A DNA stretch of 64,000 nt, taken from contig NZ_AJLN01000037.1 of NCBI RefSeq assembly GCF_000317285.1, positions 62,001-126,000 on the forward strand, in the 5' to 3' direction. The translations under genes and the position numbers were made by a program. Of this stretch, positions 1-64,000 are shown in pieces. Position 1 is the first letter of the stretch. Each line of letters begins with the position of its first letter. This stretch comes from Chlorogloeopsis fritschii PCC 6912. Its GTDB lineage: Bacteria > Cyanobacteriota > Cyanobacteriia > Cyanobacteriales > Nostocaceae. The notes under the pieces were generated by a model. The model was not told the origin of the DNA. It saw only the letters and a list, made by a program, of their open reading frames with translations, and did no database searches.

Positions 1-139
1 TATATCCAGTCGAGTACAGCGGTTTTACTTTATCTTGCTCATGCCAGATTGAGTAATTTATGGATGATGTGAATTAGAATCCTGTGTTAAAAATGAAAAA
101 AATTATCATTAATTGCTAATATTCCCAAGGAGTTTTCAG

Positions 140-1171
140 ATGAAGTTGACTGTCAAGCCAGAAAATATCTTGGAGGCGATCGCACTAAACAGCCGTAAGG
201 AACTGCAACCTTTTCTGTTGGGTATGCTCGGTATGGGAGTTAGCCAAGTTTTGGTAACTGCCATACGCATGAACGTATTTGACGCTCTGCAAGAGCATCC
301 CAAAACGGCTGCTGAGTTGGCAACACAGATGGATTGCGATCCTCACGGAATGCAAGTTTTATTAGAAAGCTTGGATGGTTTTGGTTTTCTCAAGCGACAA
401 GGGCAGCACTATCAACTTACGCAAGATTCTGCTCGTTACTTGACAAAATCGGGTGGGTTAATTTATGACTTTTTGCGGTTGGGTGGTGATATTAATCAGC
501 AATTGGTGTTGTTGGAAAAAGATATTCGCACTGGCGAAGTTCCCAATTTTCACTTCAATCCTCAATCCGCCACCTGTTTTGCAAACTACTACACTATGCT
601 CAAAAGTAGTGGACAGCAAAGCGCCCCAAATATTCTCAAATGGGCAAAGCTCAATCCGCCCCCCAAGCGCTTGTTAGATGTGGCAGGCGGCCCTGCAGAA
701 TACAGCATAGCATTTTGTCAGAAGTATCCCGACTTGAAAGCCGATATTCTGGATTTACCCAATGCGATCCAAGCAGGATTACCCCAAATTGAACAGGCAG
801 GATTAGGCGATCGCATCCAATACATTGAAGGTAATTTACTGGAAACTAATTGGGGCAACAATTACGATGTTGTGTTTCTCTCCAACATCCTCCACTGTCT
901 AACAGCCGAGCAGTGCGAAATTACACTCAAAAAAGCATTCCAAGCACTGCGAGCGGGCGGAACTGTATTGATCAACGACTTGTTTCATCCTGGCGAGCAG
1001 GGAAAACTCTCCTCACCAATTAGCTTGTTCTCCCTCATCTATTACGTTACCTGTGGTGGACGCATTTGGCCACAACCTACGATTTTGGATTGGCTAACGA
1101 AGGCAGGATTTGATCGGATTTACACAGGCAGGAATCGACTGGCTTTGTTTGTATCAGCACAGAAACCTTAA
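140..1171 (+). CDS. SAM-dependent O-methyltransferase (family 2, winged-helix dimerisation domain)
   Basis: A 343-residue protein with the two-domain layout of plant-type and polyketide O-methyltransferases. An N-terminal winged-helix/dimerisation region (about residues 20-105, with AAELATQMDCD) precedes a Rossmann SAM-binding domain with the glycine-rich motif LLDVAGGPAEYS near residue 180 and an acidic D-L-P segment after it. The family methylates hydroxyl groups of small molecules; the substrate cannot be read from the sequence. I chose the ATG at 140 rather than the upstream TTG at 113 because AAGGAG (127-132) lies 7 bases before it. No partner genes are adjacent, so it looks monocistronic. 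The family call is firm; the substrate is unknown. Confidence 0.85.
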   Translation: MKLTVKPENILEAIALNSRKELQPFLLGMLGMGVSQVLVTAIRMNVFDALQEHPKTAAELATQMDCDPHGMQVLLESLDGFGFLKRQGQHYQLTQDSARYLTKSGGLIYDFLRLGGDINQQLVLLEKDIRTGEVPNFHFNPQSATCFANYYTMLKSSGQQSAPNILKWAKLNPPPKRLLDVAGGPAEYSIAFCQKYPDLKADILDLPNAIQAGLPQIEQAGLGDRIQYIEGNLLETNWGNNYDVVFLSNILHCLTAEQCEITLKKAFQALRAGGTVLINDLFHPGEQGKLSSPISLFSLIYYVTCGGRIWPQPTILDWLTKAGFDRIYTGRNRLALFVSAQKP

Positions 1172-1703
1172 CCCAGCAGCAATTGCTGAACCACTGTGAT
1201 AACTTCAAGCTACTAGGTTAGGAATCAACGCCAAACCAATGTTTTGCTGATTACTACTTTGGTTTGGCGATCGCATCAGCAATAATCTCTATTAAAAAAA
1301 TATGTATAAGAGGAAGATTTTTAGTTTGGCGATCGCTACTGGCGAGATTTACAGACTTTTACCATTCACAAACTTTCAATCACTCCAGTAGGTTTTTCTA
1401 GATAAAAATATCAACAACGTAAAACACTCATATCAGCATACGCTGTTGATATTGTAAACAAGCCATAGCTTATATATTGATGTATTCCCCGCAAGATGAA
1501 TAAAATGCAGTAGCGATATCAAGAATCTCTGACTGTATATCGCTAAGTAAACTGCAAAATCCAGAAAATTTTGAGTAAAGCTAGGCTAGAGGCTTGCATT
1601 ACTCAACATAACCATTACTTGCCGAGAATATAGGAAACAACTCAATGATTGTGTAGTGAGGAGCGCTGCTAAAAACCAGTTTTAAACTGATTTGAGGCTG
1701 CTA
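1172..1703. other. Intergenic region, no gene seen
   Basis: About 530 bases between two genes whose 3' ends face each other. It is AT-rich and holds GGCGATCGC (HIP1-type) sites near 1267 and 1328. I see no convincing reading frame, RNA gene or strong terminator hairpin. Confidence 0.5.
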
Positions 1704-1880
1704 TTAGGGACTCTTGGTAGGAGTGGCAGCAGGGGTAGTAGCAGGTGCCTTAGTAGCAGCGTCAGTTGGTTCACCAGGAGCTGGAGTGGTAGTAGTGGTA
1801 CCCTCTTGAGCATTTTCACAAGCTCCAAGTGCTGAAGCTAAACCTAGCAATAAAGCAAAACCAAGAACTTTTATTTTCAT
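1704..1880 (-). CDS. Small Thr/Pro/Ala-rich lipoprotein
   Basis: A 58-residue protein starting MKIKVLGFALLLGLASALG and followed by Cys, which matches a signal peptide ending in a lipobox (L-G-A-C). The mature part is a low-complexity stretch of Thr, Pro and Ala, typical of a flexible tether or extracytoplasmic linker. I used the internal ATG at 1880 because AGGAG precedes it; an upstream in-frame start at 1907 would add nine residues before the signal peptide. It should be exported, acylated and held at a membrane. I do not recognise a functional family. Confidence 0.6.
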   Translation of the reverse strand: MKIKVLGFALLLGLASALGACENAQEGTTTTTPAPGEPTDAATKAPATTPAATPTKSP

Positions 1881-2354
1881 AACTCCTCTTTCACCAAACT
1901 TTGGCACAATTTTGAGCTTCGTTGACTACGATACCTCATTTGTTGCTTTTTTTTAATTATTTTATATCAAAAGATTTAAAGGTTAATTTGGATTGTTGAG
2001 TGCAGATTCAGTATAGTATCGCAAACAACTTGATTTTAAGAGAGCACAGGTAACTATGACGACTAAAACCGCTAATACTACCAAAAATATTACTTTTAGG
2101 CAAACTATTGCTCTTGCTGTTCAGCATTGCCATACTTTAGATGCGATGCCTAAATGCTAAAGTATCCGTTTAAGGTTCAAAATTGCCTCAAATAATACCC
2201 AGGGATGCAAACATTATTGTAGCTATCTAGACTGCCAAAAGGGAGTAGGGTGTGATTTGTAGCTAAATTGCACAAAAAGCAATTGCCAGTTGAACCAAAT
2301 CCAGACAATCAATTATTCAATTACACTGCAAATTTTTAACTAAAAATAAAGTTT
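1881..2354. other. Intergenic region between divergent genes; possible 34-codon ORF
   Basis: This stretch carries the promoter regions of the lipoprotein gene (leftward) and the ftsL-like gene (rightward). One short plus-strand frame at 2056-2160 (34 codons, starting MTTKTANTTKN) could be a small gene, but it has only a weak CAGG before its ATG, so I do not call it a CDS. No other structure stood out. Confidence 0.4.
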
Positions 2355-2975
2355 ATGGCTGTTGCTCGTAAATTAGATGTTTCTACAAAGCGCAGTTGGT
2401 TCCGGCGAGGAGGTTCTCTGTCTGGGGGAAGCACCACCAGAGAACAGCGACTCAAATCACTCAGAACTGCGACAGCAAAAGCTCTGCCTACAAAATCTTC
2501 TCAAAGGCAAAGACGTTCATTGCAGAATAAATCGGCTCCTGCTACCCAGTTCAAAGATAGTGCAGGTGCAGTTACAACTACCGCTGTTTCCGATTTAAGC
2601 AAGCAAGGAACAGCACCTTTATGGTTGCTACGCTTGTATACTTTATATCGTCACTCTTCAGTGATGACATTTTTGCTGGTAGCAGCCATGCTCGTAGTCT
2701 ATGGTTGGACAGTTTATTCCCAACAAATTTGGAGTCAGACATACCGGAAACTACAAACTTTACAGCGTGAAGAGCGACAGTTGACAACAAATAACGAAGT
2801 ACTTAAAAATCAAATGGCACAGGAAGCACAAACATCAGCAGCTGGATTGGTAACGCCATCTCCAACTGGGACAGTTTTCTTGCGCCCAGCGCCTGAGAGT
2901 TCTAATTCTGAAGTGCCCAATGCAACTTTCAATGCCGAACCGCAACAGCAAAAACTCACACCAGTAGGATATTAA
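2355..2975 (+). CDS. FtsL-like single-pass membrane protein upstream of ftsI
   Basis: A 206-residue protein with a long basic, disordered N-terminus (about 1-100), one transmembrane helix (about residues 102-122, VMTFLLVAAMLVVYGW), a coiled-coil segment rich in Gln, Glu and Leu (about 125-160), and a Pro/Thr-rich tail. This layout and the position just before ftsI are typical of the divisome proteins FtsL/FtsB, which recruit and activate FtsWI. Sequence similarity to FtsL is always weak, so the call rests on topology and neighbourhood. Its last two codons and stop (GGATATTAA) are duplicated on the far side of the element at 2976-3085. Confidence 0.6.
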   Translation: MAVARKLDVSTKRSWFRRGGSLSGGSTTREQRLKSLRTATAKALPTKSSQRQRRSLQNKSAPATQFKDSAGAVTTTAVSDLSKQGTAPLWLLRLYTLYRHSSVMTFLLVAAMLVVYGWTVYSQQIWSQTYRKLQTLQREERQLTTNNEVLKNQMAQEAQTSAAGLVTPSPTGTVFLRPAPESSNSEVPNATFNAEPQQQKLTPVGY

Positions 2976-3085
2976 GCGTTGCTGAATCGCGCTATGAATC
3001 CGGATGCCCAGACGCGATATATCGCATCTGGGCAAGGGTTTTGGGATTATGCAAAATTATTTCACGCCATTAAATCAGCAACGCC
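2976..3085. mobile_element. MITE-like element with terminal inverted repeats and 9-bp target duplication
   Basis: The ends are inverted repeats: GCGTTGCTGA at 2976-2985 and TCAGCAACGC at 3075-3084. Both sides carry the direct repeat GGATATTAA (2967-2975 and 3086-3094), which looks like a target-site duplication. Inside is a strong palindrome, TGCCCAGA at 3005-3012 pairing with TCTGGGCA at 3027-3034, around CGCGATATATCGC. It encodes no protein, so it would be a non-autonomous element mobilised in trans. The internal hairpin may also attenuate transcription from the ftsL-like gene into ftsI. Confidence 0.7.
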
Positions 3086-3139
3086 GGATATTAAAGTCAT
3101 TAGGTTTAAATAAATTGCTAATGGCACAGGATAATCCTT

Positions 3140-4936
3140 ATGCAGAAGTCACCAAGTAGAAAAAACAGGCAAAGACAGCGTCCTAAAGCTAGACAAAAAT
3201 TTTTTTCGTCATTTTTCTCTAAGTTTATAGCACAAACATCAAATGTTAACTCTCGGCTGTTTATCGTTTGGGCTGTACTAGTTACTGCTGCTTTTGGTTT
3301 AGCTGTTAATTTGTACAATTTGCAAATTATACGTGGGCCGAAGCTTACGCAGAGGGCACGAAACCAACAAATGGTAAATTTGCGACTTTTTGTGCCTCGT
3401 CGCCCGGTGGTTGATCGAAATCGGGATATGTTGGCGATGGATCGACCTGTATATACAATGTATGTTCATCCCAAGCTATTTGACAAATCTAATCAAGAAA
3501 TTGCCAAGCTACTTGCTCCGATTATGGGGAAGGATGCTACGGAGTTAGAAACAAAATTTGAAAGCAAAAAAAGTGGTATTTTACTTTCCTCTGCCCTGCC
3601 CGAAGAAGTTGCCGATCGCATTTATTCGTTACGTTTGAATGGTATAGAGTTAACTCAAAAATACTCCCGATTTTATCCGCGACAAGATTTGGTAGCAGAA
3701 GTAGTAGGCTATGTTAATGTTGACCGTCGCGGTCAGGCAGGTGTGGAATATAGTCAAGAGAAGTTACTGGAACGTTCTTTGAAAACAGTGCGCCTCAGTC
3801 GTGCAGGGAATGGGGCGCTGATGTCAGATCATGCTCCAGAGGGTTTTCTGCATTCCGACGATCTGCAACTACAACTAACTATTGACAGTCGCTTGCAACG
3901 AGCAGCTCGCAATGCATTACAAGAACAGATGGATAAGTACCGTGCCCAACGGGGAGCAGTGATTGTAATGGATGCGTGGGATGGTTCTTTGCTGTCATTG
4001 GTTTCTTTGCCTACCTATAATCCCAACCAATACTCTAAAGCCAATGTTTCGCTGTTCAAAAACTGGACTGTAGCCGATCTCTACGAACCTGGTTCGACTT
4101 TTAAACCTTTGAATGTGGCGATCGCTCTAGAAGCAGGAGCGATTAAATCTGAGGATACATTTAATGATCCTGGTTCCATTAAAGTAGCCGATCGCACCAT
4201 CAGAAATGCCCAAAATAAAAGCTACGGGCAAATCAATATTGCCCAGATTTTGCAACATTCCAGCAATATTGGGATGGTGCAAATGATCCAACGCTTGCAG
4301 ACTCCTGTTTACTATAGTTGGCTAGAAAAGTTGGGGTTAGGGCAAAGCCTCAATACAGATTTACCGTTTGTTGTCGCCAGTCAACTTAAAAGTCTAGAAA
4401 AATTTTCTGCCTCGCCCGTAGAAGCTGCAACGACTTCCTTTGGTCAAGGTTTCTCTTTGACACCTTTGCAATTAGTACAATTACATGGAGCCTTAGCTAA
4501 CGGTGGTAAACTCGTTACACCTCATGTAGTCAAAGGTTTGATAGATAGTAAGGGGCAAATACATTACACACCTTCTTATCCAACACCACGCCAACTTTTC
4601 TCACCTGTCACCAGCCAAAAAGTTGTAGAAATGATGGAAACCGTTGTTGCCAACGGTACTGGTAGAGCTTCACAAATTCCGGGATATCGCATAGGAGGCA
4701 AAACTGGCACCGCCCAAAAAGCTGGTAGCTCTGGTGGCTATATTAGTGGTGCAAAAATTACTAGTTTCGTAGCTATCTTGCCTGTAGAAACACCCCGCTA
4801 TGTAGTACTGGCATTGGTGGATGAGCCGAAAGGCGCAAATGCCTATGGTGGTACTGTCGCTGCACCAATTGTCAAAGCAGTGATGGAAGCATTAATTACT
4901 ATTGAAAAAATTCCGCCCAGTCAATCAATACAGTAG
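3140..4936 (+). CDS. ftsI: Peptidoglycan D,D-transpeptidase FtsI (PBP3, class B penicillin-binding protein)
   Basis: A 598-residue class B PBP. A basic cytoplasmic tail is followed by one membrane anchor (about residues 40-62), the PBP dimerisation/pedestal domain (about 85-240) and the transpeptidase domain (about 265-590). The three active-site motifs are present: STFK near 318 (nucleophilic Ser), SSN near 373 and KTGT near 520. FtsI cross-links septal peptidoglycan together with FtsW at midcell. The FtsL-like gene just upstream fits a division unit, now interrupted by a small mobile element. Length and motifs are normal for the family. Confidence 0.95.
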   Translation: MQKSPSRKNRQRQRPKARQKFFSSFFSKFIAQTSNVNSRLFIVWAVLVTAAFGLAVNLYNLQIIRGPKLTQRARNQQMVNLRLFVPRRPVVDRNRDMLAMDRPVYTMYVHPKLFDKSNQEIAKLLAPIMGKDATELETKFESKKSGILLSSALPEEVADRIYSLRLNGIELTQKYSRFYPRQDLVAEVVGYVNVDRRGQAGVEYSQEKLLERSLKTVRLSRAGNGALMSDHAPEGFLHSDDLQLQLTIDSRLQRAARNALQEQMDKYRAQRGAVIVMDAWDGSLLSLVSLPTYNPNQYSKANVSLFKNWTVADLYEPGSTFKPLNVAIALEAGAIKSEDTFNDPGSIKVADRTIRNAQNKSYGQINIAQILQHSSNIGMVQMIQRLQTPVYYSWLEKLGLGQSLNTDLPFVVASQLKSLEKFSASPVEAATTSFGQGFSLTPLQLVQLHGALANGGKLVTPHVVKGLIDSKGQIHYTPSYPTPRQLFSPVTSQKVVEMMETVVANGTGRASQIPGYRIGGKTGTAQKAGSSGGYISGAKITSFVAILPVETPRYVVLALVDEPKGANAYGGTVAAPIVKAVMEALITIEKIPPSQSIQ

Positions 4937-4949
4937 TCATTTGTCATTT

Positions 4950-5380
4950 GTTAGTAGGGGAGGCAGCGCGTTGCGGAGCCAGTGCGGTGAAGCAGCCCCC
5001 GTCTTGGTGAGTCCACTTGCCGTCTTGGCGGTTCCCGTCACGATGGCAAAGTGGCGAACCCGAAGGGCGGTTTCCGGCGTAGACGCGGAGCGGTGAGCCA
5101 GTCCGGTGGACGGGTTCCCCGGCATAAAGGAACTGGCGAACCCGGAGGGCTTCCCGTAAGGGTAGGGGGACTGCTGTACGCCGGAGGCGTTCCCGCAGGG
5201 TACCCGGAGGGTGGACGGGTTTCCCGGCATAAAGGAGCCAGTGCGTTGCGGAGCCAGTGCGTTGGGCGGCTCTGCCGACTTGTAGCACCTGGCGTCGGGT
5301 TTCCCGCGTTGTAGCACCTGGCGTCACCTGGCGTCGGGTTAAGCGCGTTGTAGCGACTGCCGTGCGGGTTTTGTTGATTA
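4950..5380. repeat. GC-rich mosaic repeat region downstream of ftsI
   Basis: The interval after ftsI (4937-5656) contains about 430 bases of strikingly GC-rich sequence built from recurring short words: GCGGAGCCAGTGCG, CCCGGCATAAAGGA (twice), GTAGCACCTGGCGTC (twice) and CCGGAGG. Open frames on both strands here are low-complexity by-products and not genes. Similar words recur near 30790, 33660, 38700 and 45540. The remainder (5430-5480) is a CCCCTGT-type heptamer STRR, and the promoter of the next gene lies after that. Confidence 0.75.
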
Positions 5381-5656
5381 ACTTTCGGTTCAAACCGACA
5401 ATTTATCTTTTAAACCCGCCCATACAGTGGTTAGTAGTTCTCCTTGTCCCCTGTCCCCTGTTCCCTGTCACCTATCCCCCTCTGCTCAGATAGTACATTT
5501 TTATTGATTCTCCCCTGCTCCCTTGGGTAGAATCTTTCACCGCAGAGCTTAATTGTTCTTTACAACCCAGGGGAGAGGTACAGAAAACTACTAAATGGAA
5601 ATCTAGGTATATAAGGTGGAAGTTATCGACACCGATCGCAAAGAACCGAAGATTCC

Positions 5657-6775
5657 ATGCAGAGCAACTTAGTTAAATCACCTCCTGCTTCTGGTACGGA
5701 GGAAACTTTACCTATAGGGGTAACAGAAACTACTACTATTTATGACCGTGGAGAGCGACAGTTTGTAGAACTGCTTGCCACAGATAATTTAGATCAAAAA
5801 CTGGATAGAGAACCCTTACTTGCCAGTGAATTTGAGAGCGCACTTTCTCTGGGAATTCGTGCTGCTTATCACAATGGTTCTGGTGATGATGTGGCTCATC
5901 TTTTTCTCCAGCGTATACTGTATCGGATTAATCGCTTAAACCTTTTTTGGTATGACGATTTGCGACACTATACCAACGAGCGATCGCTCTATCTATACAA
6001 GGTACGCAATCGAATTGAGGCGGCTTGGCAGGAATGGGAACTAGCAAAAATCGATGTGGCAGCTTTGCAGCAGTTAGATGTCAAGCAAGCGCTGATTGAG
6101 CGTACCGCATACGATTTAGATCCACCTTTATCATCAGGAAGCCGCTACATCCGCGAGCAAATGACAGAAATTGGCTATCGTCACTTATTAGCGATCGGCT
6201 CGTTTGATGGGTTAGTTGAGGGCAGTCGTCTTTCCCGGATTCTTGGTGGTGCTGCTAATCAAGTGCAGTGTACCCTCGTCAAGGTACTACTGGAAGAGTA
6301 CGGTAACGGTCGCTTCTCTCGCAAGCATTCTACATTTTTTGCTCAAATGCTAGCTGAGTTTGACATGAACACCGAACCAGAAGGATACTTCGATTTAGTA
6401 CCTTGGGAAGTTTTAGCTTGCGCCAATCATAACTTTTTGCTGACCGAGTGCAAGCGTCATTTTCTGCGTTATAGCGGTGGTTTAACCTATTTTGAGGTGG
6501 CAGGGCCTTCTGCTTACAGAAATTATCTTACAGCTGCTCAACGGCTGGGATTATCAGATGCAGCGATGGGTTATTGGGAACTGCACATTCGAGAAGATGA
6601 ACGCCACGGGCGCTGGATGTTGGATGATGTGGCTTTGCCTTTAGCAGAATTGTACCCCAATGATGCGTGGGAGCTAGTTCTGGGCTACGACCAAGAAAAG
6701 TTAATGGGCGATCGCGCTGCCGAAGCAGTTGTGCAAGCAATACGCCAAGTAGAACAAAGCACTTCACTCGCCTGA
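5657..6775 (+). CDS. Iron-containing redox enzyme family protein (heme-oxygenase-like fold)
   Basis: A 372-residue, largely helical protein. The region from about residue 170 on carries the acidic/His pattern of heme-oxygenase-like diiron proteins: VLLEEYGNG near 213 and HIREDERHGRW near 315, which would supply carboxylate and His ligands. The family includes diiron oxidases/oxygenases acting on amino-acid or lipid substrates; the reaction here is unknown. It is preceded by a repeat-rich region, so it is probably transcribed alone. The fold call is fairly safe; the substrate is not inferred. Confidence 0.7.
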   Translation: MQSNLVKSPPASGTEETLPIGVTETTTIYDRGERQFVELLATDNLDQKLDREPLLASEFESALSLGIRAAYHNGSGDDVAHLFLQRILYRINRLNLFWYDDLRHYTNERSLYLYKVRNRIEAAWQEWELAKIDVAALQQLDVKQALIERTAYDLDPPLSSGSRYIREQMTEIGYRHLLAIGSFDGLVEGSRLSRILGGAANQVQCTLVKVLLEEYGNGRFSRKHSTFFAQMLAEFDMNTEPEGYFDLVPWEVLACANHNFLLTECKRHFLRYSGGLTYFEVAGPSAYRNYLTAAQRLGLSDAAMGYWELHIREDERHGRWMLDDVALPLAELYPNDAWELVLGYDQEKLMGDRAAEAVVQAIRQVEQSTSLA

Positions 6776-6867
6776 GAAAAACAACTTCACTAATTCCAGC
6801 TTTCTAATTTATCTAATTTATCTTTATTCCTTTAGTCAAAATTTTCTACTAAAGGAGTAATTTTTGC

Positions 6868-7629
6868 TTGTGGATAAGACATATGCCCTACCAAAATCTG
6901 ACTCATTGTAATTACTCACATACACATATGAAAGACGTATTTTTTTGCCCGGAAGAATCTAATTTTTACTCTAATTGTTTGGAAAATTTGGCATTGAGAA
7001 ACTGTCAGAAATCTGAATGTATTGTTGAATTTGGTTCAGGAGATGGTACTCCGGTTATTAATTCGCTACTTAGAAACAGATTTGATGGCATTATACATGG
7101 ATTTGAATTAAATACTTCTGCTTGGAAGGTCGCTAATTCAACCATTGATGAATATAATCTAAGTCAAAAATACGTCGTTCATAATTCATGTCTATTTGAA
7201 TCTTCTAGATTAAAAGCTGACTATCTTGTAGCCAATCCACCCTATCTACCTGCACCAGATAAAGATATTTATATGCCACTTTTATTTGGAGGTATAGATG
7301 GAGCTACAGTTACCAATAACCTTTTATCTCTAGGTTACGAAAAGGTTTTACTTTTAATCTCTAGCTTTTCTCATCCACAAAGCACAATCAATCATGCAAG
7401 AGCCAACAGGTATAATGTTAGTAATTTCATAGTCTTACCTTTGAAATTTGGCTACTATAGCTCTGAGCCAAAAGTCAAAAAACACATAGAAGAATTACGC
7501 AAAAACAACATGGCGTTTTATTCTGGAGATTATTACTACCTAGCTGGTGTTTTATTTACAAAGTCTCAGGAAGAACTACCCACTATTGATTTATCGAAAG
7601 AGTTAATGCAATTACTCACAAGTCTGTAA
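6868..7629 (+). CDS. Class I SAM-dependent methyltransferase with NPPY motif
   Basis: A 253-residue protein with a SAM-binding loop VEFGSGDGTP (near residue 51) and the catalytic-type motif ANPPYLP (near 127). NPPY is typical of enzymes that methylate planar amide or amino nitrogens, such as PrmC/HemK glutamine methyltransferases and N6-adenine methyltransferases. It lacks the PrmC N-terminal helical domain, so the target is uncertain. The frame opens at a TTG (6868) ten bases after AAGGAG (6852-6857); an ATG at 6883 is the alternative start. The gene is more AT-rich than its neighbours, a weak hint of transfer. Confidence 0.65.
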   Translation: MWIRHMPYQNLTHCNYSHTHMKDVFFCPEESNFYSNCLENLALRNCQKSECIVEFGSGDGTPVINSLLRNRFDGIIHGFELNTSAWKVANSTIDEYNLSQKYVVHNSCLFESSRLKADYLVANPPYLPAPDKDIYMPLLFGGIDGATVTNNLLSLGYEKVLLLISSFSHPQSTINHARANRYNVSNFIVLPLKFGYYSSEPKVKKHIEELRKNNMAFYSGDYYYLAGVLFTKSQEELPTIDLSKELMQLLTSL

Positions 7630-7631
7630 AT

Positions 7632-7910
7632 TTAGCTCTTCAGTTTGTGAGAATAATTCTGACAAGATTTGCAACTATAATTTTTGGGTTCAAAGTCACG
7701 ACAGTCTATTGCTTCTTCTGTACAAGCATTGATAGGATGTACTGTACATTTTAGGCGGTAGTCATTTGTAAAATACTCACAACCAGAACAGGGAATTTGA
7801 TGTAATCTCTTCAGATGACCCATTCCTTTTTTAAAGGATAGGACAATCGTCCAAAAGCTAAGAATTGAAATTCCCCAAGCACAGGTTGTAAAAAAGATTT
7901 TACTTAGCAT
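7632..7910 (-). CDS. Small membrane-anchored Cys-rich protein
   Basis: A 92-residue protein with an N-terminal hydrophobic helix (about residues 5-26) and a hydrophilic tail with seven Cys from about residue 42, arranged as CSGC, C, C, C and CKSC. The pairs could bind a metal or form disulfides. I recognise no named family. It lies 2 bases from the convergent methyltransferase stop and downstream of the antenna genes on the same strand, but the terminator at 7933-7970 separates it from them. Confidence 0.55.
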   Translation of the reverse strand: MLSKIFFTTCAWGISILSFWTIVLSFKKGMGHLKRLHQIPCSGCEYFTNDYRLKCTVHPINACTEEAIDCRDFEPKNYSCKSCQNYSHKLKS

Positions 7911-7932
7911 AATTTGTCCTCAATTAGGTCTG

Positions 7933-7970
7933 AAAAAATAGCCTGCAGCTAGCTGCTAGAAACCGCAGGC
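7933..7970 (-). terminator. Rho-independent terminator after the isiA/pcb genes
   Basis: Read on the minus strand, GCCTGC pairs with GCAGGC (outer arms 7941-7946 and 7965-7970) around an inner AGCTAGCT palindrome, and a T-rich run (TATTTTTT) follows. It lies about 60 bases past the stop of the 317-residue antenna gene. Confidence 0.7.
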
Positions 7971-8030
7971 AGAAAACAAGACCTTTTTAGGTCAAGTTCA
8001 TATTTAGGGGAAAGAAAACTCAGCTTAAGC

Positions 8031-8984
8031 TTAACGAGAACGCCAAAAATGCCATGAGAAACCAGTAAGTGCTAATATACCCAAGCAAAACTGGATAAAT
8101 GCAGACCACAGACGGCGATCGCCGTAAAACTCCTTGGGAAAAACAGTAGTGTTATGCTCTACAAAAATGGCAGAAATAAAAGCCATAAAAGCTAAACCAA
8201 GCAAACTATAAGCAAGAATATCCTCGCCATTTTCAATTGGTAAAATCCGCCTTACCCATCCAAAAGGTTGTACAAGAATGTGCCACACACCACCTAAAAT
8301 TAGTATTAACCCAATCCAGATGTGACCACCGATAACATCTTCTAGATTGTCAACACTTGCCATTCCCAAGAAATTCCAATGATTATCTTTAATTCCAACT
8401 AAATAACCAAAGATTGTCAGTGGATTAAGAGTCGGGTTAATAATTAAACGGACGTCTCCCAAATGCGTGTCATAAATTCCACCAAAAATCATTGCCTTTA
8501 GCACTAATAAAAATGCACCAAAACCCAGAACAATTAGGTGATTTCCCAAAATGAAACCTAACTTTTTTGGATCGTTCCATTCATAGTGAAATAGAGCAAC
8601 CAATGCTCCACCATTGTGTAAAATTGCTGGAGCGCGAAAGACATGAAAAAGTCCACCTGCACCTAACACAGCAGATGCGACTAAATGCAAAACGCCAATT
8701 ACAAAATAAGGATAAGTATCGACTACTTCACCCCCAGCACCTACACCCCATCCCAAAGTTGCTAAATGGGGTAATACAGTAAAATTCTGCTCATACATTG
8801 GCACATTGGGAACAAAGCGCGTTACCTCTGAGATGGTAGTTGCTCCTGCCCAAAACATCATCAAACCTGCATGAGCAATGTGAGCACCTAATAGTTGACC
8901 GGATAATTCTATTAAACGAGCATTACCAATTAACCAAGGCAAACTTGTGCCTGCTGCGAAGGTTTTGTCAGTAGAAATTGCCAC
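8031..8984 (-). CDS. Pcb/IsiA-type chlorophyll a-binding antenna protein (short CP43 homologue)
   Basis: A 317-residue six-helix membrane protein of the CP43/IsiA/Pcb superfamily. Shared features with its upstream neighbour are the start pattern [19 protein letters not shown], the [19 protein letters not shown] loop, [14 protein letters not shown], and conserved His residues that ligate chlorophyll. It lacks the large lumenal loop of CP43. It starts at a GTG (8984) with AAGGAA upstream. It sits 111 bases after isiA on the same strand and is probably co-transcribed, giving a second antenna type for photosystem I under iron limitation. It is an IsiA paralogue rather than true CP43. Confidence 0.9.
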
Positions 8985-9095
8985 AATGGAATTCCTTTTT
9001 CAACATGGGATTTTGAACTTTAAATTATGAAAAGGTACTGAGTAACTTTCCATCTCCCTAATTCCCAGTACCTAATCCTCAGTCCCCTTTAAAAT

Positions 9096-10130
9096 TTACG
9101 AGCTAGTCTCAATTGCATCTAATGCTCTTTCCACTCGTTTGAAGTCAAAACCTATTGCTCGTAGAGCGTGCCAGAGATGTCCTTGTAGGAAAAAGAAAGC
9201 AAGGAAGAAATGGGTGTTTGCTAACCATGCCCTTGCAGTGTGATTCCCATAGGGTAACTCGACGGTGTCAGCAAAATAGGGGCAAACTCCAAACTTGAGT
9301 TCCAAAGGAGCGCCATAAAATTCCACAGGATAAGCTAAAGTGTTAACTGCACAAAAGTAAGCTGCAACAAACCCTGCTAAGGCGATACCACCTAAAGAGT
9401 AGGAAAGAATAGCTTCACCAGAAAAAATCAGGAGTTTTTTCGCCCAAGCAAAAGGCTCTGTCAGAATATGCCATACACCACCACCAATCAGGAGCAAACC
9501 TACATAAATATGACCACCGACTAAATCTTCTAGGTTGTCAACAGTCGCAAAGTGAGTCTGATAGCCAAAGATGACGAATGGGTTGAGGGTGGGGTTGGTA
9601 ACAACACGGACATCATGAATTGTGGCATCGTACAGTCCACCCCAGTACATCGCTTTTGCCACTAATAACAAAGCAGCAGCTCCTAAAAAAATCAGGTGGT
9701 GTCCTAAGATAAAGCTGAGTTTCTTTGGATCTTCCCATTCAAAATGAAATTTACGCGCTCGTCCAGTTGCATCTTTTAAGTTGCGAGGCCCTTTGAAAGT
9801 GTGGAACAATGCACCTGCACCCAGAACAGCTGACGAAATTAGATGTAACGCTCCAATGACGAAATAAGGATAATTATCAACTATTTGCCCACCTGCCCCC
9901 ACACCAAAACCCAAGGTAGCTAAGTGCGGCAACAAAATTAGCCCTTGCTCACCCATTGGTATGTTGGGGTTGTATCGAGAAATTTCAAACCAAGTAAAAG
10001 CTCCTGCCCACAAAGTCGTCAGAGCTGCTTGTGCCACATGAGCACCAATAAATAAACCAGAAAGATTTGCAAAACGGGCGTTACCAGCCCACCAGTCATA
10101 TTTGACGTTGGAATTACCGTAGGTTTGCAT
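9096..10130 (-). CDS. isiA: Iron-stress-induced chlorophyll-binding protein IsiA (CP43')
   Basis: A 344-residue protein that matches IsiA in length and motifs: [21 protein letters not shown] at the N-terminus, [36 protein letters not shown], and a C-terminus [18 protein letters not shown]. IsiA binds about a dozen chlorophylls, forms rings around photosystem I trimers and dissipates energy under iron starvation. The 330-base upstream region contains a Fur-box candidate at 10371-10395, which implies a long 5' leader of up to about 240 nt. This is one of the most secure assignments in the window. Confidence 0.96.
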
Positions 10131-10370
10131 TGGTTAGCTGTTTACTCCTTATTGATATTTTTAATCAAGAAAATACCTGCTTGTAAAAGAAAGCCATTTA
10201 CAAGCAAGCTCGGCTTGGATATTGCAAGGAAAAATACTTTGAGAGGAAAAACCGCTCTATGGCTTCTTAGATTTAAAAAGCCATAAATTATTCACAAACA
10301 GATGTTTGTAAATGGAGTACACCCTGATTTATTGAAATCAAGAACCAATAGCTTGGACTACAGAAATAAG

Positions 10371-10395
10371 TTTATTGAGAATCTATTCTAATAAA
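10371..10395 (-). promoter_or_regulatory. Candidate Fur box upstream of isiA
   Basis: An imperfect palindrome: TTTATTGAGAAT (10371-10382), then CT with the right arm ATTCTAATAAA (10385-10395). It matches the TGAGAAT..ATTCT..A core of Fur operators. It lies about 240 bases upstream of the isiA start, reasonable because isiA leaders are long. Fur repression of isiA is established in other cyanobacteria; occupancy here is inferred. Confidence 0.6.
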
Positions 10396-10461
10396 CAAGC
10401 GTATTTACAAAACTTAATATTTACTAGGTGGATGGGGAGTGGTAGGTTTTCTTGAACTGAA

Positions 10462-10980
10462 CTAACTGAAAACTCGGCAATATCGTAACTCTGTTAAAGT
10501 CGCATCTCCACGTACATCTAGCTTAGATGCACCATCTGGATAAAATCTCAAGGCTGCATAAAAACTACGCGCTCTAGTATTGCTATCAAGTACCCAAAGA
10601 GTAATTTCATGAAATCCCTGAGCGAGGATATCTTGTATAGCTTGCTCTAATAGCACCTTGCCTAGCTTGCGCCTCCAGTAAGATTCCAGTAGATAGATTG
10701 CGTTTATTTCGGCGGTTTGATGAACATCTTTATCAGAGTCGCGAGTTGCACCAAAATTCACGAAGCCAAAGATACTCTTGTCTGCAATTACCAGTGTTTT
10801 TGTCTTGCCTTGAGCTAATATCTTTGCCCAAATAGTATTTCTGCGCTCTACGGTATAACTTTCTATTACTGATGCTGGAATTAAGCCATGATATGTTGAT
10901 TTCCAAGACGCAACATGAACCTGAGCGATCGCAGCAATATCTATTTCCTCAGCTTCTCTAATAGTCCAAGATTTTTCCAT
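10462..10980 (-). CDS. GNAT family N-acetyltransferase
   Basis: A 172-residue single-domain GNAT protein. The N-terminal IREAEEIDIAAIAQVHVASW and the acetyl-CoA-binding segment around residues 95-112 (YWRRKLGKVLLEQA) are typical, as is WVLDSNTRARSFYAALRF near the C-terminus. It transfers an acetyl group from acetyl-CoA to an amine; the substrate is unknown. AAGGA precedes the ATG. The methyltransferase gene ends 34 bases upstream on the same strand, so the two probably form a small operon. Confidence 0.85.
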   Translation of the reverse strand: MEKSWTIREAEEIDIAAIAQVHVASWKSTYHGLIPASVIESYTVERRNTIWAKILAQGKTKTLVIADKSIFGFVNFGATRDSDKDVHQTAEINAIYLLESYWRRKLGKVLLEQAIQDILAQGFHEITLWVLDSNTRARSFYAALRFYPDGASKLDVRGDATLTELRYCRVFS

Positions 10981-11014
10981 TCCTTCAAAACCTTCTCACA
11001 CTTATTGGCAATGC

Positions 11015-11632
11015 TCAGTAATTTTTTACTACTGCGATTCTCGTTAGTTCCTTGCCTTCATAGCAGCCAGATTTACAATCATCTACTTTAAAGTTCCAAG
11101 CTCGTAAGATATCATCTACCCAAGGCTGTGACTGAGTGTCTTTACGAGAGCGATATTCAGCTACTAAAAGCTTGCCATTGGGCTGAACAAACAACTCTAG
11201 CAAGCGCCTGACAAAGCCTTCTCTCAAATCTTTGGGAACGTACAATAACTCAGTTCGGACAAAATCAAATTTGAGCGGTGGAACAAATGTCCAAGCATTA
11301 CCAATAAAAATATTACTGGCGAACTTTGGCAATCTTTGCTTTGCTAAATCAGCGAGTTTTGTTGAGATCTCCAAGCCGTAAGGCTGAATTTCAATACCTC
11401 TAGCAGCCGTCCATTTTAATAAGCACTCTAGCAAGTAACCATTAGCACAGCCAATATCCAAGAAATTTCCGGGTTGAGCTACGCAATCAGCAATTGGCTT
11501 TCTACAAGCAATCCAGCGTTCGTAAGGGCCAGAAAACCCTGATTGTTTCCAGGGTTCAGTTTCTGCTGTGTAAGAATTTTCTAACAATGTTTTATTAGCT
11601 ACAAACCACGCAGATAATTCTTCTTGATTCAT
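11015..11632 (-). CDS. Class I SAM-dependent methyltransferase
   Basis: A 205-residue protein with motif I FLDIGCANGYLLE (near residue 57), an acidic residue at the end of the next strand (YGLEIS) and a TELLYVP segment in the motif IV position. This is the common fold of small-molecule methyltransferases, and nothing indicates the substrate. It is the first gene of a probable two-gene unit with the GNAT gene. Confidence 0.75.
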   Translation of the reverse strand: MNQEELSAWFVANKTLLENSYTAETEPWKQSGFSGPYERWIACRKPIADCVAQPGNFLDIGCANGYLLECLLKWTAARGIEIQPYGLEISTKLADLAKQRLPKFASNIFIGNAWTFVPPLKFDFVRTELLYVPKDLREGFVRRLLELFVQPNGKLLVAEYRSRKDTQSQPWVDDILRAWNFKVDDCKSGCYEGKELTRIAVVKNY

Positions 11633-11689
11633 TTAGATAATAGTTCTCTTATACTTCGTGATGATATCCCATAGTGCTAGGTGCAATTT

Positions 11690-11998
11690 ATGAGTAATCT
11701 CCAATTAGAAGCATGGGAAGAAAAAGTACTCAAAACTTACCTTGATGGTGTAAACCTTACCAAAATTCCTGCTTCTCGCAAAAAACGCTTGGTCGTACTT
11801 AGATGGTTAATAAGAAAATTTGAACAAGAAGTGACTTATACGGAACGCCAAGTCAACCAAATTATTGCCCGTCATCACTCTGATTACGCAACTTTACGAC
11901 GCGAATTAATTGGTTATCAAATGATGGAGCGAGAAAATGGTTTTTACTGGCGATTACCAGCATCTGTTTGGAAATCAGAGACGGAAATTATGAAATAA
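11690..11998 (+). CDS. DUF2087 domain protein (winged-helix-like)
   Basis: A 102-residue protein whose central part, KIPASRKKRLVVLRWLIRKF followed by YTERQVNQIIARHHSDYATL and RRELIGYQMMERENGFYWR, is the DUF2087 signature. DUF2087 is often found fused to helix-turn-helix or transcriptional regulator domains; alone it may bind nucleic acid. I used the ATG at 11690 rather than the GTG at 11681. It is divergent from the methyltransferase gene. Confidence 0.75.
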   Translation: MSNLQLEAWEEKVLKTYLDGVNLTKIPASRKKRLVVLRWLIRKFEQEVTYTERQVNQIIARHHSDYATLRRELIGYQMMERENGFYWRLPASVWKSETEIMK

Positions 11999-12094
11999 AC
12001 TAATCAGAGTACTTTATCTTTACTCTAGCGCCAGTGGTGCGTTACGGCTAACTCCTACTCTCTCAGAAGCTCAAATCCTTACATAACATAGCAG

Positions 12095-12586
12095 TTATTC
12101 TTGTGATGGCGAGCGTAACTTTTGATTTAGCATCATCCAGCCAACCAAAATCATTAGCACCCCACTAGCTAAAAACCCCAAATCCCAGGCTAACTGGTGC
12201 GGCCCTGGCTTAACATGATGAATACCAAGAATTTGATGAGCAATCAGTCCTTCCACCAAGTTAAATAAACCAGCGCCGATGAGTAAAGATCCAACAAAGG
12301 TGTAAGATGACCAAGGAACGTCATTTCGCCCCCCTGCCCGCCACAGCAACACTACTCCAACTACAGTCAACAACCAATCGAAAGCGTCAAATAAGCCATC
12401 CCAAACCATATTTAAATCAATATTAGATTCATTTGTTAATGGTCGAACGCTGCTTAACATATGATGCCACTGCAAAATTTGATGTAGCAGAATGCCATCT
12501 ACGAATCCTCCTAAACCCAAACCTAAAAAAATCCCGGCAGCAATTAGCGGAGCGCGGCGATCGCTTGTCTGGTTATTCGCCTCCAT
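12095..12586 (-). CDS. DUF2243 integral membrane protein
   Basis: A 163-residue protein with four predicted membrane helices and the conserved repeats GFVDGILLHQILQWHHMLS and GLIAHQILGIHH. The paired His-x-x-x-x-His motifs are the hallmark of DUF2243. They might bind a metal or heme, but no function is established. The start at 12586 is supported by a perfect AGGAGG upstream; an upstream in-frame start would add 27 residues of unrelated sequence. Confidence 0.8.
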   Translation of the reverse strand: MEANNQTSDRRAPLIAAGIFLGLGLGGFVDGILLHQILQWHHMLSSVRPLTNESNIDLNMVWDGLFDAFDWLLTVVGVVLLWRAGGRNDVPWSSYTFVGSLLIGAGLFNLVEGLIAHQILGIHHVKPGPHQLAWDLGFLASGVLMILVGWMMLNQKLRSPSQE

Positions 12587-12955
12587 AATCAACCTCCTAT
12601 GAAATACAAGGCAGCTATGCTGTAGACGCCTGTAAAGGCGGCTTCCTGCAAGGTGGGCAGGAAGCAAAGGGAAACAGACAAAAGTGTTTCTTTGATATTT
12701 TGCTTACACTCAAGGGTACTGGGGATTGGGATTAAGATTTCTTTATTCCTAGTCCCCTGTCCCTTGTCACCTGTCCCTTGTTACCTGTCCCCTGTCCCCT
12801 ATCCCCTAGTTATCCCTTCTGCCTTCTACTTAAAATCGCATTACCTTAATCTTTCTAGCCTCTGCCCTCTGCCTGATTTTTCAACTCAAGTTAGATGTCT
12901 GGCTGTAAGCATCTACAGGCATGATAGAAGTTGAACTATAAAAGAGCACTTTAAA
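12587..12955. repeat. STRR-containing intergenic region
   Basis: About 370 bases without a gene. A hairpin word CGCCTGTAAAGGCG lies near 12628-12641. From about 12750 to 12812 there is a run of variant heptamers (CCCCTGT, CCCTTGTCA, CCCCTATC), a typical cyanobacterial short tandemly repeated repetitive sequence. The end of the interval should contain the promoter of the NADAR gene. Confidence 0.7.
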
Positions 12956-13426
12956 ATGACTATTTACTTTTACAAAGCTTACGAGCCTTATGGCTGTTTT
13001 TCTAATTTTTCTCCTCACGGCATTACAATCGAGGGTACTTACTGGACAACGGTAGAACATTATTATCAAGCTCAAAAATTTGTAGGCACCCCAGACGCGG
13101 TAATTATACCCGTAATCCATGCCGTCGAGACACCCGAACAAGCTGCTGCATTGGGACGTTGTCACACTCGCCAAGTACGTTCAGATTGGAATGAGGTGAA
13201 GACGAAAGTAATGCAACAAGCTGTGCTCAAAAAGTTTCTTACCCATGCAGACATTAGAGAAATTCTTTTAGCTACAGGCGATCGCTTGCTTGTAGAAAAC
13301 TCCCCAACAGATTATTTTTGGGGATGCGGTGCAGATCAAAGCGGGCAAAATCAGCTTGGTAAAATCCTGATGAGCGTTCGCGAAGAAATTCGCAAATTAC
13401 CTTTACTATCAGTAGCTTACGATTAG
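12956..13426 (+). CDS. NADAR family protein (YbiA-like N-glycosidase)
   Basis: A 156-residue protein with family motifs FYKAYEPYGCFSNFSPHGI at the N-terminus, TTVEHYYQAQKF, then RSDWNEVKTKVMQQAV and, near the C-terminus, DYFWGCGADQSGQNQLGKIL. Characterised members hydrolyse the N-glycosidic bond of riboflavin-pathway intermediates or act on NAD/ADP-ribose-related molecules, and some take part in phage defence. It stands alone, without a nearby toxin or effector gene, which favours a housekeeping, metabolite-damage role. Confidence 0.88.
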   Translation: MTIYFYKAYEPYGCFSNFSPHGITIEGTYWTTVEHYYQAQKFVGTPDAVIIPVIHAVETPEQAAALGRCHTRQVRSDWNEVKTKVMQQAVLKKFLTHADIREILLATGDRLLVENSPTDYFWGCGADQSGQNQLGKILMSVREEIRKLPLLSVAYD

Positions 13427-13723
13427 TTATTGCCAGAATTTTTGCACTAATTTCAAAAAACCTTTGTGAAAGGGGAATGCTATTATTCCCCAAGACAATA
13501 TGATTTAAAAACTAGTTAAAATTACTGAGGTAATATACAAAAATTAGTAATATATATTCAATATAAATTATAAGTGTAATTAACTAAATTCTCTATGAAG
13601 CTGCTATTTAATTCATTAAATCTCAGGATTTAGTGTATAAAATTGAATACATCAACTTGTTAACTTTTTCTTAACTTATTAAGCCTAGTGGTTTGTCTCA
13701 TTAGTTCTGAGGAGTTGACTGAG

Positions 13724-13845
13724 ATCTTGCACCACCCTTAATAACCGTAGGGTGGGCATTGCCTGTAACGTCAAAATAAGGTTTTGAGTCAAATCTAAGC
13801 AATGCCCACCTTACAAAAATCGCAATCAAACAACTGGTGCAAGAT
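13724..13845. mobile_element. MITE-like repeat, TCTTGCACC family (complete copy)
   Basis: A 122-base element with terminal inverted repeats ATCTTGCACCA (13724-13734) and TGGTGCAAGAT (13835-13845), and inner inverted arms GTAGGGTGGGCATTGC and GCAATGCCCACCTTAC. It has no coding capacity. Related or partial copies lie at 32676-32745, 37439-37530, 38667-38878 (interrupted) and 45585-45655. The rest of the interval 13427-13931 is AT-rich with nothing else recognisable. Confidence 0.75.
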
Positions 13846-14012
13846 GTGAATTAAGGTGTTCAGATCCCCAATTTATTAAAAAAGTTAGGGATCTGTTAGC
13901 CAACATAATTAATGTGATAGTTCGCTAGCGAGTGTATTTAAATATTCTTGCTTGGAATTCTTGTCAAGCACTAATAAAAAATCTTGATAATCTTGTCTGG
14001 ATAATAAAAGAA

Positions 14013-16754
14013 ATGACATATATTCAGAGCGGCTTACAGCAAACATTTGAGCACAAAGATTTTCTACACCGGATTACAAATCGAATTAAGCGATCGCTCG
14101 AACTACAGGAGATATTGGCAGCTACTGTTACAGAATTGCGTGAAATTTTGAGTACAGACAGGGTGAAAGTGTATCGATTTGATATGGATGGCAACGGTGA
14201 AGTCATTGCTGAATCGATATATAATCAGCGCCTACCGTCATTGTTAGGGCTGCATTTCCCAGCAAATGATATTCCAGAAGAGTCAAGACAGATGTATTTG
14301 TTAGCACGGCAACGCACTATCGTAGATGTATCAAGTGGACGAATTGGGTTGTCGCGCCTGCAATGCCCGGAAACTGGCAAACCTCTAAATGAAATTGACA
14401 ATTTCCAGTATCGACGAGTAGATCCTTGCCATCTTGAATATTTAAAAGCAATGGGCGTGCAGTCTTCGCTGATAGTACCCATTGTAGATTGCGACCAGCA
14501 AGAGGAATCACCAAAACCACGACTGTGGGGATTATTGGTATCGCACCACAGTAAACCGCGAACATTCTTAAAGCGGGAAATTCGGATGGTGCAGCAAGTT
14601 GCAGATCAATTATCGCTGGCGATCGCTGTCAATAATTTACTTGCTCAAAACCGTGCTGAACAAAAACGAGGGGCAATTATCAACCGAATAAGCATATTAC
14701 TAAATACAGTGCCTGAAATTCAATTATCAGCGGCATTGAAAGAAACGATTACTGCGTTGGGTGGAGTTGGTGGTAGACTTCACATTCAGCCAACGTCACA
14801 ATTGTATACTTGGGGCGACCAGCCCATACTACCAGGTGAATCAGAAAATAATCTTTTAGAAAAACATTCCGCTTGGCAAAACTGGATTACGCAGTGCAAA
14901 CACGGTAATGTTTTAGCAATTCAAGACCTTTACAAACAACCCCAATTTGAAGCTATAGCTCCTTTTTTCCAATCTACTAGGATTCGGGGGATTTTGGTAA
15001 TTCCCCTACATTACCGTCAAAAGTGTATTGGTTCTTTGAGTATTTTTCGTCATGAATTCGATACCGAAATTTTATGGGCAGGATGCGGTGAGGAAAATCA
15101 GCGACAACGGTTACCTCAATTTTCTTTTGCAGCGTGGCGAGAGCAAAAAAAAGAGCAAGCACTTGAATGGAAACCAGAAGAAACCTCCTTAGCTGAAGGT
15201 TTGTATCATCATTTTTCTATAGCAATTCAGCAGCAGCTAATATACCAAAAAGTGAAAAAAATGCGCTTGCAGGTACAAAGGCTAAATTTGAATTTGAAAC
15301 GTAAGGTGCAACAACAAACTGCTCAGTTGCAAAAGTCATTGCAGTATTCGGTATTGCTTAAGCAAATTACAGACCAAATTCACAGCACATTAGACTTGAA
15401 GTCAACCCTGCAAACAATTGTACGGGAAATACGAAAACTGTTGAATACAGACCGGGTGCTAATTTATCAATTTTTGGAAAATACCGAGGGAGAGGTAATT
15501 TTTGAAGAAGTCAATGGCAATTGGAAATCTGTTTTGGGAATGAAAGCTCCTTCGGAATGCTTTCCTGATGAATATACCCATCTTTACTTTCGAGGTAGGG
15601 TTAGGGCAATTAACAATACCTTGGCCACTTCTTTAAGTCCTTGTCATCAAGAGTTTTTGCACAATCTTCAAGTACAAGCCTGCTTAATTGTTCCCATCAA
15701 AATGGGCGCGCAACTATGGGGATTACTAATTGCTCACAATTGCCATGCCCCCAGGAATTGGCATGATGATGAAATCGACTTGCTGCAACAATTAGCAGAT
15801 CAGGCAGCGATCGCCATTCAACAAGCACAACTCTACGAGCAAAGCCTTGCTACCGAAGCAGAGGCAACGGCTAAAGCTGCACAATTAGAGCAAGCTCTGT
15901 GCCAACTGCAACAAACACAAACACAACTAATTCAAACTGAAAAAATGTCCAGCTTGGGACAGTTGGTGGCAGGCATAGCTCACGAAATTAATAATCCTGT
16001 TAACTTCATCTACGGCAACCTTAGTCACGTCATTAACTACACCCAGGAACTGCTAGCACTTTTGCAACTCTATCAAATACATAATCCTCAGCCCAACGAA
16101 GAAGTTGAGGCTAAAGCAGATGCCATCGATTTAGAGTTTGTTGTTGATGATTTACCCAAAATTTTGTCATCAATGCAGGCAGGAGCTGAACGCATTCAGG
16201 CGATCGTGTTGTCTTTACGCAACTTTTCGCGCTTGGATCAGGCTGAAATCAAACCTGTTGATTTACATGAAGGCATTGATAACACATTGTTGATTCTCCA
16301 ACATCGCCTCAAGCCAACTGCCAAGTTTCCTGGTATTAAAGTGATTAAAGATTATGGGAATTTGCCATTGGTGGAATGCTATGCCGGAGAAATCAACCAG
16401 GTATTTATGAATATTATTGCCAATGCTATTGATGTCCTGATAGATATCAGAAATAGTAATACTTCTTATATACGGATTTCTACTGAAGTTTCAACAGATA
16501 AATCTCGTGCCGTAGTTTGCATTGCCGACAACGGACAGGGAATGAGCGAAGAGGTAAAAAAGCGAATATTTGACCCGTTTTTTACTACTAAACCAGTAGG
16601 CAAGGGTATGGGACTAGGGCTTGCCATTAGTTATCAGACTGTTGTCAACAAGCACGGTGGAAAAATTGAGTGTGTATCAGAAATAGAAAAAGGTACGGAA
16701 TTTCGACTGGAAATTCCTCTCAAGCAAACAGTTCAAAGTATTAGCGAGTATTAA
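14013..16754 (+). CDS. Multi-GAF sensor histidine kinase with phytochrome-like bilin-binding GAF domains
   Basis: About 913 residues from the ATG at 14013; a GTG at 13932 would add 27. The order is GAF1 (about 20-200), GAF2 (about 220-400), a linker helix, GAF3 (about 450-610), a coiled coil and a kinase core. GAF1 has VDPCHLEYLKAMGVQSS with Cys near 139, and GAF3 has SPCHQEFLHNLQVQA with Cys near 543; both are at the position of the bilin-attaching Cys-His pair of phytochromes and cyanobacteriochromes. GAF2 lacks it. The kinase core shows the H-box IAHEINNPVNF (His near 656), the N-box NIIANAIDVL, DNGQGM and GKGMGLGLAIS. It probably senses light and passes phosphate to an unlinked response regulator. 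Confidence 0.9.
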   Translation: MTYIQSGLQQTFEHKDFLHRITNRIKRSLELQEILAATVTELREILSTDRVKVYRFDMDGNGEVIAESIYNQRLPSLLGLHFPANDIPEESRQMYLLARQRTIVDVSSGRIGLSRLQCPETGKPLNEIDNFQYRRVDPCHLEYLKAMGVQSSLIVPIVDCDQQEESPKPRLWGLLVSHHSKPRTFLKREIRMVQQVADQLSLAIAVNNLLAQNRAEQKRGAIINRISILLNTVPEIQLSAALKETITALGGVGGRLHIQPTSQLYTWGDQPILPGESENNLLEKHSAWQNWITQCKHGNVLAIQDLYKQPQFEAIAPFFQSTRIRGILVIPLHYRQKCIGSLSIFRHEFDTEILWAGCGEENQRQRLPQFSFAAWREQKKEQALEWKPEETSLAEGLYHHFSIAIQQQLIYQKVKKMRLQVQRLNLNLKRKVQQQTAQLQKSLQYSVLLKQITDQIHSTLDLKSTLQTIVREIRKLLNTDRVLIYQFLENTEGEVIFEEVNGNWKSVLGMKAPSECFPDEYTHLYFRGRVRAINNTLATSLSPCHQEFLHNLQVQACLIVPIKMGAQLWGLLIAHNCHAPRNWHDDEIDLLQQLADQAAIAIQQAQLYEQSLATEAEATAKAAQLEQALCQLQQTQTQLIQTEKMSSLGQLVAGIAHEINNPVNFIYGNLSHVINYTQELLALLQLYQIHNPQPNEEVEAKADAIDLEFVVDDLPKILSSMQAGAERIQAIVLSLRNFSRLDQAEIKPVDLHEGIDNTLLILQHRLKPTAKFPGIKVIKDYGNLPLVECYAGEINQVFMNIIANAIDVLIDIRNSNTSYIRISTEVSTDKSRAVVCIADNGQGMSEEVKKRIFDPFFTTKPVGKGMGLGLAISYQTVVNKHGGKIECVSEIEKGTEFRLEIPLKQTVQSISEY

Positions 16755-16875
16755 ATCAGTAAACTGTGAGCAGTTTTCCTCGTTTTCATCCTCCGGTCAA
16801 AAGCCAGGAGGCTGTCTACGTTTTTCTTGGTAGTATTTTTGGTGGAAGCCTGTCTTTATAATATTCTTTCATCCA

Positions 16876-17607
16876 ATGAAACAGCTCCTCAACCAAGTAT
16901 TCAACTGGAAAAAACGCATTCACTGGCTATTTTTGCCATTGATGAGCGTTATTTTAGCCTCTTCGCTATTTATGGCACCCGCTTTAGCCACAGGTGTGTA
17001 TCAAATTCCTGCTCTCACACCTGATACCTGGGTTGTCGATGAAGCTGATGTCATCAGCCGTGTCAATGAAGGTAAACTTAGCAGCGCCTTTGAGGAATTG
17101 GCCAAGCAAACCGGAAATGAGGTCAGAATTGTTACTGTCCGCCGACTTGACTATGGTGAAACCCCAGAGAGCTTTACCAAAGCACTATTTGAAAAATGGT
17201 TTCCCACCAAAGAAGCACAAGCCAATCAAACCTTACTAATGATTAATACCGTAACCAACGGTACTGCGATTATTACTGGCGAACGAGTAAAGTCTGCAAT
17301 GTCAGATGAGATTGCTCAAAGTGTAGCTAATGAAACTGTCGCGGTTCCTTTGCGAGACGGTGACAAATACAATCAAGCATTTTTAGATGCAAGCGATCGC
17401 CTAGTAGCTGTACTATCCGGACAACCCGATCCTGGTGCTCCCCAAGTTGTTGACACCGTGCAGGTAGAAAGCACCTTCAAAAAAGGAGAAAAAACAGACA
17501 CAAGTAATGCTACCGCCTGGGTAGTTGGACTTTTAATTGCCGCCACCATTATCCCGATGGCGACTTACTACATTTACCAAATTAACCAACCATCTTCTAA
17601 TGGTTAA
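16876..17607 (+). CDS. TPM-domain protein, Psb32-type photosystem II repair protein
   Basis: A 243-residue protein with an N-terminal signal/anchor (about 15-40, ending ALATGVY), a TPM domain (about 50-190, beginning TWVVDEADVISRVNEGKLSS) and a C-terminal membrane helix (about 213-233). This matches cyanobacterial Psb32 (Sll1390-type), a thylakoid protein that protects photosystem II from photodamage and speeds its repair. The TPM fold is shared with other membrane-associated proteins; length and layout favour Psb32. Downstream is a strong hairpin. Confidence 0.78.
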   Translation: MKQLLNQVFNWKKRIHWLFLPLMSVILASSLFMAPALATGVYQIPALTPDTWVVDEADVISRVNEGKLSSAFEELAKQTGNEVRIVTVRRLDYGETPESFTKALFEKWFPTKEAQANQTLLMINTVTNGTAIITGERVKSAMSDEIAQSVANETVAVPLRDGDKYNQAFLDASDRLVAVLSGQPDPGAPQVVDTVQVESTFKKGEKTDTSNATAWVVGLLIAATIIPMATYYIYQINQPSSNG

Positions 17608-17616
17608 TAGTTAATC

Positions 17617-17653
17617 GCTAATGGCTAATAGTAAAAAACTATTAACTATTAGC
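17617..17653. terminator. Hairpin between convergent genes, likely bidirectional terminator
   Basis: GCTAATGGCTAATAGT (17617-17632) pairs with ACTATTAACTATTAGC (17638-17653) around an A-rich loop. It lies between the convergent psb32-like and DUF4346 genes. It is AT-rich and lacks a long T run, so it may instead be one of the GCTAAT-type repeats common in these genomes. Confidence 0.45.
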
Positions 17654-17677
17654 AGTTAGCTATTAGCAATCAGCTGT

Positions 17678-18061
17678 TTAATCTTGGACATACTCTTGCC
17701 CTGTCAGTAAGGCTACCTCAGCACGGACAAATTCCCGCCCTAAATAAGCCGCATGATCTAGCTGAGTTACCGGACAGGGTTTTGTTTGTTCAAAAATATG
17801 GACACACAGTTCTTTTGCCGTTCTGCCAGTAAATAGGGTTGTGTGAGTTCTTTCCACCTTTCCTCGTGCGGGAATCACCTTCCCAGTTTCTGGATCGACA
17901 GCTAAACCACGCTCATCAATTACATTCGTGAAATGTTTGGCACAAATTAATCCCGACTCCCGATCCAGATAAATAATAAAATATCCACCTGGATCTAGTT
18001 CTAAATGGCGCAGAGAAAGTTTTTCATCTATTGCTGCTAAATCTTCTAATTTCAAACCCAT
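17678..18061 (-). CDS. DUF4346 domain protein
   Basis: A 127-residue soluble protein containing LDPGGYFIIYLDRESGLICA, RTAKELCVHIFE and the C-terminal block LDHAAYLGREFVRAEVALLT. This corresponds to the DUF4346 family found mainly in cyanobacteria and to a subunit-like domain linked to tetrahydropterin methyltransferases. No catalytic residues can be proposed. It begins about 90 bases after the stop of the upstream gene on the same strand. Confidence 0.65.
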   Translation of the reverse strand: MGLKLEDLAAIDEKLSLRHLELDPGGYFIIYLDRESGLICAKHFTNVIDERGLAVDPETGKVIPARGKVERTHTTLFTGRTAKELCVHIFEQTKPCPVTQLDHAAYLGREFVRAEVALLTGQEYVQD

Positions 18062-18148
18062 AATTACTGTAAAAACAAACGTTGCTCAAGAATTTTTCAT
18101 CCCTTCTCAAGTGTAATTCCTATCTTCCTCTGCGCTTTACATCTCATC

Positions 18149-19324
18149 CTATTTTTGATTAAATGGCAATTCCGAATTAATTGCCTCCATTTCTTGCTGT
18201 TCCAATTCATTCACCTCGCGAATGTAAGGATGCAAAATTTGTTGCAAACGCTGATTGTAAAAGCGGTGCAAACTGTAATTAGGCATAGCAGGAAACCCGC
18301 GACGTTTTTTGTGCCGCCCACCAGCACCGGGATCAAAAATCTGAATGCCGTTAGCGATCGCCCACTCTATTGGAGCATAATAACAAGCATTAAAATGCAA
18401 ACAATCTATTTCTTGAAAACTACCCCAATAGCGCCCATACATATGATCGCCTTTAAATAAACAAAAAGACATCCCCATCGGCTGGCGATGTTCTTGTTCG
18501 CTATAAGCAGCAAACAGTAACACACGATGGCAATAATGGGTGTGTAATTGCTCAAAAAAGCGCTTTGTTAAGTATTTGCTACCCCACCAGCCAAATTTAT
18601 CGCACGTATCAGCATAAAACTCGTACATTAATGCCAACAGTGATTTAGAAATTTCATCTCCAGTTAAGGGTTGTAATCGTAAACCAGCTTTTTCTACAGC
18701 CTTGCGTTCGCGCTTAATGTTACGGCGCTGATTGGCATTAAAAACTGCTAAATAATCATCAAAAGTGTTAAAGCCAAGATTTTGCCAAATGTAACTGTGG
18801 TGCAGCCAAGTAGTGAAACCTTGGCGTTCTAAAATTGGGCGCCATTGGGGATCGACAAAGAGGAAATGACAGCCACTTAAGCGGTGCTTTGAGCAAAAAG
18901 CATCAATTTCATGCACCATCATTGCCACAATTTCATCTTCATCTTCACCTGGAGCAATCAAAAATCGATAGCCTTCAACAGGAGTAAACGGCGTCATCCC
19001 TAGCATTTTTGGGTAGTAATGCACGCCGATGCGCTGTGCCAATTCAGCCCACTGGTGATCGAATACAAATTCACCCTGACTGTGTCCTTTGAGATATAGG
19101 GGAGCAGCAGCGATGAGCGTTCTATCTCGCCAGAGAGTCAAATGATTTGGTAACCAACCTGTTCTAGCTGTAGCGCTACCAGAGGTTTCTAAATTGTTCA
19201 GCCACTGCCATTCTAAAAATGGGGTTTGCAGTGGTAGTGCTAAAGCATCCCAAGCGTCTTGAGGCACTTCAGCAATTTTGTTAATCCAAGCAACTGAATA
19301 GCGAGGCTTTAGTTGTTCCACCAT
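18149..19324 (-). CDS. GNAT-fold protein of the DUF482/FemAB-like family (COG3146)
   Basis: A 391-residue protein with the typical opening WLPNHLTLWRDRTLIAAAPLYLKGHSQGEFVFDH (residues about 58-91), FNANQRRNIKRERKAV near 200, and the C-terminal FDPGAGGRHKKRRGFPAMPN. The family adopts a double GNAT fold like FemAB aminoacyltransferases, which transfer amino acids to peptidoglycan precursors, but its own reaction is unproven. Length is standard. Near the 5' end of the coding strand there are repeat sequences upstream (19440-19557). Confidence 0.8.
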   Translation of the reverse strand: MVEQLKPRYSVAWINKIAEVPQDAWDALALPLQTPFLEWQWLNNLETSGSATARTGWLPNHLTLWRDRTLIAAAPLYLKGHSQGEFVFDHQWAELAQRIGVHYYPKMLGMTPFTPVEGYRFLIAPGEDEDEIVAMMVHEIDAFCSKHRLSGCHFLFVDPQWRPILERQGFTTWLHHSYIWQNLGFNTFDDYLAVFNANQRRNIKRERKAVEKAGLRLQPLTGDEISKSLLALMYEFYADTCDKFGWWGSKYLTKRFFEQLHTHYCHRVLLFAAYSEQEHRQPMGMSFCLFKGDHMYGRYWGSFQEIDCLHFNACYYAPIEWAIANGIQIFDPGAGGRHKKRRGFPAMPNYSLHRFYNQRLQQILHPYIREVNELEQQEMEAINSELPFNQK

Positions 19325-19370
19325 TGTGGATTTCCGAAAGAAATTAGGAATAGCTTTACTTAAAGTAATC

Positions 19371-19524
19371 TAATCTGCTGCTAATTGCAGCTTATCCTGG
19401 GGATTGGGAACTGGGTACTGGGGAAAAGGGGATTGGGTAATTCAATTTTGGATTTTGGAGCAAAGCGATTTTGGATTGGAACTTAATCTAAAATCCAAAA
19501 TCTAAAATCTCTAGTCCCTAGTCC
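19371..19524. repeat. STRR and inverted-repeat block
   Basis: The interval holds runs of GGGGATTGGGTA type, an inverted repeat built from GATTTTGGATT and AATCCAAAATC (about 19450-19511), and a heptamer run CTAGTCC/CCCTAGT that continues to about 19557 into the 3' end of the next gene. It is non-coding and typical of cyanobacterial STRR clusters. Confidence 0.7.
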
Positions 19525-20127
19525 CTAGTCCCTAGCCCCTAGTCTCCAGTCCCTAGCATAATCCTGTAATTCTGGAAAGAACTCTAGAAAGTCATTTTGC
19601 AAGCTATTGTAGTGGGTTGTGAGTTCTTTCATCGCGTACTGCAAGTCGAAAGACTTATTAAACCGACTTAATAGTCTATTGGAGATTCTCTCTAAAGTTT
19701 TTTCCACACCAATCAAGCTGCGATAACCTGCCAACCAATCTTCGGCTGCCATACAAGCAATTAGTTTCCTAACTCCTGTGGGTATATCTCCTTGGTAAGC
19801 TTGAAACGATTCGTATATATGGCCTGTAAACTCCTCTAAAGGAACATTAGAATAAACAGACCAGTTTTTTGCTAGAAAGTGATCGTAAAAAATATCAATT
19901 AGTATGCCAGCAAATCGTCTATATTCTGAGCTAATTAGCTGTTTACTGCGGTGAACGATAACATGAGAATCTGTAAATACATCAATTGCTTGATGACATT
20001 TTATACCACGCTGTAGATAACAATTTAAATTCTGACGAGCCGATCCCTTCACCAAGTCGGCAAGTAGATTACCCAACCGAATTTCATCATTGCATTCAGA
20101 CAAGAACAAGTGAGCGAGCCAATTCAT
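19525..20127 (-). CDS. acpH: Acyl carrier protein phosphodiesterase (AcpH, DUF479)
   Basis: A 200-residue protein starting MNWLAHLFLSECNDEIRLGN, the standard start of AcpH. Metal-binding motifs are visible: GIKCHQAIDVFTDSHVIVHR and AGILIDIFYDHFLAKNW. AcpH removes the phosphopantetheine arm from holo-ACP. The ATG at 20127 is 7 bases after the stop of the reductase gene, so the two are co-transcribed; an upstream in-frame start would overlap that gene. The C-terminal codons run into an STRR. A role for AcpH in resetting the ACPs of the distant PKS cluster is possible but unsupported. Confidence 0.85.
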   Translation of the reverse strand: MNWLAHLFLSECNDEIRLGNLLADLVKGSARQNLNCYLQRGIKCHQAIDVFTDSHVIVHRSKQLISSEYRRFAGILIDIFYDHFLAKNWSVYSNVPLEEFTGHIYESFQAYQGDIPTGVRKLIACMAAEDWLAGYRSLIGVEKTLERISNRLLSRFNKSFDLQYAMKELTTHYNSLQNDFLEFFPELQDYARDWRLGARD

Positions 20128-20134
20128 AGGTAAT

Positions 20135-20815
20135 TCATCGCCTAATGCGATAATTGAGAAAAACTTCCTGCTCAAAGGTGCGAACTTCCATTAGTTGTAA
20201 TTGAGGAGCTACTTGCGATAAAAATCCTCTGCCTTCCACTGGTGTAGGCGCACTAGCACCACCTAAAATTAAAGGACAGACAGTTAGCCACAATTCATCG
20301 ATTAATTCTAATTCCAGCATTGAGGCGATTAATTCACCTCCTCCTAATACCGCTAATTTTGCTATATCCAGAGTTAATAGATGTTGTAGAGCAACTGCAA
20401 TGTCGATTTTTTCAGTTGCTGTTTCCAATCCCAAAATCCGCTCGAATTCGGGGCGATTTTGCCAAAACAGTGCTCCTGTTTTTGTAGTTATTAACCAACG
20501 GCTGACAGGCTGTTGAAAAAAGCGAAGTTCCGGATTGAGATGAGCAGTATGTGTAATTACTATGTGGATTGGCTGCGAGGGTTTACCCGCTTGTATTCTT
20601 TGTTGCAGAAGCTGTGGATTTGATACGGTTAATGTAGTACCATAAGCGCGGAGAGTATTAGCACCAAATAAAACGGCATCAGAAGCAGCTATCTGTTTTT
20701 CCAGATGTGCTTTATCGGTTTTTGACCCGAATCGAGCAGGCGATCGCCTAAAATCTGCTATTTTGCCATCTGCACTCATGGCTAAAACTACTGTAGTATG
20801 AGGTCTATGCTGCAC
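20135..20815 (-). CDS. RibD C-terminal-type pyrimidine reductase
   Basis: A 226-residue stand-alone reductase domain. AMSADGKIADF at the N-terminus, ASDAVLFGANTLRAYG, and LAVLGGGELIASMLELELIDEL with ICPLILGG-like TVCPLILGGAS near the C-terminus are characteristic of the RibD_C/DHFR-like fold. Family members use NADPH to reduce the ribosylamino-pyrimidine intermediate of riboflavin synthesis. No deaminase domain is attached, so it may be the reductase half or a paralogue. First gene of a pair with acpH. Confidence 0.82.
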   Translation of the reverse strand: MQHRPHTTVVLAMSADGKIADFRRSPARFGSKTDKAHLEKQIAASDAVLFGANTLRAYGTTLTVSNPQLLQQRIQAGKPSQPIHIVITHTAHLNPELRFFQQPVSRWLITTKTGALFWQNRPEFERILGLETATEKIDIAVALQHLLTLDIAKLAVLGGGELIASMLELELIDELWLTVCPLILGGASAPTPVEGRGFLSQVAPQLQLMEVRTFEQEVFLNYRIRR

Positions 20816-20968
20816 CCTTGCTCTCTTTGTTTGTAGACTGTACGTCTTTTTACTATTAAGCTATTTTATGTTTAAAAATTACTCTTAGTAATTTTGATTG
20901 CTTAACTTAGATTAGCTAGTCTAATCGCATCTCGTTGCTGTTGTGGATTGCGCCAAGTGAGAGTGCCG

Positions 20969-23014
20969 ATGGCTATGCACCGTCAATCATCCTTTCGCCG
21001 AATTTTAGTATCTAAAATTTTGCTGCTGTCTGTTCCAGTTTTACTGATTGGGGAGATAGTGGCTTACCAAAAGGCACGCTATGGTTTGTTGGAAACTGCC
21101 CGTCAAAACTTAACAGAGAGCGCCATCCTCAAGGGGGAAAAGATTGTTGATGCGATCGCAGCCTTAAAGGTTAATTTGCTCAGTATTAGTCAAACACAGG
21201 TAATCCAGTCAGGAACGCCTGCACAAATGCAAAAATTTCTGACTCAGTTAGCGCGACAAAATTCTCGGCAAATTGAGTGCATACAACTAACAAATCCGCA
21301 AAGCAATGAGGTTATAGCTACGACTTGTGGCGATGAAGCAATCAGTGAAGGGAAATCTTCTTTATTTACTGATGGATTTGCCGTAGAGCCTATATTGCCA
21401 AAAACTCCAGGTATACCGACAAGAACAGATGGGCAAAATAAACTGAAATTATTATTATCAGCACCTGTCTACGATAATGATGGCCAATGGCGTTACACCC
21501 TAATTTTTAAATCAGTATTATTTAACGAGCAAATTCACAATCAACCTGGTTTATTGACAGGTTCGACGGTAGTTATTGATGAAGATGGCAGAATATTAGC
21601 GCATCCAAATGCAAATCATATTGGGACAAGTATTACACAACATCTGGATGATGCGCGACTAAAAGATATAGTCAAAAATGCGATCGCAGGTAAACAAAAT
21701 TTTTTACATTTGTTTTTTAAAAAAGACGGGAAAGAATTACTTGCTGGCTATACCGCTATAGATAGCCCAGTCCTCAAAGGAGGGCAGCAAAAATGGGTAA
21801 TTTTGGCTATGGCTAGCCTCAATGATGCTTTGTATGGGCTAGGACAAATCAAATTTATTCTTTTCACGTTGACAATTGGCTTATTTAGTGCAAGCTTATT
21901 GGCATCGTTATATTTAGCCCGTTGCCTGGCGCTTCCTGTTGAAGAACTACGAGACTATGCTTTAAATCTTCACTGTCACCACACTGTCGCGCCAGTACCA
22001 GGCAACTTCAAAATTAGAGAGTTTAATCAACTCGGACAAGCACTAGAACAAATGGTAGAACGGCTCAAAGCTTGGGCAGAAGAAGTCGAAATATCTTGGC
22101 AAGAAGCTAAAACCGCTAACAAAAGTAAAAGCCAATTTTTAGCAACAACTTCTCATGAGTTGAGAAATCCATTAAATATTATTATTAACTGTATTCGCCT
22201 AGTCCGTGATGATATGTGTGATAGCCGTGAAGAGGAAATGGAGTTTCTCAAGCGTGCTGATGAAACAGCAATTCACCTGCTAGGGATAATTAACGATCTA
22301 CTCGATATTTCTAAGATAGAAGCAGGTAAACTTTCAGTTAGCCTAGAACCAATAGACCTCCAACAAATACTAAAAGAGGTCATTAATCTACAATCAGTAA
22401 ATATTCAACAAAAGGGCTTGCAGTTAAATATCCCTCAGCAGATGAGCGAACCTATTTTGGTGAATGCCGATCCAGCCAAGCTCAAGCAAGTATTGATTAA
22501 TATTATCGGCAATGCCACTAAGTTTACTGAAGATGGAAGCATCACGATTACAACAGAAATTCAACAAATTGATAGCAAATGTCAAGTGATTGTCGCCGTC
22601 AAAGATACAGGTATAGGCATAGATCCTCCCCAACAACAAAAACTGTTTCGCCCCTTTGTGATGGTTGATGACGTTACGACACGCAGGTTTGGTGGTACTG
22701 GATTAGGATTAGCAATTTCGCGAAACTTAATAGAACTGATGGGAGGTAGCATTACTCTTGAAAGTGCAGGTCTTAATCAAGGCACTGTGGTAAAAATTAT
22801 CTTACCTTTGATAGATGTATCATTGTCAATTTTGTCTCCTGAGAAAGAGCAATTAGGAAAGGTGGAAACTCCTGTGGAGTTAGATACTGTCGAGAATAAT
22901 AAACATTTACCCAAACACGAGAATAAGAAAGAGGAAACATTTGATTCTTTTACTCAGAACTCGTTAATAAATAATGATTTTTGTCCAGAAAAACAGGTTT
23001 GCCATCCTGGTTGA
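20969..23014 (+). CDS. Membrane sensor histidine kinase (dCache-HAMP-HisKA-HATPase)
   Basis: About 681 residues. A first membrane helix (about 12-32), an extracytoplasmic Cache-type sensor (about 35-290), a second helix (about 295-320), a HAMP linker, then HisKA with TTSHELRNPLNIII (phospho-His near 395) and a HATPase domain with NIIGNATKFT, DTGIGI and GTGLGLAIS. There is no receiver domain. ATG at 20969 or 20975 is preferred over the TTG at 20948. The 3' end overlaps the convergent oxidoreductase gene by 65 bases, and its last 60 residues look unstructured. The ligand is unknown. Confidence 0.9.
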   Translation: MAMHRQSSFRRILVSKILLLSVPVLLIGEIVAYQKARYGLLETARQNLTESAILKGEKIVDAIAALKVNLLSISQTQVIQSGTPAQMQKFLTQLARQNSRQIECIQLTNPQSNEVIATTCGDEAISEGKSSLFTDGFAVEPILPKTPGIPTRTDGQNKLKLLLSAPVYDNDGQWRYTLIFKSVLFNEQIHNQPGLLTGSTVVIDEDGRILAHPNANHIGTSITQHLDDARLKDIVKNAIAGKQNFLHLFFKKDGKELLAGYTAIDSPVLKGGQQKWVILAMASLNDALYGLGQIKFILFTLTIGLFSASLLASLYLARCLALPVEELRDYALNLHCHHTVAPVPGNFKIREFNQLGQALEQMVERLKAWAEEVEISWQEAKTANKSKSQFLATTSHELRNPLNIIINCIRLVRDDMCDSREEEMEFLKRADETAIHLLGIINDLLDISKIEAGKLSVSLEPIDLQQILKEVINLQSVNIQQKGLQLNIPQQMSEPILVNADPAKLKQVLINIIGNATKFTEDGSITITTEIQQIDSKCQVIVAVKDTGIGIDPPQQQKLFRPFVMVDDVTTRRFGGTGLGLAISRNLIELMGGSITLESAGLNQGTVVKIILPLIDVSLSILSPEKEQLGKVETPVELDTVENNKHLPKHENKKEETFDSFTQNSLINNDFCPEKQVCHPG

Positions 23015-24044
23015 GAGATTCTGTTAAAGCAGCGAGAATTTGCACGAGTTCTGTAGCTACCCATCCAGATGATACTGCACAAGGAGTTTGGTTGCAGATG
23101 CAGTTAATAAAGCGATCGCAAACTCGTTTTAAAGGTTCGCTTGTTTCTGTGTGCAGCACTTGTTGGTTTTGATTTGTAGGAATAAATTGGTTTTTCCACA
23201 CCTCAAACTCACCATGCAGCAAAGTTAAAGGTGAGGCAGTTGCCATCTCATCAAAAACCAAACTACCACGACTACCCACTACTGCTAAACGTCTCTGTTT
23301 ATCAGGATTGAGCCAGCATAGGTGGATAGAGGCTTGAAATCCATTTGAGTAAGTTAGGGTTGCCCAGATTAAGTCAGAAAGAGGGGGAGACACCTCGGAA
23401 GACGCGGAGAAATTATCAAAACTATTCCCCGTGTCCTCTTGTTGCAGCCACATCCTACCCGTTGCCTGCACCCTTACAGGCGGTTGTCCTAGCCAAGAGT
23501 TGAAAATGGCAATATCGTGAATGGCTAAATCCCAAAGTGCATCGACATCTTGACGAACAGGCCCCAAATGAGTGCGGCAGGCGTAGCCGTAGCGCAAATC
23601 ACCCAATTCTCCTCCGTGAACTACAGCTTGCCCTCGTTCAACTGCTGGATGAAATAAGTAAGTATGATCGACCATGAGTTGACGTTGCTGTTTTTCTGCT
23701 AATTGACAGAGTTGCCAGCATTCTCCGGGATCGAGAGTTAAAGGCTTTTCGGCTAAAACGTGGTATCCCCAATTTAAGGCATCAATAATTAGAGAATAAT
23801 GGGTACTGGCAGGAGTAGCAATTACTACTGCCTCTAAACCTGTTACTTGCTTTATTGTGTGCCATTCTGTTGTCAGTAGTACAGTATCATCCAACTTATA
23901 CTGACTTTTTACTGCTGCCAAACGCTCTGGGTTCGGATCTACTACTGCCGCTACTTTGACTTGTGGATGTTCTAAAAAATTTCGCAGCAAATGTACGCCC
24001 CATCGTCCAATACCGACGACGGCGATTTTAATTTTATTAATCAT
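22950..24044 (-). CDS. Gfo/Idh/MocA family NAD(P)-dependent oxidoreductase
   Basis: A 364-residue protein with an N-terminal Rossmann fold (VVGIGRWGVHLLRNF, residues about 9-23), VVDPNPERLAAVKSQY, ATPASTHYSLI and the family motif AEKPLTL (Glu-Lys-Pro near 98). The C-terminal substrate domain includes DLAIHDIAIFNSWLG. Members oxidise or reduce sugars and related polyols, often in cell-wall or glycoconjugate synthesis. Its stop lies inside the 3' end of the sensor kinase gene on the opposite strand. Substrate unknown. Confidence 0.88.
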   Translation of the reverse strand: MINKIKIAVVGIGRWGVHLLRNFLEHPQVKVAAVVDPNPERLAAVKSQYKLDDTVLLTTEWHTIKQVTGLEAVVIATPASTHYSLIIDALNWGYHVLAEKPLTLDPGECWQLCQLAEKQQRQLMVDHTYLFHPAVERGQAVVHGGELGDLRYGYACRTHLGPVRQDVDALWDLAIHDIAIFNSWLGQPPVRVQATGRMWLQQEDTGNSFDNFSASSEVSPPLSDLIWATLTYSNGFQASIHLCWLNPDKQRRLAVVGSRGSLVFDEMATASPLTLLHGEFEVWKNQFIPTNQNQQVLHTETSEPLKRVCDRFINCICNQTPCAVSSGWVATELVQILAALTESLNQDGKPVFLDKNHYLLTSSE

Positions 24045-24136
24045 TTGTTATTAGTTATTGGTCATCAGTCATTTGTTAATGGCTAATGAATAAGTTCTCA
24101 TAACTGAATTATCAGCTTATTTATTACCTTTAGAGT

Positions 24137-24856
24137 TCAGTGTTTCTCCTGAGTATCAATAGTTGAGAACGCAACTTTTGCTGCTGCTTGTTCGGCAGCC
24201 TTGATAGAGCGTCCCTTGCCTTCGCCAAGCTTTTGTCCGTGCAACCACACTTGAGCAATGAAACGGTCTTGATTTGTTTGTGGTTGACTGATTTCTACAA
24301 CCCGATATTCAGGTAAAACTTTAAAATTGGCTTGAGTCCATTCTTGCAAAGCAGCTTTGTAATTAAGTCTGGCTGGATCGAGGCGAATTTCTGCTGCTAA
24401 TTCCTTAAAGTGAGAATCTAACCAAGGACGGATCAAATCCAAATTGTTAGTACTGAGGTAAAGCGCTCCCAGAACTGCTTCAAAGGCATCTGCTAGCCGC
24501 GATTGTTGCCCTACCTTATCAGCAGTAGCACTACCAGCGACAAGTAAGTATAATTCCAATCCATAGGAGCGAGCCAGTTGGGCAAGAATGCGATCGCTCA
24601 CCAATACTGAACGAATTGCCGCATAATCTCCAACCGGGCAATCAGGGTAATTCTCCCATAACACAATTGCCGCCACCAAGCGCACCACTGCATCTCCAAC
24701 AAACTCAAGATGTTCGTAATTTGCTGAGTCGGAGACAGTGGGATGAGTCAGCGCCAAGTCTAATAGTTGCCATTTAATCGGTGCTTGTGCTGAGAAACCA
24801 AATTTTTTGACTAAATTTTCGAGTTGTCTTTGACGGCGGGGATAAGCTAGGGTCAT
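24137..24856 (-). CDS. rnc: Ribonuclease III
   Basis: A 239-residue protein with the RNase III signature YEHLEFVGDAVVRLVAA (near residue 43), the acidic patch ADAFEAVLGALYL carrying the second Asp and Glu metal ligands (near 123), and a C-terminal double-stranded RNA-binding domain (about 160-235, ending EGKGRSIKAAEQAAAKVAF). It cleaves structured rRNA and sRNA-mRNA duplexes. It lies next to rnpB but is separated by about 330 bases. Confidence 0.93.
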   Translation of the reverse strand: MTLAYPRRQRQLENLVKKFGFSAQAPIKWQLLDLALTHPTVSDSANYEHLEFVGDAVVRLVAAIVLWENYPDCPVGDYAAIRSVLVSDRILAQLARSYGLELYLLVAGSATADKVGQQSRLADAFEAVLGALYLSTNNLDLIRPWLDSHFKELAAEIRLDPARLNYKAALQEWTQANFKVLPEYRVVEISQPQTNQDRFIAQVWLHGQKLGEGKGRSIKAAEQAAAKVAFSTIDTQEKH

Positions 24857-25189
24857 CGGTCATTAGTCATTAGTCATTAGCCAACCGTCAACAGTCAAAA
24901 TTTGAACTCTGATTTTTGACTCTTAACTTTGGACTAATAAGGAGAGGATTTAAACAGCAGACAGTCTACTTTAGAAAACCTTATTTTGATAGGGTTTTCA
25001 AGCTTTATACTTTACGATCATACAAACTATGTACAAAAATGCCTGATTTTAGCTCAAAATTTATAATACAAGCAATATTTGTAGTACAAAAAATGTACAA
25101 AGCTTATTTCTAATCTTACTTAACCTCAACTTTATCCTGATAAAGATGATAGGAAAAGTTGTCAGTTAATCACCTAGTTCCATTATTTT
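24857..25189. repeat. Intergenic region with GTCATTA repeats
   Basis: Bases 24853-24880 carry a short GTCATTA direct repeat. The remainder is AT-rich, with no gene or RNA recognised before the 3' end of rnpB. The stretch TTGTACAAA/TACAAA recurs near 25030-25100. Confidence 0.45.
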
Positions 25190-25630
25190 AGGAGAGAGTT
25201 GGACATAAGCCGGGTTCTGTTCTCTTTATTCAAGAGGGCGGTAATCTATCTGGGACGCTTGTTACCAAACGCCTCTAGCGGCTCTGTTTGTACGGAACTG
25301 GTAAAAAGACCAACCGTAGTTCCTATAGACCTTGCTCCCAACCGGGGTTTACCGAGCCAGCGCCTCTCGACGCTGCTGGTGCGCTCTTACCGCACCTTTG
25401 CACCCTTACCTTTTTCAGTTATCAGGTATCAGTTATCAGTTATCAGGTATTTCCTGTTCACTGTTTACTGATAACTGTTCACTGATTTTGGCGGTATCTT
25501 TCTGTGGCACTATCCTCGCGATCGCTCGCACTGGGCGTTACCCAGCAAGTTTGGTCTTTCGGGAGCCCGGACTTTCCTCAAACCAGCCATAATTGGACTG
25601 ATCTGTAACCGCCTGCGCCAACTCTCTCCT
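25190..25630 (-). ncRNA. rnpB: RNase P RNA (rnpB), type A, with STRR insertion
   Basis: Read on the minus strand it begins AGGAGAGAGTTGGCGCAGG (5' end near 25630), continues with the universally conserved GAGGAAAGTCCGGGCTCC (near 25565-25582), and ends ACCCGGCTTATGTCCAACTC plus the closing helix sequence. The two ends pair (GAGAGTTGG with CCAACTCTC). This is the catalytic RNA that matures tRNA 5' ends. The length, about 441 nt, includes a repeat insertion at 25413-25486. A possible promoter, TACACT (complement of 25638-25643), lies 7 bases upstream. Protein frames across this region are not real genes. Confidence 0.95.
25413..25486. repeat. STRR insertion inside rnpB
   Basis: Plus-strand words TCAGTTATCAGGTATCAG, TCAGTTATCAG and, further on, TGTTCACTG / ACTGATAACTG repeat and can fold on themselves. 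They fall in a peripheral helix of the RNase P RNA. STRR copies in rnpB are known from heterocystous cyanobacteria. Confidence 0.8.
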
Positions 25631-25675
25631 AGTATCTAGTGTAGTCTTGGATGGTACTGCAAACTCAAGTAGAAA

Positions 25676-26389
25676 TTACCGTCTTTTGTTCCAAGGTAGG
25701 GCATACCACCAAGGTAGTTTTTTGATAGTGAAGGGACAGTTAACAATGCACATGGGAGGTTTGTCTTCACCTGGAGCTATGCCTACGCGCAGTTCAGATA
25801 TCCTGAGTACTAGTTGTAATGAAAATTCCAAAGCTTTTTTCCCGTCCATAAATTGTTTGAACAAAATCTTTTGGGCTTTGACGGGACTTTTTCCCAGGGC
25901 GCTGACATTAATCAAAGGGGTGTTGACTTTGTAGGTTCCTGTGGCTGGATCGCGTTGGAAGACATCTTCTGCTGCCACTGCCACCGAAAGTGTTTTTGCT
26001 GGGGCAATCAGGCTAGGACTTTGGGGAACAGCTAAATCGCGAGTTAAGTCTGGCGATTTACGAATGACTCGTCGTGATTGCTTACTATAATCAACTACTA
26101 ATGAGCAATTGTCCCAGTCAACGTATACGGCTAAATCTTTTGATTTATTCTCAATGCTTACAGACAATTCCTTCAACTCATCCATATCATATGAAGGACT
26201 GAGTTTAAAAGAAATCCCAATATCGTCTTGGAGATTTTTTTCTTTTAGTTGTTCATCGACGGCTGCTTTATTAAAGGCATATTTGATTTTATCGTCGATA
26301 GAATCAATCATCCTATTAAAAGTGTAAGTGACGCCAATAATATACAGCGTCAAAAAAATCAAATTACTACCATCCTCTCTAGCCATCAT
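25676..26389 (-). CDS. Conserved hypothetical protein with N-terminal membrane helix
   Basis: A 237-residue protein with one hydrophobic segment near the N-terminus (about 9-25, LIFLTLYIIGVTYTF), a short coiled-coil-like charged region, and a soluble domain rich in beta-strand pattern (VYVDWDNCSLVVDYS). I recognise no family. It ends in basic, aromatic residues (KKLPWWYALPWNKRR). It lies 36 bases downstream of corA on the same strand and may be co-transcribed with it. Confidence 0.6.
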   Translation of the reverse strand: MMAREDGSNLIFLTLYIIGVTYTFNRMIDSIDDKIKYAFNKAAVDEQLKEKNLQDDIGISFKLSPSYDMDELKELSVSIENKSKDLAVYVDWDNCSLVVDYSKQSRRVIRKSPDLTRDLAVPQSPSLIAPAKTLSVAVAAEDVFQRDPATGTYKVNTPLINVSALGKSPVKAQKILFKQFMDGKKALEFSLQLVLRISELRVGIAPGEDKPPMCIVNCPFTIKKLPWWYALPWNKRR

Positions 26390-26425
26390 CTATATAAGCT
26401 CCCTGTAATTATTATGTATAATTTT

Positions 26426-27571
26426 CTAATCATCAAGACTTGAAGTGTTTCCCAACCAGCCTCTTCGCCAGAAAAAGAAGAGTAAACCGCCAGCAATTAC
26501 TGCCATTAGTGCTAAACACATTGGATAACCCCAATACCAATTCAACTCTGGCATATTGTATGGTGATTTTTCGGTATTAAAGTTCATTCCATAAATACCA
26601 GCAATAAAAGTCAAAGGAATAAAAATAGATGAAATCACTGTTAGTAATTTCATAATTTCATTCATTCTGTTACTTACTGCCGACAGATATACATCCATCA
26701 AACCAGATGCAAGTTCTCGATAGGTTTCGACCATATCCATGACTTGTACTGCATGGTCGTAACAATCACGCAAATATATTCGCACCTCATCACTAATTAA
26801 TTCATTACCGTCTTGAATCAAAGAATGAATTGCATTTCGTTGAGGCCAAATAGCGCGACGTAATTGCAGTAATTCGCGCCGAACTTGATATATTTTTAGG
26901 AGAGTTCTATGAGTGGGCCGAACTATTACTTCTTCCTCTAAATCTTCGATATGTTCTCCATAATCTTCCAGAACTGGAAAATAACCATCAATAATTGCAT
27001 CTAAGAGAGTGTAGGCTAAATAATCAGCTCCTTGTTTGCGGATTATACCCTTATTTTTAAAAATGCGCGCTCGCACTGGTTCAAAACAATCTCGTTCTGG
27101 CTCTTCTTGAACTGTCAGCAAATAATGTTTTCCCAACACTAAACTTACTTGCTCACTATAAAAGCCATTGCTTTTTGCCTTTGGCAATACCATCCGCGCA
27201 ATAATGACTAATTGATCTTCATAATCCTCTACTTTGGGGCGTTCTGGTACATTGACTATGTCTTCTAACACCAAAGGATGTAAATCAAAAACTGTTCTTA
27301 GTCTCTGCAAAATATCTTCACTACCCAACCCGGATACATCTACCCAAGATACTGATTCTGTATCTAAATAAACAGCACACTCTTCTGGGGTTGCTAATTG
27401 CTTGTGGATGGCATTGGTTTGATCGTAATCAATCAACTTAATTACCGACGGTGATGCATCTGCATCAATGATAATGGTTCCTGGTAGAGTACCAGGTTCA
27501 TGATAGAAGTCTTCCGTATCTGAATCTTGTTTAGTGACTTTAGAAGAAAAGCGGCGAATTTTTTTGAACAT
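26426..27571 (-). CDS. corA: CorA family magnesium/cobalt transporter
   Basis: A 381-residue protein. The N-terminal cytoplasmic domain (about 1-310) includes WVDVSGLG and HPLVLEDI; two C-terminal membrane helices follow, the first ending in the signature YGMNF (near residue 332), which forms the selectivity loop, and the second ending with FFWRRGWL. It forms a pentameric channel for Mg2+. Length and signature are normal for the family. Confidence 0.93.
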   Translation of the reverse strand: MFKKIRRFSSKVTKQDSDTEDFYHEPGTLPGTIIIDADASPSVIKLIDYDQTNAIHKQLATPEECAVYLDTESVSWVDVSGLGSEDILQRLRTVFDLHPLVLEDIVNVPERPKVEDYEDQLVIIARMVLPKAKSNGFYSEQVSLVLGKHYLLTVQEEPERDCFEPVRARIFKNKGIIRKQGADYLAYTLLDAIIDGYFPVLEDYGEHIEDLEEEVIVRPTHRTLLKIYQVRRELLQLRRAIWPQRNAIHSLIQDGNELISDEVRIYLRDCYDHAVQVMDMVETYRELASGLMDVYLSAVSNRMNEIMKLLTVISSIFIPLTFIAGIYGMNFNTEKSPYNMPELNWYWGYPMCLALMAVIAGGLLFFFWRRGWLGNTSSLDD

Positions 27572-27729
27572 ACATTTTTTAGGGGACAGGGGACAGGGGA
27601 TAGGGAACAGGAAGACAATGGTGTAATTAATTCTGTCTGGGTACTTACCTAAGTTTGTAAGCGAGGGATGTCAACTAAGTTCGATATTCACAAATAACTC
27701 TGTTCTACCGTAAATAGCGAAATATTATA

Positions 27730-27763
27730 AAAAAACAGTTTGTCTTAAAATCAGACAAACTGC
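27730..27763 (-). terminator. Rho-independent terminator of groEL
   Basis: On the minus strand CAGTTTGTCT and AGACAAACTG form a perfect 10-bp stem (27754-27763 with 27737-27746) with a 7-base loop, followed by a run of T residues. It lies about 35 bases past the groEL stop. Confidence 0.9.
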
Positions 27764-27796
27764 TGTAGGCAATATATTTTTATACAAAAGTTAGGG

Positions 27797-29519
<1,723 letters not shown>

Positions 29520-29617
29520 TCAGGCATAATGTTTCAGTTCCCAGATGGTGAGAACAAAATGGTTAGTATACACTTGATGCTGATGTTGGATACAGTCAGT
29601 AATGATGGAAGCGGCAA

Positions 29618-30718
29618 ATGAACATATACAGCTTCCTTAAGGCTCTTGGTATTGCCGATCCTAGCGGTTCCGGCTGGTTGGCAGTGGTATTTACATTTTT
29701 ATTAGCCTGGGTTGTAACGTGGCGTTTAATTCCGGCAGTACGTAAATTTGCCTTGCGTGTTGGTTGGGCTGATCAACCAAATGCACGACGACTAAACCGA
29801 GAACCTTTGCCAAATGCAGGTGGTTTGGCTATTTATGCCGGAGTAATAGCAGCATTGGTGCTAGCTAGCCTCTTAAGACCCATTGAACTCCAAAATGTAT
29901 TGGCTCAGGTGCTCACAATCCTCTTAGGCGGTTCGATATTAGTACTTGTAGGCTTTATCGACGATCAGTTCGGCTTACCTGCCACTGTCCGCCTGTTGGT
30001 GCAAACTCTCACAGCACTGCTATTGGTTGCTAATGGCATCAGCATTCAAGTTACTTTTGGCACTCCCATAGATTCTATACTCTCGATCTTGCTGACAGTG
30101 CTTTGGGTAGTGGGAATTACTAATGCCATTAACTTAATGGATGGTATGGATGGGTTGGCAGGAGGAGTTAGCTTTATTACTGCCATGAGTTTATTAGCGG
30201 TGTCAGCACAATATCCCAATTGGGCTGCGGCGACGTTAGTTTTAGCAGCTTTAGGAGGAGCGGCGCTGGGTTTTTTGCGACATAACTTTCACCCATCCCG
30301 GATCATTATGGGTGATGCTGGAGCATACTTTTTCGGCTATGTCCTAGCAGCAACCACTATTATTGGTAATTTGCAAGTAACTACAGTTTTCTCTTTAGTA
30401 CCTCCAGTTTTGTTTCTACTTTTGCCAGTACTGGACACTACACAAGTGTTTGTCAGACGACTTTTGGCAGGGAAAAATCCTATGAGTACCCCTGGCAAAG
30501 ATCACCTACACCACCGCTTGCTAGCTTGGGGTTTGTCTCAACGTCACGCCGCGCTCACCCTTTGGTCAATTACTTTGGTGTGCAACTGGTTGGCAATGAG
30601 AATCCGAGGTATGAGTTTACCAGTGATGCTTGCCACCACCGTAAGCATCATCATTCTTTTGGGCTTTACTGTTTGGCAAAAGGTACGAGCAACTGAAAAT
30701 GACACGAGGACAAAGTGA
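29618..30718 (+). CDS. MraY/WecA family polyprenyl-phosphate GlcNAc-1-phosphate transferase
   Basis: A 366-residue polytopic protein with about ten membrane helices. Motifs are LPNAGGLAIY, the acidic FIDDQFGLP (near 113), and NAINLMDGMDGLAGG (near 170), all typical of WecA/TagO rather than MraY, plus the His-rich cytoplasmic loop DHLHHRLL near 290. It loads the first sugar phosphate onto undecaprenyl phosphate for cell-wall or surface polysaccharide synthesis. GGAAG precedes the ATG. Confidence 0.9.
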   Translation: MNIYSFLKALGIADPSGSGWLAVVFTFLLAWVVTWRLIPAVRKFALRVGWADQPNARRLNREPLPNAGGLAIYAGVIAALVLASLLRPIELQNVLAQVLTILLGGSILVLVGFIDDQFGLPATVRLLVQTLTALLLVANGISIQVTFGTPIDSILSILLTVLWVVGITNAINLMDGMDGLAGGVSFITAMSLLAVSAQYPNWAAATLVLAALGGAALGFLRHNFHPSRIIMGDAGAYFFGYVLAATTIIGNLQVTTVFSLVPPVLFLLLPVLDTTQVFVRRLLAGKNPMSTPGKDHLHHRLLAWGLSQRHAALTLWSITLVCNWLAMRIRGMSLPVMLATTVSIIILLGFTVWQKVRATENDTRTK

Positions 30719-30888
30719 CACGGGGAATCAAGAGGACGCAAGGACACGGAGAATCTTGAATCACGTTCTTGCCCCTTGTCTCCCCACGCCAGTCGCCCCA
30801 AGTCGGGGAGCCAGCGCCGTGGGCGGGTTCCTCTCCCCCTCTCCTTGTCCTCTTCCTAGCCCCTAACCCCCACTCCCCACTTTGGTAT
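30719..30888. repeat. GC-rich repeat and STRR between convergent genes
   Basis: This gap contains GGAGCCAGCGCCGTGGGCGGGTT-type words like those after ftsI, and CCCC/CTCC-rich heptamers. No separate terminator could be picked out with confidence. Confidence 0.55.
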
Positions 30889-32072
<1,184 letters not shown>

Positions 32073-32390
32073 ATGTCTACTAAAAAGCAATTCAACAGCT
32101 TCGAGGAGATGCTGTCTGGTTCTGATGTACCCGTATTGGTAGATTTTTACGCTGAATGGTGCGGCCCTTGTCGGATGATGGCCACAATCTTAGAGCAAGT
32201 CAATGCTCAACTCCAAGGGCGGATAAGGGTTGTAAAGATAGACACCGAGAAATATCCTCAGTTAGCTAACGATTATCAAGTTTACGCTCTACCAACTTTA
32301 GTACTTTTCAAGCAGGGGAAACCAGTGGAACGAATTGAGGGGGTGTTGCAATCCTCAGATTTAATGCAACGTCTAGAATCTTTGATTTAA
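32073..32390 (+). CDS. Thioredoxin
   Basis: A 105-residue thioredoxin with the active site EWCGPCRMM (Cys30 and Cys33) and the cis-Pro segment YALPTLVLFKQG. It reduces target disulfides in the cytoplasm using electrons from a thioredoxin reductase. I chose the ATG at 32073 over a GTG at 32064. A hairpin about 160 bases downstream may end its transcript. Confidence 0.94.
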   Translation: MSTKKQFNSFEEMLSGSDVPVLVDFYAEWCGPCRMMATILEQVNAQLQGRIRVVKIDTEKYPQLANDYQVYALPTLVLFKQGKPVERIEGVLQSSDLMQRLESLI

Positions 32391-32548
32391 CTAAAGGATT
32401 TAATTACAGCAGAATACCCTGCGGCAGCCGCTGTTGCGTCTACAGGAGCCAGAAGTTAGTAGCCAGAAGTAAAATAGGCATGATAATGACTTTGAGGCTC
32501 AAGTTTTGTATTTCAACAACTTGAAATTCGCTGTATTTTTAATATTAG

Positions 32549-32600
32549 GAAACGGGGTACAGGAAAATTGAACTTATCTGTACCCTGTTTCTATATTTTT
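32549..32600 (+). terminator. Likely terminator downstream of thioredoxin
   Basis: GAAACGGGGTACAG (from 32549) pairs with CTGTACCCTGTTTC (32578-32591), followed by a T-rich tail. The loop is about 14 bases. It is roughly 160 bases past the stop codon. Confidence 0.65.
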
Positions 32601-32675
32601 ATTTATTTCCTTTGTATTTATAAAATTAATTCACAGCTTGTACCAATTGCTTTGTTGCAATTGTTGTAACAATTG

Positions 32676-32745
32676 TTGTAGGGTGGGCACCACCTAATTT
32701 TCCTCAAACCCTTATTGTTAGGTAGAAAGCAGTGCCCACCTCATG
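32676..32745. repeat. Degenerate copy of the GGTGGGCA/TGCCCACC repeat
   Basis: GTTGTAGGGTGGGCACCA and AGCAGTGCCCACCTCA form the inner arms seen in the 13724-13845 element, but the TCTTGCACC ends are missing. The gap 32391-32910 has no gene. A direct repeat of AATTGTTGTA lies just upstream (32658-32680). Confidence 0.65.
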
Positions 32746-32910
32746 TCTGCCATTCATAAAATTAAGCTGCTACGCAACATCAGGAGGTATCGATTCGTCA
32801 TCAGATCCAAAAGCAAGTTTGCTTAATTTCCGGATCTGGTTAGATCGGAATTGGTGTTAACTTTTAGTGTCGTAGTTTTTGAGATACACAGTAGCAGCAA
32901 TTAAGCGGTT

Positions 32911-33597
32911 ATGATGATGCGTCGATTTTTAAGTGTTTTGTCCTTAGTAGCATTATTACAATACTTTCCAGCAAAAGCTGATGCCCAAGTACAAACAGAT
33001 TCTAAACAAGTATCAGAGCGTCAAATTCAACAGCTAATTGCTGTCAACTGGATGACTAATTACTCAGACAACAATTTTCATCCAGAAAAAATTCTCAACC
33101 GAGCAGAATTAGCCTCAACGATGGTGAAAGTGTTTCGACTGGATAAACGCCAAGTAGCCAGCAAAGAGAATATTGTAGTTACAGATGTACCTTCCTCACA
33201 CCCGGCTTTTAATGATATTCAGCTAGTCTTAAAAACGGACATTATGAAAGGCTATCGGGGAAATTTATTTTTTCCCAATCAAAGGGTGACAAGGGCAGAA
33301 GCTTTAGCAATTTTTGCTCAAGCTTACGGAGTATTTCAATTTTCTGATGAAACTGTTCAGGAAATACTTACCCCATTTCCCGATGCCTCATCTATTCCGA
33401 CTTGGGCAAGAAAAGCGATCGCTACAGTCGTGGCTGAAGGATTTGTCAACACAGATGCCCAAGGCAATATTGCTCCTTTAAAACCGATGACACGCGGTGA
33501 TATGGCTTATATCTTAAGTCAGTATTTAAACAGACAACAGCCACAATCCGAAACACCAGAAGCACCTCCTGCACCTAATAGCCTTTTAGAAAAGTAG
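32911..33597 (+). CDS. Secreted S-layer homology (SLH) domain protein
   Basis: A 228-residue protein with an N-terminal signal peptide (about 1-25, cleaved near AKADAQ) and at least two SLH-type repeats: FHPEKILNRAELASTMVKV and FFPNQRVTRAEALAIFAQAY, with a third TRGDMAYILSQYL. SLH domains bind secondary cell-wall polymers or peptidoglycan; in cyanobacteria they often anchor outer-membrane or periplasmic proteins. No porin barrel follows, so this is a free SLH protein. Confidence 0.82.
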   Translation: MMMRRFLSVLSLVALLQYFPAKADAQVQTDSKQVSERQIQQLIAVNWMTNYSDNNFHPEKILNRAELASTMVKVFRLDKRQVASKENIVVTDVPSSHPAFNDIQLVLKTDIMKGYRGNLFFPNQRVTRAEALAIFAQAYGVFQFSDETVQEILTPFPDASSIPTWARKAIATVVAEGFVNTDAQGNIAPLKPMTRGDMAYILSQYLNRQQPQSETPEAPPAPNSLLEK

Positions 33598-33639
33598 TGG
33601 TTAGCGAACCAATACGGTTCAGTTAAAGATTTGGAGTGA

Positions 33640-33860
33640 GATTTGGTGAAGTGTACAGACGCGACGGCAGTCGCTACAACGGGGGAAACCCTCCGAAGTT
33701 CTGAACGGCGGCTTCCGTCGCACCCTTACGGAAAGCCGCCTCCGGCGTCTACAGACTTCTCTCCGCAACGCGCTGCCTCAAATTTCGCGTCTCTACATTG
33801 CTGTGTAAAAATCTCTTCCCTATCCCCTATCCCCTGTCCCCTATCACCTATCTTCAAAAA
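33640..33860. repeat. GC-rich repeat followed by CCCCTAT heptamers
   Basis: Words GCGACGGCAGTCGCTACAACGG, GGAAAGCCGCCTCCGGCG and CAACGCGCTGCC repeat elements found near 4950-5380 and 38700-38850. From 33815 a CCCCTATC/CCCCTGT heptamer run follows. The gap 33598-33984 otherwise holds only the upstream region of dxs. Confidence 0.7.
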
Positions 33861-33984
33861 TAGGGGTGGTTTAACGTAATGAAATAATAACGATAATTTA
33901 TGGTCACCTACTTCAAAATTGTTTTTCATCCAAAGGAGCATGGGAAAATCAGAATATAAGATCTAGAGAGGAAAACGCTATAGT

Positions 33985-35892
33985 ATGCATTTGAGCGAAA
34001 TCACCCATCCCAATCAGTTGCATGGATTATCTATCCGGCAGCTACAACAGATTGCCCGTCAGATTCGGGATAAGCACCTACAAACAGTAGCAGCCACCGG
34101 AGGGCATTTGGGGCCGGGATTGGGTGTTGTAGAGTTAACTTTAGGGCTTTATCAAACACTGGATTTAGACCGCGATAAGGTAATTTGGGATGTAGGACAT
34201 CAGGCATATCCCCACAAACTAATTACAGGACGTTACAGCAGTTTCCATACACTGCGGCAAAAAGACGGTATTGCTGGTTACCTCAAGCGTTGCGAAAATA
34301 AATTTGACCATTTCGGCGCAGGGCACGCTTCAACCAGTATTTCTGCTGCCTTGGGCATGGCTTTAGCGCGAGATCAAAAAGAAGAAAAATTTAAAGTTGT
34401 AGCCATTATCGGCGATGGAGCGCTGACTGGTGGTATGGCATTAGAAGCTATCAATCATGCCGGACATTTGCCCAAAACTAATTTGTTGGTTGTCCTCAAC
34501 GATAATGAGATGTCCATATCTCCAAATGTTGGTGCCATTCCCCGCTACTTAAACAAAATGCGTTTGAGTGGCCCAGTGCAGTTTCTTAAGGATAACTTTG
34601 AGGAACAATTTAAACAAATTCCTTTTGTGGGTGAGTCTTTGTCTCCCGAACTAGGACGTATCAAAGAAGGAATGAAGCGTTTAGCTGTTCCGAAAGTGGG
34701 GGCAGTTTTTGAAGAACTAGGCTTTACTTATATGGGGCCTGTAGATGGACACAGTTTAGAAGAATTAATAGCCACGTTCCAACAAGCACACCAAATTCAA
34801 GGCCCAGTTTTAGTACACGTGGCAACAGTGAAGGGAAAAGGTTACGAAATTGCCGAAAAAGATCAAGTAGGCTACCATGCCCAATCTCCCTTTAACCTAA
34901 CCACAGGGAAAGCTATCCCCTCTAACAAACCCAAACCCCCTGCCTACTCGAAAGTTTTTGCTCATACTTTAGTCAAACTTGCCGAACAAAACCCAAAAAT
35001 CATCGGGATTACGGCAGCAATGGCAACGGGAACAGGCTTAGATAAACTGCAAGCCAAGCTGCCCAATCAATATATCGATGTGGGTATTGCCGAACAACAC
35101 GCTGTGACTCTCGCTGCCGGGTTGTCAACAGAAGGTATGCGTCCCGTCGTTGCTATTTACTCCACCTTTTTGCAACGTGCCTACGACCAAATTATTCACG
35201 ATGTTTGCATCCAAAACTTGCCTGTGTTTTTCTGCATGGATCGGGCGGGTATTGTTGGTGCAGATGGCCCCACCCACCAGGGTATGTATGATATCGCCTA
35301 TTTACGGTGCATTCCCAATATGGTGCTGATGGCACCCAAAGACGAAGCCGAACTACAGCGCATGATAGTTACAGGCATTGATTATACCAAAGGGCCGATC
35401 GCCATGCGCTTTCCCCGTGGTAATGGCTACGGCGTTCCCTTAATGGAAGAAGGCTGGGAACCCCTAGAAATTGGCAAAGGAGAAATTCTCCGTCACGGTG
35501 ATGACGTGTTAATGGTCAGCTATGGCACAATGGTAAATCCAGCCCTGCAAGCGGCAGAAGTTCTCAGCGAACATGGTATTCAAGCTACTGTGATTAATGC
35601 CCGTTTTGCCAAACCTCTGGATACTGAATTAATTTTCCCATTGGCTAGGAAAATCGGTCGCGTTGTCACCCTAGAAGAAGGCTGTGTCATGGGTGGTTTT
35701 GGTTCCGCAGTGGCAGAAGCGCTGTTAGATGCGGATATTATGGTTCCAATTAAGCGGATCGGCGTACCAGATATTCTTGTGGAACACGCAGAACCTAATG
35801 AATCTAAAGCAGAATTAGGTTTAACTAGTCCGCAAATAGCTCAAAGAGTATTAGAAGCTTTCTTTCAACAACAGTTATCTGCTGTAAGTTAG
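33985..35892 (+). CDS. dxs: 1-deoxy-D-xylulose-5-phosphate synthase
   Basis: A 635-residue thiamine-diphosphate enzyme. The conserved [16 protein letters not shown], the ThDP/Mg motif [15 protein letters not shown] (near 150) through [13 protein letters not shown], and the transketolase-like [15 protein letters not shown] (Glu general acid near 370) are present. It joins pyruvate and glyceraldehyde-3-phosphate to make DXP, the first step of the MEP isoprenoid route that supplies carotenoids and the phytyl tail of chlorophyll. Length is typical. Confidence 0.98.
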
Positions 35893-36037
35893 AACTCAGA
35901 ACTCAGTTACGCCAGTAAAGTGCGTTATGGACATTAGTCCTAACGCACCAAAAATCTAGGATGGTGTGGAGACAAAACGCCAGAACTAGTAGAATTGCTA
36001 ACGTTACTATCTAAAAAATTTAATTAAATTTCCTTCC

Positions 36038-37099
36038 ATGAACTCTTCCACAAACCAAGTTTATCCGGTTATTTGGCATAATAACGCTGTTTCGCTCATT
36101 GACCAAACCCGCATACCTAACGAATATACATTTGTAGAAATTAGCCGCAGCGAAGATATGGCAGTGGCAATCAAAACTATGATTGTCCGAGGTGCGCCAG
36201 CTATTGGTGTTGCAGCTGCTTATGGAATTTATCTTGGGGCAACGGAAATTCACACAGACAACCGCGATGAGTTTTTGAACCACTTGGAGAACGTAGCCGA
36301 GATGCTACGTTCTACCCGCCCTACAGCAGTAAATTTATTTTGGGCAATTTCGCGGATGATGAAGATTGCCTATGAAACACTGGGCACTGTGGATGAAATC
36401 AAACAAGTCCTTTTTCAAACTGCCCAAATTATTAATGCCGAAGATTTGCAAACTTGTCAGGCGATCGGTGATAACGGCTTAAAAGTTTTACCTTCCAATC
36501 CAGAAAAGTTAACGCTGCTTACTCACTGTAATGCCGGGGCACTAGCAACTGCTGGTTATGGTACTGCTTTAGGTGTGGTGCGTTCCGCTTGGCGAGAAGG
36601 ACGGTTGGCAAGGTTATTTGCTGACGAAACCCGTCCCAGACTACAAGGCGCAAAACTCACTGCTTGGGAATGTGTACAAGAAGGCATTCCTGTTACGGTA
36701 ATCACTGACAACATGGCTGCCCACTGTATGAAGCGGGGTTTGATTCATGCAGTAGTAGTTGGTGCTGATAGAATTGCTGCTAACGGAGATACGGCTAACA
36801 AAATTGGAACGTATAGTTTAGCACTAGTATCGAAGGCACATAATATTCCTTTCTTTGTGGCTGCACCCCTTTCTACGATTGATTTTTCTCTATCTGATGG
36901 CGATCAAATTCCAATTGAGGAACGCGATCCCGCAGAAATTTACCAAGTTGGCGACACTATCCTGACACCATCCGGGGCAGAATTTTACAATCCAGCTTTT
37001 GATGTTACTCCGGCAGAATTTATTACAGGAATCATTACGGAGAAAGGCACATTTGCTCCTGGTGAATTAAGACGCTTGCAGGAAAAGCAAGTGGTTTAA
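36038..37099 (+). CDS. mtnA: Methylthioribose-1-phosphate isomerase
   Basis: A 353-residue protein of the eIF2B-like isomerase family. [16 protein letters not shown] (near 50), [19 protein letters not shown] (near 165, catalytic Cys), and [20 protein letters not shown] (near 245, catalytic Asp) are diagnostic of MtnA. It converts methylthioribose-1-phosphate to the ribulose form in methionine salvage. No other mtn genes are adjacent. It is followed by a repeat-rich 600-base gap. Confidence 0.95.
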
Positions 37100-37438
37100 G
37101 TAGAAAGCAAAGGGCAGTAGACACGTTCGCTTCATATGTACGTTAACTAGCAGTTATCTTCTGGGTAGCTGCTAGAAGCGCTGCCCCATCATCATCGTTA
37201 TTAGGTTCAACCTGGTAACGAAAACAGAGCTTCTGGCTCTCTCAATCCTGCGACGTAGATGCGGAACTGTTACTTACAGAAGTTGCTACGCGCTTACCGT
37301 ATGGTACCCGTTCGTTGTTTAGCGTAGCCCTTCCGCCAGGTTATAGATGTTCCCGCAGTTAGGGTGCAGGATTATCAGTTTACGAACAAGAACATATAGC
37401 AGGAAATAGGGAACAGCCTTGAAAGCGGCTTAACTGAT

Positions 37439-37530
37439 ATCTTGCACCTTTCTCAATAACCGTAGGGTGGGCATTGCTTAGATTTGGCTCAAAACCTTAT
37501 TTTTACGATATGGGCAATGCCCACCTTACA
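37439..37530. mobile_element. MITE-like repeat, TCTTGCACC family (partial copy)
   Basis: It begins ATCTTGCACC, continues through AACCGTAGGGTGGGCATTGC and reaches GGGCAATGCCCACCTTACAA, matching the 13724-13845 element; the far terminal repeat is lost. The gap 37100-37619 also contains a palindrome-bearing word GGTTCAACCTGGTAACG near 37204 that resembles a sequence near 47590. Confidence 0.65.
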
Positions 37531-37619
37531 ATGTCCTTATTTGATGATTAGGCATTGTCCTAATCTATCCGGCAACTGCTATGTATGCAAATAATCACGA
37601 ATTCTTAACTCTATTAATC

Positions 37620-37766
37620 TAATATTTGCTGTATTTATAAAAGCCTAATTTAAGTAATAATACCCCTAAGAGTTTCTCGTTGTATGAAAGTAGCATTTCA
37701 ATTTACAAAACAGTAATTCCAAATAATTATTTACTTACAGAATAACTTTATCTCGGAGTCAAAATC
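37620..37766 (+). promoter_or_regulatory. Conserved upstream block of leader-peptide gene, copy 1
   Basis: About 147 bases that recur almost unchanged before each of the three peptide genes (also 38168-38316 and 39014-39160). Shared words include ATTTGCTGTATTTATAAAAG, GTTGTATGAAAGTAGC, and AATTATTTACTTA just before the gene. The block must contain promoter and leader. A translation-initiation word is not obvious (GGAGTC in copy 1, AGAGGC in copies 2 and 3). Confidence 0.7.
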
Positions 37767-37982
37767 ATGTTAAACAACAAGCAAAAACTACGTCGTCAAA
37801 CAACACAACAGATTGTTCAGAACTTCCAGTCTTTTGAGCAATTAACAGAGAGTGAAGCAGAAAAAGTTATCGGTGGTTTAGTGACTGAAGCTGAAGCTGT
37901 CTTTACTCAATTCAAAAGACAGCTCATTTTAGGAGATTTTGGGTTTGAAATTTCAGCAACAGCCCTCGAATTTATTGAATAA
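37767..37982 (+). CDS. Double-glycine leader peptide, copy 1
   Basis: A 71-residue precursor. The N-terminal part ends FEQLTESEAEKVIGG, a classical double-glycine leader (Gly36-Gly37, with hydrophobic residues at -4, -7 and -12) of the kind cut by peptidase-containing ABC transporters. The predicted mature part is 34 residues (LVTEAEAVFTQFKRQ... to EFIE), acidic, amphipathic and without Cys, Ser-rich or ring-forming patterns. It differs from copies 2 and 3 by a handful of residues. No modification enzyme or exporter lies nearby. I infer an exported, unmodified peptide; bacteriocin or signal roles are both possible. Confidence 0.75.
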   Translation: MLNNKQKLRRQTTQQIVQNFQSFEQLTESEAEKVIGGLVTEAEAVFTQFKRQLILGDFGFEISATALEFIE

Positions 37983-38012
37983 AAATTTTTAGCTTCTTAC
38001 TTTGTTTCTCAC

Positions 38013-38036
38013 CAGTGGAATTTCTTCCACTGTTTT
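38013..38036 (+). terminator. Terminator of leader-peptide gene, copy 1
   Basis: CAGTGGAA (38013-38020), loop TTTC, TTCCACTG (38025-38032), then TTTTTT. Perfect 8-bp stem, 30 bases past the stop. Confidence 0.9.
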
Positions 38037-38167
38037 TTATTGCGTTATTTTTGTCAGTTGTCTATCTCAATTAATATTGGTGCGATCGCTAGTAAATTTA
38101 ATAGATGCTGTCAACAAATTCTCATAGAGTACATCAACTGCAAATCAGGCTATCATTATCCAATCAA

Positions 38168-38316
38168 GTCTAGTATTTGCTGTATTTATAAAAGCCTTTT
38201 TAAGTAATAATACCCCTAAGAGTTTCTCGTTGTATGAAAGTAGCATTTCAATTTACAAAACAGTAATTTCAAATAATTATTTACTTAGAGAATAGCTTTA
38301 CCTCAGAGGCAAAATC
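38168..38316 (+). promoter_or_regulatory. Conserved upstream block, copy 2
   Basis: Nearly identical to the block at 37620-37766, differing by a few substitutions and a small deletion (AAGCCTTTTTAAG rather than AAGCCTAATTTAAG). A further shared segment (38041-38167) lies before it and recurs at 38884-39013. Confidence 0.7.
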
Positions 38317-38532
38317 ATGTTAAACAACAAGCAAAAAGTACGCCGTCAAACAACACAACAGATTGCTCATAAATTCCACTATTTTGAGCAATTAACAGAG
38401 AGTGAAGCAGAAAAAGTTGTCGGTGGTTTAGTGACTGAAGCTGAAGCTATCTTTACTCAATTCAAGAGACAGCTCATCTTAGGAAACTTTGAGTTTGAAA
38501 TTTCAGCAACAGCTCTCGAATTTATTGAATAA
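38317..38532 (+). CDS. Double-glycine leader peptide, copy 2
   Basis: A 71-residue paralogue with the leader FEQLTESEAEKVVGG. It is the most divergent copy: AHKFHY replaces QNFQS-type residues in the leader, VVGG replaces VIGG, and the core has GNFEF in place of GDFGF. Core length and the acidic ending ALEFIE are unchanged. Substitutions concentrate at a few positions while length is fixed, which argues for purifying selection on an expressed peptide. Confidence 0.75.
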   Translation: MLNNKQKVRRQTTQQIAHKFHYFEQLTESEAEKVVGGLVTEAEAIFTQFKRQLILGNFEFEISATALEFIE

Positions 38533-38561
38533 AAATTTTAGCTTCTTGCTTTCTTGCTCAC

Positions 38562-38588
38562 CAGTGGAAGAAATTCCACTGTTTTTTT
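38562..38588 (+). terminator. Terminator of leader-peptide gene, copy 2
   Basis: CAGTGGAA (38562-38569), loop GAAA, TTCCACTG (38574-38581), then a run of T. Confidence 0.88.
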
Positions 38589-38593
38589 ATTTG

Positions 38594-38883
38594 TTCACAT
38601 CTGTCTTGAAAGGCAGAAGGGAAAGATTCACTTTCATTTCTTTGTTGTGAACTCTGCTCATGAATGTCTTGCACCAGTTTTTTGATTGCGATTTTTGTAA
38701 GGAGGAGCAACGCTTTCGGAGGAAACCTCGCTCCGGTTACCCTACGGGAACGCCTCCGGCGAACGCAGTCGCACGCCAGGTGACGCCAGTCGCTACAACG
38801 GGGGAGAACCCCCCTTACGGGAAGAAACCGGAGGCGTCTTGTGACTTCTCTCCACCCTACGGTTAAAGGAGCAAGATATCAGT
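38594..38883. mobile_element. Insertion splitting the second repeat unit: TCTTGCACC element with GC-rich core
   Basis: In copy 1 the terminator runs straight into GCGTTATTTTTGTCAG (38041); in copy 2 about 290 bases lie between them. The insert contains TCTTGCACCAG (38667-38677) plus GATTGCGATTTTTGTAAGG, and at its other end CACCCTACGGTTAAAGGAGCAAGAT, the two ends of the 13724-13845 family. Its middle (38704-38850) has been replaced by GC-rich words (CCTCCGGCGAACGCAGTCGC) of the 4950-5380 type. It is therefore a nested repeat and postdates the duplication of the peptide unit. Confidence 0.75.
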
Positions 38884-39013
38884 TTGCGTTATTTTTGTCA
38901 GTTGACTATCTCAATTAATATTGGTGCGATCGCTAGTAAATTTAATAGATGCTGTCAACAAATTCTCCTAGAGTACATCAACTGCAAATCAGGCTATCAT
39001 TATCCAATCAAGT

Positions 39014-39160
39014 CTAGTATTTGCTGTATTTATAAAAGCCTTTTTAAGTAATATTACTTCTAATAGTTTGTTGTTGTATGAAAGTAGCATTTCAATTTAC
39101 AAAACAGTAATTTCAAATAATTATTTACTTAGAGAATAGCTTTACCTCAGAGGCAAAATC
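39014..39160 (+). promoter_or_regulatory. Conserved upstream block, copy 3
   Basis: Third copy of the shared upstream block. It differs most around 39055-39075 (ATTACTTCTAATAGTTTGTTG). The 60 bases next to the gene are identical to copy 2. Confidence 0.7.
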
Positions 39161-39376
39161 ATGTTAAACAACAAGCAAAAAGTACGCCGTCAAACAACAC
39201 AACAGATTGCTCAGAACTTCCAGTCTTTTGAGCAATTAACAGAGAGTGAAGCAGAAAAAGTTATCGGTGGTTTAGTGACTGAAGCTGAAGCTGTCTTTAC
39301 TCAATTCAAAAGACAGCTCATCTTAGGAGACTTTGGGTTGGAAATTGCAGCAACAGCTCTCGATTTTATTGAATAA
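39161..39376 (+). CDS. Double-glycine leader peptide, copy 3
   Basis: A 71-residue paralogue. Its first 60 residues are almost identical to copy 1 (leader FEQLTESEAEKVIGG); the C-terminus differs conservatively (GLEIAATALDFIE). The mixture of copy 1-like coding sequence and copy 2-like upstream sequence suggests recombination between units. Confidence 0.75.
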   Translation: MLNNKQKVRRQTTQQIAQNFQSFEQLTESEAEKVIGGLVTEAEAVFTQFKRQLILGDFGLEIAATALDFIE

Positions 39377-39406
39377 AAACTTTCAGATTCTTGCTTTATT
39401 TCTCAT

Positions 39407-39432
39407 CAGTGGAGTTTCTTCCACTGTTTTTT
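39407..39432 (+). terminator. Terminator of leader-peptide gene, copy 3
   Basis: CAGTGGA pairs with TCCACTG (39407-39426, with an inner G-T pair), followed by TTTTTT. Confidence 0.85.
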
Positions 39433-39686
39433 ATTTGTGTTGTTTTTGTCAGTTGTCTATCTCAATTAATGTTGGTGCGATCGCTAGTAAATTTAATAGG
39501 CACTAGAAAAATTTTTCGTAGAGTACATCAACCATTATCCACCAGATTTATTAGCTATCTGAGTATAAACACAAAAAAGCCAGTATAAATAATCTAACTG
39601 GCAAAAGTACATTTCAAGAGTAAAATGAATCAACAAGAGGAAAAATGTGCAGATTTTAATTCAAGGATTACAACCAAATTCCTTAA

Positions 39687-40154
39687 TTATGGATCGAGTG
39701 AATACTTCATATTAATTCTAATTGTTGTATCCTTTTTTAAGGAAAAACTAGCATCTTGAAACTTTGGTACCCCCTTTAGCATTGATACAGTTGGATTTTT
39801 AGAAATACCAAAACCTTCTTGGGGCATACCTAAAAAGTCTCTGTTTAATTTGTAGTCTCCATTTTGATCGTCTACTACAGCGACAGCATAAGTTCCTGGC
39901 TTTAACCCGCTGAACTCCTTTTTTACAGAACTTCCTTGAATTTTAACGCAACCACTTTTTACTTCACTAGTATCACTTAAAGGAAATCCTCGTTCATCAC
40001 CATGTATTCTCAGACAAATCTGCCCTTTTTGGTTACGGATTCCATCGACTACAACAGTTAATTTTATGGTAGGTTTAGAATTAGCCGTTGCCAGGTTAAA
40101 AACGGCTAGATTAGAAAGCAAAAAAAGACTAAAGAGAACTGTTTTTTTGAACAT
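39687..40154 (-). CDS. Exported DUF2141 protein
   Basis: A 155-residue protein with an N-terminal signal peptide (about 1-25, ending ATANS) and the DUF2141 signature DQNGDYKLNRDFLGMPQEG followed by GFGISKNP. The family is a secreted beta-sandwich of unknown function. It is the last gene of the minus-strand block and starts 33 bases after the SDR gene ends, so it is probably co-transcribed and may act in transport or display of the product. Confidence 0.82.
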   Translation of the reverse strand: MFKKTVLFSLFLLSNLAVFNLATANSKPTIKLTVVVDGIRNQKGQICLRIHGDERGFPLSDTSEVKSGCVKIQGSSVKKEFSGLKPGTYAVAVVDDQNGDYKLNRDFLGMPQEGFGISKNPTVSMLKGVPKFQDASFSLKKDTTIRINMKYSLDP

Positions 40155-40187
40155 AACTATGAATTTACATTAGATATTTGCTGGTTT

Positions 40188-41195
40188 TTAAGAATTCAGT
40201 TCAGTTTTAATATCTGTGTTTCGCAGCCATTCCCGTGTGCGTCGCATTCCCTCTTCTAAGTCAATTTTTGGTTCATAATTTAAAATTCTTTGTGCTTTAG
40301 CAATAGAATATGCATAGGGACGTGAGAGAAAATCTACAGTTTCTGGTACAAGGTCTGGTTTTTTCCGAAAAAGTTTTTGTCCCTGTTCGCGCACTCTAAT
40401 AAATAATTTGGCTTCCTCTTTTGGTAAAGACAAAGGCACAGGTAAATCTGCTATTTTAGCTAGTCGTGTAAAATACTCTTTCCAAGAAGTATTTTGTCCA
40501 TCAGTAATGTTAAATATTTCTCCATATGCTTCTTTTTCGATGGCAAGAAATATGGCATCAATCAGGTTGTCAATATATACATGGTTGCTAACTCCCTGTC
40601 CATCGTTAACCAATGCAAATAATTTTTGATGCATCATATGTAGTGGTCGTACTATCCAAGGAATGCTTCTTGGCCCGTAAACATCTCCTGGTCTAATGAT
40701 GATGATCTCAAAATCCGGTGGGGCATGGAGTTGTAAGAGTGCTTCTTCAGCTTCTATTTTTGTTTGGCATAGAGGATTATTCTCACCACGTAGCGGCCCG
40801 TTTTCTGTGACGCGATCGGGATAATTGAAACCGTAAACCATAGCACTGGAAATATGAGTGAAGATTTTGACACCAGCACTCTTGGCAGCTTTAGCCATGG
40901 TAACAGTTCCACCAACATTGACCTCACGAAAATGCTTAAGTGAGCCACTTTCTTGGCTAATGCCAGCTGTATGCAAAACAATGTCTACTCCCTGACAAGC
41001 TTTAGAGGCGATCGCAGGATCGGTAACGCTACCAACAATAATTTCCGCACCCAATTTTTGAGCTTTTTTGGCTTTTTCGGCAGAACGTGCCAGCCCGCAA
41101 ACTTTCATTCCTCGTGCTATGGCTAGCTCGGCAGTTCGCAAACCGATAAATCCACTAATTCCTGAAATGAGAAGTGTTTGTTCAGATAAGTTCAT
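40188..41195 (-). CDS. Extended SDR (NAD-dependent epimerase/3-beta-HSD-like) lacking the usual Tyr
   Basis: A 335-residue extended short-chain dehydrogenase. The NAD-binding motif ISGISGFIGLRTAEL lies at residues 11-25, HTAGIS near 76, and Ser in ISSAMVYGF near 116. At the YxxxK position the protein reads NNPLCQTKIEAEE: the Lys is kept but the Tyr position is Leu (CTA codon). The rest of the fold, including IIRPGDVYGPRS, is intact. It may be a reductase using another proton donor, or a non-catalytic member. It follows the acyltransferase genes on the same strand. Confidence 0.8.
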   Translation of the reverse strand: MNLSEQTLLISGISGFIGLRTAELAIARGMKVCGLARSAEKAKKAQKLGAEIIVGSVTDPAIASKACQGVDIVLHTAGISQESGSLKHFREVNVGGTVTMAKAAKSAGVKIFTHISSAMVYGFNYPDRVTENGPLRGENNPLCQTKIEAEEALLQLHAPPDFEIIIIRPGDVYGPRSIPWIVRPLHMMHQKLFALVNDGQGVSNHVYIDNLIDAIFLAIEKEAYGEIFNITDGQNTSWKEYFTRLAKIADLPVPLSLPKEEAKLFIRVREQGQKLFRKKPDLVPETVDFLSRPYAYSIAKAQRILNYEPKIDLEEGMRRTREWLRNTDIKTELNS

Positions 41196-41253
41196 AAAGC
41201 TTACTCTCTTTAGAAGTATTTATATAGAAATTCCACACTCTATAAAGATGCAA

Positions 41254-42585
41254 TTATTTGATTAGCCAATTGCCAAAATTTAACTGTTGGTTGTTGCTAG
41301 CATCGACAATACAGGTAAGGACATTATCTGCAAGAATTTCTGCATTTTTCTGACTGATTGCAGGCTCAGAAAACATAAAATTTAAAAACATTTTTGACTC
41401 ATAAGTTAGAACAGCAACACGCCATCCTTTAAATGCGGCAATAGAAGTAACAAAACTGATTTCTTCTAGCTCAAACAAACCATAATTTGAAGGGATATTG
41501 ACTACACCTATATTGGTGACACCCACTGTTGAAACTGTCTGATGAGGGAAAGCAAGAAGAAACTCAATCAAAATCTTAGTTATCAGCGGTAAACAAAAGA
41601 TGCGATCGCCTGCTATTGTTGCTTCCATTTGTTGTCTGCGATCGCGAGCCAAATCCCAAAAAGATGTATTGATTCTCAGAGTATGACATGAAATATCACC
41701 AGAAACTAACACACTCAAATGTTCATTACTAATTTCTGGTTGAAGATGATTGCGTATATTGATTGTTGACCAACAACTGACACCTAAATTTGCTTTTTTC
41801 CCACCAGTGATTTTTCTAGCTGCTGCAAACAACATCGCTGCACATAAAGCAGCATATACCGTTGTCTGATTCTGTCTACAAGCATTTACTAACTGTTTGG
41901 TTTGCTCTACGCTCAGGGTTCTGTGAACCAAACCAGTACGGCTTGCTTCAATAGGTACGACTTGTTCAAACTTTAAATTTTTTGGTCGATACCAAATCTT
42001 CTTTAATAATTGCCTGCATACGGTTAAAAATATATTCACCGCACCTCTCCATCCCTGCATCGAAGCTGGAAGAAGATTTCCGATAGGTGGCAGTGCAGGT
42101 AAAGTGGCAACTTCTATTTGTTCAAAAGATGCAATTTTTTCACAATATCTCAAAAGTTCAGAATGCAGTTGAATGCATGATAAACCATCTGCGATCGCAT
42201 GATGAATTGTTGTAATTAAATAATTAATATTGCTTTGGTTTTTAACCTGAACCAGTACAACTCGCATTAAACTTGTGTGACTCTCAATTTTTTGATTGAG
42301 TTCTTCTAATGCAACTTCTTGCCACTGTTGAGGCTCGTACTTTTCCACAACACGTAAAGGAATATTGATGACTCCAGTTTCAAAGTGCAAACTACTTAAC
42401 TTACCGACAATTCGACAGTTTAAACGAGGGTGATGTGACTGTAGCACCTCAAGAGCTTGTCTGAGAATTTCTTCGCTAAAAATTCCGTTAATTCGACAAA
42501 TCGTGACGATATTGTATGTAGTAGCACGGCGATTCAAAATCTCCATTACTTGCTCGAAAGGAGAAAGTTTCCTGTCGTAGAGCAT
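41254..42585 (-). CDS. Condensation-domain acyltransferase, tandem copy 1 (PapA5/WS-DGAT-like)
   Basis: A 443-residue stand-alone member of the condensation-domain superfamily. It opens MLYDRKLSPFEQVMEILNR and carries the catalytic motif HHAIADG (near residue 130), whose second His is the general base. Such enzymes transfer acyl groups from ACP or CoA thioesters to alcohols or phenols. It shares the segment GWRGAVNIFLTVCRQLLKK with copy 3 but lacks the 30-residue C-terminal extension of copies 2 and 3. The start common to all three copies is the ATG at 42585; no strong Shine-Dalgarno sequence is seen. Confidence 0.8.
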   Translation of the reverse strand: MLYDRKLSPFEQVMEILNRRATTYNIVTICRINGIFSEEILRQALEVLQSHHPRLNCRIVGKLSSLHFETGVINIPLRVVEKYEPQQWQEVALEELNQKIESHTSLMRVVLVQVKNQSNINYLITTIHHAIADGLSCIQLHSELLRYCEKIASFEQIEVATLPALPPIGNLLPASMQGWRGAVNIFLTVCRQLLKKIWYRPKNLKFEQVVPIEASRTGLVHRTLSVEQTKQLVNACRQNQTTVYAALCAAMLFAAARKITGGKKANLGVSCWSTINIRNHLQPEISNEHLSVLVSGDISCHTLRINTSFWDLARDRRQQMEATIAGDRIFCLPLITKILIEFLLAFPHQTVSTVGVTNIGVVNIPSNYGLFELEEISFVTSIAAFKGWRVAVLTYESKMFLNFMFSEPAISQKNAEILADNVLTCIVDASNNQQLNFGNWLIK

Positions 42586-42648
42586 AAGCACATTTGTATT
42601 GAAAAAATAGGGGCTAGGAAGACTGGATTTGGTATCTACTAAATATTT

Positions 42649-44055
42649 TTACAGATTGCGTTGAGACGCTCGATGAGCAGTTTTCAAAGCACTTCTAGAC
42701 AATGAAGCTGGTTGATGCTGAGGAATGGCAATCATTTGATCGGCAAAGATAAATTTTTGGTTTTTGCTAGCTTCAATAATACAAGCAAGAACATTATCTG
42801 CAAGGATTTCTGCGATTTCTTGACTAATTGCAGGCTCAGAAAACATGAAATTTAAAAACATTTTTGACTCATAAGTCAAAACAGCAACACACAAACCTCT
42901 AAATGCTGCATTACCAGTAACAAAACTGATTTCTTCTAGTTTAAATAAATCATAATCTGAAGAAATATTTACTCTACCTATATTAGTGACACCTATTGTT
43001 GAAAATACTTGATAAGGGAAAACAAGAAGAAACTGGATCAAAAACTTAGTTATCAGCGGTAAACAAAAGACGCGATCGCCTGCTATTGTTGCTTCCATTT
43101 GTTGTCTGCGCTCGCGAGCCAAATTCCAAAAAGATGTATTGATTCTCAGAGTATGATATGAAATATCACCAGACACTAACAAACTCAAATGTTCATTACT
43201 AATTTCTGGTTGAAGACGATTGCGTATATTGATAGGTGACCAACAACTGACACCTAAATTTGCTTTTTTACCACTAGTGATTTTTCTAGCTGTTGCAAAT
43301 AACATCGCTGCGCATAAAGCAGAATGCACCGTTGTCTGATTCTGCCTACAAGCATTTACTAACTGTTTGGTTTGCTCTACGCTCAGGGTTCTGTGAACTA
43401 AACCAGTACGACGTAATTCTACAGGTAAGAATTTTTCAAACTTCAATGTTTTTGGTCGATACCAAACATCTTTGAACAAAAGTCTTGATATTGCTAAAAA
43501 TATATTCACCGCGCCTTTCCATCCCTGCATCGAAGCTGGCATAAGCTTTTCGATTGGTGGCAGTGCAGGTAAAGTGGCAACTTCTATTGGTTCAAAAGAC
43601 GTAATTTTTTCACAATATCTCAAAAGTTCAGAATGCAGTTGAATGCATGATAAACCATCTGCGATCGCATGATGAATTGTTGTAATTAAATAATTAATAT
43701 TGCTTTGGTTTTTAATCTGAACTAGTACAACTCGCATTAAACTTTTGTGACTCTCAATTTTTTGATTGAGTTCTTCTAATGCAACTTCTTGCCACTGTTG
43801 AGGCTCGTACTTTTCCACAACACGTAAAGGAATATTGATGACTCCAGTTTCAAAGCGCAAACTACTTAACTTACCGACAATTCGACAGTTCAAACGAGGG
43901 TGACGTGACTGTAGCACCTCAAGAGCTTGTCTGAGGATTTCTTCACTAAAAATTCCGTTAATTCGACAAATTGTGACGATATTGTATGTAGTAGCACGGC
44001 GATTTAAAATCTCCATTGCTTGCTCGAAAGGAGAAAGTTTTCTGTTGTAAGGCAT
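42649..44055 (-). CDS. Condensation-domain acyltransferase, tandem copy 2
   Basis: A 468-residue paralogue starting MPYNRKLSPFEQAMEILNR with the intact HHAIADG motif. The middle has its own version of a helix (AISRLLFKDVWYR) where copies 1 and 3 agree with each other. A C-terminal extension (ADQMIAIPQHQPASLSRS...) is Ser/Ala/Gln-rich and probably disordered. A gap of 63 bases separates it from copy 1. The retained catalytic motif in every copy suggests that all three are active and may attach different acyl groups or use different positions. Confidence 0.8.
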   Translation of the reverse strand: MPYNRKLSPFEQAMEILNRRATTYNIVTICRINGIFSEEILRQALEVLQSRHPRLNCRIVGKLSSLRFETGVINIPLRVVEKYEPQQWQEVALEELNQKIESHKSLMRVVLVQIKNQSNINYLITTIHHAIADGLSCIQLHSELLRYCEKITSFEPIEVATLPALPPIEKLMPASMQGWKGAVNIFLAISRLLFKDVWYRPKTLKFEKFLPVELRRTGLVHRTLSVEQTKQLVNACRQNQTTVHSALCAAMLFATARKITSGKKANLGVSCWSPINIRNRLQPEISNEHLSLLVSGDISYHTLRINTSFWNLARERRQQMEATIAGDRVFCLPLITKFLIQFLLVFPYQVFSTIGVTNIGRVNISSDYDLFKLEEISFVTGNAAFRGLCVAVLTYESKMFLNFMFSEPAISQEIAEILADNVLACIIEASKNQKFIFADQMIAIPQHQPASLSRSALKTAHRASQRNL

Positions 44056-44090
44056 AAATAACTGGGTATTATTGGTATCCAAAAAAATTT

Positions 44091-45494
44091 TTACTGATGG
44101 TGTCTAGAGACTGGAGGAGCAACACTCAATGCTTTAGAAGCAGATGAGGATAGATGATAGTGAGCGGCACTCATTTGATCGGCAAAAGTGAAGTTTGTGT
44201 TGTTACAAGCCTTAACAATACAGGCGAGGACATTATCGGCAAGAATTTCCGCGATTTCTTGACTGATTGCAGGCTCAGAAAACATGAAATTCAAAAACAT
44301 TTTTGACTCAAAAGTCAAAACAGCAACACACAAACCTCCAAATGCTGCCCATGCAGGAACAAAGCTAATTTCTTCTAGTTCAAATAAGCCATAATCTGAA
44401 GCAATGTTGACTCTACCGATATTAGTGACACCCACTGTGCCAAACATTTGACGAGGGCAAGCAAGAAGAAAATCGGTAAACAGCTTAATTAACAACGCTG
44501 AACAGAAGACGCGATCGCTTGCTATTGTTGCTTTCATTTGTTGTCTGCTGTTGCGAGCTAGATCCCAAAAAGATGTATTTGTTTTGAGGGTATGACACGA
44601 GATGTCACCAGAAACCAACACACCCAGGTGGCGATCGCTAATCTCTGGTTTGAAACGATTACGCAGGTTAATATTTGACCAACAGCTGACGCCTAAATTT
44701 GCTTTCTTGCCACCAGTGATTTTTCTGGCTGCCGCAAACAACATCGCCGCGCATAAAGCAGAATGCACCGTTGTCTGATTCTGTCTGCAAACACTTACCA
44801 ACTTTTCGGTTTGCTCTATGTTCAGGGTTCTATGAACCATGCCAGAATAGCGCGATTCAATCGGTACAAATTTTTCAAACTTTAAAGTTTTTGGTCGATA
44901 CCAAATCTTCTTTAATAATTGCCTGCATACGGTTAAAAATATATTCACTGCACCTCTCCATCCCTGCATCGAAGCTGGCATAAGCTTTTCTATTGATGGC
45001 AGTGCAGGTAAAGTGGCAACTTCTATTGGTTCACAAGACGTAATTTTTTGACAATATCTCAAAAGTTCAGAATGCAGTTGAATGCATGATAAGCCGTCTG
45101 CGATCGCATGATGAATTGTTGTAATTAAATAATTGAGATTTTTCTCAGTTTTGATTTGAACAAGTGCAACTCGCATTAGGCTTTTGTCGCTCTCAATTTT
45201 TTGATTGAGTTCTTCTAATGCAACTTCTTGCCACTGTTGAGGAGCGTACTTTTCCACAACACGTAAAGGAATATTGATGACTCCAGTTTCAAAGCGCAAA
45301 CTACTTAACTTACCGACAATTCGACAGTTCAGACGAGGGTGACGTGACTGTAGCACTTCAAGAGCTTGTCTGAGGATTTCTTCACTAAAAATTCCCTGAA
45401 TTCGACAAGTTGTAACTATGTTGTACGCGCTAGCACGACGATTAACTACTTCTATAACTTGCTCTAAAGGAGAAAGTTTTCTGTCATATAACAT
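44091..45494 (-). CDS. Condensation-domain acyltransferase, tandem copy 3
   Basis: A 467-residue paralogue, first of the three to be transcribed. It starts MLYDRKLSPLEQVIEVVNRR; a longer in-frame start at 45590 would read through GC-rich repeat DNA and is rejected. HHAIADG is intact, and it has the C-terminal extension. It differs from its paralogues mainly in the middle (RYSGMVHRTLNIEQTEKLV). It ends 36 bases before copy 2 starts. Confidence 0.8.
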   Translation of the reverse strand: MLYDRKLSPLEQVIEVVNRRASAYNIVTTCRIQGIFSEEILRQALEVLQSRHPRLNCRIVGKLSSLRFETGVINIPLRVVEKYAPQQWQEVALEELNQKIESDKSLMRVALVQIKTEKNLNYLITTIHHAIADGLSCIQLHSELLRYCQKITSCEPIEVATLPALPSIEKLMPASMQGWRGAVNIFLTVCRQLLKKIWYRPKTLKFEKFVPIESRYSGMVHRTLNIEQTEKLVSVCRQNQTTVHSALCAAMLFAAARKITGGKKANLGVSCWSNINLRNRFKPEISDRHLGVLVSGDISCHTLKTNTSFWDLARNSRQQMKATIASDRVFCSALLIKLFTDFLLACPRQMFGTVGVTNIGRVNIASDYGLFELEEISFVPAWAAFGGLCVAVLTFESKMFLNFMFSEPAISQEIAEILADNVLACIVKACNNTNFTFADQMSAAHYHLSSSASKALSVAPPVSRHHQ

Positions 45495-45534
45495 AATAAA
45501 GATGTTTTGTATGTCATGGTTTGTATCCAATCGT

Positions 45535-45655
45535 AGGGGAGCCAGTCGCTTGCGGGGGTTCTCCCCGTTGTGCGAACTGGCGTTGGGCATTGCCCGTCAA
45601 AGTTAATGTGGTAAGTATTTGAGATATAGGTGAACAATGCCCACCTGACACAAAA
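45535..45655. repeat. GC-rich word plus partial GGGCATTGCCC/TGCCCACC repeat
   Basis: GGAGCCAGTCGCTTGCGGGGGTTC (GC-rich family) is followed by GGGCATTGCCCGTCAAAG and AACAATGCCCACCTGAC, a degenerate copy of the MITE-like family. It separates the acyltransferase genes from the docking-domain gene and may break or modulate the transcript. Confidence 0.65.
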
Positions 45656-45663
45656 CTGCAAAT

Positions 45664-47535
45664 TTAGCGATCGCCAAATTTTGCTTTTAGAGAAGCAAAA
45701 TGTTTACCACCAAGTTCAATTTGTCCTTCTGCGCACCCAGCCTTTAATCTTTCTACTAGATATTCCAAATCACGAGCGATGAAATTTGTACCATGATCTG
45801 GTTCGATTAAACTTACTAGGGCTGTATTTTCTACTTGCTGATTCGTTAAGCTAGAAATACCCAAAAAATTGAATACTCCTGATTCATAAGTTCCACAAGG
45901 AACTGATGGATTTGTTACGCCAACATAATATTCATTTGGTTTAAACCATTCTAATGCTGGGTAACCATGAAAATGAACAATTGGGGCACCATTTTTAATA
46001 AGTTCTGGTGCATATAAAGCAGCAGACAAACTAATAGCAAGCATTACGTAGATGTCATAGGAAGGTTTGATATCTGCTAGCTCTGGATTAATATTTTGTG
46101 GTAATTGAAGAATTAAATTTTCTTTCAAACCAATACGAATAACATCACTTTCCAGCTTTAAATCTGTTTTGTTCGAGCCGGAGCGAGAGCTAACAAGCCA
46201 GATATCTGGTATTTGCTTAAATAGATATTCTCCATTGACCTTGGTTTTGATATAAAACCGACCTTTTTCATTTTGACGGAGTTCATCGTGATTAAATCCC
46301 GTCACAGGTAATAGACTTTGCCACTCATTTTCAGTTATTTCTGGCTCACCAATATATTGTGGAGGTTCAGCATAAGCAACAAAACCATAAGATACACCTG
46401 TCCTGCCATTAACTATGACATTCACTATATCTCTATGAGATTTTCTTTTGATAACTTCATAAAGCTTAAAGCCTGGAGGAAATAGACCTGTTGGTGCCAA
46501 TTCATTACCTAATTTCACTAATTTTGTAGCATAGCTAGATTCATGAGGATCATACTGTCCTAGCTCAAATCGACTTAGTAAAAGAGGATATATTGGTACA
46601 AAAATTTTAGGAATTAGTGAGTTAGCAACAAAGTGTTCTATCTCATTTCTAGGAAAAACAGAATCTGAAAGATTCATATTTAAAATAGAAATTTTTTCTT
46701 CAGACACTCCAATCACCATTTCTGAGAATGTTCTGATTAAAGTGTTTAAACCAATTTTTATTTTTTGTTGATAAGGAAGTAAAGGATTGACAAATTCCTG
46801 ATCTATTTGTGTAAGGGTGATTACCTGAGTATTAGTAGGGTCTTCAATGTATTTAGCTGTGTGGTCTTCAGCCCAACTACTCAATTTAGCTATTCTAGAA
46901 ACAGAAATTTCTCGGTTCTTCAAAAGTAAATGCGAATAAATTTGATATAAATTTTCTGCTACACATATACCCAACTTTCTTAACAAAAACGGAGTATTCT
47001 CAACATCAATAACTGCATCAACTTCTGATTTTACATTCTTGGTTTTGAAGCTTTTTTTCCAGTTTGTTTTGGGAATCTTAAACAAATAGCTAAACTCTGT
47101 TGTTGCTTCTTCCCAAGGTAAAACTTTTACTCCATAATCCCTAAATTTAGTTGCTAATTCTTCTCTAAATTTAATAATTTCTGTGCGATTGTAGCCTTTA
47201 GGTAAAGGTCTAAATGTAACTGTTAGCTTTTGAGCCATCACTTTAGGATCAACAACTGGTGGCTGATATTCCACATTTGATTGTTTTACAAATCCCCCAA
47301 TTAAACGACCAATAGTTTGCAGGCTTAGTCCGATGTTCAAAGGAATGGAAGCTGCTTTAGCTGCAACATCTTGTTCGCGTAAAAACGCCAAAATTTCTGC
47401 TTTATAAGTAGTTAGTTCTGCCTGTATTTCTGGTGTAATTACCCCCTTAGGAGAACGAAGATTAAGTTTGTTATTATCCACCCACAATTGAACACCTTTT
47501 TGAGTAAGATTTTCCAAAAGTTCAGATGCATTCAT
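45664..47535 (-). CDS. Protein of unknown function with N-terminal TubC-type docking domain
   Basis: A 623-residue protein. Residues 1-52 (MNASELLENLTQKGVQLWVD, then LNLRSPKGVITPEIQAELT and ILAFLREQ) match the TubC docking domain found at the N-terminus of NRPS/PKS proteins. The remaining 570 residues match nothing I know. They contain no carrier-protein Ser motif, HHxxxDG or nucleotide-binding loop that I can see; a Cys-Gly segment PSVPCGTYESGVFNFLG (near 545) and FHGYPALEWF (near 515) stand out. Position between the ACP and the acyltransferases suggests a direct role on carrier-bound intermediates. Confidence 0.7.
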   Translation of the reverse strand: MNASELLENLTQKGVQLWVDNNKLNLRSPKGVITPEIQAELTTYKAEILAFLREQDVAAKAASIPLNIGLSLQTIGRLIGGFVKQSNVEYQPPVVDPKVMAQKLTVTFRPLPKGYNRTEIIKFREELATKFRDYGVKVLPWEEATTEFSYLFKIPKTNWKKSFKTKNVKSEVDAVIDVENTPFLLRKLGICVAENLYQIYSHLLLKNREISVSRIAKLSSWAEDHTAKYIEDPTNTQVITLTQIDQEFVNPLLPYQQKIKIGLNTLIRTFSEMVIGVSEEKISILNMNLSDSVFPRNEIEHFVANSLIPKIFVPIYPLLLSRFELGQYDPHESSYATKLVKLGNELAPTGLFPPGFKLYEVIKRKSHRDIVNVIVNGRTGVSYGFVAYAEPPQYIGEPEITENEWQSLLPVTGFNHDELRQNEKGRFYIKTKVNGEYLFKQIPDIWLVSSRSGSNKTDLKLESDVIRIGLKENLILQLPQNINPELADIKPSYDIYVMLAISLSAALYAPELIKNGAPIVHFHGYPALEWFKPNEYYVGVTNPSVPCGTYESGVFNFLGISSLTNQQVENTALVSLIEPDHGTNFIARDLEYLVERLKAGCAEGQIELGGKHFASLKAKFGDR

Positions 47536-47682
47536 AGTTTCATTATCTCTGGTTTAAGAATAGGAACTAATAACCTCGTAACCTCGTGACCAGGTTGAAC
47601 CTGATCACGATAACTAGAGCAATCTGGCTCTTTCAATCAAATAGTGCAAGATATCAGGTGATCAAAATATTTTGTAGCTTCT

Positions 47683-47988
47683 TCAAAACTCAAAAGTCTC
47701 TGAGTTTGAATCTGCAAAATCTTCTGCTAAACGCTGGCTCAATGCTTCAATTGTGGGGTAATGCCACAACAGAATCAAAGACAACTTACATCCAAGTAAT
47801 TTCTCTGCTCTACTGGCAAGAACCATACCCTGCGCTGAATCCAAGCCATAACTGTCTAAAGGTTCTCGAATATCTATTTCATCAGCTGCAACTCCTAGCA
47901 TCTCAGAAATATTAGAAACTAGCCAGGCTTGTATTTCTTCTGCAGTATATGACTGTTTTGAAGTTGAATTAACAATAGATTGGCTCAT
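47683..47988 (-). CDS. Stand-alone acyl carrier protein
   Basis: A 101-residue carrier protein with the phosphopantetheine site [20 protein letters not shown] (Ser in Leu-Asp-Ser). The N-terminus includes [19 protein letters not shown], typical of ACPs paired with PKS or fatty acyl-activating enzymes rather than FabF-type housekeeping AcpP (which has DSLD). The start at 47988 is favoured by AGAGGT; a longer start would add an unlikely hydrophobic segment. It probably presents the acyl group to DarB/DarA or the acyltransferases. Confidence 0.85.
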
Positions 47989-48171
47989 TTGAAAACCTCT
48001 AAAGTAAAAGAGTTGACCTACCAAGCTAATGAACAAAACTGATTTGAACAAATTTTCTACCTGGGGAACTAGCTGTTTAGCTGGTTTATAAATTTTTGAG
48101 TCTTTGACAAGTCTGCTTATGAAGCCTGTTGTTTTTCATGTTTTGCCTAAAGGCAGTAATAAACACACCAA

Positions 48172-49323
48172 TTAAACGGCTGTTAGGTGCATATAAGCGT
48201 ATGAAAATCTAGCACTTTCGGGAATCAAGCAAAATATTCTATCACCTGGTTCAAGTTTTCCTGATGACATTAATTCCTCTAACATAATAAAAATGGAGGC
48301 AGAGCCTGTATTACCCTTGTAGGTTAGGTTAGTAAACCATTTATCAAACGGAATCTCAAATCCAATTCCCACTAATTCATCATGGAGTGGCAACTTAAAG
48401 TGTTCTGATGAATAATGAGGTAAATACCAAGTGATATGATCTGGTTTTAAATGATATTTGTCTCGAACTTGTGCAAAGCCTTTTTGAATTCCATAGGAAA
48501 CTACATTTTCTCCTAGCAGTTTTGCATCTTGTTTTAAGGCAATATAATTTTCTTTCCAAACTTCATCTGGATTTTCAACATCCCGCAAGCCTTGTAAAGA
48601 ACCATCAGATCTCTTCACGGCTCCTGCATACATACAAGTCTCTAGTTCATTGGCAAAAGAGACGATATCAACCCAATCTACTCTAAGTGAAATACCATTT
48701 TGACGAGGTGTATCCGTTATCAGCACTGCTGCGGCAGCATCGGAAAGCATCCACCTCAAAAAATCCTTCTCAAAAGCTATAATTGGTTTTGCTTCCAAAT
48801 CCTGAATTTTAGCTTCTATTTCGGGCTGAAAGAACTTCGCTCTGAATTGATTTGATACAAGTTCTGAACCTGTAGTTACAGCATTTTTGGTTAATCCGGA
48901 ATACACGCTCATGTATCCATATTTAAATGCAGTCATTCCTGAGCAGCAGACTCCACTTGTGGATACAACCTCACAAGGAGGACACTTAATTTCTCCATGC
49001 ACCATGAGAGCATGATTAGGAACAATTTGATCCGGAGAAGATGTTCCACAAACTAAACATTCTATTTCCTCTAATGGAAAATTAGAGTTTTTGGAAAGAG
49101 TACGTACTGCCTCAGCAGTTAATTGTGCATTAGTATGAGTTTGCTTACCTGTTTGCGGAGCTATTGCATAATATCGAGATTTTATACCGTTATTTTTTAG
49201 GATTCTATTTTTACATCGAGAAGGTTTGCCATTAATTAACCCCAAAACATTTTCCATTTCCTCATTATTGACTGGTTCATTAGGTAGAAAAACTCCTAGA
49301 CCTGTAATGTATGCTGAAGCCAT
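48172..49323 (-). CDS. KAS III-type ketosynthase, DarB-like
   Basis: A 383-residue thiolase-fold protein. The catalytic triad of KAS III is visible: Cys127 in SGVCCSGM, His in WYLPHYSSEHF (near 283), and Asn in LTYKGNTGSAS (near 322). Together with the next gene it resembles DarB of dialkylresorcinol pathways, which condenses a 3-ketoacyl thioester with a second acyl unit. AGGAGA precedes the ATG. It could instead be an ordinary FabH, but length, divergence and the DarA-like neighbour argue against this. Confidence 0.82.
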   Translation of the reverse strand: MASAYITGLGVFLPNEPVNNEEMENVLGLINGKPSRCKNRILKNNGIKSRYYAIAPQTGKQTHTNAQLTAEAVRTLSKNSNFPLEEIECLVCGTSSPDQIVPNHALMVHGEIKCPPCEVVSTSGVCCSGMTAFKYGYMSVYSGLTKNAVTTGSELVSNQFRAKFFQPEIEAKIQDLEAKPIIAFEKDFLRWMLSDAAAAVLITDTPRQNGISLRVDWVDIVSFANELETCMYAGAVKRSDGSLQGLRDVENPDEVWKENYIALKQDAKLLGENVVSYGIQKGFAQVRDKYHLKPDHITWYLPHYSSEHFKLPLHDELVGIGFEIPFDKWFTNLTYKGNTGSASIFIMLEELMSSGKLEPGDRIFCLIPESARFSYAYMHLTAV

Positions 49324-49369
49324 AATTTTCTCCTAACAATTTAGCAAAACATCAAGTTAGTAAACGTGC

Positions 49370-50317
49370 TCACTTTAAAGGATGAGTTATTGTTGACTTC
49401 TCGCCCACACCAGATGGAGCTTTTAAAAGCTCAACATAAGACGCTATTTTTTTATGAATCAGCGGAGCAAAGAGCAATTGAACGGCAGTAGAAACGATAA
49501 GAACAATGGGAATAGCAAATACAAGCTGAACCGCAAAGATGCAAATTATCGGTATTCTGCTCCAGCTTCCCTGTTTACCGAAAAAACGAGCTATCTTGGC
49601 CCAAGGACGGTATACCACCCACCCAATTACTTCCGGAATCACATAGCGTTGATTAACTTCAACAGCGCCAAGTCCTTTAAGCATCGGCTGAGGAGAAGAA
49701 TTACTTAACGCCGCGAGATTATTTGCTAACCGCTTACCAAATCTTGACAGTGCACTAATATCTTCATCTCTAACTCCTGCAGCAGGTAAGAATCCCAAAA
49801 ATCTATTTTTTTTCCCTGTCAACAGTAACCGCGGAGTGGTAACAAAGGTAGCCAAAGGTGATCCTTGGTGAGTTAAAACCACATTGTCAATATGAATTCC
49901 TCCGACCTCAGCAATCATTTTCTTGATAGTTTCTGAGGCAGAGTGCCACATATTTCGACACACCACTAAAGTGATGACTTTCGTACCTTTAAGGACTTTT
50001 GCATACTTGGATTTGAAAAAGCCCTGAATTGGTAAAGATGGTGCTAAAAACCAAACTTGATAGCCTATGATAACTAGGTCAAATTTTTCATCTCCACTAA
50101 ATTTTGGTGGATAAATTTCCGGAGGCTCCTGGTTTACACATTCTGGAAAAACATCAAAAAACTTATACAAGCTCCAAGGAGAAGGATAATCAACTTTTGG
50201 TTTAATACACTCCCAGTTAAGCTCAACTTCTGGTGTGTTGAGATATCTGGTAAAAGATTCAGCGGCGCGAGTCACATCCCCTGACTGTGAGTAATAAACT
50301 ACCAGTACACGTTTCAT
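49370..50317 (-). CDS. DarA-like dialkylresorcinol condensing enzyme (flavodoxin fold, membrane tail)
   Basis: A 315-residue protein. The N-terminal half is flavodoxin-like: VLVVYYSQSGDVTRAAESF (phosphate loop, residues 4-22), FDLVIIGYQVWFLAPSLP (near 80), and VVCRNMWHSASETIKKM. The C-terminal part has two hydrophobic segments (about 255-290) that would dock it to a membrane. In known systems DarA works with DarB to close and aromatise the alkylresorcinol ring. It is adjacent to the DarB-like gene with a 46-base gap, the expected pairing. Confidence 0.78.
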   Translation of the reverse strand: MKRVLVVYYSQSGDVTRAAESFTRYLNTPEVELNWECIKPKVDYPSPWSLYKFFDVFPECVNQEPPEIYPPKFSGDEKFDLVIIGYQVWFLAPSLPIQGFFKSKYAKVLKGTKVITLVVCRNMWHSASETIKKMIAEVGGIHIDNVVLTHQGSPLATFVTTPRLLLTGKKNRFLGFLPAAGVRDEDISALSRFGKRLANNLAALSNSSPQPMLKGLGAVEVNQRYVIPEVIGWVVYRPWAKIARFFGKQGSWSRIPIICIFAVQLVFAIPIVLIVSTAVQLLFAPLIHKKIASYVELLKAPSGVGEKSTITHPLK

Positions 50318-50383
50318 AACTGCAGGTGGGAAAGTGGTTAGGAAAAGGTATTATATGGATGTCAGTAAAATGCGTCAGCTTTA

Positions 50384-52033
50384 TTACGGTTGATATTGAA
50401 TGTAGTCGGCTGGCATTTGTAATCCTTGAATTTTTAAACTTTGTACTCGGTATAAAAATGCCGCTCCTCTCATAATGTGGTTAGCAACATCAACCACTTT
50501 TCGATTATTTGGTTCTGCTAAATAAGAGCCTCTTACCCAATCATTAAAGCTACCCATTGCCGGGCCACACCAAATTTGATAATCAGTTTCCCGTCCTTTT
50601 TCCCCAGAGTTAGACCAGCGCGATGACAATCCGAGATACCAGCGGAAAATTAGAGCCATCTTCAGTTTAGGATGATTGGCAGCTTTAGCTAATTTATCTG
50701 GGTTTCTTTGAGATAAATAGGCAGCGGTATCCTCCCAAATTGCTTCCAGACTCTTTCTAAAAATTTGTTTTTCTAATTTCTCCCTTTCTGCTAGCGGAAT
50801 GTCTTCAATAGAGTCATAAGTTTTGTATAAATCAGACAGTTTTTGCGCTCGCAGAGGGAAGAAAGTTCCTCTTTTTAGAACTTGAAGTTTTACACCCATT
50901 TCAAACATATCTGCTGCTGGAGCCATCATCACGTCTGCCATATCGGCTTGAGCCAATAGTTGTTTTGTATGCTCAGAAGTTCCGGCTTCAATACAAGACT
51001 GGTTAATAGAGCCAGTGACAACATAGGCAGCGCCCATCATAAAGGCAGCTAATGCTGATTGAGGAGTTGCAATTCCTCCTGCTACTCCAACTCGCACAGG
51101 TTTTTCATAAGCATATTGTCTTTGAATTTCATCTCTCAGTTCCAAGATGGAAGGAAAGAGGCAAACTAGAGGACGATTATCTGTATGACCACCAGAGTCT
51201 GCTTCGACGGTAATATCATCCGCCATTGGAACTTGTTCAGCTAGTTTTGCTTGTAACTCACTGATTAAACCTTGTGCAACTAACTGCTTAATAATTTTTG
51301 TAGGAGCAGGCTGAAGAAATTTAGTTGCAACTTCTCTTCTAGAAATTTTAGCAATGACCTTATTTTTGATTTCGATTTTATGAGCTGGATTTAAACTCAA
51401 ACCAGCGCATCGGTAGTAGACTATGTTGTCAGTTAAATCTAGGAAAGCAGAAGCTTCTACTGTTCTAACACCATATTTGAGATACAAATCAACAACACCG
51501 CGTTCAATAGCAGGTTCACTAGGGTTGTGGAGTAAATTAAAAATGTAAGGCCCTTCTGGTAAGGCTTGTTGAATGCGGTTAATAGCTGCTTCTATACGAG
51601 AAATAGATAAGCCTCCAGCACCAAACGAACTCAGTATTTTCTCTTTGCCAAGAGCAATGACTAGTTCTTCAGAAGCAATTCCTTGAGCCATCGCGCCAGT
51701 GGCATAGGCATATTTCACATTATGAAAATCTAAGAAAGTTGGATCGCCTAACTGTTGAATCGCCAAGGGTGGAACAGTAATAAGCATTTCCACTTTTCCC
51801 GTTTGTCCATGATTGGAATTGGATAAGTAACCTTCGTTAGTTACACCGATTTCATCTTCAAACCTAATAATGTAACAAGGTTTATTTAAATTCAGTAGTT
51901 TAGTTTTTATGCCTTCTTTGTCAAAAGCAACAGAATCTAAAGAACCCTGCCAGACTTGATTGTGATTAGAAAAAACATCTGAAAATTTTAGCTCGTTTGA
52001 ATTCTGACGCAATATAGTGTCTACAAGTTTCAC
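50384..52033 (-). CDS. PfaD family FMN-dependent enoyl reductase
   Basis: A 549-residue protein. It contains ATGAMAQGIASEELVIALG (near 110), SFGAGGLSISRIEAA (near 135), the flavin-site word EADSGGHTDNRP (near 278), and GVAGGIATPQSALAAFMMGA (near 315), all typical of PfaD in polyunsaturated fatty acid synthases. It reduces the enoyl double bond of the growing chain in trans. The start is a GTG (52033) with GGGGGA upstream. Lacking an internal ER, the PKS should depend on this enzyme. Confidence 0.93.
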   Translation of the reverse strand: MKLVDTILRQNSNELKFSDVFSNHNQVWQGSLDSVAFDKEGIKTKLLNLNKPCYIIRFEDEIGVTNEGYLSNSNHGQTGKVEMLITVPPLAIQQLGDPTFLDFHNVKYAYATGAMAQGIASEELVIALGKEKILSSFGAGGLSISRIEAAINRIQQALPEGPYIFNLLHNPSEPAIERGVVDLYLKYGVRTVEASAFLDLTDNIVYYRCAGLSLNPAHKIEIKNKVIAKISRREVATKFLQPAPTKIIKQLVAQGLISELQAKLAEQVPMADDITVEADSGGHTDNRPLVCLFPSILELRDEIQRQYAYEKPVRVGVAGGIATPQSALAAFMMGAAYVVTGSINQSCIEAGTSEHTKQLLAQADMADVMMAPAADMFEMGVKLQVLKRGTFFPLRAQKLSDLYKTYDSIEDIPLAEREKLEKQIFRKSLEAIWEDTAAYLSQRNPDKLAKAANHPKLKMALIFRWYLGLSSRWSNSGEKGRETDYQIWCGPAMGSFNDWVRGSYLAEPNNRKVVDVANHIMRGAAFLYRVQSLKIQGLQMPADYIQYQP

Positions 52034-52197
52034 GTTGTTATCCCCCTAATTTCTAAGAATAGGAAGTGAAAGATTTTGCTTTCGTCTTGCACTCCTCACA
52101 AAAGTCTGGAGGCGGCAACCCACCAACCTAGTGAGGAGAACTAGAGTAAGAGTGTTATCTCAATCGCATAGTGGATATTTTCAGGAAATCGCGATTA

Positions 52198-55100
52198 TTA
52201 TTTTTCATTCCCTGAATTGGAGGATCTTTTTTCAAAAATATGCTGTAAACAATTTAATTGAAGCTGAATGATTGCACTGATTTGATACAGCGATTCTTGC
52301 CTAGCTTGCAAAAAATCATGATGAGTTCTAGTAGCGTGGGAGCTATTTTCACTCAGCTTTTGATATAGAGCATCACGTAAGTTTAGCATTTGAGTTTCAT
52401 GAATCAAGTTATCATTTTTTGAACTATGATTAGGAAGGATTTGAAACTCTCCATTTTGCGTAGTCAATTCGTAATTTTGTGGTTTTCCTACAGATTCAAA
52501 CTTTTTTACAGCACTTTGAAGAAAAGAAGAGTTAGTGTATTCAAATCCCTTCAAATCAACTAATGTATCTGGTTGTTTATTAGTACTATTAATCAGAGAA
52601 TCAGAAGTTGTAGATGGGAAAATTTCCTGGTCTTCTTCATGTAAGAGTGTGAAGTTAAATTTGCTTTCACACAAAGTTATAGTTTTAACTCTTGACTCAT
52701 CTTTTCTGGAAATGTCTTGAACTTGAGAATACAGTGATGACAAATCCATGTTTACGCGATGACTGACGAGCTTTGCCAACGCTCGAATAATAGAAATATA
52801 TTCGTCTATCCCTCTTTTATTGAGAGAAATTGCGATGTGTTCTTTTTGCTTGAGGGTTCCGCTAATCCATCTCGAACAGTTACCACCAGCACCTACTTCG
52901 ATAAATATTTTGGCACCATCTTCCCAGACGCGGTTAATTAACCGAGGAAAATCAAGCTGTTGAACAAGAACTTTGGCAATACTGTGACCGATAGAATTAC
53001 TGTCGAGGGTAATGGGTTTGTATTCTGCTGCGGAATAAAAAACAGTATTTGGTACGTTTTGGACAGGTAAGGTATTTATTTTAACGAGTTCATCGTACTC
53101 AGAACGTATTGCCTCGCAATGAATGACATGATTGAAAGGAGCACGAAAAGCATCGCAATTTAGAGTTTCAATTACTCTCTGACAGGCTTGGATATCGCCA
53201 GCGATCGCCACTTCTTGTGGAGTATTAATGAGAATCAAGTAAACGTGGTTTTCATGTTTGAGAGCCTCTTGAACAAGGGATACCGGACACATGAGAATGT
53301 AGGTACTCCAAAACTCCGAGCTTTCTCCATCCTGGATTTGGGGCAATTCCCAAAACCTACGAACTGCATTTTTAGGCCCCGATAACTCTGTTTTAAATAG
53401 AGTAGAAGAGTTCAAGCTTTGACTGCCTTCATGAAAATGAGTCCAAACGCCCTGAGCAAGCATCATGCTAGTTTCGCCCAAGCTATACCCCAATGCACAA
53501 TCAGGCTGCAGTTGGAAGTAATTCCTCAGTATTGCACTCAACAATCCGGCAACACCCATTTCAGATTCGAGCATTGCAACTGGATCGTCTATTAATCGCT
53601 GTTCTAGGGCTTCCAATTGCCTTTTTGATAATTTGTTCAGGCTGCGGGGATAAAGGATTTTCTCTATATTGGCGACACGACTGTAAACGCTTTTGATAAT
53701 TGGATCGTCGTGAATTTTGGGAAACAAGCGAAAGAGGTTACGGGCAATTCCAATATAAGAACTGTAAGCACCAGGGTAAACAAATGCAACAGTACCTTTT
53801 TTACCCAGTGGTTTGGACGTAAAATAACTACCTACAGGAGTTTGCCAGTCTTTACCTGTATCAAAAGCATCGGCAACACCCTTGAGAGCACGCTGAATTT
53901 CTCGCGTCAATTCATCGTGGTTGCGTCCAACAATTACCACTGTGTAAGCAGCATTTTGACGCTGTTGAAAGCCTGCAAAGGTAAGGCTTGCGGCAGTGGA
54001 TAGGGAAGGGGAAATTGCGATTGTTTGTTCTAAAGCGTGGATCTGCTCTAATAAGGTTGGGCAATCATCACCAGCAAGTGGGAAAAGATAGAAAGGCGTT
54101 TGCTCTAAATATCTACTGCTGCGTTCTTTTTGAGTTGCCTCCTCTGACAAAATTAAATGCGCGTAGCTACCATCCATCTCCATACTATTTATGGCAGCGA
54201 TTCTTTTAGTAGCTCCTTGTTCTAAAAACCACGGTTTTGATTCGGTAGCTACATAAAAAGGGGTATTCTGCCACAGTTCGGGCATTTTGGGAGCAGTCCA
54301 CTGGGGTACACCGGGGATGTAGCGATGATACAAGCAGAGCGCAGTTTTAATTAAACTGACAATTCCTGATGCAGTGTAGGTATGACCAATATTGGCTTTA
54401 ACACTGCCAAGGGCACAAGTCAGCTTGGGTTCGCAAGTTCGATAAGCCTGGAGCAAACCTTTAATTTCTGATTCATCTTGCTGGGGAACTCCACTGCCGA
54501 AAACTTCTAAATAGCCGATGTCTGTGGGCTTGATACCTGCTGAGTCAAAAGCTTGATGGCAAACTTGCGTTACTGCTGCCTCCTCAGGGAGTGTGTTGGA
54601 GGTGGAATCTTGTTTTAAGATATTGAGGGCGTCAATCACCCCATAAATGCGATCGCTATCTTTTTGTGCCGTTTCGTGGAGCTTTAACACCACCGCAGCT
54701 GCACCTTCACCTACCATCCAGCCATTAGCATCGCGATCGTAGCTGAGAGTATTAACGCCGGTGTTGACTTTTGCCATTTGATTTCGTGCTAAAACACTAG
54801 CACTGCTCCCAGCAAGCTCGACAGCACCGACAACAACAGCATCTACTTCTTTAATAGAAAGTAGCTTTTGTGCCACTTCTAAAGCTTTGAAGACAGAATT
54901 TTGTTCGGCAGTAAGTGTGAATGAAGGGCCAGCAAAATTCCATAAATTGGAAATACTACATAAATTGGCAATACTGTCTTTCGCTTCTTGTTTAATCAGA
55001 CGAACAGAAAGTTTTGCTGACACAACAATCACAACTCCGACTCTGCTCCCTCGGTTGAGTTTTGCATCTTTCAGGGCGCGATCGGCTACCTTGAGCATCA

Positions 55101-55401
55101 ACAATTCTTGAGGATTTAATTTGTCTGTCGTCTCAGGTGCTAATTGAAAATCTGAAAAATCTATTTCAAAATCTTTTATGTATGCACCTTGGGGTGTATT
55201 GCTGCTTTCAAAGCCATAGTTTTTTAGCAAATACTCTTGCTTTTCTACTGCTTGCCATCGTTGGGGAGGAACATCTATAAAGTGTTGGGTTCCTTCATAA
55301 ACACTGCGCTCAAAAGCATCTAATCCCTTGCAGCCTCCCAAAAAGCAATCCATACCAACAATTGCTATCTTGGGATTTTTGCCTTGTTCACTTATACCCA
55401 T
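52198..55401 (-). CDS. KS-AT protein with Cys-to-Gln ketosynthase (chain-length-factor/PfaB-like)
   Basis: A 1067-residue protein. The KS-like domain (about 10-420) has TAEQNSVFKAL at the active-site position: Cys is replaced by Gln167. The first His is also lost (EVFGSGV rather than EAHGTGT), while the second His in SVKANIGHTYTASG is kept. A Gln here is found in decarboxylating KSQ and chain-length-factor domains. An acyltransferase domain follows (about 545-900) with GYSLGE (Ser640). The tail (about 920-1067) is coiled and disordered. The layout resembles PfaB and Hgl-type proteins. AGGAGA precedes the ATG. It should load, decarboxylate or measure chains rather than condense them. Confidence 0.85.
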   Translation of the reverse strand: MGISEQGKNPKIAIVGMDCFLGGCKGLDAFERSVYEGTQHFIDVPPQRWQAVEKQEYLLKNYGFESSNTPQGAYIKDFEIDFSDFQLAPETTDKLNPQELLMLKVADRALKDAKLNRGSRVGVVIVVSAKLSVRLIKQEAKDSIANLCSISNLWNFAGPSFTLTAEQNSVFKALEVAQKLLSIKEVDAVVVGAVELAGSSASVLARNQMAKVNTGVNTLSYDRDANGWMVGEGAAAVVLKLHETAQKDSDRIYGVIDALNILKQDSTSNTLPEEAAVTQVCHQAFDSAGIKPTDIGYLEVFGSGVPQQDESEIKGLLQAYRTCEPKLTCALGSVKANIGHTYTASGIVSLIKTALCLYHRYIPGVPQWTAPKMPELWQNTPFYVATESKPWFLEQGATKRIAAINSMEMDGSYAHLILSEEATQKERSSRYLEQTPFYLFPLAGDDCPTLLEQIHALEQTIAISPSLSTAASLTFAGFQQRQNAAYTVVIVGRNHDELTREIQRALKGVADAFDTGKDWQTPVGSYFTSKPLGKKGTVAFVYPGAYSSYIGIARNLFRLFPKIHDDPIIKSVYSRVANIEKILYPRSLNKLSKRQLEALEQRLIDDPVAMLESEMGVAGLLSAILRNYFQLQPDCALGYSLGETSMMLAQGVWTHFHEGSQSLNSSTLFKTELSGPKNAVRRFWELPQIQDGESSEFWSTYILMCPVSLVQEALKHENHVYLILINTPQEVAIAGDIQACQRVIETLNCDAFRAPFNHVIHCEAIRSEYDELVKINTLPVQNVPNTVFYSAAEYKPITLDSNSIGHSIAKVLVQQLDFPRLINRVWEDGAKIFIEVGAGGNCSRWISGTLKQKEHIAISLNKRGIDEYISIIRALAKLVSHRVNMDLSSLYSQVQDISRKDESRVKTITLCESKFNFTLLHEEDQEIFPSTTSDSLINSTNKQPDTLVDLKGFEYTNSSFLQSAVKKFESVGKPQNYELTTQNGEFQILPNHSSKNDNLIHETQMLNLRDALYQKLSENSSHATRTHHDFLQARQESLYQISAIIQLQLNCLQHIFEKRSSNSGNEK

Positions 55402-55562
55402 TACTTAATCTCCTCGTACCAACGCATATTTTGAGAAACTCGTGCCTACTCCTGAAAGGAGTGGGGGGAGGGGGAGTGGGAGCTAGAAAATTAAAAATGC
55501 AATCGAGCAAAATTTTTACTTTTTAATTTTTAATTGATCTGTCCCCTTTCCCCTATCCCTTA
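55402..55562. repeat. STRR/inverted repeat between the two PKS genes
   Basis: A GGGGGAG-rich run (55463-55482), an AT-rich inverted repeat built on AAAATTAAAAAT and TTTTTAATTTTT, and CCCCTTTCCCCTATC heptamers near 55540-55560. Confidence 0.6.
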
Positions 55563-58500
55563 TCACCTTTTCGTAGATAGAATAGTTCCTTTTGCTCCTA
55601 TCATGCGAGTATATATTTTTCCTTTCAAGTCATGTGCATAAACATCAGCAATCACAGATGACTCTGTTTTTGACTTTACTTCACAGGAAACATAAAACTT
55701 TTCATCAAATGGAATGGGTGCGAACTGTTCAAAAGTTTTGATTTCCGAAGGTAAACAACCTTCTCGATGGAAATATTGCGTCCAAATCCACAGTGAATGA
55801 ATTTGAACATCCGCAATATAGGGATTAAATGTTATTACTGGAAATTGCCCTTGTTGTCTTTCTTCTAGGTTTGGTAAAACACATTCTATAGTTACTTGAT
55901 CAGGGCTGGCATTTAAGATAGTTTTTACGCCCTGGAAATAAGGGCCGTGAAACAAGCTCATTGATCCATTTTGATAAAGTGAGTTACTGGAACCAAAGAT
56001 GATTTCTTGCTGTTGTAAATTCAAGGAATCATAATTAGGGGTAACTGGAATTTGACGTTTAAGCTTTACTTGGCTGCTAAAATGATAGCGGATTTTTCCT
56101 TCTCGATTCTGGCTCCAGATTTTAGCATCAAGCTCTATCTCATCTGCATCGTTTTTAGCAATCTCTTGTAAATCTATCGTGTATTCACTGGCAAGATTTT
56201 CATCAAACACTATTCCCTTCAAAACCTTATAGTTTAGACAACTAAATGATTTATAACCGGGATAAAGTTGTTCGCAGGTACTTGCAATCCATGATAAGGC
56301 ACAAGTGGCAGGTAAAACTGGGTGACCAGCAATCACATGATCTTGTAAAAATGGGTTGGCTGCTAATTTTAATCGCCTCTGGATGCGAAATTTTTGTAAC
56401 TCAGGATTAAATGACTTGGGTTTGTATGTGAGGGGACTACCAATTACTACTTGCACAGTTTGTTGGTTGCTTTGTGTTAGTTCGTTAACCAACATTTGAG
56501 TTCCAACTTCTATAGGAATAGTCTCAATACCTCGTTCGGCAAAAGCTTTCTTTAACTCTGGAGTTACCATGCCACTTTCCCAAGGCCCCCAATTAATCGC
56601 AACTACGTGACAATTGGGATAATTGCGTTTAACTAGATGGGCTGACTTGTTGAGAATTTCGTTGGCGATCGCATAATCTGACTGACCAATATTCCCATAA
56701 AAACCTACTACAGAGGAAAACAGGACTAAATAATTCAGTTGATTGGACGACACACAGCGCAGCAGATTTTCTAATCCTTTAACTTTGGCGGCGTAAACCG
56801 TTTCAAAATCCCGTTCTGATTTGTTTTCAATTCGTTTGTCTGCTAAATTGCCAGCTCCGTGAATAATTCCTGTTACTGTTCCCAAACGTTCTACTACAGT
56901 ATTAACTTGCTCTTGGAGCAGTGTTGCATCAGTTATATCCACGCTCAGATATTCTGCTTGTCCACCTGCCTGCTCAATTGCTCGTAGTGTTGTGTCAATT
57001 TCTCGCCTGGATGCAATAGCCTTATACTTTTTCTGCACCATTGCAGGTGTAGGCTTGTCCCCTTTGGCTACAAAATCATCCATAATCCGCTTTTTCAATT
57101 CCCCTTCATTGAAGCAGCCTTCAGCCCATACAGGTTCAGGATCTACAGGAGAACGTCCAAGCAGAATAAATTTGCATTGATAATGTCGTGCTAGTTGAAT
57201 AGCGCATTGAGCTGTTATCCCTTTTGCACCACCGCTGACGAGAAATACTTGGGATTGGGGATCGGGGATTGGGGATCGGGGATTGGGGATTGGGTATTCC
57301 CTAGTCCCCTCTTCACACACCAGCGTCGTTCGTCCTTGCAAACTGTATCCAACTTCTGCAATTAAACGATTGGGATCGTAGAGTTCGGCGAGGATATACC
57401 GTACTGATGCTTGAGTATCCAAATCGGGGCTGAGATCTAGCGCTCGGCAAAATACGGGTTCCCATTCTTGATTCAAGGTTTTAGTTAACCCAAACAGTCC
57501 ACTACCAATGGCACCAAAGTTGGTTTTCTGCCCTAGTCCGAACTCACCATCAAGACGAGCAACGGTAAGGAAGCAGCTACGCCCCTTAGTTGCAGCTTGA
57601 TTGAGTGGTTCTTTAAGATGTTTGGCAATCAGAAAGACTTGGCGGAGTAGGGCTTTCTCAGTTTCTAGATAACGGATGTCATTACTGGTATTGTCATGAC
57701 TTGCAGGATTGAGGTGGATGAATGCGGCAATTGAACCATACTCAGCAGCGATCGCTTCTAACTGATTTTTCAAATTGTCTTCGCTTAAAGAAGCCAACAC
57801 CACGCGATTTATTCCTTCTGGTAAAGGCAACTGTTTTGCAATTAAGGTTTGGGGAAAACTCAAGACAACCACTTTCCAACCGCGTTCATAAAGAGCAAGA
57901 GCTAGTTCTGAGGTAGTGAGGGAGCCATCATCAGTAAGCAGGGCAATATGCTTATCAGGCAATGTAAAATCTAAAACATCAGGTTCGGGAAGAAATTTGA
58001 GTTTGACTGGACTGCGAAGAATCTTACAATCTAGCTCAGATGGCTGGTTGCAAGGCTCGGCTGGAAGTGTTTTTTTTTCCAGCAGATTAGCCTGTTGTTT
58101 CATGTAGTCAACAATTTGACCAAGAGTACGTAATTCTCCGAGCTCTTCCGGATTTGGCTTGGGTAAATCTGGGCATAGCTCCAAAAGCGCTCCCAGAATT
58201 TCAACTCGTTTGATCGAATCAATTCCCAAGTCTGCCTCCATATCCATCGAGAGTTCTAGCATCTCGACTGGGTAGCCTGTTTTCTCACTGACAATATTGA
58301 GCAGAATTTGACTGAGATTATTTAAGTCAAGGGATGGAACTGGGGAAACCGATTCTTCTGGAGTAATGGCAATGGCAGGAACTGAGGAAGCTGGTTCTTC
58401 TGGAGTAATGGCAATGGTGGGAACTGGCGAGGAAGAAGCTAGGTGTATATTTTCCCTCTCCGCATCTTCTAAAACTGCGTTGCTACCTTCGCTTGTCTTT

Positions 58501-61500
58501 GCCTCATCCAAAGTAGCTTCTTGTGTTGTCTTCGTAGTTGCAGACTCAATTTGAGCAATTGCTGGTACAAGAGTCCACATATACTCTACGATTTGGCCAA
58601 GGGTACGTAGTTGTCCCAGTTCTTCTGGATTCGGCTTGGGCAAATCTGGATATAACTCTAAGAGCGCTCCCAAAATTTCAACCCGTTTGATTGAATCAAT
58701 TCCTAAATCAGCCTCAATATCCATCGACAGTTCCAACATCTCGATTGGATAGCCTGTCTTATCGCTAACAACGTTTAGTAGAGTCTGACTAAGGGTGGCT
58801 TCATCAATTGTTGTTGGTGATGAAGGCGCATCTAAAGATGGCAGGATAGAGTTATCAAAGGTTGTTATTGTAACTGGTTTTGTGCCATTACTGACATCAG
58901 AATGAACACCATTAGTTGTAACATCTTCAGAGCTAGTTACTAGCTTTACATCGTTGTTTATATCGTGATGAACGCCGTTAGTTGTAACACCTTCAAAGGT
59001 AGTTACTAACTTTACATCGTTGTTTGCATCATGATGAACGCCATTAGTTGAAATACCTTCAAAGCTAGTTACTAACTCTTTAGTAGGTACACCAACAACA
59101 GAACTAGATGTTTCCTCTGATGGCAGAACTGCAGGATGTTTATCTATTTTCTGTTCCCTTTTATTGCCCGTGTTTGCAAGCAACAGATCGTACTGTTGCT
59201 GGAGTAATTGGAAAAAGTTTTTAGTTTGTTCTGTCTGATGATTTAGATATTGCTCATGAACGCGCAGGGTTTCACCTTGATGCTCGTGAAATCGCATGAT
59301 GCTGCGTTCAGCGTAGGAGAGTCCTATATGTTTATTTTCTGTCTGTGGAAGAGCAGATTGGCTATTTTTGAGTAAGGAATTCTGCTGCTGCATCAATTGG
59401 AAGAAGGTTTTAGTATATTCCGTTTGATGCTGTAAAGATTGTTCGTGGACACGCAGAATATCACGTTGATGGCGATTGAATTCTATCAAAGTGTATTCTA
59501 AGCTGTCTAAAACTAGCTGATAATTTTGAGGCTCTGGTTGAGAAGTTGCTTGAGAAGATTTCATCATCTCAGAAGACTTTTCTGGTTTATTACCGTTTGT
59601 AGCTAATGTGGGTTTGCTGTTTTCTGTATTTACATATTGGGGGGTGTTTTTAACAGCAAGATTAGATGGGATATCCACCTCAAAGGAATTATCTTTTGGA
59701 TGTGCAAAAGTGACTCGATGCCCATTTTGGTAAGTTTTCTTGCTAGAAGATTCTGCTGATTTACTACCGTTTGCAACTAGTACGGGCTGGCGGTTTTCTG
59801 AATTCATATACAAGGGGATGGGTGCCTTGTCTATGTTTAAGACAGGCAGAGTAGAGAAATTATCTTTTGCATATGCAATACTGACTTGATGCCCATTTTG
59901 CAGAGCTTTTGCAAAAGCTTGTTTGGTTTTTTCTGACAGGTAGTTACTGCCATTTAACCAAACATTTAAGAGCTTATTTTTGGCTACTTCTGGTGTTTGG
60001 TACTCAATTTGATAGGGATCGGGATTTTTTAAAGGCAATCCAGCAACGCGTAACTGCACAACAGCTTCTCGAAGACAGCGATCGCTATCTTTTTGCTGAG
60101 TGCCATTCAAAGCCACAGTTAAATGGGGTTTTTCTGCAAGGATATCTTTCACCAAGTTGGTGAGAATACTTTTAGGCCCAAATTCAATGAAGTAATAACC
60201 GCCTTCAGCGTAGATATTCTCAATCTCTTGCTTGAAAAGTACCTGATTAATCAGGTGTTGTTTGAGGATTTTTTGAATGGCTTGGGGTTCACTTGGGTAG
60301 CGTTCTCCTGTCACATTTGTGTAAACAGGGATTTGTGGCTGGTTGAAACTGACTTTCTCAATTGCTTGGGCAAAGGGTTTCTGTGCATGGGCTACCAGTG
60401 GAGTATGAAAAGCTGCCGAAACCGATAGTAGAACGGTAGAGAAAGCGCGATTATTCAGTTCTTCCTGAATTTTGGCGATTTCAGCTTTCGCCCCTGCCAA
60501 CACAACTTGACGAGGAGAATTCAAGTTAGCAATGGTGACTAAAGGAAAATTCTTGACTACTTCTTCAACTTGGCTGACATCTCCTTTGACAGCCAGCATA
60601 GCTCCCGCATCAAACTCAGGATCGTTTGGTGCAGCCATAGCTTGTCCTCTGGCTTTTACCAAGAAAAAGTAATCTTCCTCACTGAGAACACCAGCAGCCC
60701 ACAGAGCAGTCAATTCTCCAAAGCTGTGTCCGATCGCAAAATCTGGCTTGAACCCTCCCTGTTGCAATATTTTGTATAGAGCAACACTAAAAGCTCCGAT
60801 TGCTGGCTGGGCATATTCTGTCTGCTGTAATGCTTCAACCTGTGCCTGTCTTTGAGCTGGCTCGAATACAGGGGGAGGAAAAACTATTTCTGAAAGGGGC
60901 TGCAACCCATCTTTACAGAAAAGATTATCCATGCAACTATAACTCTGTCGCAAGCAAGGGAAGTTAATTGCAAGTTCTCGACCCATTTCCAGATATTGAG
61001 AGCCTTGCCCAGAAAATAGAGCTACTACTTTCCCGGCAGTTGCGATCCCAGATTTGCGGTAGTAAATTCCTTGGGGATGCTCCCAAGATGGAGTTTGTGG
61101 CTTATCTTTGAGCAATTTAATACTTGTTTGCAGTAGCTTGCAAGCATCTGTTAAAGAATCGGCAACAAATCCAACTCTGGCATCAGTGACAGGAATTTCT
61201 AATGATTGACACGCTGCAATCAGTAGTTCATAGTTCTGTTCTTTCTCTTCGGATTGCAATTTACGCAGTATTTCTTCACAACGTGATAATAGCTGCTCTG
61301 GTGTAGGCGCAAATATAAATATTGATTGGAGAGTTTTGTGTAAACGATAAGGGCGATCGTGTTCGCTGGAATATTCTTCTAAGACGATGTGATAATTAGT
61401 GCCACCAAAGCCAAAAGAACTCACTCCAGCACGTCTTGGTGTTTCTGCATTGGGGCAAATCCAAGGTCTGGTTTCTGTATTCAAATACAACGGTGAGTTT

Positions 61501-62909
61501 TCAAGATCGAGTTTCGGGTGCGGTTTAGTAACGTTTATCGTTGGTGGCAATACTTTGTGGTGCAGAGCTAATGCTGTTTTAATCAGACTAGCTGCTCCTG
61601 CGGCAGCTTTTGTATGTCCAATCTGCGATTTAACACTACCGAGTGCAATATGCTGTTTTTTTGGATTGTTTGCGCCAAAAACTTCTTTAAGAGCTGTAAC
61701 TTCGGCAGGATCTCCAACCATAGTACCCGTGCCATGTGCTTCAATCAAACCGACACTTGTAGGTGAAATTCCTGCATCTTCATAGGCACGCAGCAAGGCT
61801 CTAACTTGTCCCTCTGGACGAGGTGCATAGATGCTTTTATAGCGCCCATCACTAGAGGTGCCAATACCTTTAATAACTGCATAGATGCGATCGTTATCTC
61901 TAACGGCGTCTTCAAGACGCTTTAGTACCAGCATCCCAATCCCCTCAGCCAACATCATCCCATCAGATTCGGCATCAAAAGGTTTTGGATTCTGGCTTGG
62001 GGAGACAGCAGGTGTTTTGCTGAAACACATATAGGCGACAATCGAGTTGTCGGTGTCAACTCCGCCTGTCAGCATCATGTCGGCTCGATACTCAACTAGT
62101 TCGCTGATTGACATTGCCAGTGCTCCTAAGGAACTGGCACAGGCGGCATCCACTACACAGTTCATTCCTCCTAAATCTAGACGATTGGCAATTCGTCCAG
62201 CAACTATGTTGGCAAGCATACCGGGAAAAGCATTTTCTTCCCACCGCACATATGCACTTTTGATTTTCTCGATAATTTTTTGTGTATCCTCATCAGATAA
62301 ACCACTACTTTTGAGGGCTTTTTCCCAGATCGGATACTCTAGTCTAGTAGCCAATGGCATTGCTAGCTGTCTTGCCAGGGCTACACCCAAAATCACTCCA
62401 GTACGCTCTCGATTAAACTGGCTTTTTTCACCGTAGCCCGCATCTTCCATTGCTGCTTTAGCAACAACTAAACCTAGCAATTGCGAAACATCTGTAACTT
62501 CCAGAACATTGGGAGGAAGCCCAAACTCCATCGGATTAAATTCGATTTCGGGGATGAATCCACCGCGTTTGCAATAAGTTTTGTCAGGTGCTTTAGGATT
62601 GGGATCGTAGTAATCATCAATGCTCCAGCGCGATGGAGGAACATCGGTAATACAATCAACTTTGCGAATAATTTTTTCCCAATATTCTTGTAAATTTTTA
62701 GATTCTGGGAAGATAGAAGCCATTCCAACAATGGCAACGGGAGTATGTTGCAGTCGTCTATTAATTTTTTTAGTTTCTGTCGCTTGCGCGGACATCGCTT
62801 GTGCGGACATATTTTTTTTCACCTTTATAAGCTTGTGCAAGGCTTTTTCACAATTGCTTACTTCGTCTTGCAACTGTGCCAAGGTAGCTTCAATCCAAGA
62901 AGCAGTCAT
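55563..62909 (-). CDS. Giant PUFA-synthase-type polyketide synthase (KS-AT-ACP-ACP-KR-DH)
   Basis: A 2448-residue megasynthase of the PfaA/HglE type. In order: N-terminal coiled coil (1-50); KS (about 55-490) with VDAACASSL (Cys257) and EAHGTGT; AT (about 620-930) with GHSFGE (Ser729); a long linker with a duplicated VHEQ-HQTE motif (about 1137-1245) and three degenerate TTNGVH repeats; ACP1 and ACP2 with the PUFA-type LGIDSIKR (Ser1406 and Ser1565); KR (Rossmann motif FLVSGGAKGIT near 1892; SSVVGFYGN and YAIAN); and a hot-dog DH with HVIAGHPVLP near 2197. It builds a reduced or partly unsaturated chain. No strong Shine-Dalgarno is seen. Confidence 0.93.
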   Translation of the reverse strand: MTASWIEATLAQLQDEVSNCEKALHKLIKVKKNMSAQAMSAQATETKKINRRLQHTPVAIVGMASIFPESKNLQEYWEKIIRKVDCITDVPPSRWSIDDYYDPNPKAPDKTYCKRGGFIPEIEFNPMEFGLPPNVLEVTDVSQLLGLVVAKAAMEDAGYGEKSQFNRERTGVILGVALARQLAMPLATRLEYPIWEKALKSSGLSDEDTQKIIEKIKSAYVRWEENAFPGMLANIVAGRIANRLDLGGMNCVVDAACASSLGALAMSISELVEYRADMMLTGGVDTDNSIVAYMCFSKTPAVSPSQNPKPFDAESDGMMLAEGIGMLVLKRLEDAVRDNDRIYAVIKGIGTSSDGRYKSIYAPRPEGQVRALLRAYEDAGISPTSVGLIEAHGTGTMVGDPAEVTALKEVFGANNPKKQHIALGSVKSQIGHTKAAAGAASLIKTALALHHKVLPPTINVTKPHPKLDLENSPLYLNTETRPWICPNAETPRRAGVSSFGFGGTNYHIVLEEYSSEHDRPYRLHKTLQSIFIFAPTPEQLLSRCEEILRKLQSEEKEQNYELLIAACQSLEIPVTDARVGFVADSLTDACKLLQTSIKLLKDKPQTPSWEHPQGIYYRKSGIATAGKVVALFSGQGSQYLEMGRELAINFPCLRQSYSCMDNLFCKDGLQPLSEIVFPPPVFEPAQRQAQVEALQQTEYAQPAIGAFSVALYKILQQGGFKPDFAIGHSFGELTALWAAGVLSEEDYFFLVKARGQAMAAPNDPEFDAGAMLAVKGDVSQVEEVVKNFPLVTIANLNSPRQVVLAGAKAEIAKIQEELNNRAFSTVLLSVSAAFHTPLVAHAQKPFAQAIEKVSFNQPQIPVYTNVTGERYPSEPQAIQKILKQHLINQVLFKQEIENIYAEGGYYFIEFGPKSILTNLVKDILAEKPHLTVALNGTQQKDSDRCLREAVVQLRVAGLPLKNPDPYQIEYQTPEVAKNKLLNVWLNGSNYLSEKTKQAFAKALQNGHQVSIAYAKDNFSTLPVLNIDKAPIPLYMNSENRQPVLVANGSKSAESSSKKTYQNGHRVTFAHPKDNSFEVDIPSNLAVKNTPQYVNTENSKPTLATNGNKPEKSSEMMKSSQATSQPEPQNYQLVLDSLEYTLIEFNRHQRDILRVHEQSLQHQTEYTKTFFQLMQQQNSLLKNSQSALPQTENKHIGLSYAERSIMRFHEHQGETLRVHEQYLNHQTEQTKNFFQLLQQQYDLLLANTGNKREQKIDKHPAVLPSEETSSSVVGVPTKELVTSFEGISTNGVHHDANNDVKLVTTFEGVTTNGVHHDINNDVKLVTSSEDVTTNGVHSDVSNGTKPVTITTFDNSILPSLDAPSSPTTIDEATLSQTLLNVVSDKTGYPIEMLELSMDIEADLGIDSIKRVEILGALLELYPDLPKPNPEELGQLRTLGQIVEYMWTLVPAIAQIESATTKTTQEATLDEAKTSEGSNAVLEDAERENIHLASSSPVPTIAITPEEPASSVPAIAITPEESVSPVPSLDLNNLSQILLNIVSEKTGYPVEMLELSMDMEADLGIDSIKRVEILGALLELCPDLPKPNPEELGELRTLGQIVDYMKQQANLLEKKTLPAEPCNQPSELDCKILRSPVKLKFLPEPDVLDFTLPDKHIALLTDDGSLTTSELALALYERGWKVVVLSFPQTLIAKQLPLPEGINRVVLASLSEDNLKNQLEAIAAEYGSIAAFIHLNPASHDNTSNDIRYLETEKALLRQVFLIAKHLKEPLNQAATKGRSCFLTVARLDGEFGLGQKTNFGAIGSGLFGLTKTLNQEWEPVFCRALDLSPDLDTQASVRYILAELYDPNRLIAEVGYSLQGRTTLVCEEGTREYPIPNPRSPIPDPQSQVFLVSGGAKGITAQCAIQLARHYQCKFILLGRSPVDPEPVWAEGCFNEGELKKRIMDDFVAKGDKPTPAMVQKKYKAIASRREIDTTLRAIEQAGGQAEYLSVDITDATLLQEQVNTVVERLGTVTGIIHGAGNLADKRIENKSERDFETVYAAKVKGLENLLRCVSSNQLNYLVLFSSVVGFYGNIGQSDYAIANEILNKSAHLVKRNYPNCHVVAINWGPWESGMVTPELKKAFAERGIETIPIEVGTQMLVNELTQSNQQTVQVVIGSPLTYKPKSFNPELQKFRIQRRLKLAANPFLQDHVIAGHPVLPATCALSWIASTCEQLYPGYKSFSCLNYKVLKGIVFDENLASEYTIDLQEIAKNDADEIELDAKIWSQNREGKIRYHFSSQVKLKRQIPVTPNYDSLNLQQQEIIFGSSNSLYQNGSMSLFHGPYFQGVKTILNASPDQVTIECVLPNLEERQQGQFPVITFNPYIADVQIHSLWIWTQYFHREGCLPSEIKTFEQFAPIPFDEKFYVSCEVKSKTESSVIADVYAHDLKGKIYTRMIGAKGTILSTKR
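57246..57310. repeat. STRR inside the PKS coding sequence
   Basis: Plus-strand heptamers GGGGATT and GGGGATC repeat five times and are followed by CCCTAGTCCCC. On the coding strand the run stays in frame and encodes YPIPNPRSPIPDPQSQ (residues about 1867-1888), a Pro-rich linker directly before the KR Rossmann motif. Confidence 0.85.
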
Positions 62910-63436
62910 GACTCGATCTGATTATTTTTGTGAAATGTCGGGAGTTACCAAATTTTCTCCCTTTGTGCAAACAAAATTGAAATTGTAGTTAGTGAAGAAA
63001 CACTTTTTTTTACAGAACAATACAATTGAGTATTTCTCCAAGGCAGCTAAATTAGTTATTAAGCAGCTTTAGCTGGGAATAGCTTCATCGAGAAAAAATA
63101 ATTAGACTCTTTGTATTTAGACTAATTGCATTCCTTACTTTCGCTGCTTATTTTATGACTGGTTAATTCCTGATTACAACTCATATGCAACTCTGACGCA
63201 ACGTTGATTGAATAGATTTTAGAAAGTAAGTTCAAATCAAATTGATATGTCTACACCTGTCATGACTAGAGGATATCTATAAACAAAAACTTAATAGAGC
63301 TTAAGTATTGAGAGGATGAGCACTGATAATTAGTGGCTTGTTTGAGGCAGCAATATGCAAAAATCAAGCATATTAATGCTTTACTCTATTTTTACAGATA
63401 CTCTCTGATTTAAGAGTTAGACTTTGTACTACCAAC
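62910..63436. promoter_or_regulatory. Upstream region of the PKS gene
   Basis: About 530 AT-rich bases between the PKS start and the 94-residue gene, both on the minus strand. It should hold the promoter of the biosynthetic block. I could not identify a clear operator or terminator. Confidence 0.4.
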
Positions 63437-63721
63437 TTAGTCAGGATTTGATTCTGAATTAGTATCATCTTCTCTAGTCCTCGATTTAGTCTGGAGATTA
63501 GCAGCTTCTAAGAGCTGCTTTTCAAATTCACTAATACTAATTCCAAGTTCAGAAGCTGATTTGGCTTTCCATTCTTCAAGTTCAGAATCGTGCTGATTGA
63601 GCCATTCATGTACGGCAAGGCGTGCCATCTCAGCTTTACGTACTGTTTGGCGGGCTGCATGAAAAATTAGCCGTTGGTTATCAAAATTTGGCAATGAGAG
63701 CATGAATCGCTGTAGCTTCAT
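63437..63721 (-). CDS. Small charged hypothetical protein
   Basis: A 94-residue protein rich in Glu, Lys and Arg, predicted mostly helical (FHAARQTVRKAEMARLAVHE, then SELEEWKAKSASELGIS), with a Ser/Asp/Glu-rich acidic tail. I recognise no family. It precedes the PKS gene on the same strand by about 530 bases, so a functional link is uncertain. A GTA-N8-TAC palindrome lies 33 bases upstream of its ATG. Confidence 0.5.
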   Translation of the reverse strand: MKLQRFMLSLPNFDNQRLIFHAARQTVRKAEMARLAVHEWLNQHDSELEEWKAKSASELGISISEFEKQLLEAANLQTKSRTREDDTNSESNPD

Positions 63722-64000
63722 TATTCTGTAGTATGCAAAATTTTCTATAGTGTGTAAACGTTTGTACTTATATCACTTATTTTCATCATACCCATAAGTA
63801 TGCTTACCAAAGTTGCATACAAATTGCACCTCTTCTGTTTGTATACTTATCCTAGCTTTAGTTCTCTCCGTGTTTTAGAACGATCGGGAAATTCTTGAAA
63901 AGAGTTTTTCAATTAGGAGTTTAACTTAATTTAAATTTCTGGACAGATATTCTAAATATCGTCTGATGGATTTGTTTCGATGAAGGTATAAGAATTGAGA

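Follow-up and report, generated by a model that had tools for sequence, protein, structure and literature searches.

The window, a 64,000-nucleotide stretch of the Chlorogloeopsis fritschii PCC 6912 genome, carries a block of minus-strand genes for a PfaA-like iterative synthase, a ketosynthase-acyltransferase partner, PfaD, DarA, DarB, an acyl carrier protein (ACP), a protein headed by a TubC_N docking domain, three PapA5-like acyltransferases, an SDR and a DUF2141 protein (Table 1). A sequence-only reading of the same DNA had listed all of these genes; each was found where that reading had placed it, and profiles back every assignment for which a model exists. DarA and DarB proved to be genuine and embedded in the Pfa operon, lying on the same strand between PfaD and the ACP gene, with gaps of 66 bp (PfaD–DarA) and 46 bp (DarA–DarB). 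The eleven block genes tested (PfaA left out) are under purifying selection, with dN/dS values of 0.08–0.38. The locus runs past the window edge into DevBCA.

Table 1. Features of the candidate resorcinol-lipid locus, in window positions; the DevBCA genes lie beyond the window and are numbered on the same scale.
Feature	Position	Strand	Basis
Resorcinol-lipid candidate block	39687-62909	-	Gene content as listed in the text
DUF2141 protein, 155 aa	39687..40154	-	PF09912, 121 bits
Extended SDR, NAD(P)-binding	40188..41195	-	PF01370
PapA5-like acyltransferase 3 (HHAIADG), 84% identical to copy 2	41254..42591	-	PapA_C PF16911, 56.5 bits
PapA5-like acyltransferase 2 (HHAIADG), 77% identical to copy 1	42649..44082	-	PF16911, 54.5 bits
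PapA5-like acyltransferase 1 (HHAIADG)	44091..45590	-	PF16911, 61.6 bits
TubC_N docking domain with conserved C-terminal part lacking an assigned family, 623 aa	45664..47535	-	PF18563
Free-standing ACP, ORF of 122 aa from TTG	47683..48051	-	PP-binding PF00550, GLDS motif
Empty slot between DarB and ACP	48052..48171	-	Relatives have CylK and CylC-like (plus FAD halogenase) genes, or desaturases, at this point or directly behind DarB
DarB, StlD/DarB-family ketosynthase/cyclase, 383 aa, C126/H303/N338	48172..49323	-	NF005293, StlD match, motifs
DarA, proposed flavin-dependent aromatase, 315 aa	49370..50317	-	DarB pairing, predicted flavodoxin fold
PfaD enoyl reductase, 549 aa	50384..52033	-	TIGR02814, PF18328/PF21607
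KSQ (chain-length-factor-like) and AT protein, PfaB/HglC-related, 1067 aa	52198..55401	-	PF00109/PF02801, TIGR02816
PfaA-like iterative synthase, 2448 aa, KS-AT-ACP-ACP-KR-DH	55563..62909	-	TIGR02813, Pfam domains, active-site motifs
Start of PfaA–DevBCA intergenic region	62910..64000		
DevB-DevC-DevA, divergent from PfaA	65218-66501, 66880-68052, 68078-68776	+	Curated profiles

The PfaA-like protein scored 2244 bits against TIGR02813 (cut-off 1010) and retains the ketosynthase DAACASS and acyltransferase GHSFG motifs, two LGIDSI ACP sites and the dehydratase motif HxxxGxxxxP. PfaD reached 662 bits on TIGR02814 (cut-off 449), and thus both profiles by which a Pfa synthase is called, PfaA and PfaD, are above cut-off. 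The KSQ-AT protein lies just over the cut-off of the PfaB family TIGR02816 (146.3 against 144.3 bits); its ketosynthase has Gln in place of Cys (TAEQNS) and Phe in place of the His of HGTG, and its acyltransferase motif GYSLGE is intact. Polyunsaturated fatty acid (Pfa) synthases are defined by paired FabA-like dehydratases of the PfaC type. A Pfam scan of the 12 cluster proteins gave no match to the FabA family, the sole dehydratase being the PS-DH-type domain of PfaA. A polyunsaturated chain was therefore rejected as the product, and the earlier idea of a PUFA-type PKS building a long unsaturated chain is not supported; the ketoreductase, dehydratase and PfaD enoyl reductase are all there, a set shared with heterocyst-glycolipid (hgl) synthases. 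Lacking a PfaC-type dehydratase, the enzyme appears to be of the hgl type and not of the polyunsaturated-fat type.

DarB scored 568.4 bits against the StlD/DarB family model NF005293 (cut-off 450) and matched the StlD structure 5gk0 with E=2.6e-131, the catalytic Cys, His and Asn aligning. It fell below the stricter DarB model NF053539 (503.9 against 550), which was also missed by a betaproteobacterial DarB adjoining DarA (496.3; locus L020). Of the 15 DarB copies in the family, 14 keep the Cys-His-Asn motifs, while the ORF of G354 is a 133-aa piece without them. The DarB tree is poorly resolved, so that one and several gains of dar are not separated. For DarA, no curated family in NCBIfam or Pfam rose above cut-off, and no record in the plasmid collection was annotated as DarA. 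A profile check of the pair named by the sequence-only reading thus upheld DarB on the general model, did not on the stricter one, and returned no family for DarA, whose assignment stems from its pairing with DarB in the window and elsewhere. A DarB homologue lies near DarA in all 14 homologous loci, as a fragment only in L015; a full DarB directly follows DarA in 12 of them, and in L021 DarB precedes DarA with one 467-aa ORF between (ORFs shorter than 80 aa or overlapping a longer ORF by a quarter were left out of these neighbourhoods, a filter that concealed the L021 DarA gene, which was read separately). The two genes are also adjacent in all three Streptomyces plasmids, where DarA identity is 28–29%. 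An AlphaFold2 model of DarA (pLDDT 74.6, pTM 0.78) adopts a flavodoxin fold and matches FMN flavoproteins with Z 12.6 over 154 residues, Foldseek rows for receptor fusions carrying flavodoxin being disregarded. Such a fold would suit a two-electron oxidation.

Downstream of the Dar pair, the start of the ACP is more likely at 47988 (101 aa), because most homologues align from about residue 22. Near full-length homologues of the TubC_N protein occur in 35 of 291 genomes of the order, our genome included, with one further partial copy; H521, H523, C547, D580 and H581 are invariant across 17 sequences. AlphaFold2 gave this protein a pLDDT of only 36 from 7 close sequences, and no fold was adopted; a 17-sequence profile searched against the PDB returned nothing but docking domains above noise. 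All three acyltransferases exceed the PapA_C cut-off of 30 bits. The SDR has Leu at the Tyr position of YxxxK in a motif comparison and scores 38 on the thioester reductase model TIGR01746 (cut-off 213). The DUF2141 protein is probably secreted, judging by an N-terminus that is hydrophobic by eye.

A near full-length DarA is present in 15 of 217 family genomes, including our own, and in 11 of these it sits inside a Pfa cluster. A search for the same gene order among relatives recovered PfaA–KSQ-AT–PfaD–DarA–DarB–slot–ACP–TubN in 8 of the 11 Pfa-linked loci (G000, G324, G346, G347, G441-G444); in G345 the contig stops before the ACP, and G294 and G327 unite the Pfa and dar modules in other layouts. 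Carriers of the cluster include Fischerella PCC 9431, PCC 73103, PCC 7414 and PCC 7521 and Westiellopsis prolifica IICB1. Among the 36 order genomes with a TubN protein, only our own has a near full-length DarA. The gene order common to several genomes, together with purifying selection in the eleven tested genes, indicates that the block is more than a chance assembly.

The DevBCA profiles TIGR02971 (369 bits), TIGR01185 (477.5) and TIGR02982 (377) each scored above cut-off. DevBCA was found at 16 of the 17 cyanobacterial dar loci read, 2–26 kb from DarA: it adjoins PfaA in all 11 Pfa-dar loci (14–26 kb from DarA) and lies 2–6 kb from DarA at five further loci, staying with dar even where no Pfa gene occurs in the stretch read. 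With 12 DevC genes spread over the 7.75 Mb of our genome, chance alone would bring one to within 27 kb of a given locus in about 8% of cases and to within 6 kb in about 2%; the loci are not mutually independent. DevBCA is the exporter family of heterocyst glycolipids according to the part of PMC8064123 consulted, and its position beside the block ties the latter to glycolipid pathways. The exporter, just beyond the window, and the slot genes of relatives had both been overlooked in the sequence-only reading.

In relatives the slot after DarB can hold further genes: 9 of the 15 dar-bearing family genomes have a CylK homologue and a CylC-like gene there, and 4 have desaturases. All ten CylK homologues at family dar loci keep Arg105 and Tyr473 and have Glu for Asp440. 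The CylC-like protein found no structure in a PDB search (best E 0.041, unrelated) and nothing in NCBIfam; it is named from a sub-cut-off AurF match of a paralogue (22.5 against 29.6 bits), its position beside CylK and its size, and this is the weakest name among our assignments. CylK had no match in our own genome, and the window cluster has no CylC-like gene; the only CylC-like homologue in the genome (37%) lies on another contig (C135) beside a Rieske-type protein (motif by eye), for which reason halogenation of the product by it was rejected. With CylK and the CylC-like gene in place, the lipid of those nine genomes may undergo cryptic chlorination followed by O-alkylation. Excerpts of the eLife 2022 CylK survey report that dialkylresorcinol/CylK clusters were not found other than for bartoloside.

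Taken together, we propose that the block is an operon for making and exporting a long-chain resorcinolic lipid, and we put the probability of this reading at about 0.5. The chemical steps, chain origin, acylation and destination that we infer are as follows. The PfaA-like protein, its KSQ/AT partner and PfaD would assemble an ACP-bound chain that is long and for the most part reduced. DarB would condense a beta-ketoacyl thioester with an alpha,beta-unsaturated acyl thioester into a cyclohexanedione ring, at least one of the substrates coming from the Pfa-type synthase, and the flavodoxin-like DarA would oxidise this ring to a 2,5-dialkylresorcinol. The hydroxyl groups may then be esterified by at least one of the three acyltransferases, and DevBCA would export the acylated lipid to the envelope. 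Aromatisation and acylation, already suggested by the sequence-only reading, are the natural reading of DarA/DarB and acyltransferases in a Pfa operon, and Azotobacter offers an earlier case of a PUFA-like synthase acting with enzymes that form resorcinols (PMC3098273, PMC13291983, in the parts consulted).

Since the Pfa and dar modules also occur apart, their adjacency is no proof of a chain hand-over. Clusters of Pfa, ACP and TubN without dar are common, many with an acyltransferase (38–49% identical), although seven of them have none in the stretches read (G077, G119, G174, G216, G227, G253, G276); conversely, three family genomes (G330, G355 and, with the DarB fragment, G354) and two outside the family (G036, G078) have DarAB but no Pfa gene within the 20 kb read. 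The proposed pathway is also weakened by the missed NF053539 cut-off of DarB, by the missing Tyr of the SDR and by the clusters that show no acyltransferase in the stretches read, the seven dar-less ones and the dar-bearing G327. It is therefore possible, if rather unlikely, that DarA/DarB use ordinary fatty-acid intermediates and that the Pfa chain is the ester acyl part, attached by a PapA5-like acyltransferase, and not a ring substituent. Such a logic is that of flexirubins, polyene acids esterified with dialkylresorcinol (excerpt of PMC3992019), and primary fatty-acid metabolism supplies the chains of bartolosides (excerpt of PMC7081238). The main layout, however, has DarAB embedded between PfaD and ACP and not at an edge, and no acyltransferase turned up in the part of the dar-Pfa cluster G327 that was read, which would make DarB the likelier release step there.

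The same separateness could speak for adjacent but unrelated lipid genes, but the conserved synteny, the two other joining layouts, the short gaps and the purifying selection leave this highly improbable, and given the synteny chance adjacency is nearly excluded. We also find it improbable, though less so, that the pathway is heterocyst-glycolipid-like with DarAB accessory or vestigial, its main product being an aliphatic ester or glycolipid, like that presumed for dar-less TubN clusters, and the resorcinol minor or lost. Dar-less relatives share the same backbone, three of these genomes hold DarA relics, G354 retains only its DarB fragment, and DevBCA belongs to the glycolipid exporter family. 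Against this, DarA and DarB are intact in the window, DarB keeps its catalytic residues, dN/dS of the pair is 0.08–0.24 against three relatives, and DevBCA accompanies dar also where no Pfa gene was seen.

Extending the resorcinolic-lipid reading to relatives, we tentatively suggest a new class of phenolic lipids that cyanobacteria of the Fischerella group would export to the envelope, marked by a glycolipid-type synthase, DarAB, DevBCA and an interchangeable slot, whose CylK/CylC-like carriers would chlorinate and O-alkylate the product. If this is true, O-alkylation in these carriers could join lipid molecules into esters or oligomers, and the window strain, with its empty slot, would make the plain acylated lipid.

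Several known systems resemble the locus in part. The hgl synthase with DevBCA shares the PfaA-type synthase, the chain-length-factor/AT protein, PfaD, ACP and exporter, and our genome holds an hgl-like set on contig C96, whose PfaD homologue is 75% identical and which has a DevC gene at a distance of about 5 kb. However, the PfaA-like protein is a single chain of 2448 aa in the block and is divided into 1837- and 579-aa pieces in the C96 set. While hgl clusters carry an ACP-thioester reductase of the HglB/HetM type, the block has none, its ACP being free-standing, and adds DarA/DarB, PapA5-like acyltransferases and the TubC_N protein. The bartoloside (brt) pathway shares the DarA/DarB-type dialkylresorcinol enzymes and, in relatives of the window, the CylC/CylK-family partners, whose CylK homologues have BrtB's Glu at 440 (PMC7081238, PMC8916777, in part). 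Its chains come from primary metabolism (PMC7081238, same part), whereas the block has a dedicated type I synthase in its operon; the block also lacks a glycosyltransferase and the window CylC/CylK. Flexirubin and arcuflavin clusters share the DarA-DarB pair and, going by the product proposed for the block, an esterified dialkylresorcinol and an envelope location (PMC3992019, PMC3949708, in part); the block has no recognised aryl-polyene genes and differs in its Pfa-type acyl supply and PapA5-like acylation. Cyanobacterial 'Type G' and hybrid Pfa-NRPS-PKS pathways likewise have Pfa-like genes distinct from hgl, but are tied to PKS/NRPS genes, and the excerpts of PMC3098273 and PMC13291983 mention no resorcinol-forming enzymes for them. 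In the same excerpts, Azotobacter vinelandii Ars sets a PUFA-like synthase beside resorcinol-forming enzymes for the phenolic lipids of cysts; there the ring former is a type III PKS, and in the block a DarB-type ketosynthase with DarA.

Among the literature matches listed, no described cyanobacterial pathway has this gene set, in agreement with the sequence-only reading. The genes are related to known ones, their combination appears undescribed, and the block probably makes an exported phenolic lipid of an undescribed kind. If this is right, DarAB and CylK/CylC-type alkylation co-occur outside bartoloside, against the statement in the excerpted eLife 2022 survey; DevBCA exporters reach beyond glycolipids; and, besides the type III PKS of Azotobacter, there is a second route by which the chain of an iterative lipid synthase becomes a phenolic envelope lipid.

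The 7.75 Mb genome carries within the window (C36:62001-126000) 12 genes on the minus strand, read in the order PfaA-like, KSQ-AT, PfaD, DarA, DarB, ACP, TubC_N-headed protein, three acyltransferases, SDR and DUF2141, and profile searches backed every assignment for which a model exists. This bears out the same-strand gene block claimed by the sequence-only reading. Pairwise dN/dS against the genus-mate G324 and the family genomes G443 and G346 was 0.08-0.38 for the 11 cluster genes other than PfaA (the third, PapA5-like acyltransferase compared only with G324), with DarA and DarB at 0.08-0.24. At the Tyr position of the YxxxK motif, the SDR has Leu in the window and G324 and Phe in five relatives, while a single copy in G327 and another in G462 have Tyr.

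Positions of the cluster and related features (window scale unless a contig or locus is named)
Feature	Position	Loci	Observation
Gene block	39687-62909		12 genes, minus strand
SDR	40188-41195		
TubC_N-headed protein	45664-47535	L024-L052 (homologues)	60-80% conserved, fold unknown
DarB	48172-49323		
DevB, DevC, DevA	65218-68776, outside the window; C36 ~127218-130776	L059:3218-6776 (own genome, beyond the window)	divergent from PfaA; all above curated cut-offs
CylK homologue and CylC-like gene		L009-L014, L018, L097-L121	adjoining DarB
Distant CylC-like protein	C135:15169-16296	L126 (own genome)	37%; the neighbouring protein shows a Rieske motif by eye

The PfaA-like protein (2244 bits) and PfaD (662 bits) were both clear in the profile search, and in the KSQ-AT partner the catalytic Cys of the KS is replaced by Gln, with the AT motif intact. 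Because KR, PS-DH and PfaD are present and no FabA-type dehydratase was found among the 12 cluster proteins scanned by profiles, the chain is likelier to be largely reduced than polyunsaturated; a polyunsaturated chain is not supported, while the DarA/DarB pairing is confirmed and aromatisation with acylation remains the most natural interpretation, leaving the sequence-only interpretation supported in part. Two more Pfa-type loci lie on contigs C79 and C96, and DevC genes occur near all three. The C96 locus looks like the heterocyst glycolipid set (hglE/D/C/A/B); the one on C79 (L060, L061) comes with a separate DevBCA, and its PfaD shares 76% identity with that of the window.

DarB passed the StlD/DarB family model (568.4, cut-off 450), fell short of a stricter DarB model (503.9, cut-off 550), and aligned with the StlD structure end to end, including Cys, His and Asn. 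No curated model matched DarA in the profile searches. Sequence searches recovered 14 homologous DarA loci, and in 12 of them a full DarB directly follows DarA, the exceptions being L015 (G354), where DarB is shortened to a fragment, and L021, where DarB precedes DarA with one ORF between. The pairing persists in Betaproteobacteria, Gammaproteobacteria and Planctomycetota, where identity drops to 39-46%. In 3/3 Streptomyces plasmids whose DarA homologue is 28-29% identical (NZ_CP109562.1, NZ_CP108465.1, NZ_CP108315.1), a 39% DarB homologue is adjacent; the annotation of the first gene goes no further than hypothetical protein, and that of the second than KAS III-type synthase. An AlphaFold2 model of DarA built from 15 sequences (pLDDT 74.6, pTM 0.78; C-terminal helices of lower certainty) resembles FMN flavoproteins over residues 1 to ~210 (Z 12.6, rmsd 2.8, 154 aligned). 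From this model we infer that DarA may bind FMN, a cofactor that would be well matched to oxidising a cyclohexanedione into a resorcinol; an Azoarcus homologue is labelled DAR-aromatase in PMC3949708.

DarA was matched in 6 of 291 genomes of the sampled order: near full length in three (own, G036, G078), as fragments in G058 and G191, and as a weak broken piece in G223. Within the family it was matched in 18/217 genomes, 15 near full length and three as fragments (G058, G191, G462). These fragments (residues 1-50 or 53-106; L056, L057, L096), lying within dar-less clusters of Pfa and TubC_N genes, are relics of lost dar genes. Eleven of the 15 near full-length family copies sit inside a Pfa cluster, ten of them with the TubC_N protein (the G345 contig ends before it). 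In G359 a PfaA-like gene lies ~9 kb from DarA on the opposite strand, and G330, G354 and G355 showed no Pfa gene in the 20 kb read around dar. Homologues of the TubC_N protein are near full length in 35/291 order genomes, counting our own, and partial in one more; only one of these 36 genomes, our own, has a near full-length DarA. In many cyanobacteria the TubC_N protein is encoded next to an ACP within a Pfa cluster, and it keeps the invariant stretches HFHGYP, PCGTYESG and EPDHG. Its docking domain suggests binding to a PKS partner, and its invariant His, Cys and Asp residues suggest catalysis.

PfaD and TubC_N-protein trees cluster the window with G324 and the Fischerella-type dar clusters. 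G327 falls within this group on the PfaD tree (95/90) and outside it on the TubC_N-protein tree, and G294, with dar after the TubC_N gene, clusters with the three relic genomes; given these placements, either dar was present in the ancestor of a wider set and later disappeared from some members, or it was acquired repeatedly. The window DarB is 90-91% identical to those of Pelatocladus (G441) and Westiellopsis (G443) and 80% to that of G324, whereas other cluster genes are 81-93% identical to G324. Nucleotide identity (88-89% vs 81%) and dS (0.55 to G443 vs 0.74 to G324) point the same way, and DarB, beside a variable slot, has probably been exchanged between lineages.

DevBCA, required for heterocyst glycolipid export according to the available text of PMC8064123, occurs at 16/17 cyanobacterial dar loci read, the exception being G330 (20 kb read). 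At all 11 Pfa-dar loci it neighbours PfaA and is 14-26 kb away from DarA; at G354, G355, G359 and, in another family, G036 and G078, it lies 2-6 kb from DarA. With 12 DevC genes in our genome, a given locus would have one by chance within 27 kb in ~8% of cases and within 6 kb in ~2%, although the loci are not independent of one another. Since dar-less Pfa clusters (G058, G191, G216, G253, G276 and others) have DevBCA too, at Pfa-linked loci the exporter may go with the Pfa genes and not with dar. Its tie to dar rests on the loci without Pfa: G354, with its DarB fragment, G355, G036 and G078 have DevBCA with no Pfa gene in the 20 kb read. In G359 it stands between the PfaA-like gene and DarA.

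We propose, with a probability of about 0.5, that the Pfa-type synthase would hand chains to DarB, that DarA would aromatise the product, that the acyltransferases would esterify the resulting resorcinol, and that DevBCA would export the finished lipid. Under a flexirubin logic, the main alternative and a less likely one, the Pfa chain would instead be the ester. Since the Pfa and dar modules also occur apart, sequence alone cannot choose between this and the hand-over of chains to DarB.

Among the matches listed, our literature search found no description of Pfa-type genes together with DarA/DarB in cyanobacteria, and none of 'dialkylresorcinol' co-occurring with PfaA, hglE or DevBCA. Software may already flag such loci, since antiSMASH lists 'resorcinol' and hglE-KS types, both in Chlorogloeopsis, in the accessible part of PMC11392904.

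Tailoring genes between DarB and the ACP, or just after DarB, differ among the 15 family genomes with near full-length DarA. In nine (G294, G327, G330, G345, G346, G347, G441, G442, G444) a CylK homologue occurs together with a CylC-like gene, four of these (G346, G441, G442, G444) additionally a FAD-dependent halogenase-like gene; G324, G354, G355 and G443 carry desaturase genes, and the window and G359 none of CylK, CylC-like or desaturase genes. The CylK identity is firm by sequence (E=2.3e-155 against PDB CylK), the CylC-like name weaker. A search of the window genome gave no CylK homologue. The Dar/CylK cluster at L014 (Cyanomargarita calcarea) includes two CylC-like genes, and it encodes a type III PKS and an O-methyltransferase as well.

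The main interest lies in a product class open to testing and in a contradiction of the published CylK survey (eLife 2022, PMC8916777): in its available text, dialkylresorcinol enzymes are reported absent from CylK clusters beyond bartoloside, a statement that the nine dar/CylK loci contradict. Part of the dar/CylC-like set may already have been drawn in BMC Genomics 2021 (PMC8406957), since that paper counts eight CylC clusters of the dialkylresorcinol type, of which some belong to Nostocales; its section on these clusters does not mention Pfa genes. The CylC-like and Rieske-motif neighbours on C135 resemble its Rieske-containing uncharacterised clusters. All ten CylK homologues of the nine genomes retain Arg105 and Tyr473 and have Glu in place of Asp440. 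At Glu374 nine copies have Ala and one has Pro, and at Leu438 nine have Phe and one has Tyr. Asp440 is described in the survey text as highly conserved among CylK homologues with Arg105 and Tyr473, and BrtB of the bartoloside pathway has Glu at 440, as do all ten slot homologues, a shared residue that hints at O-alkylation.
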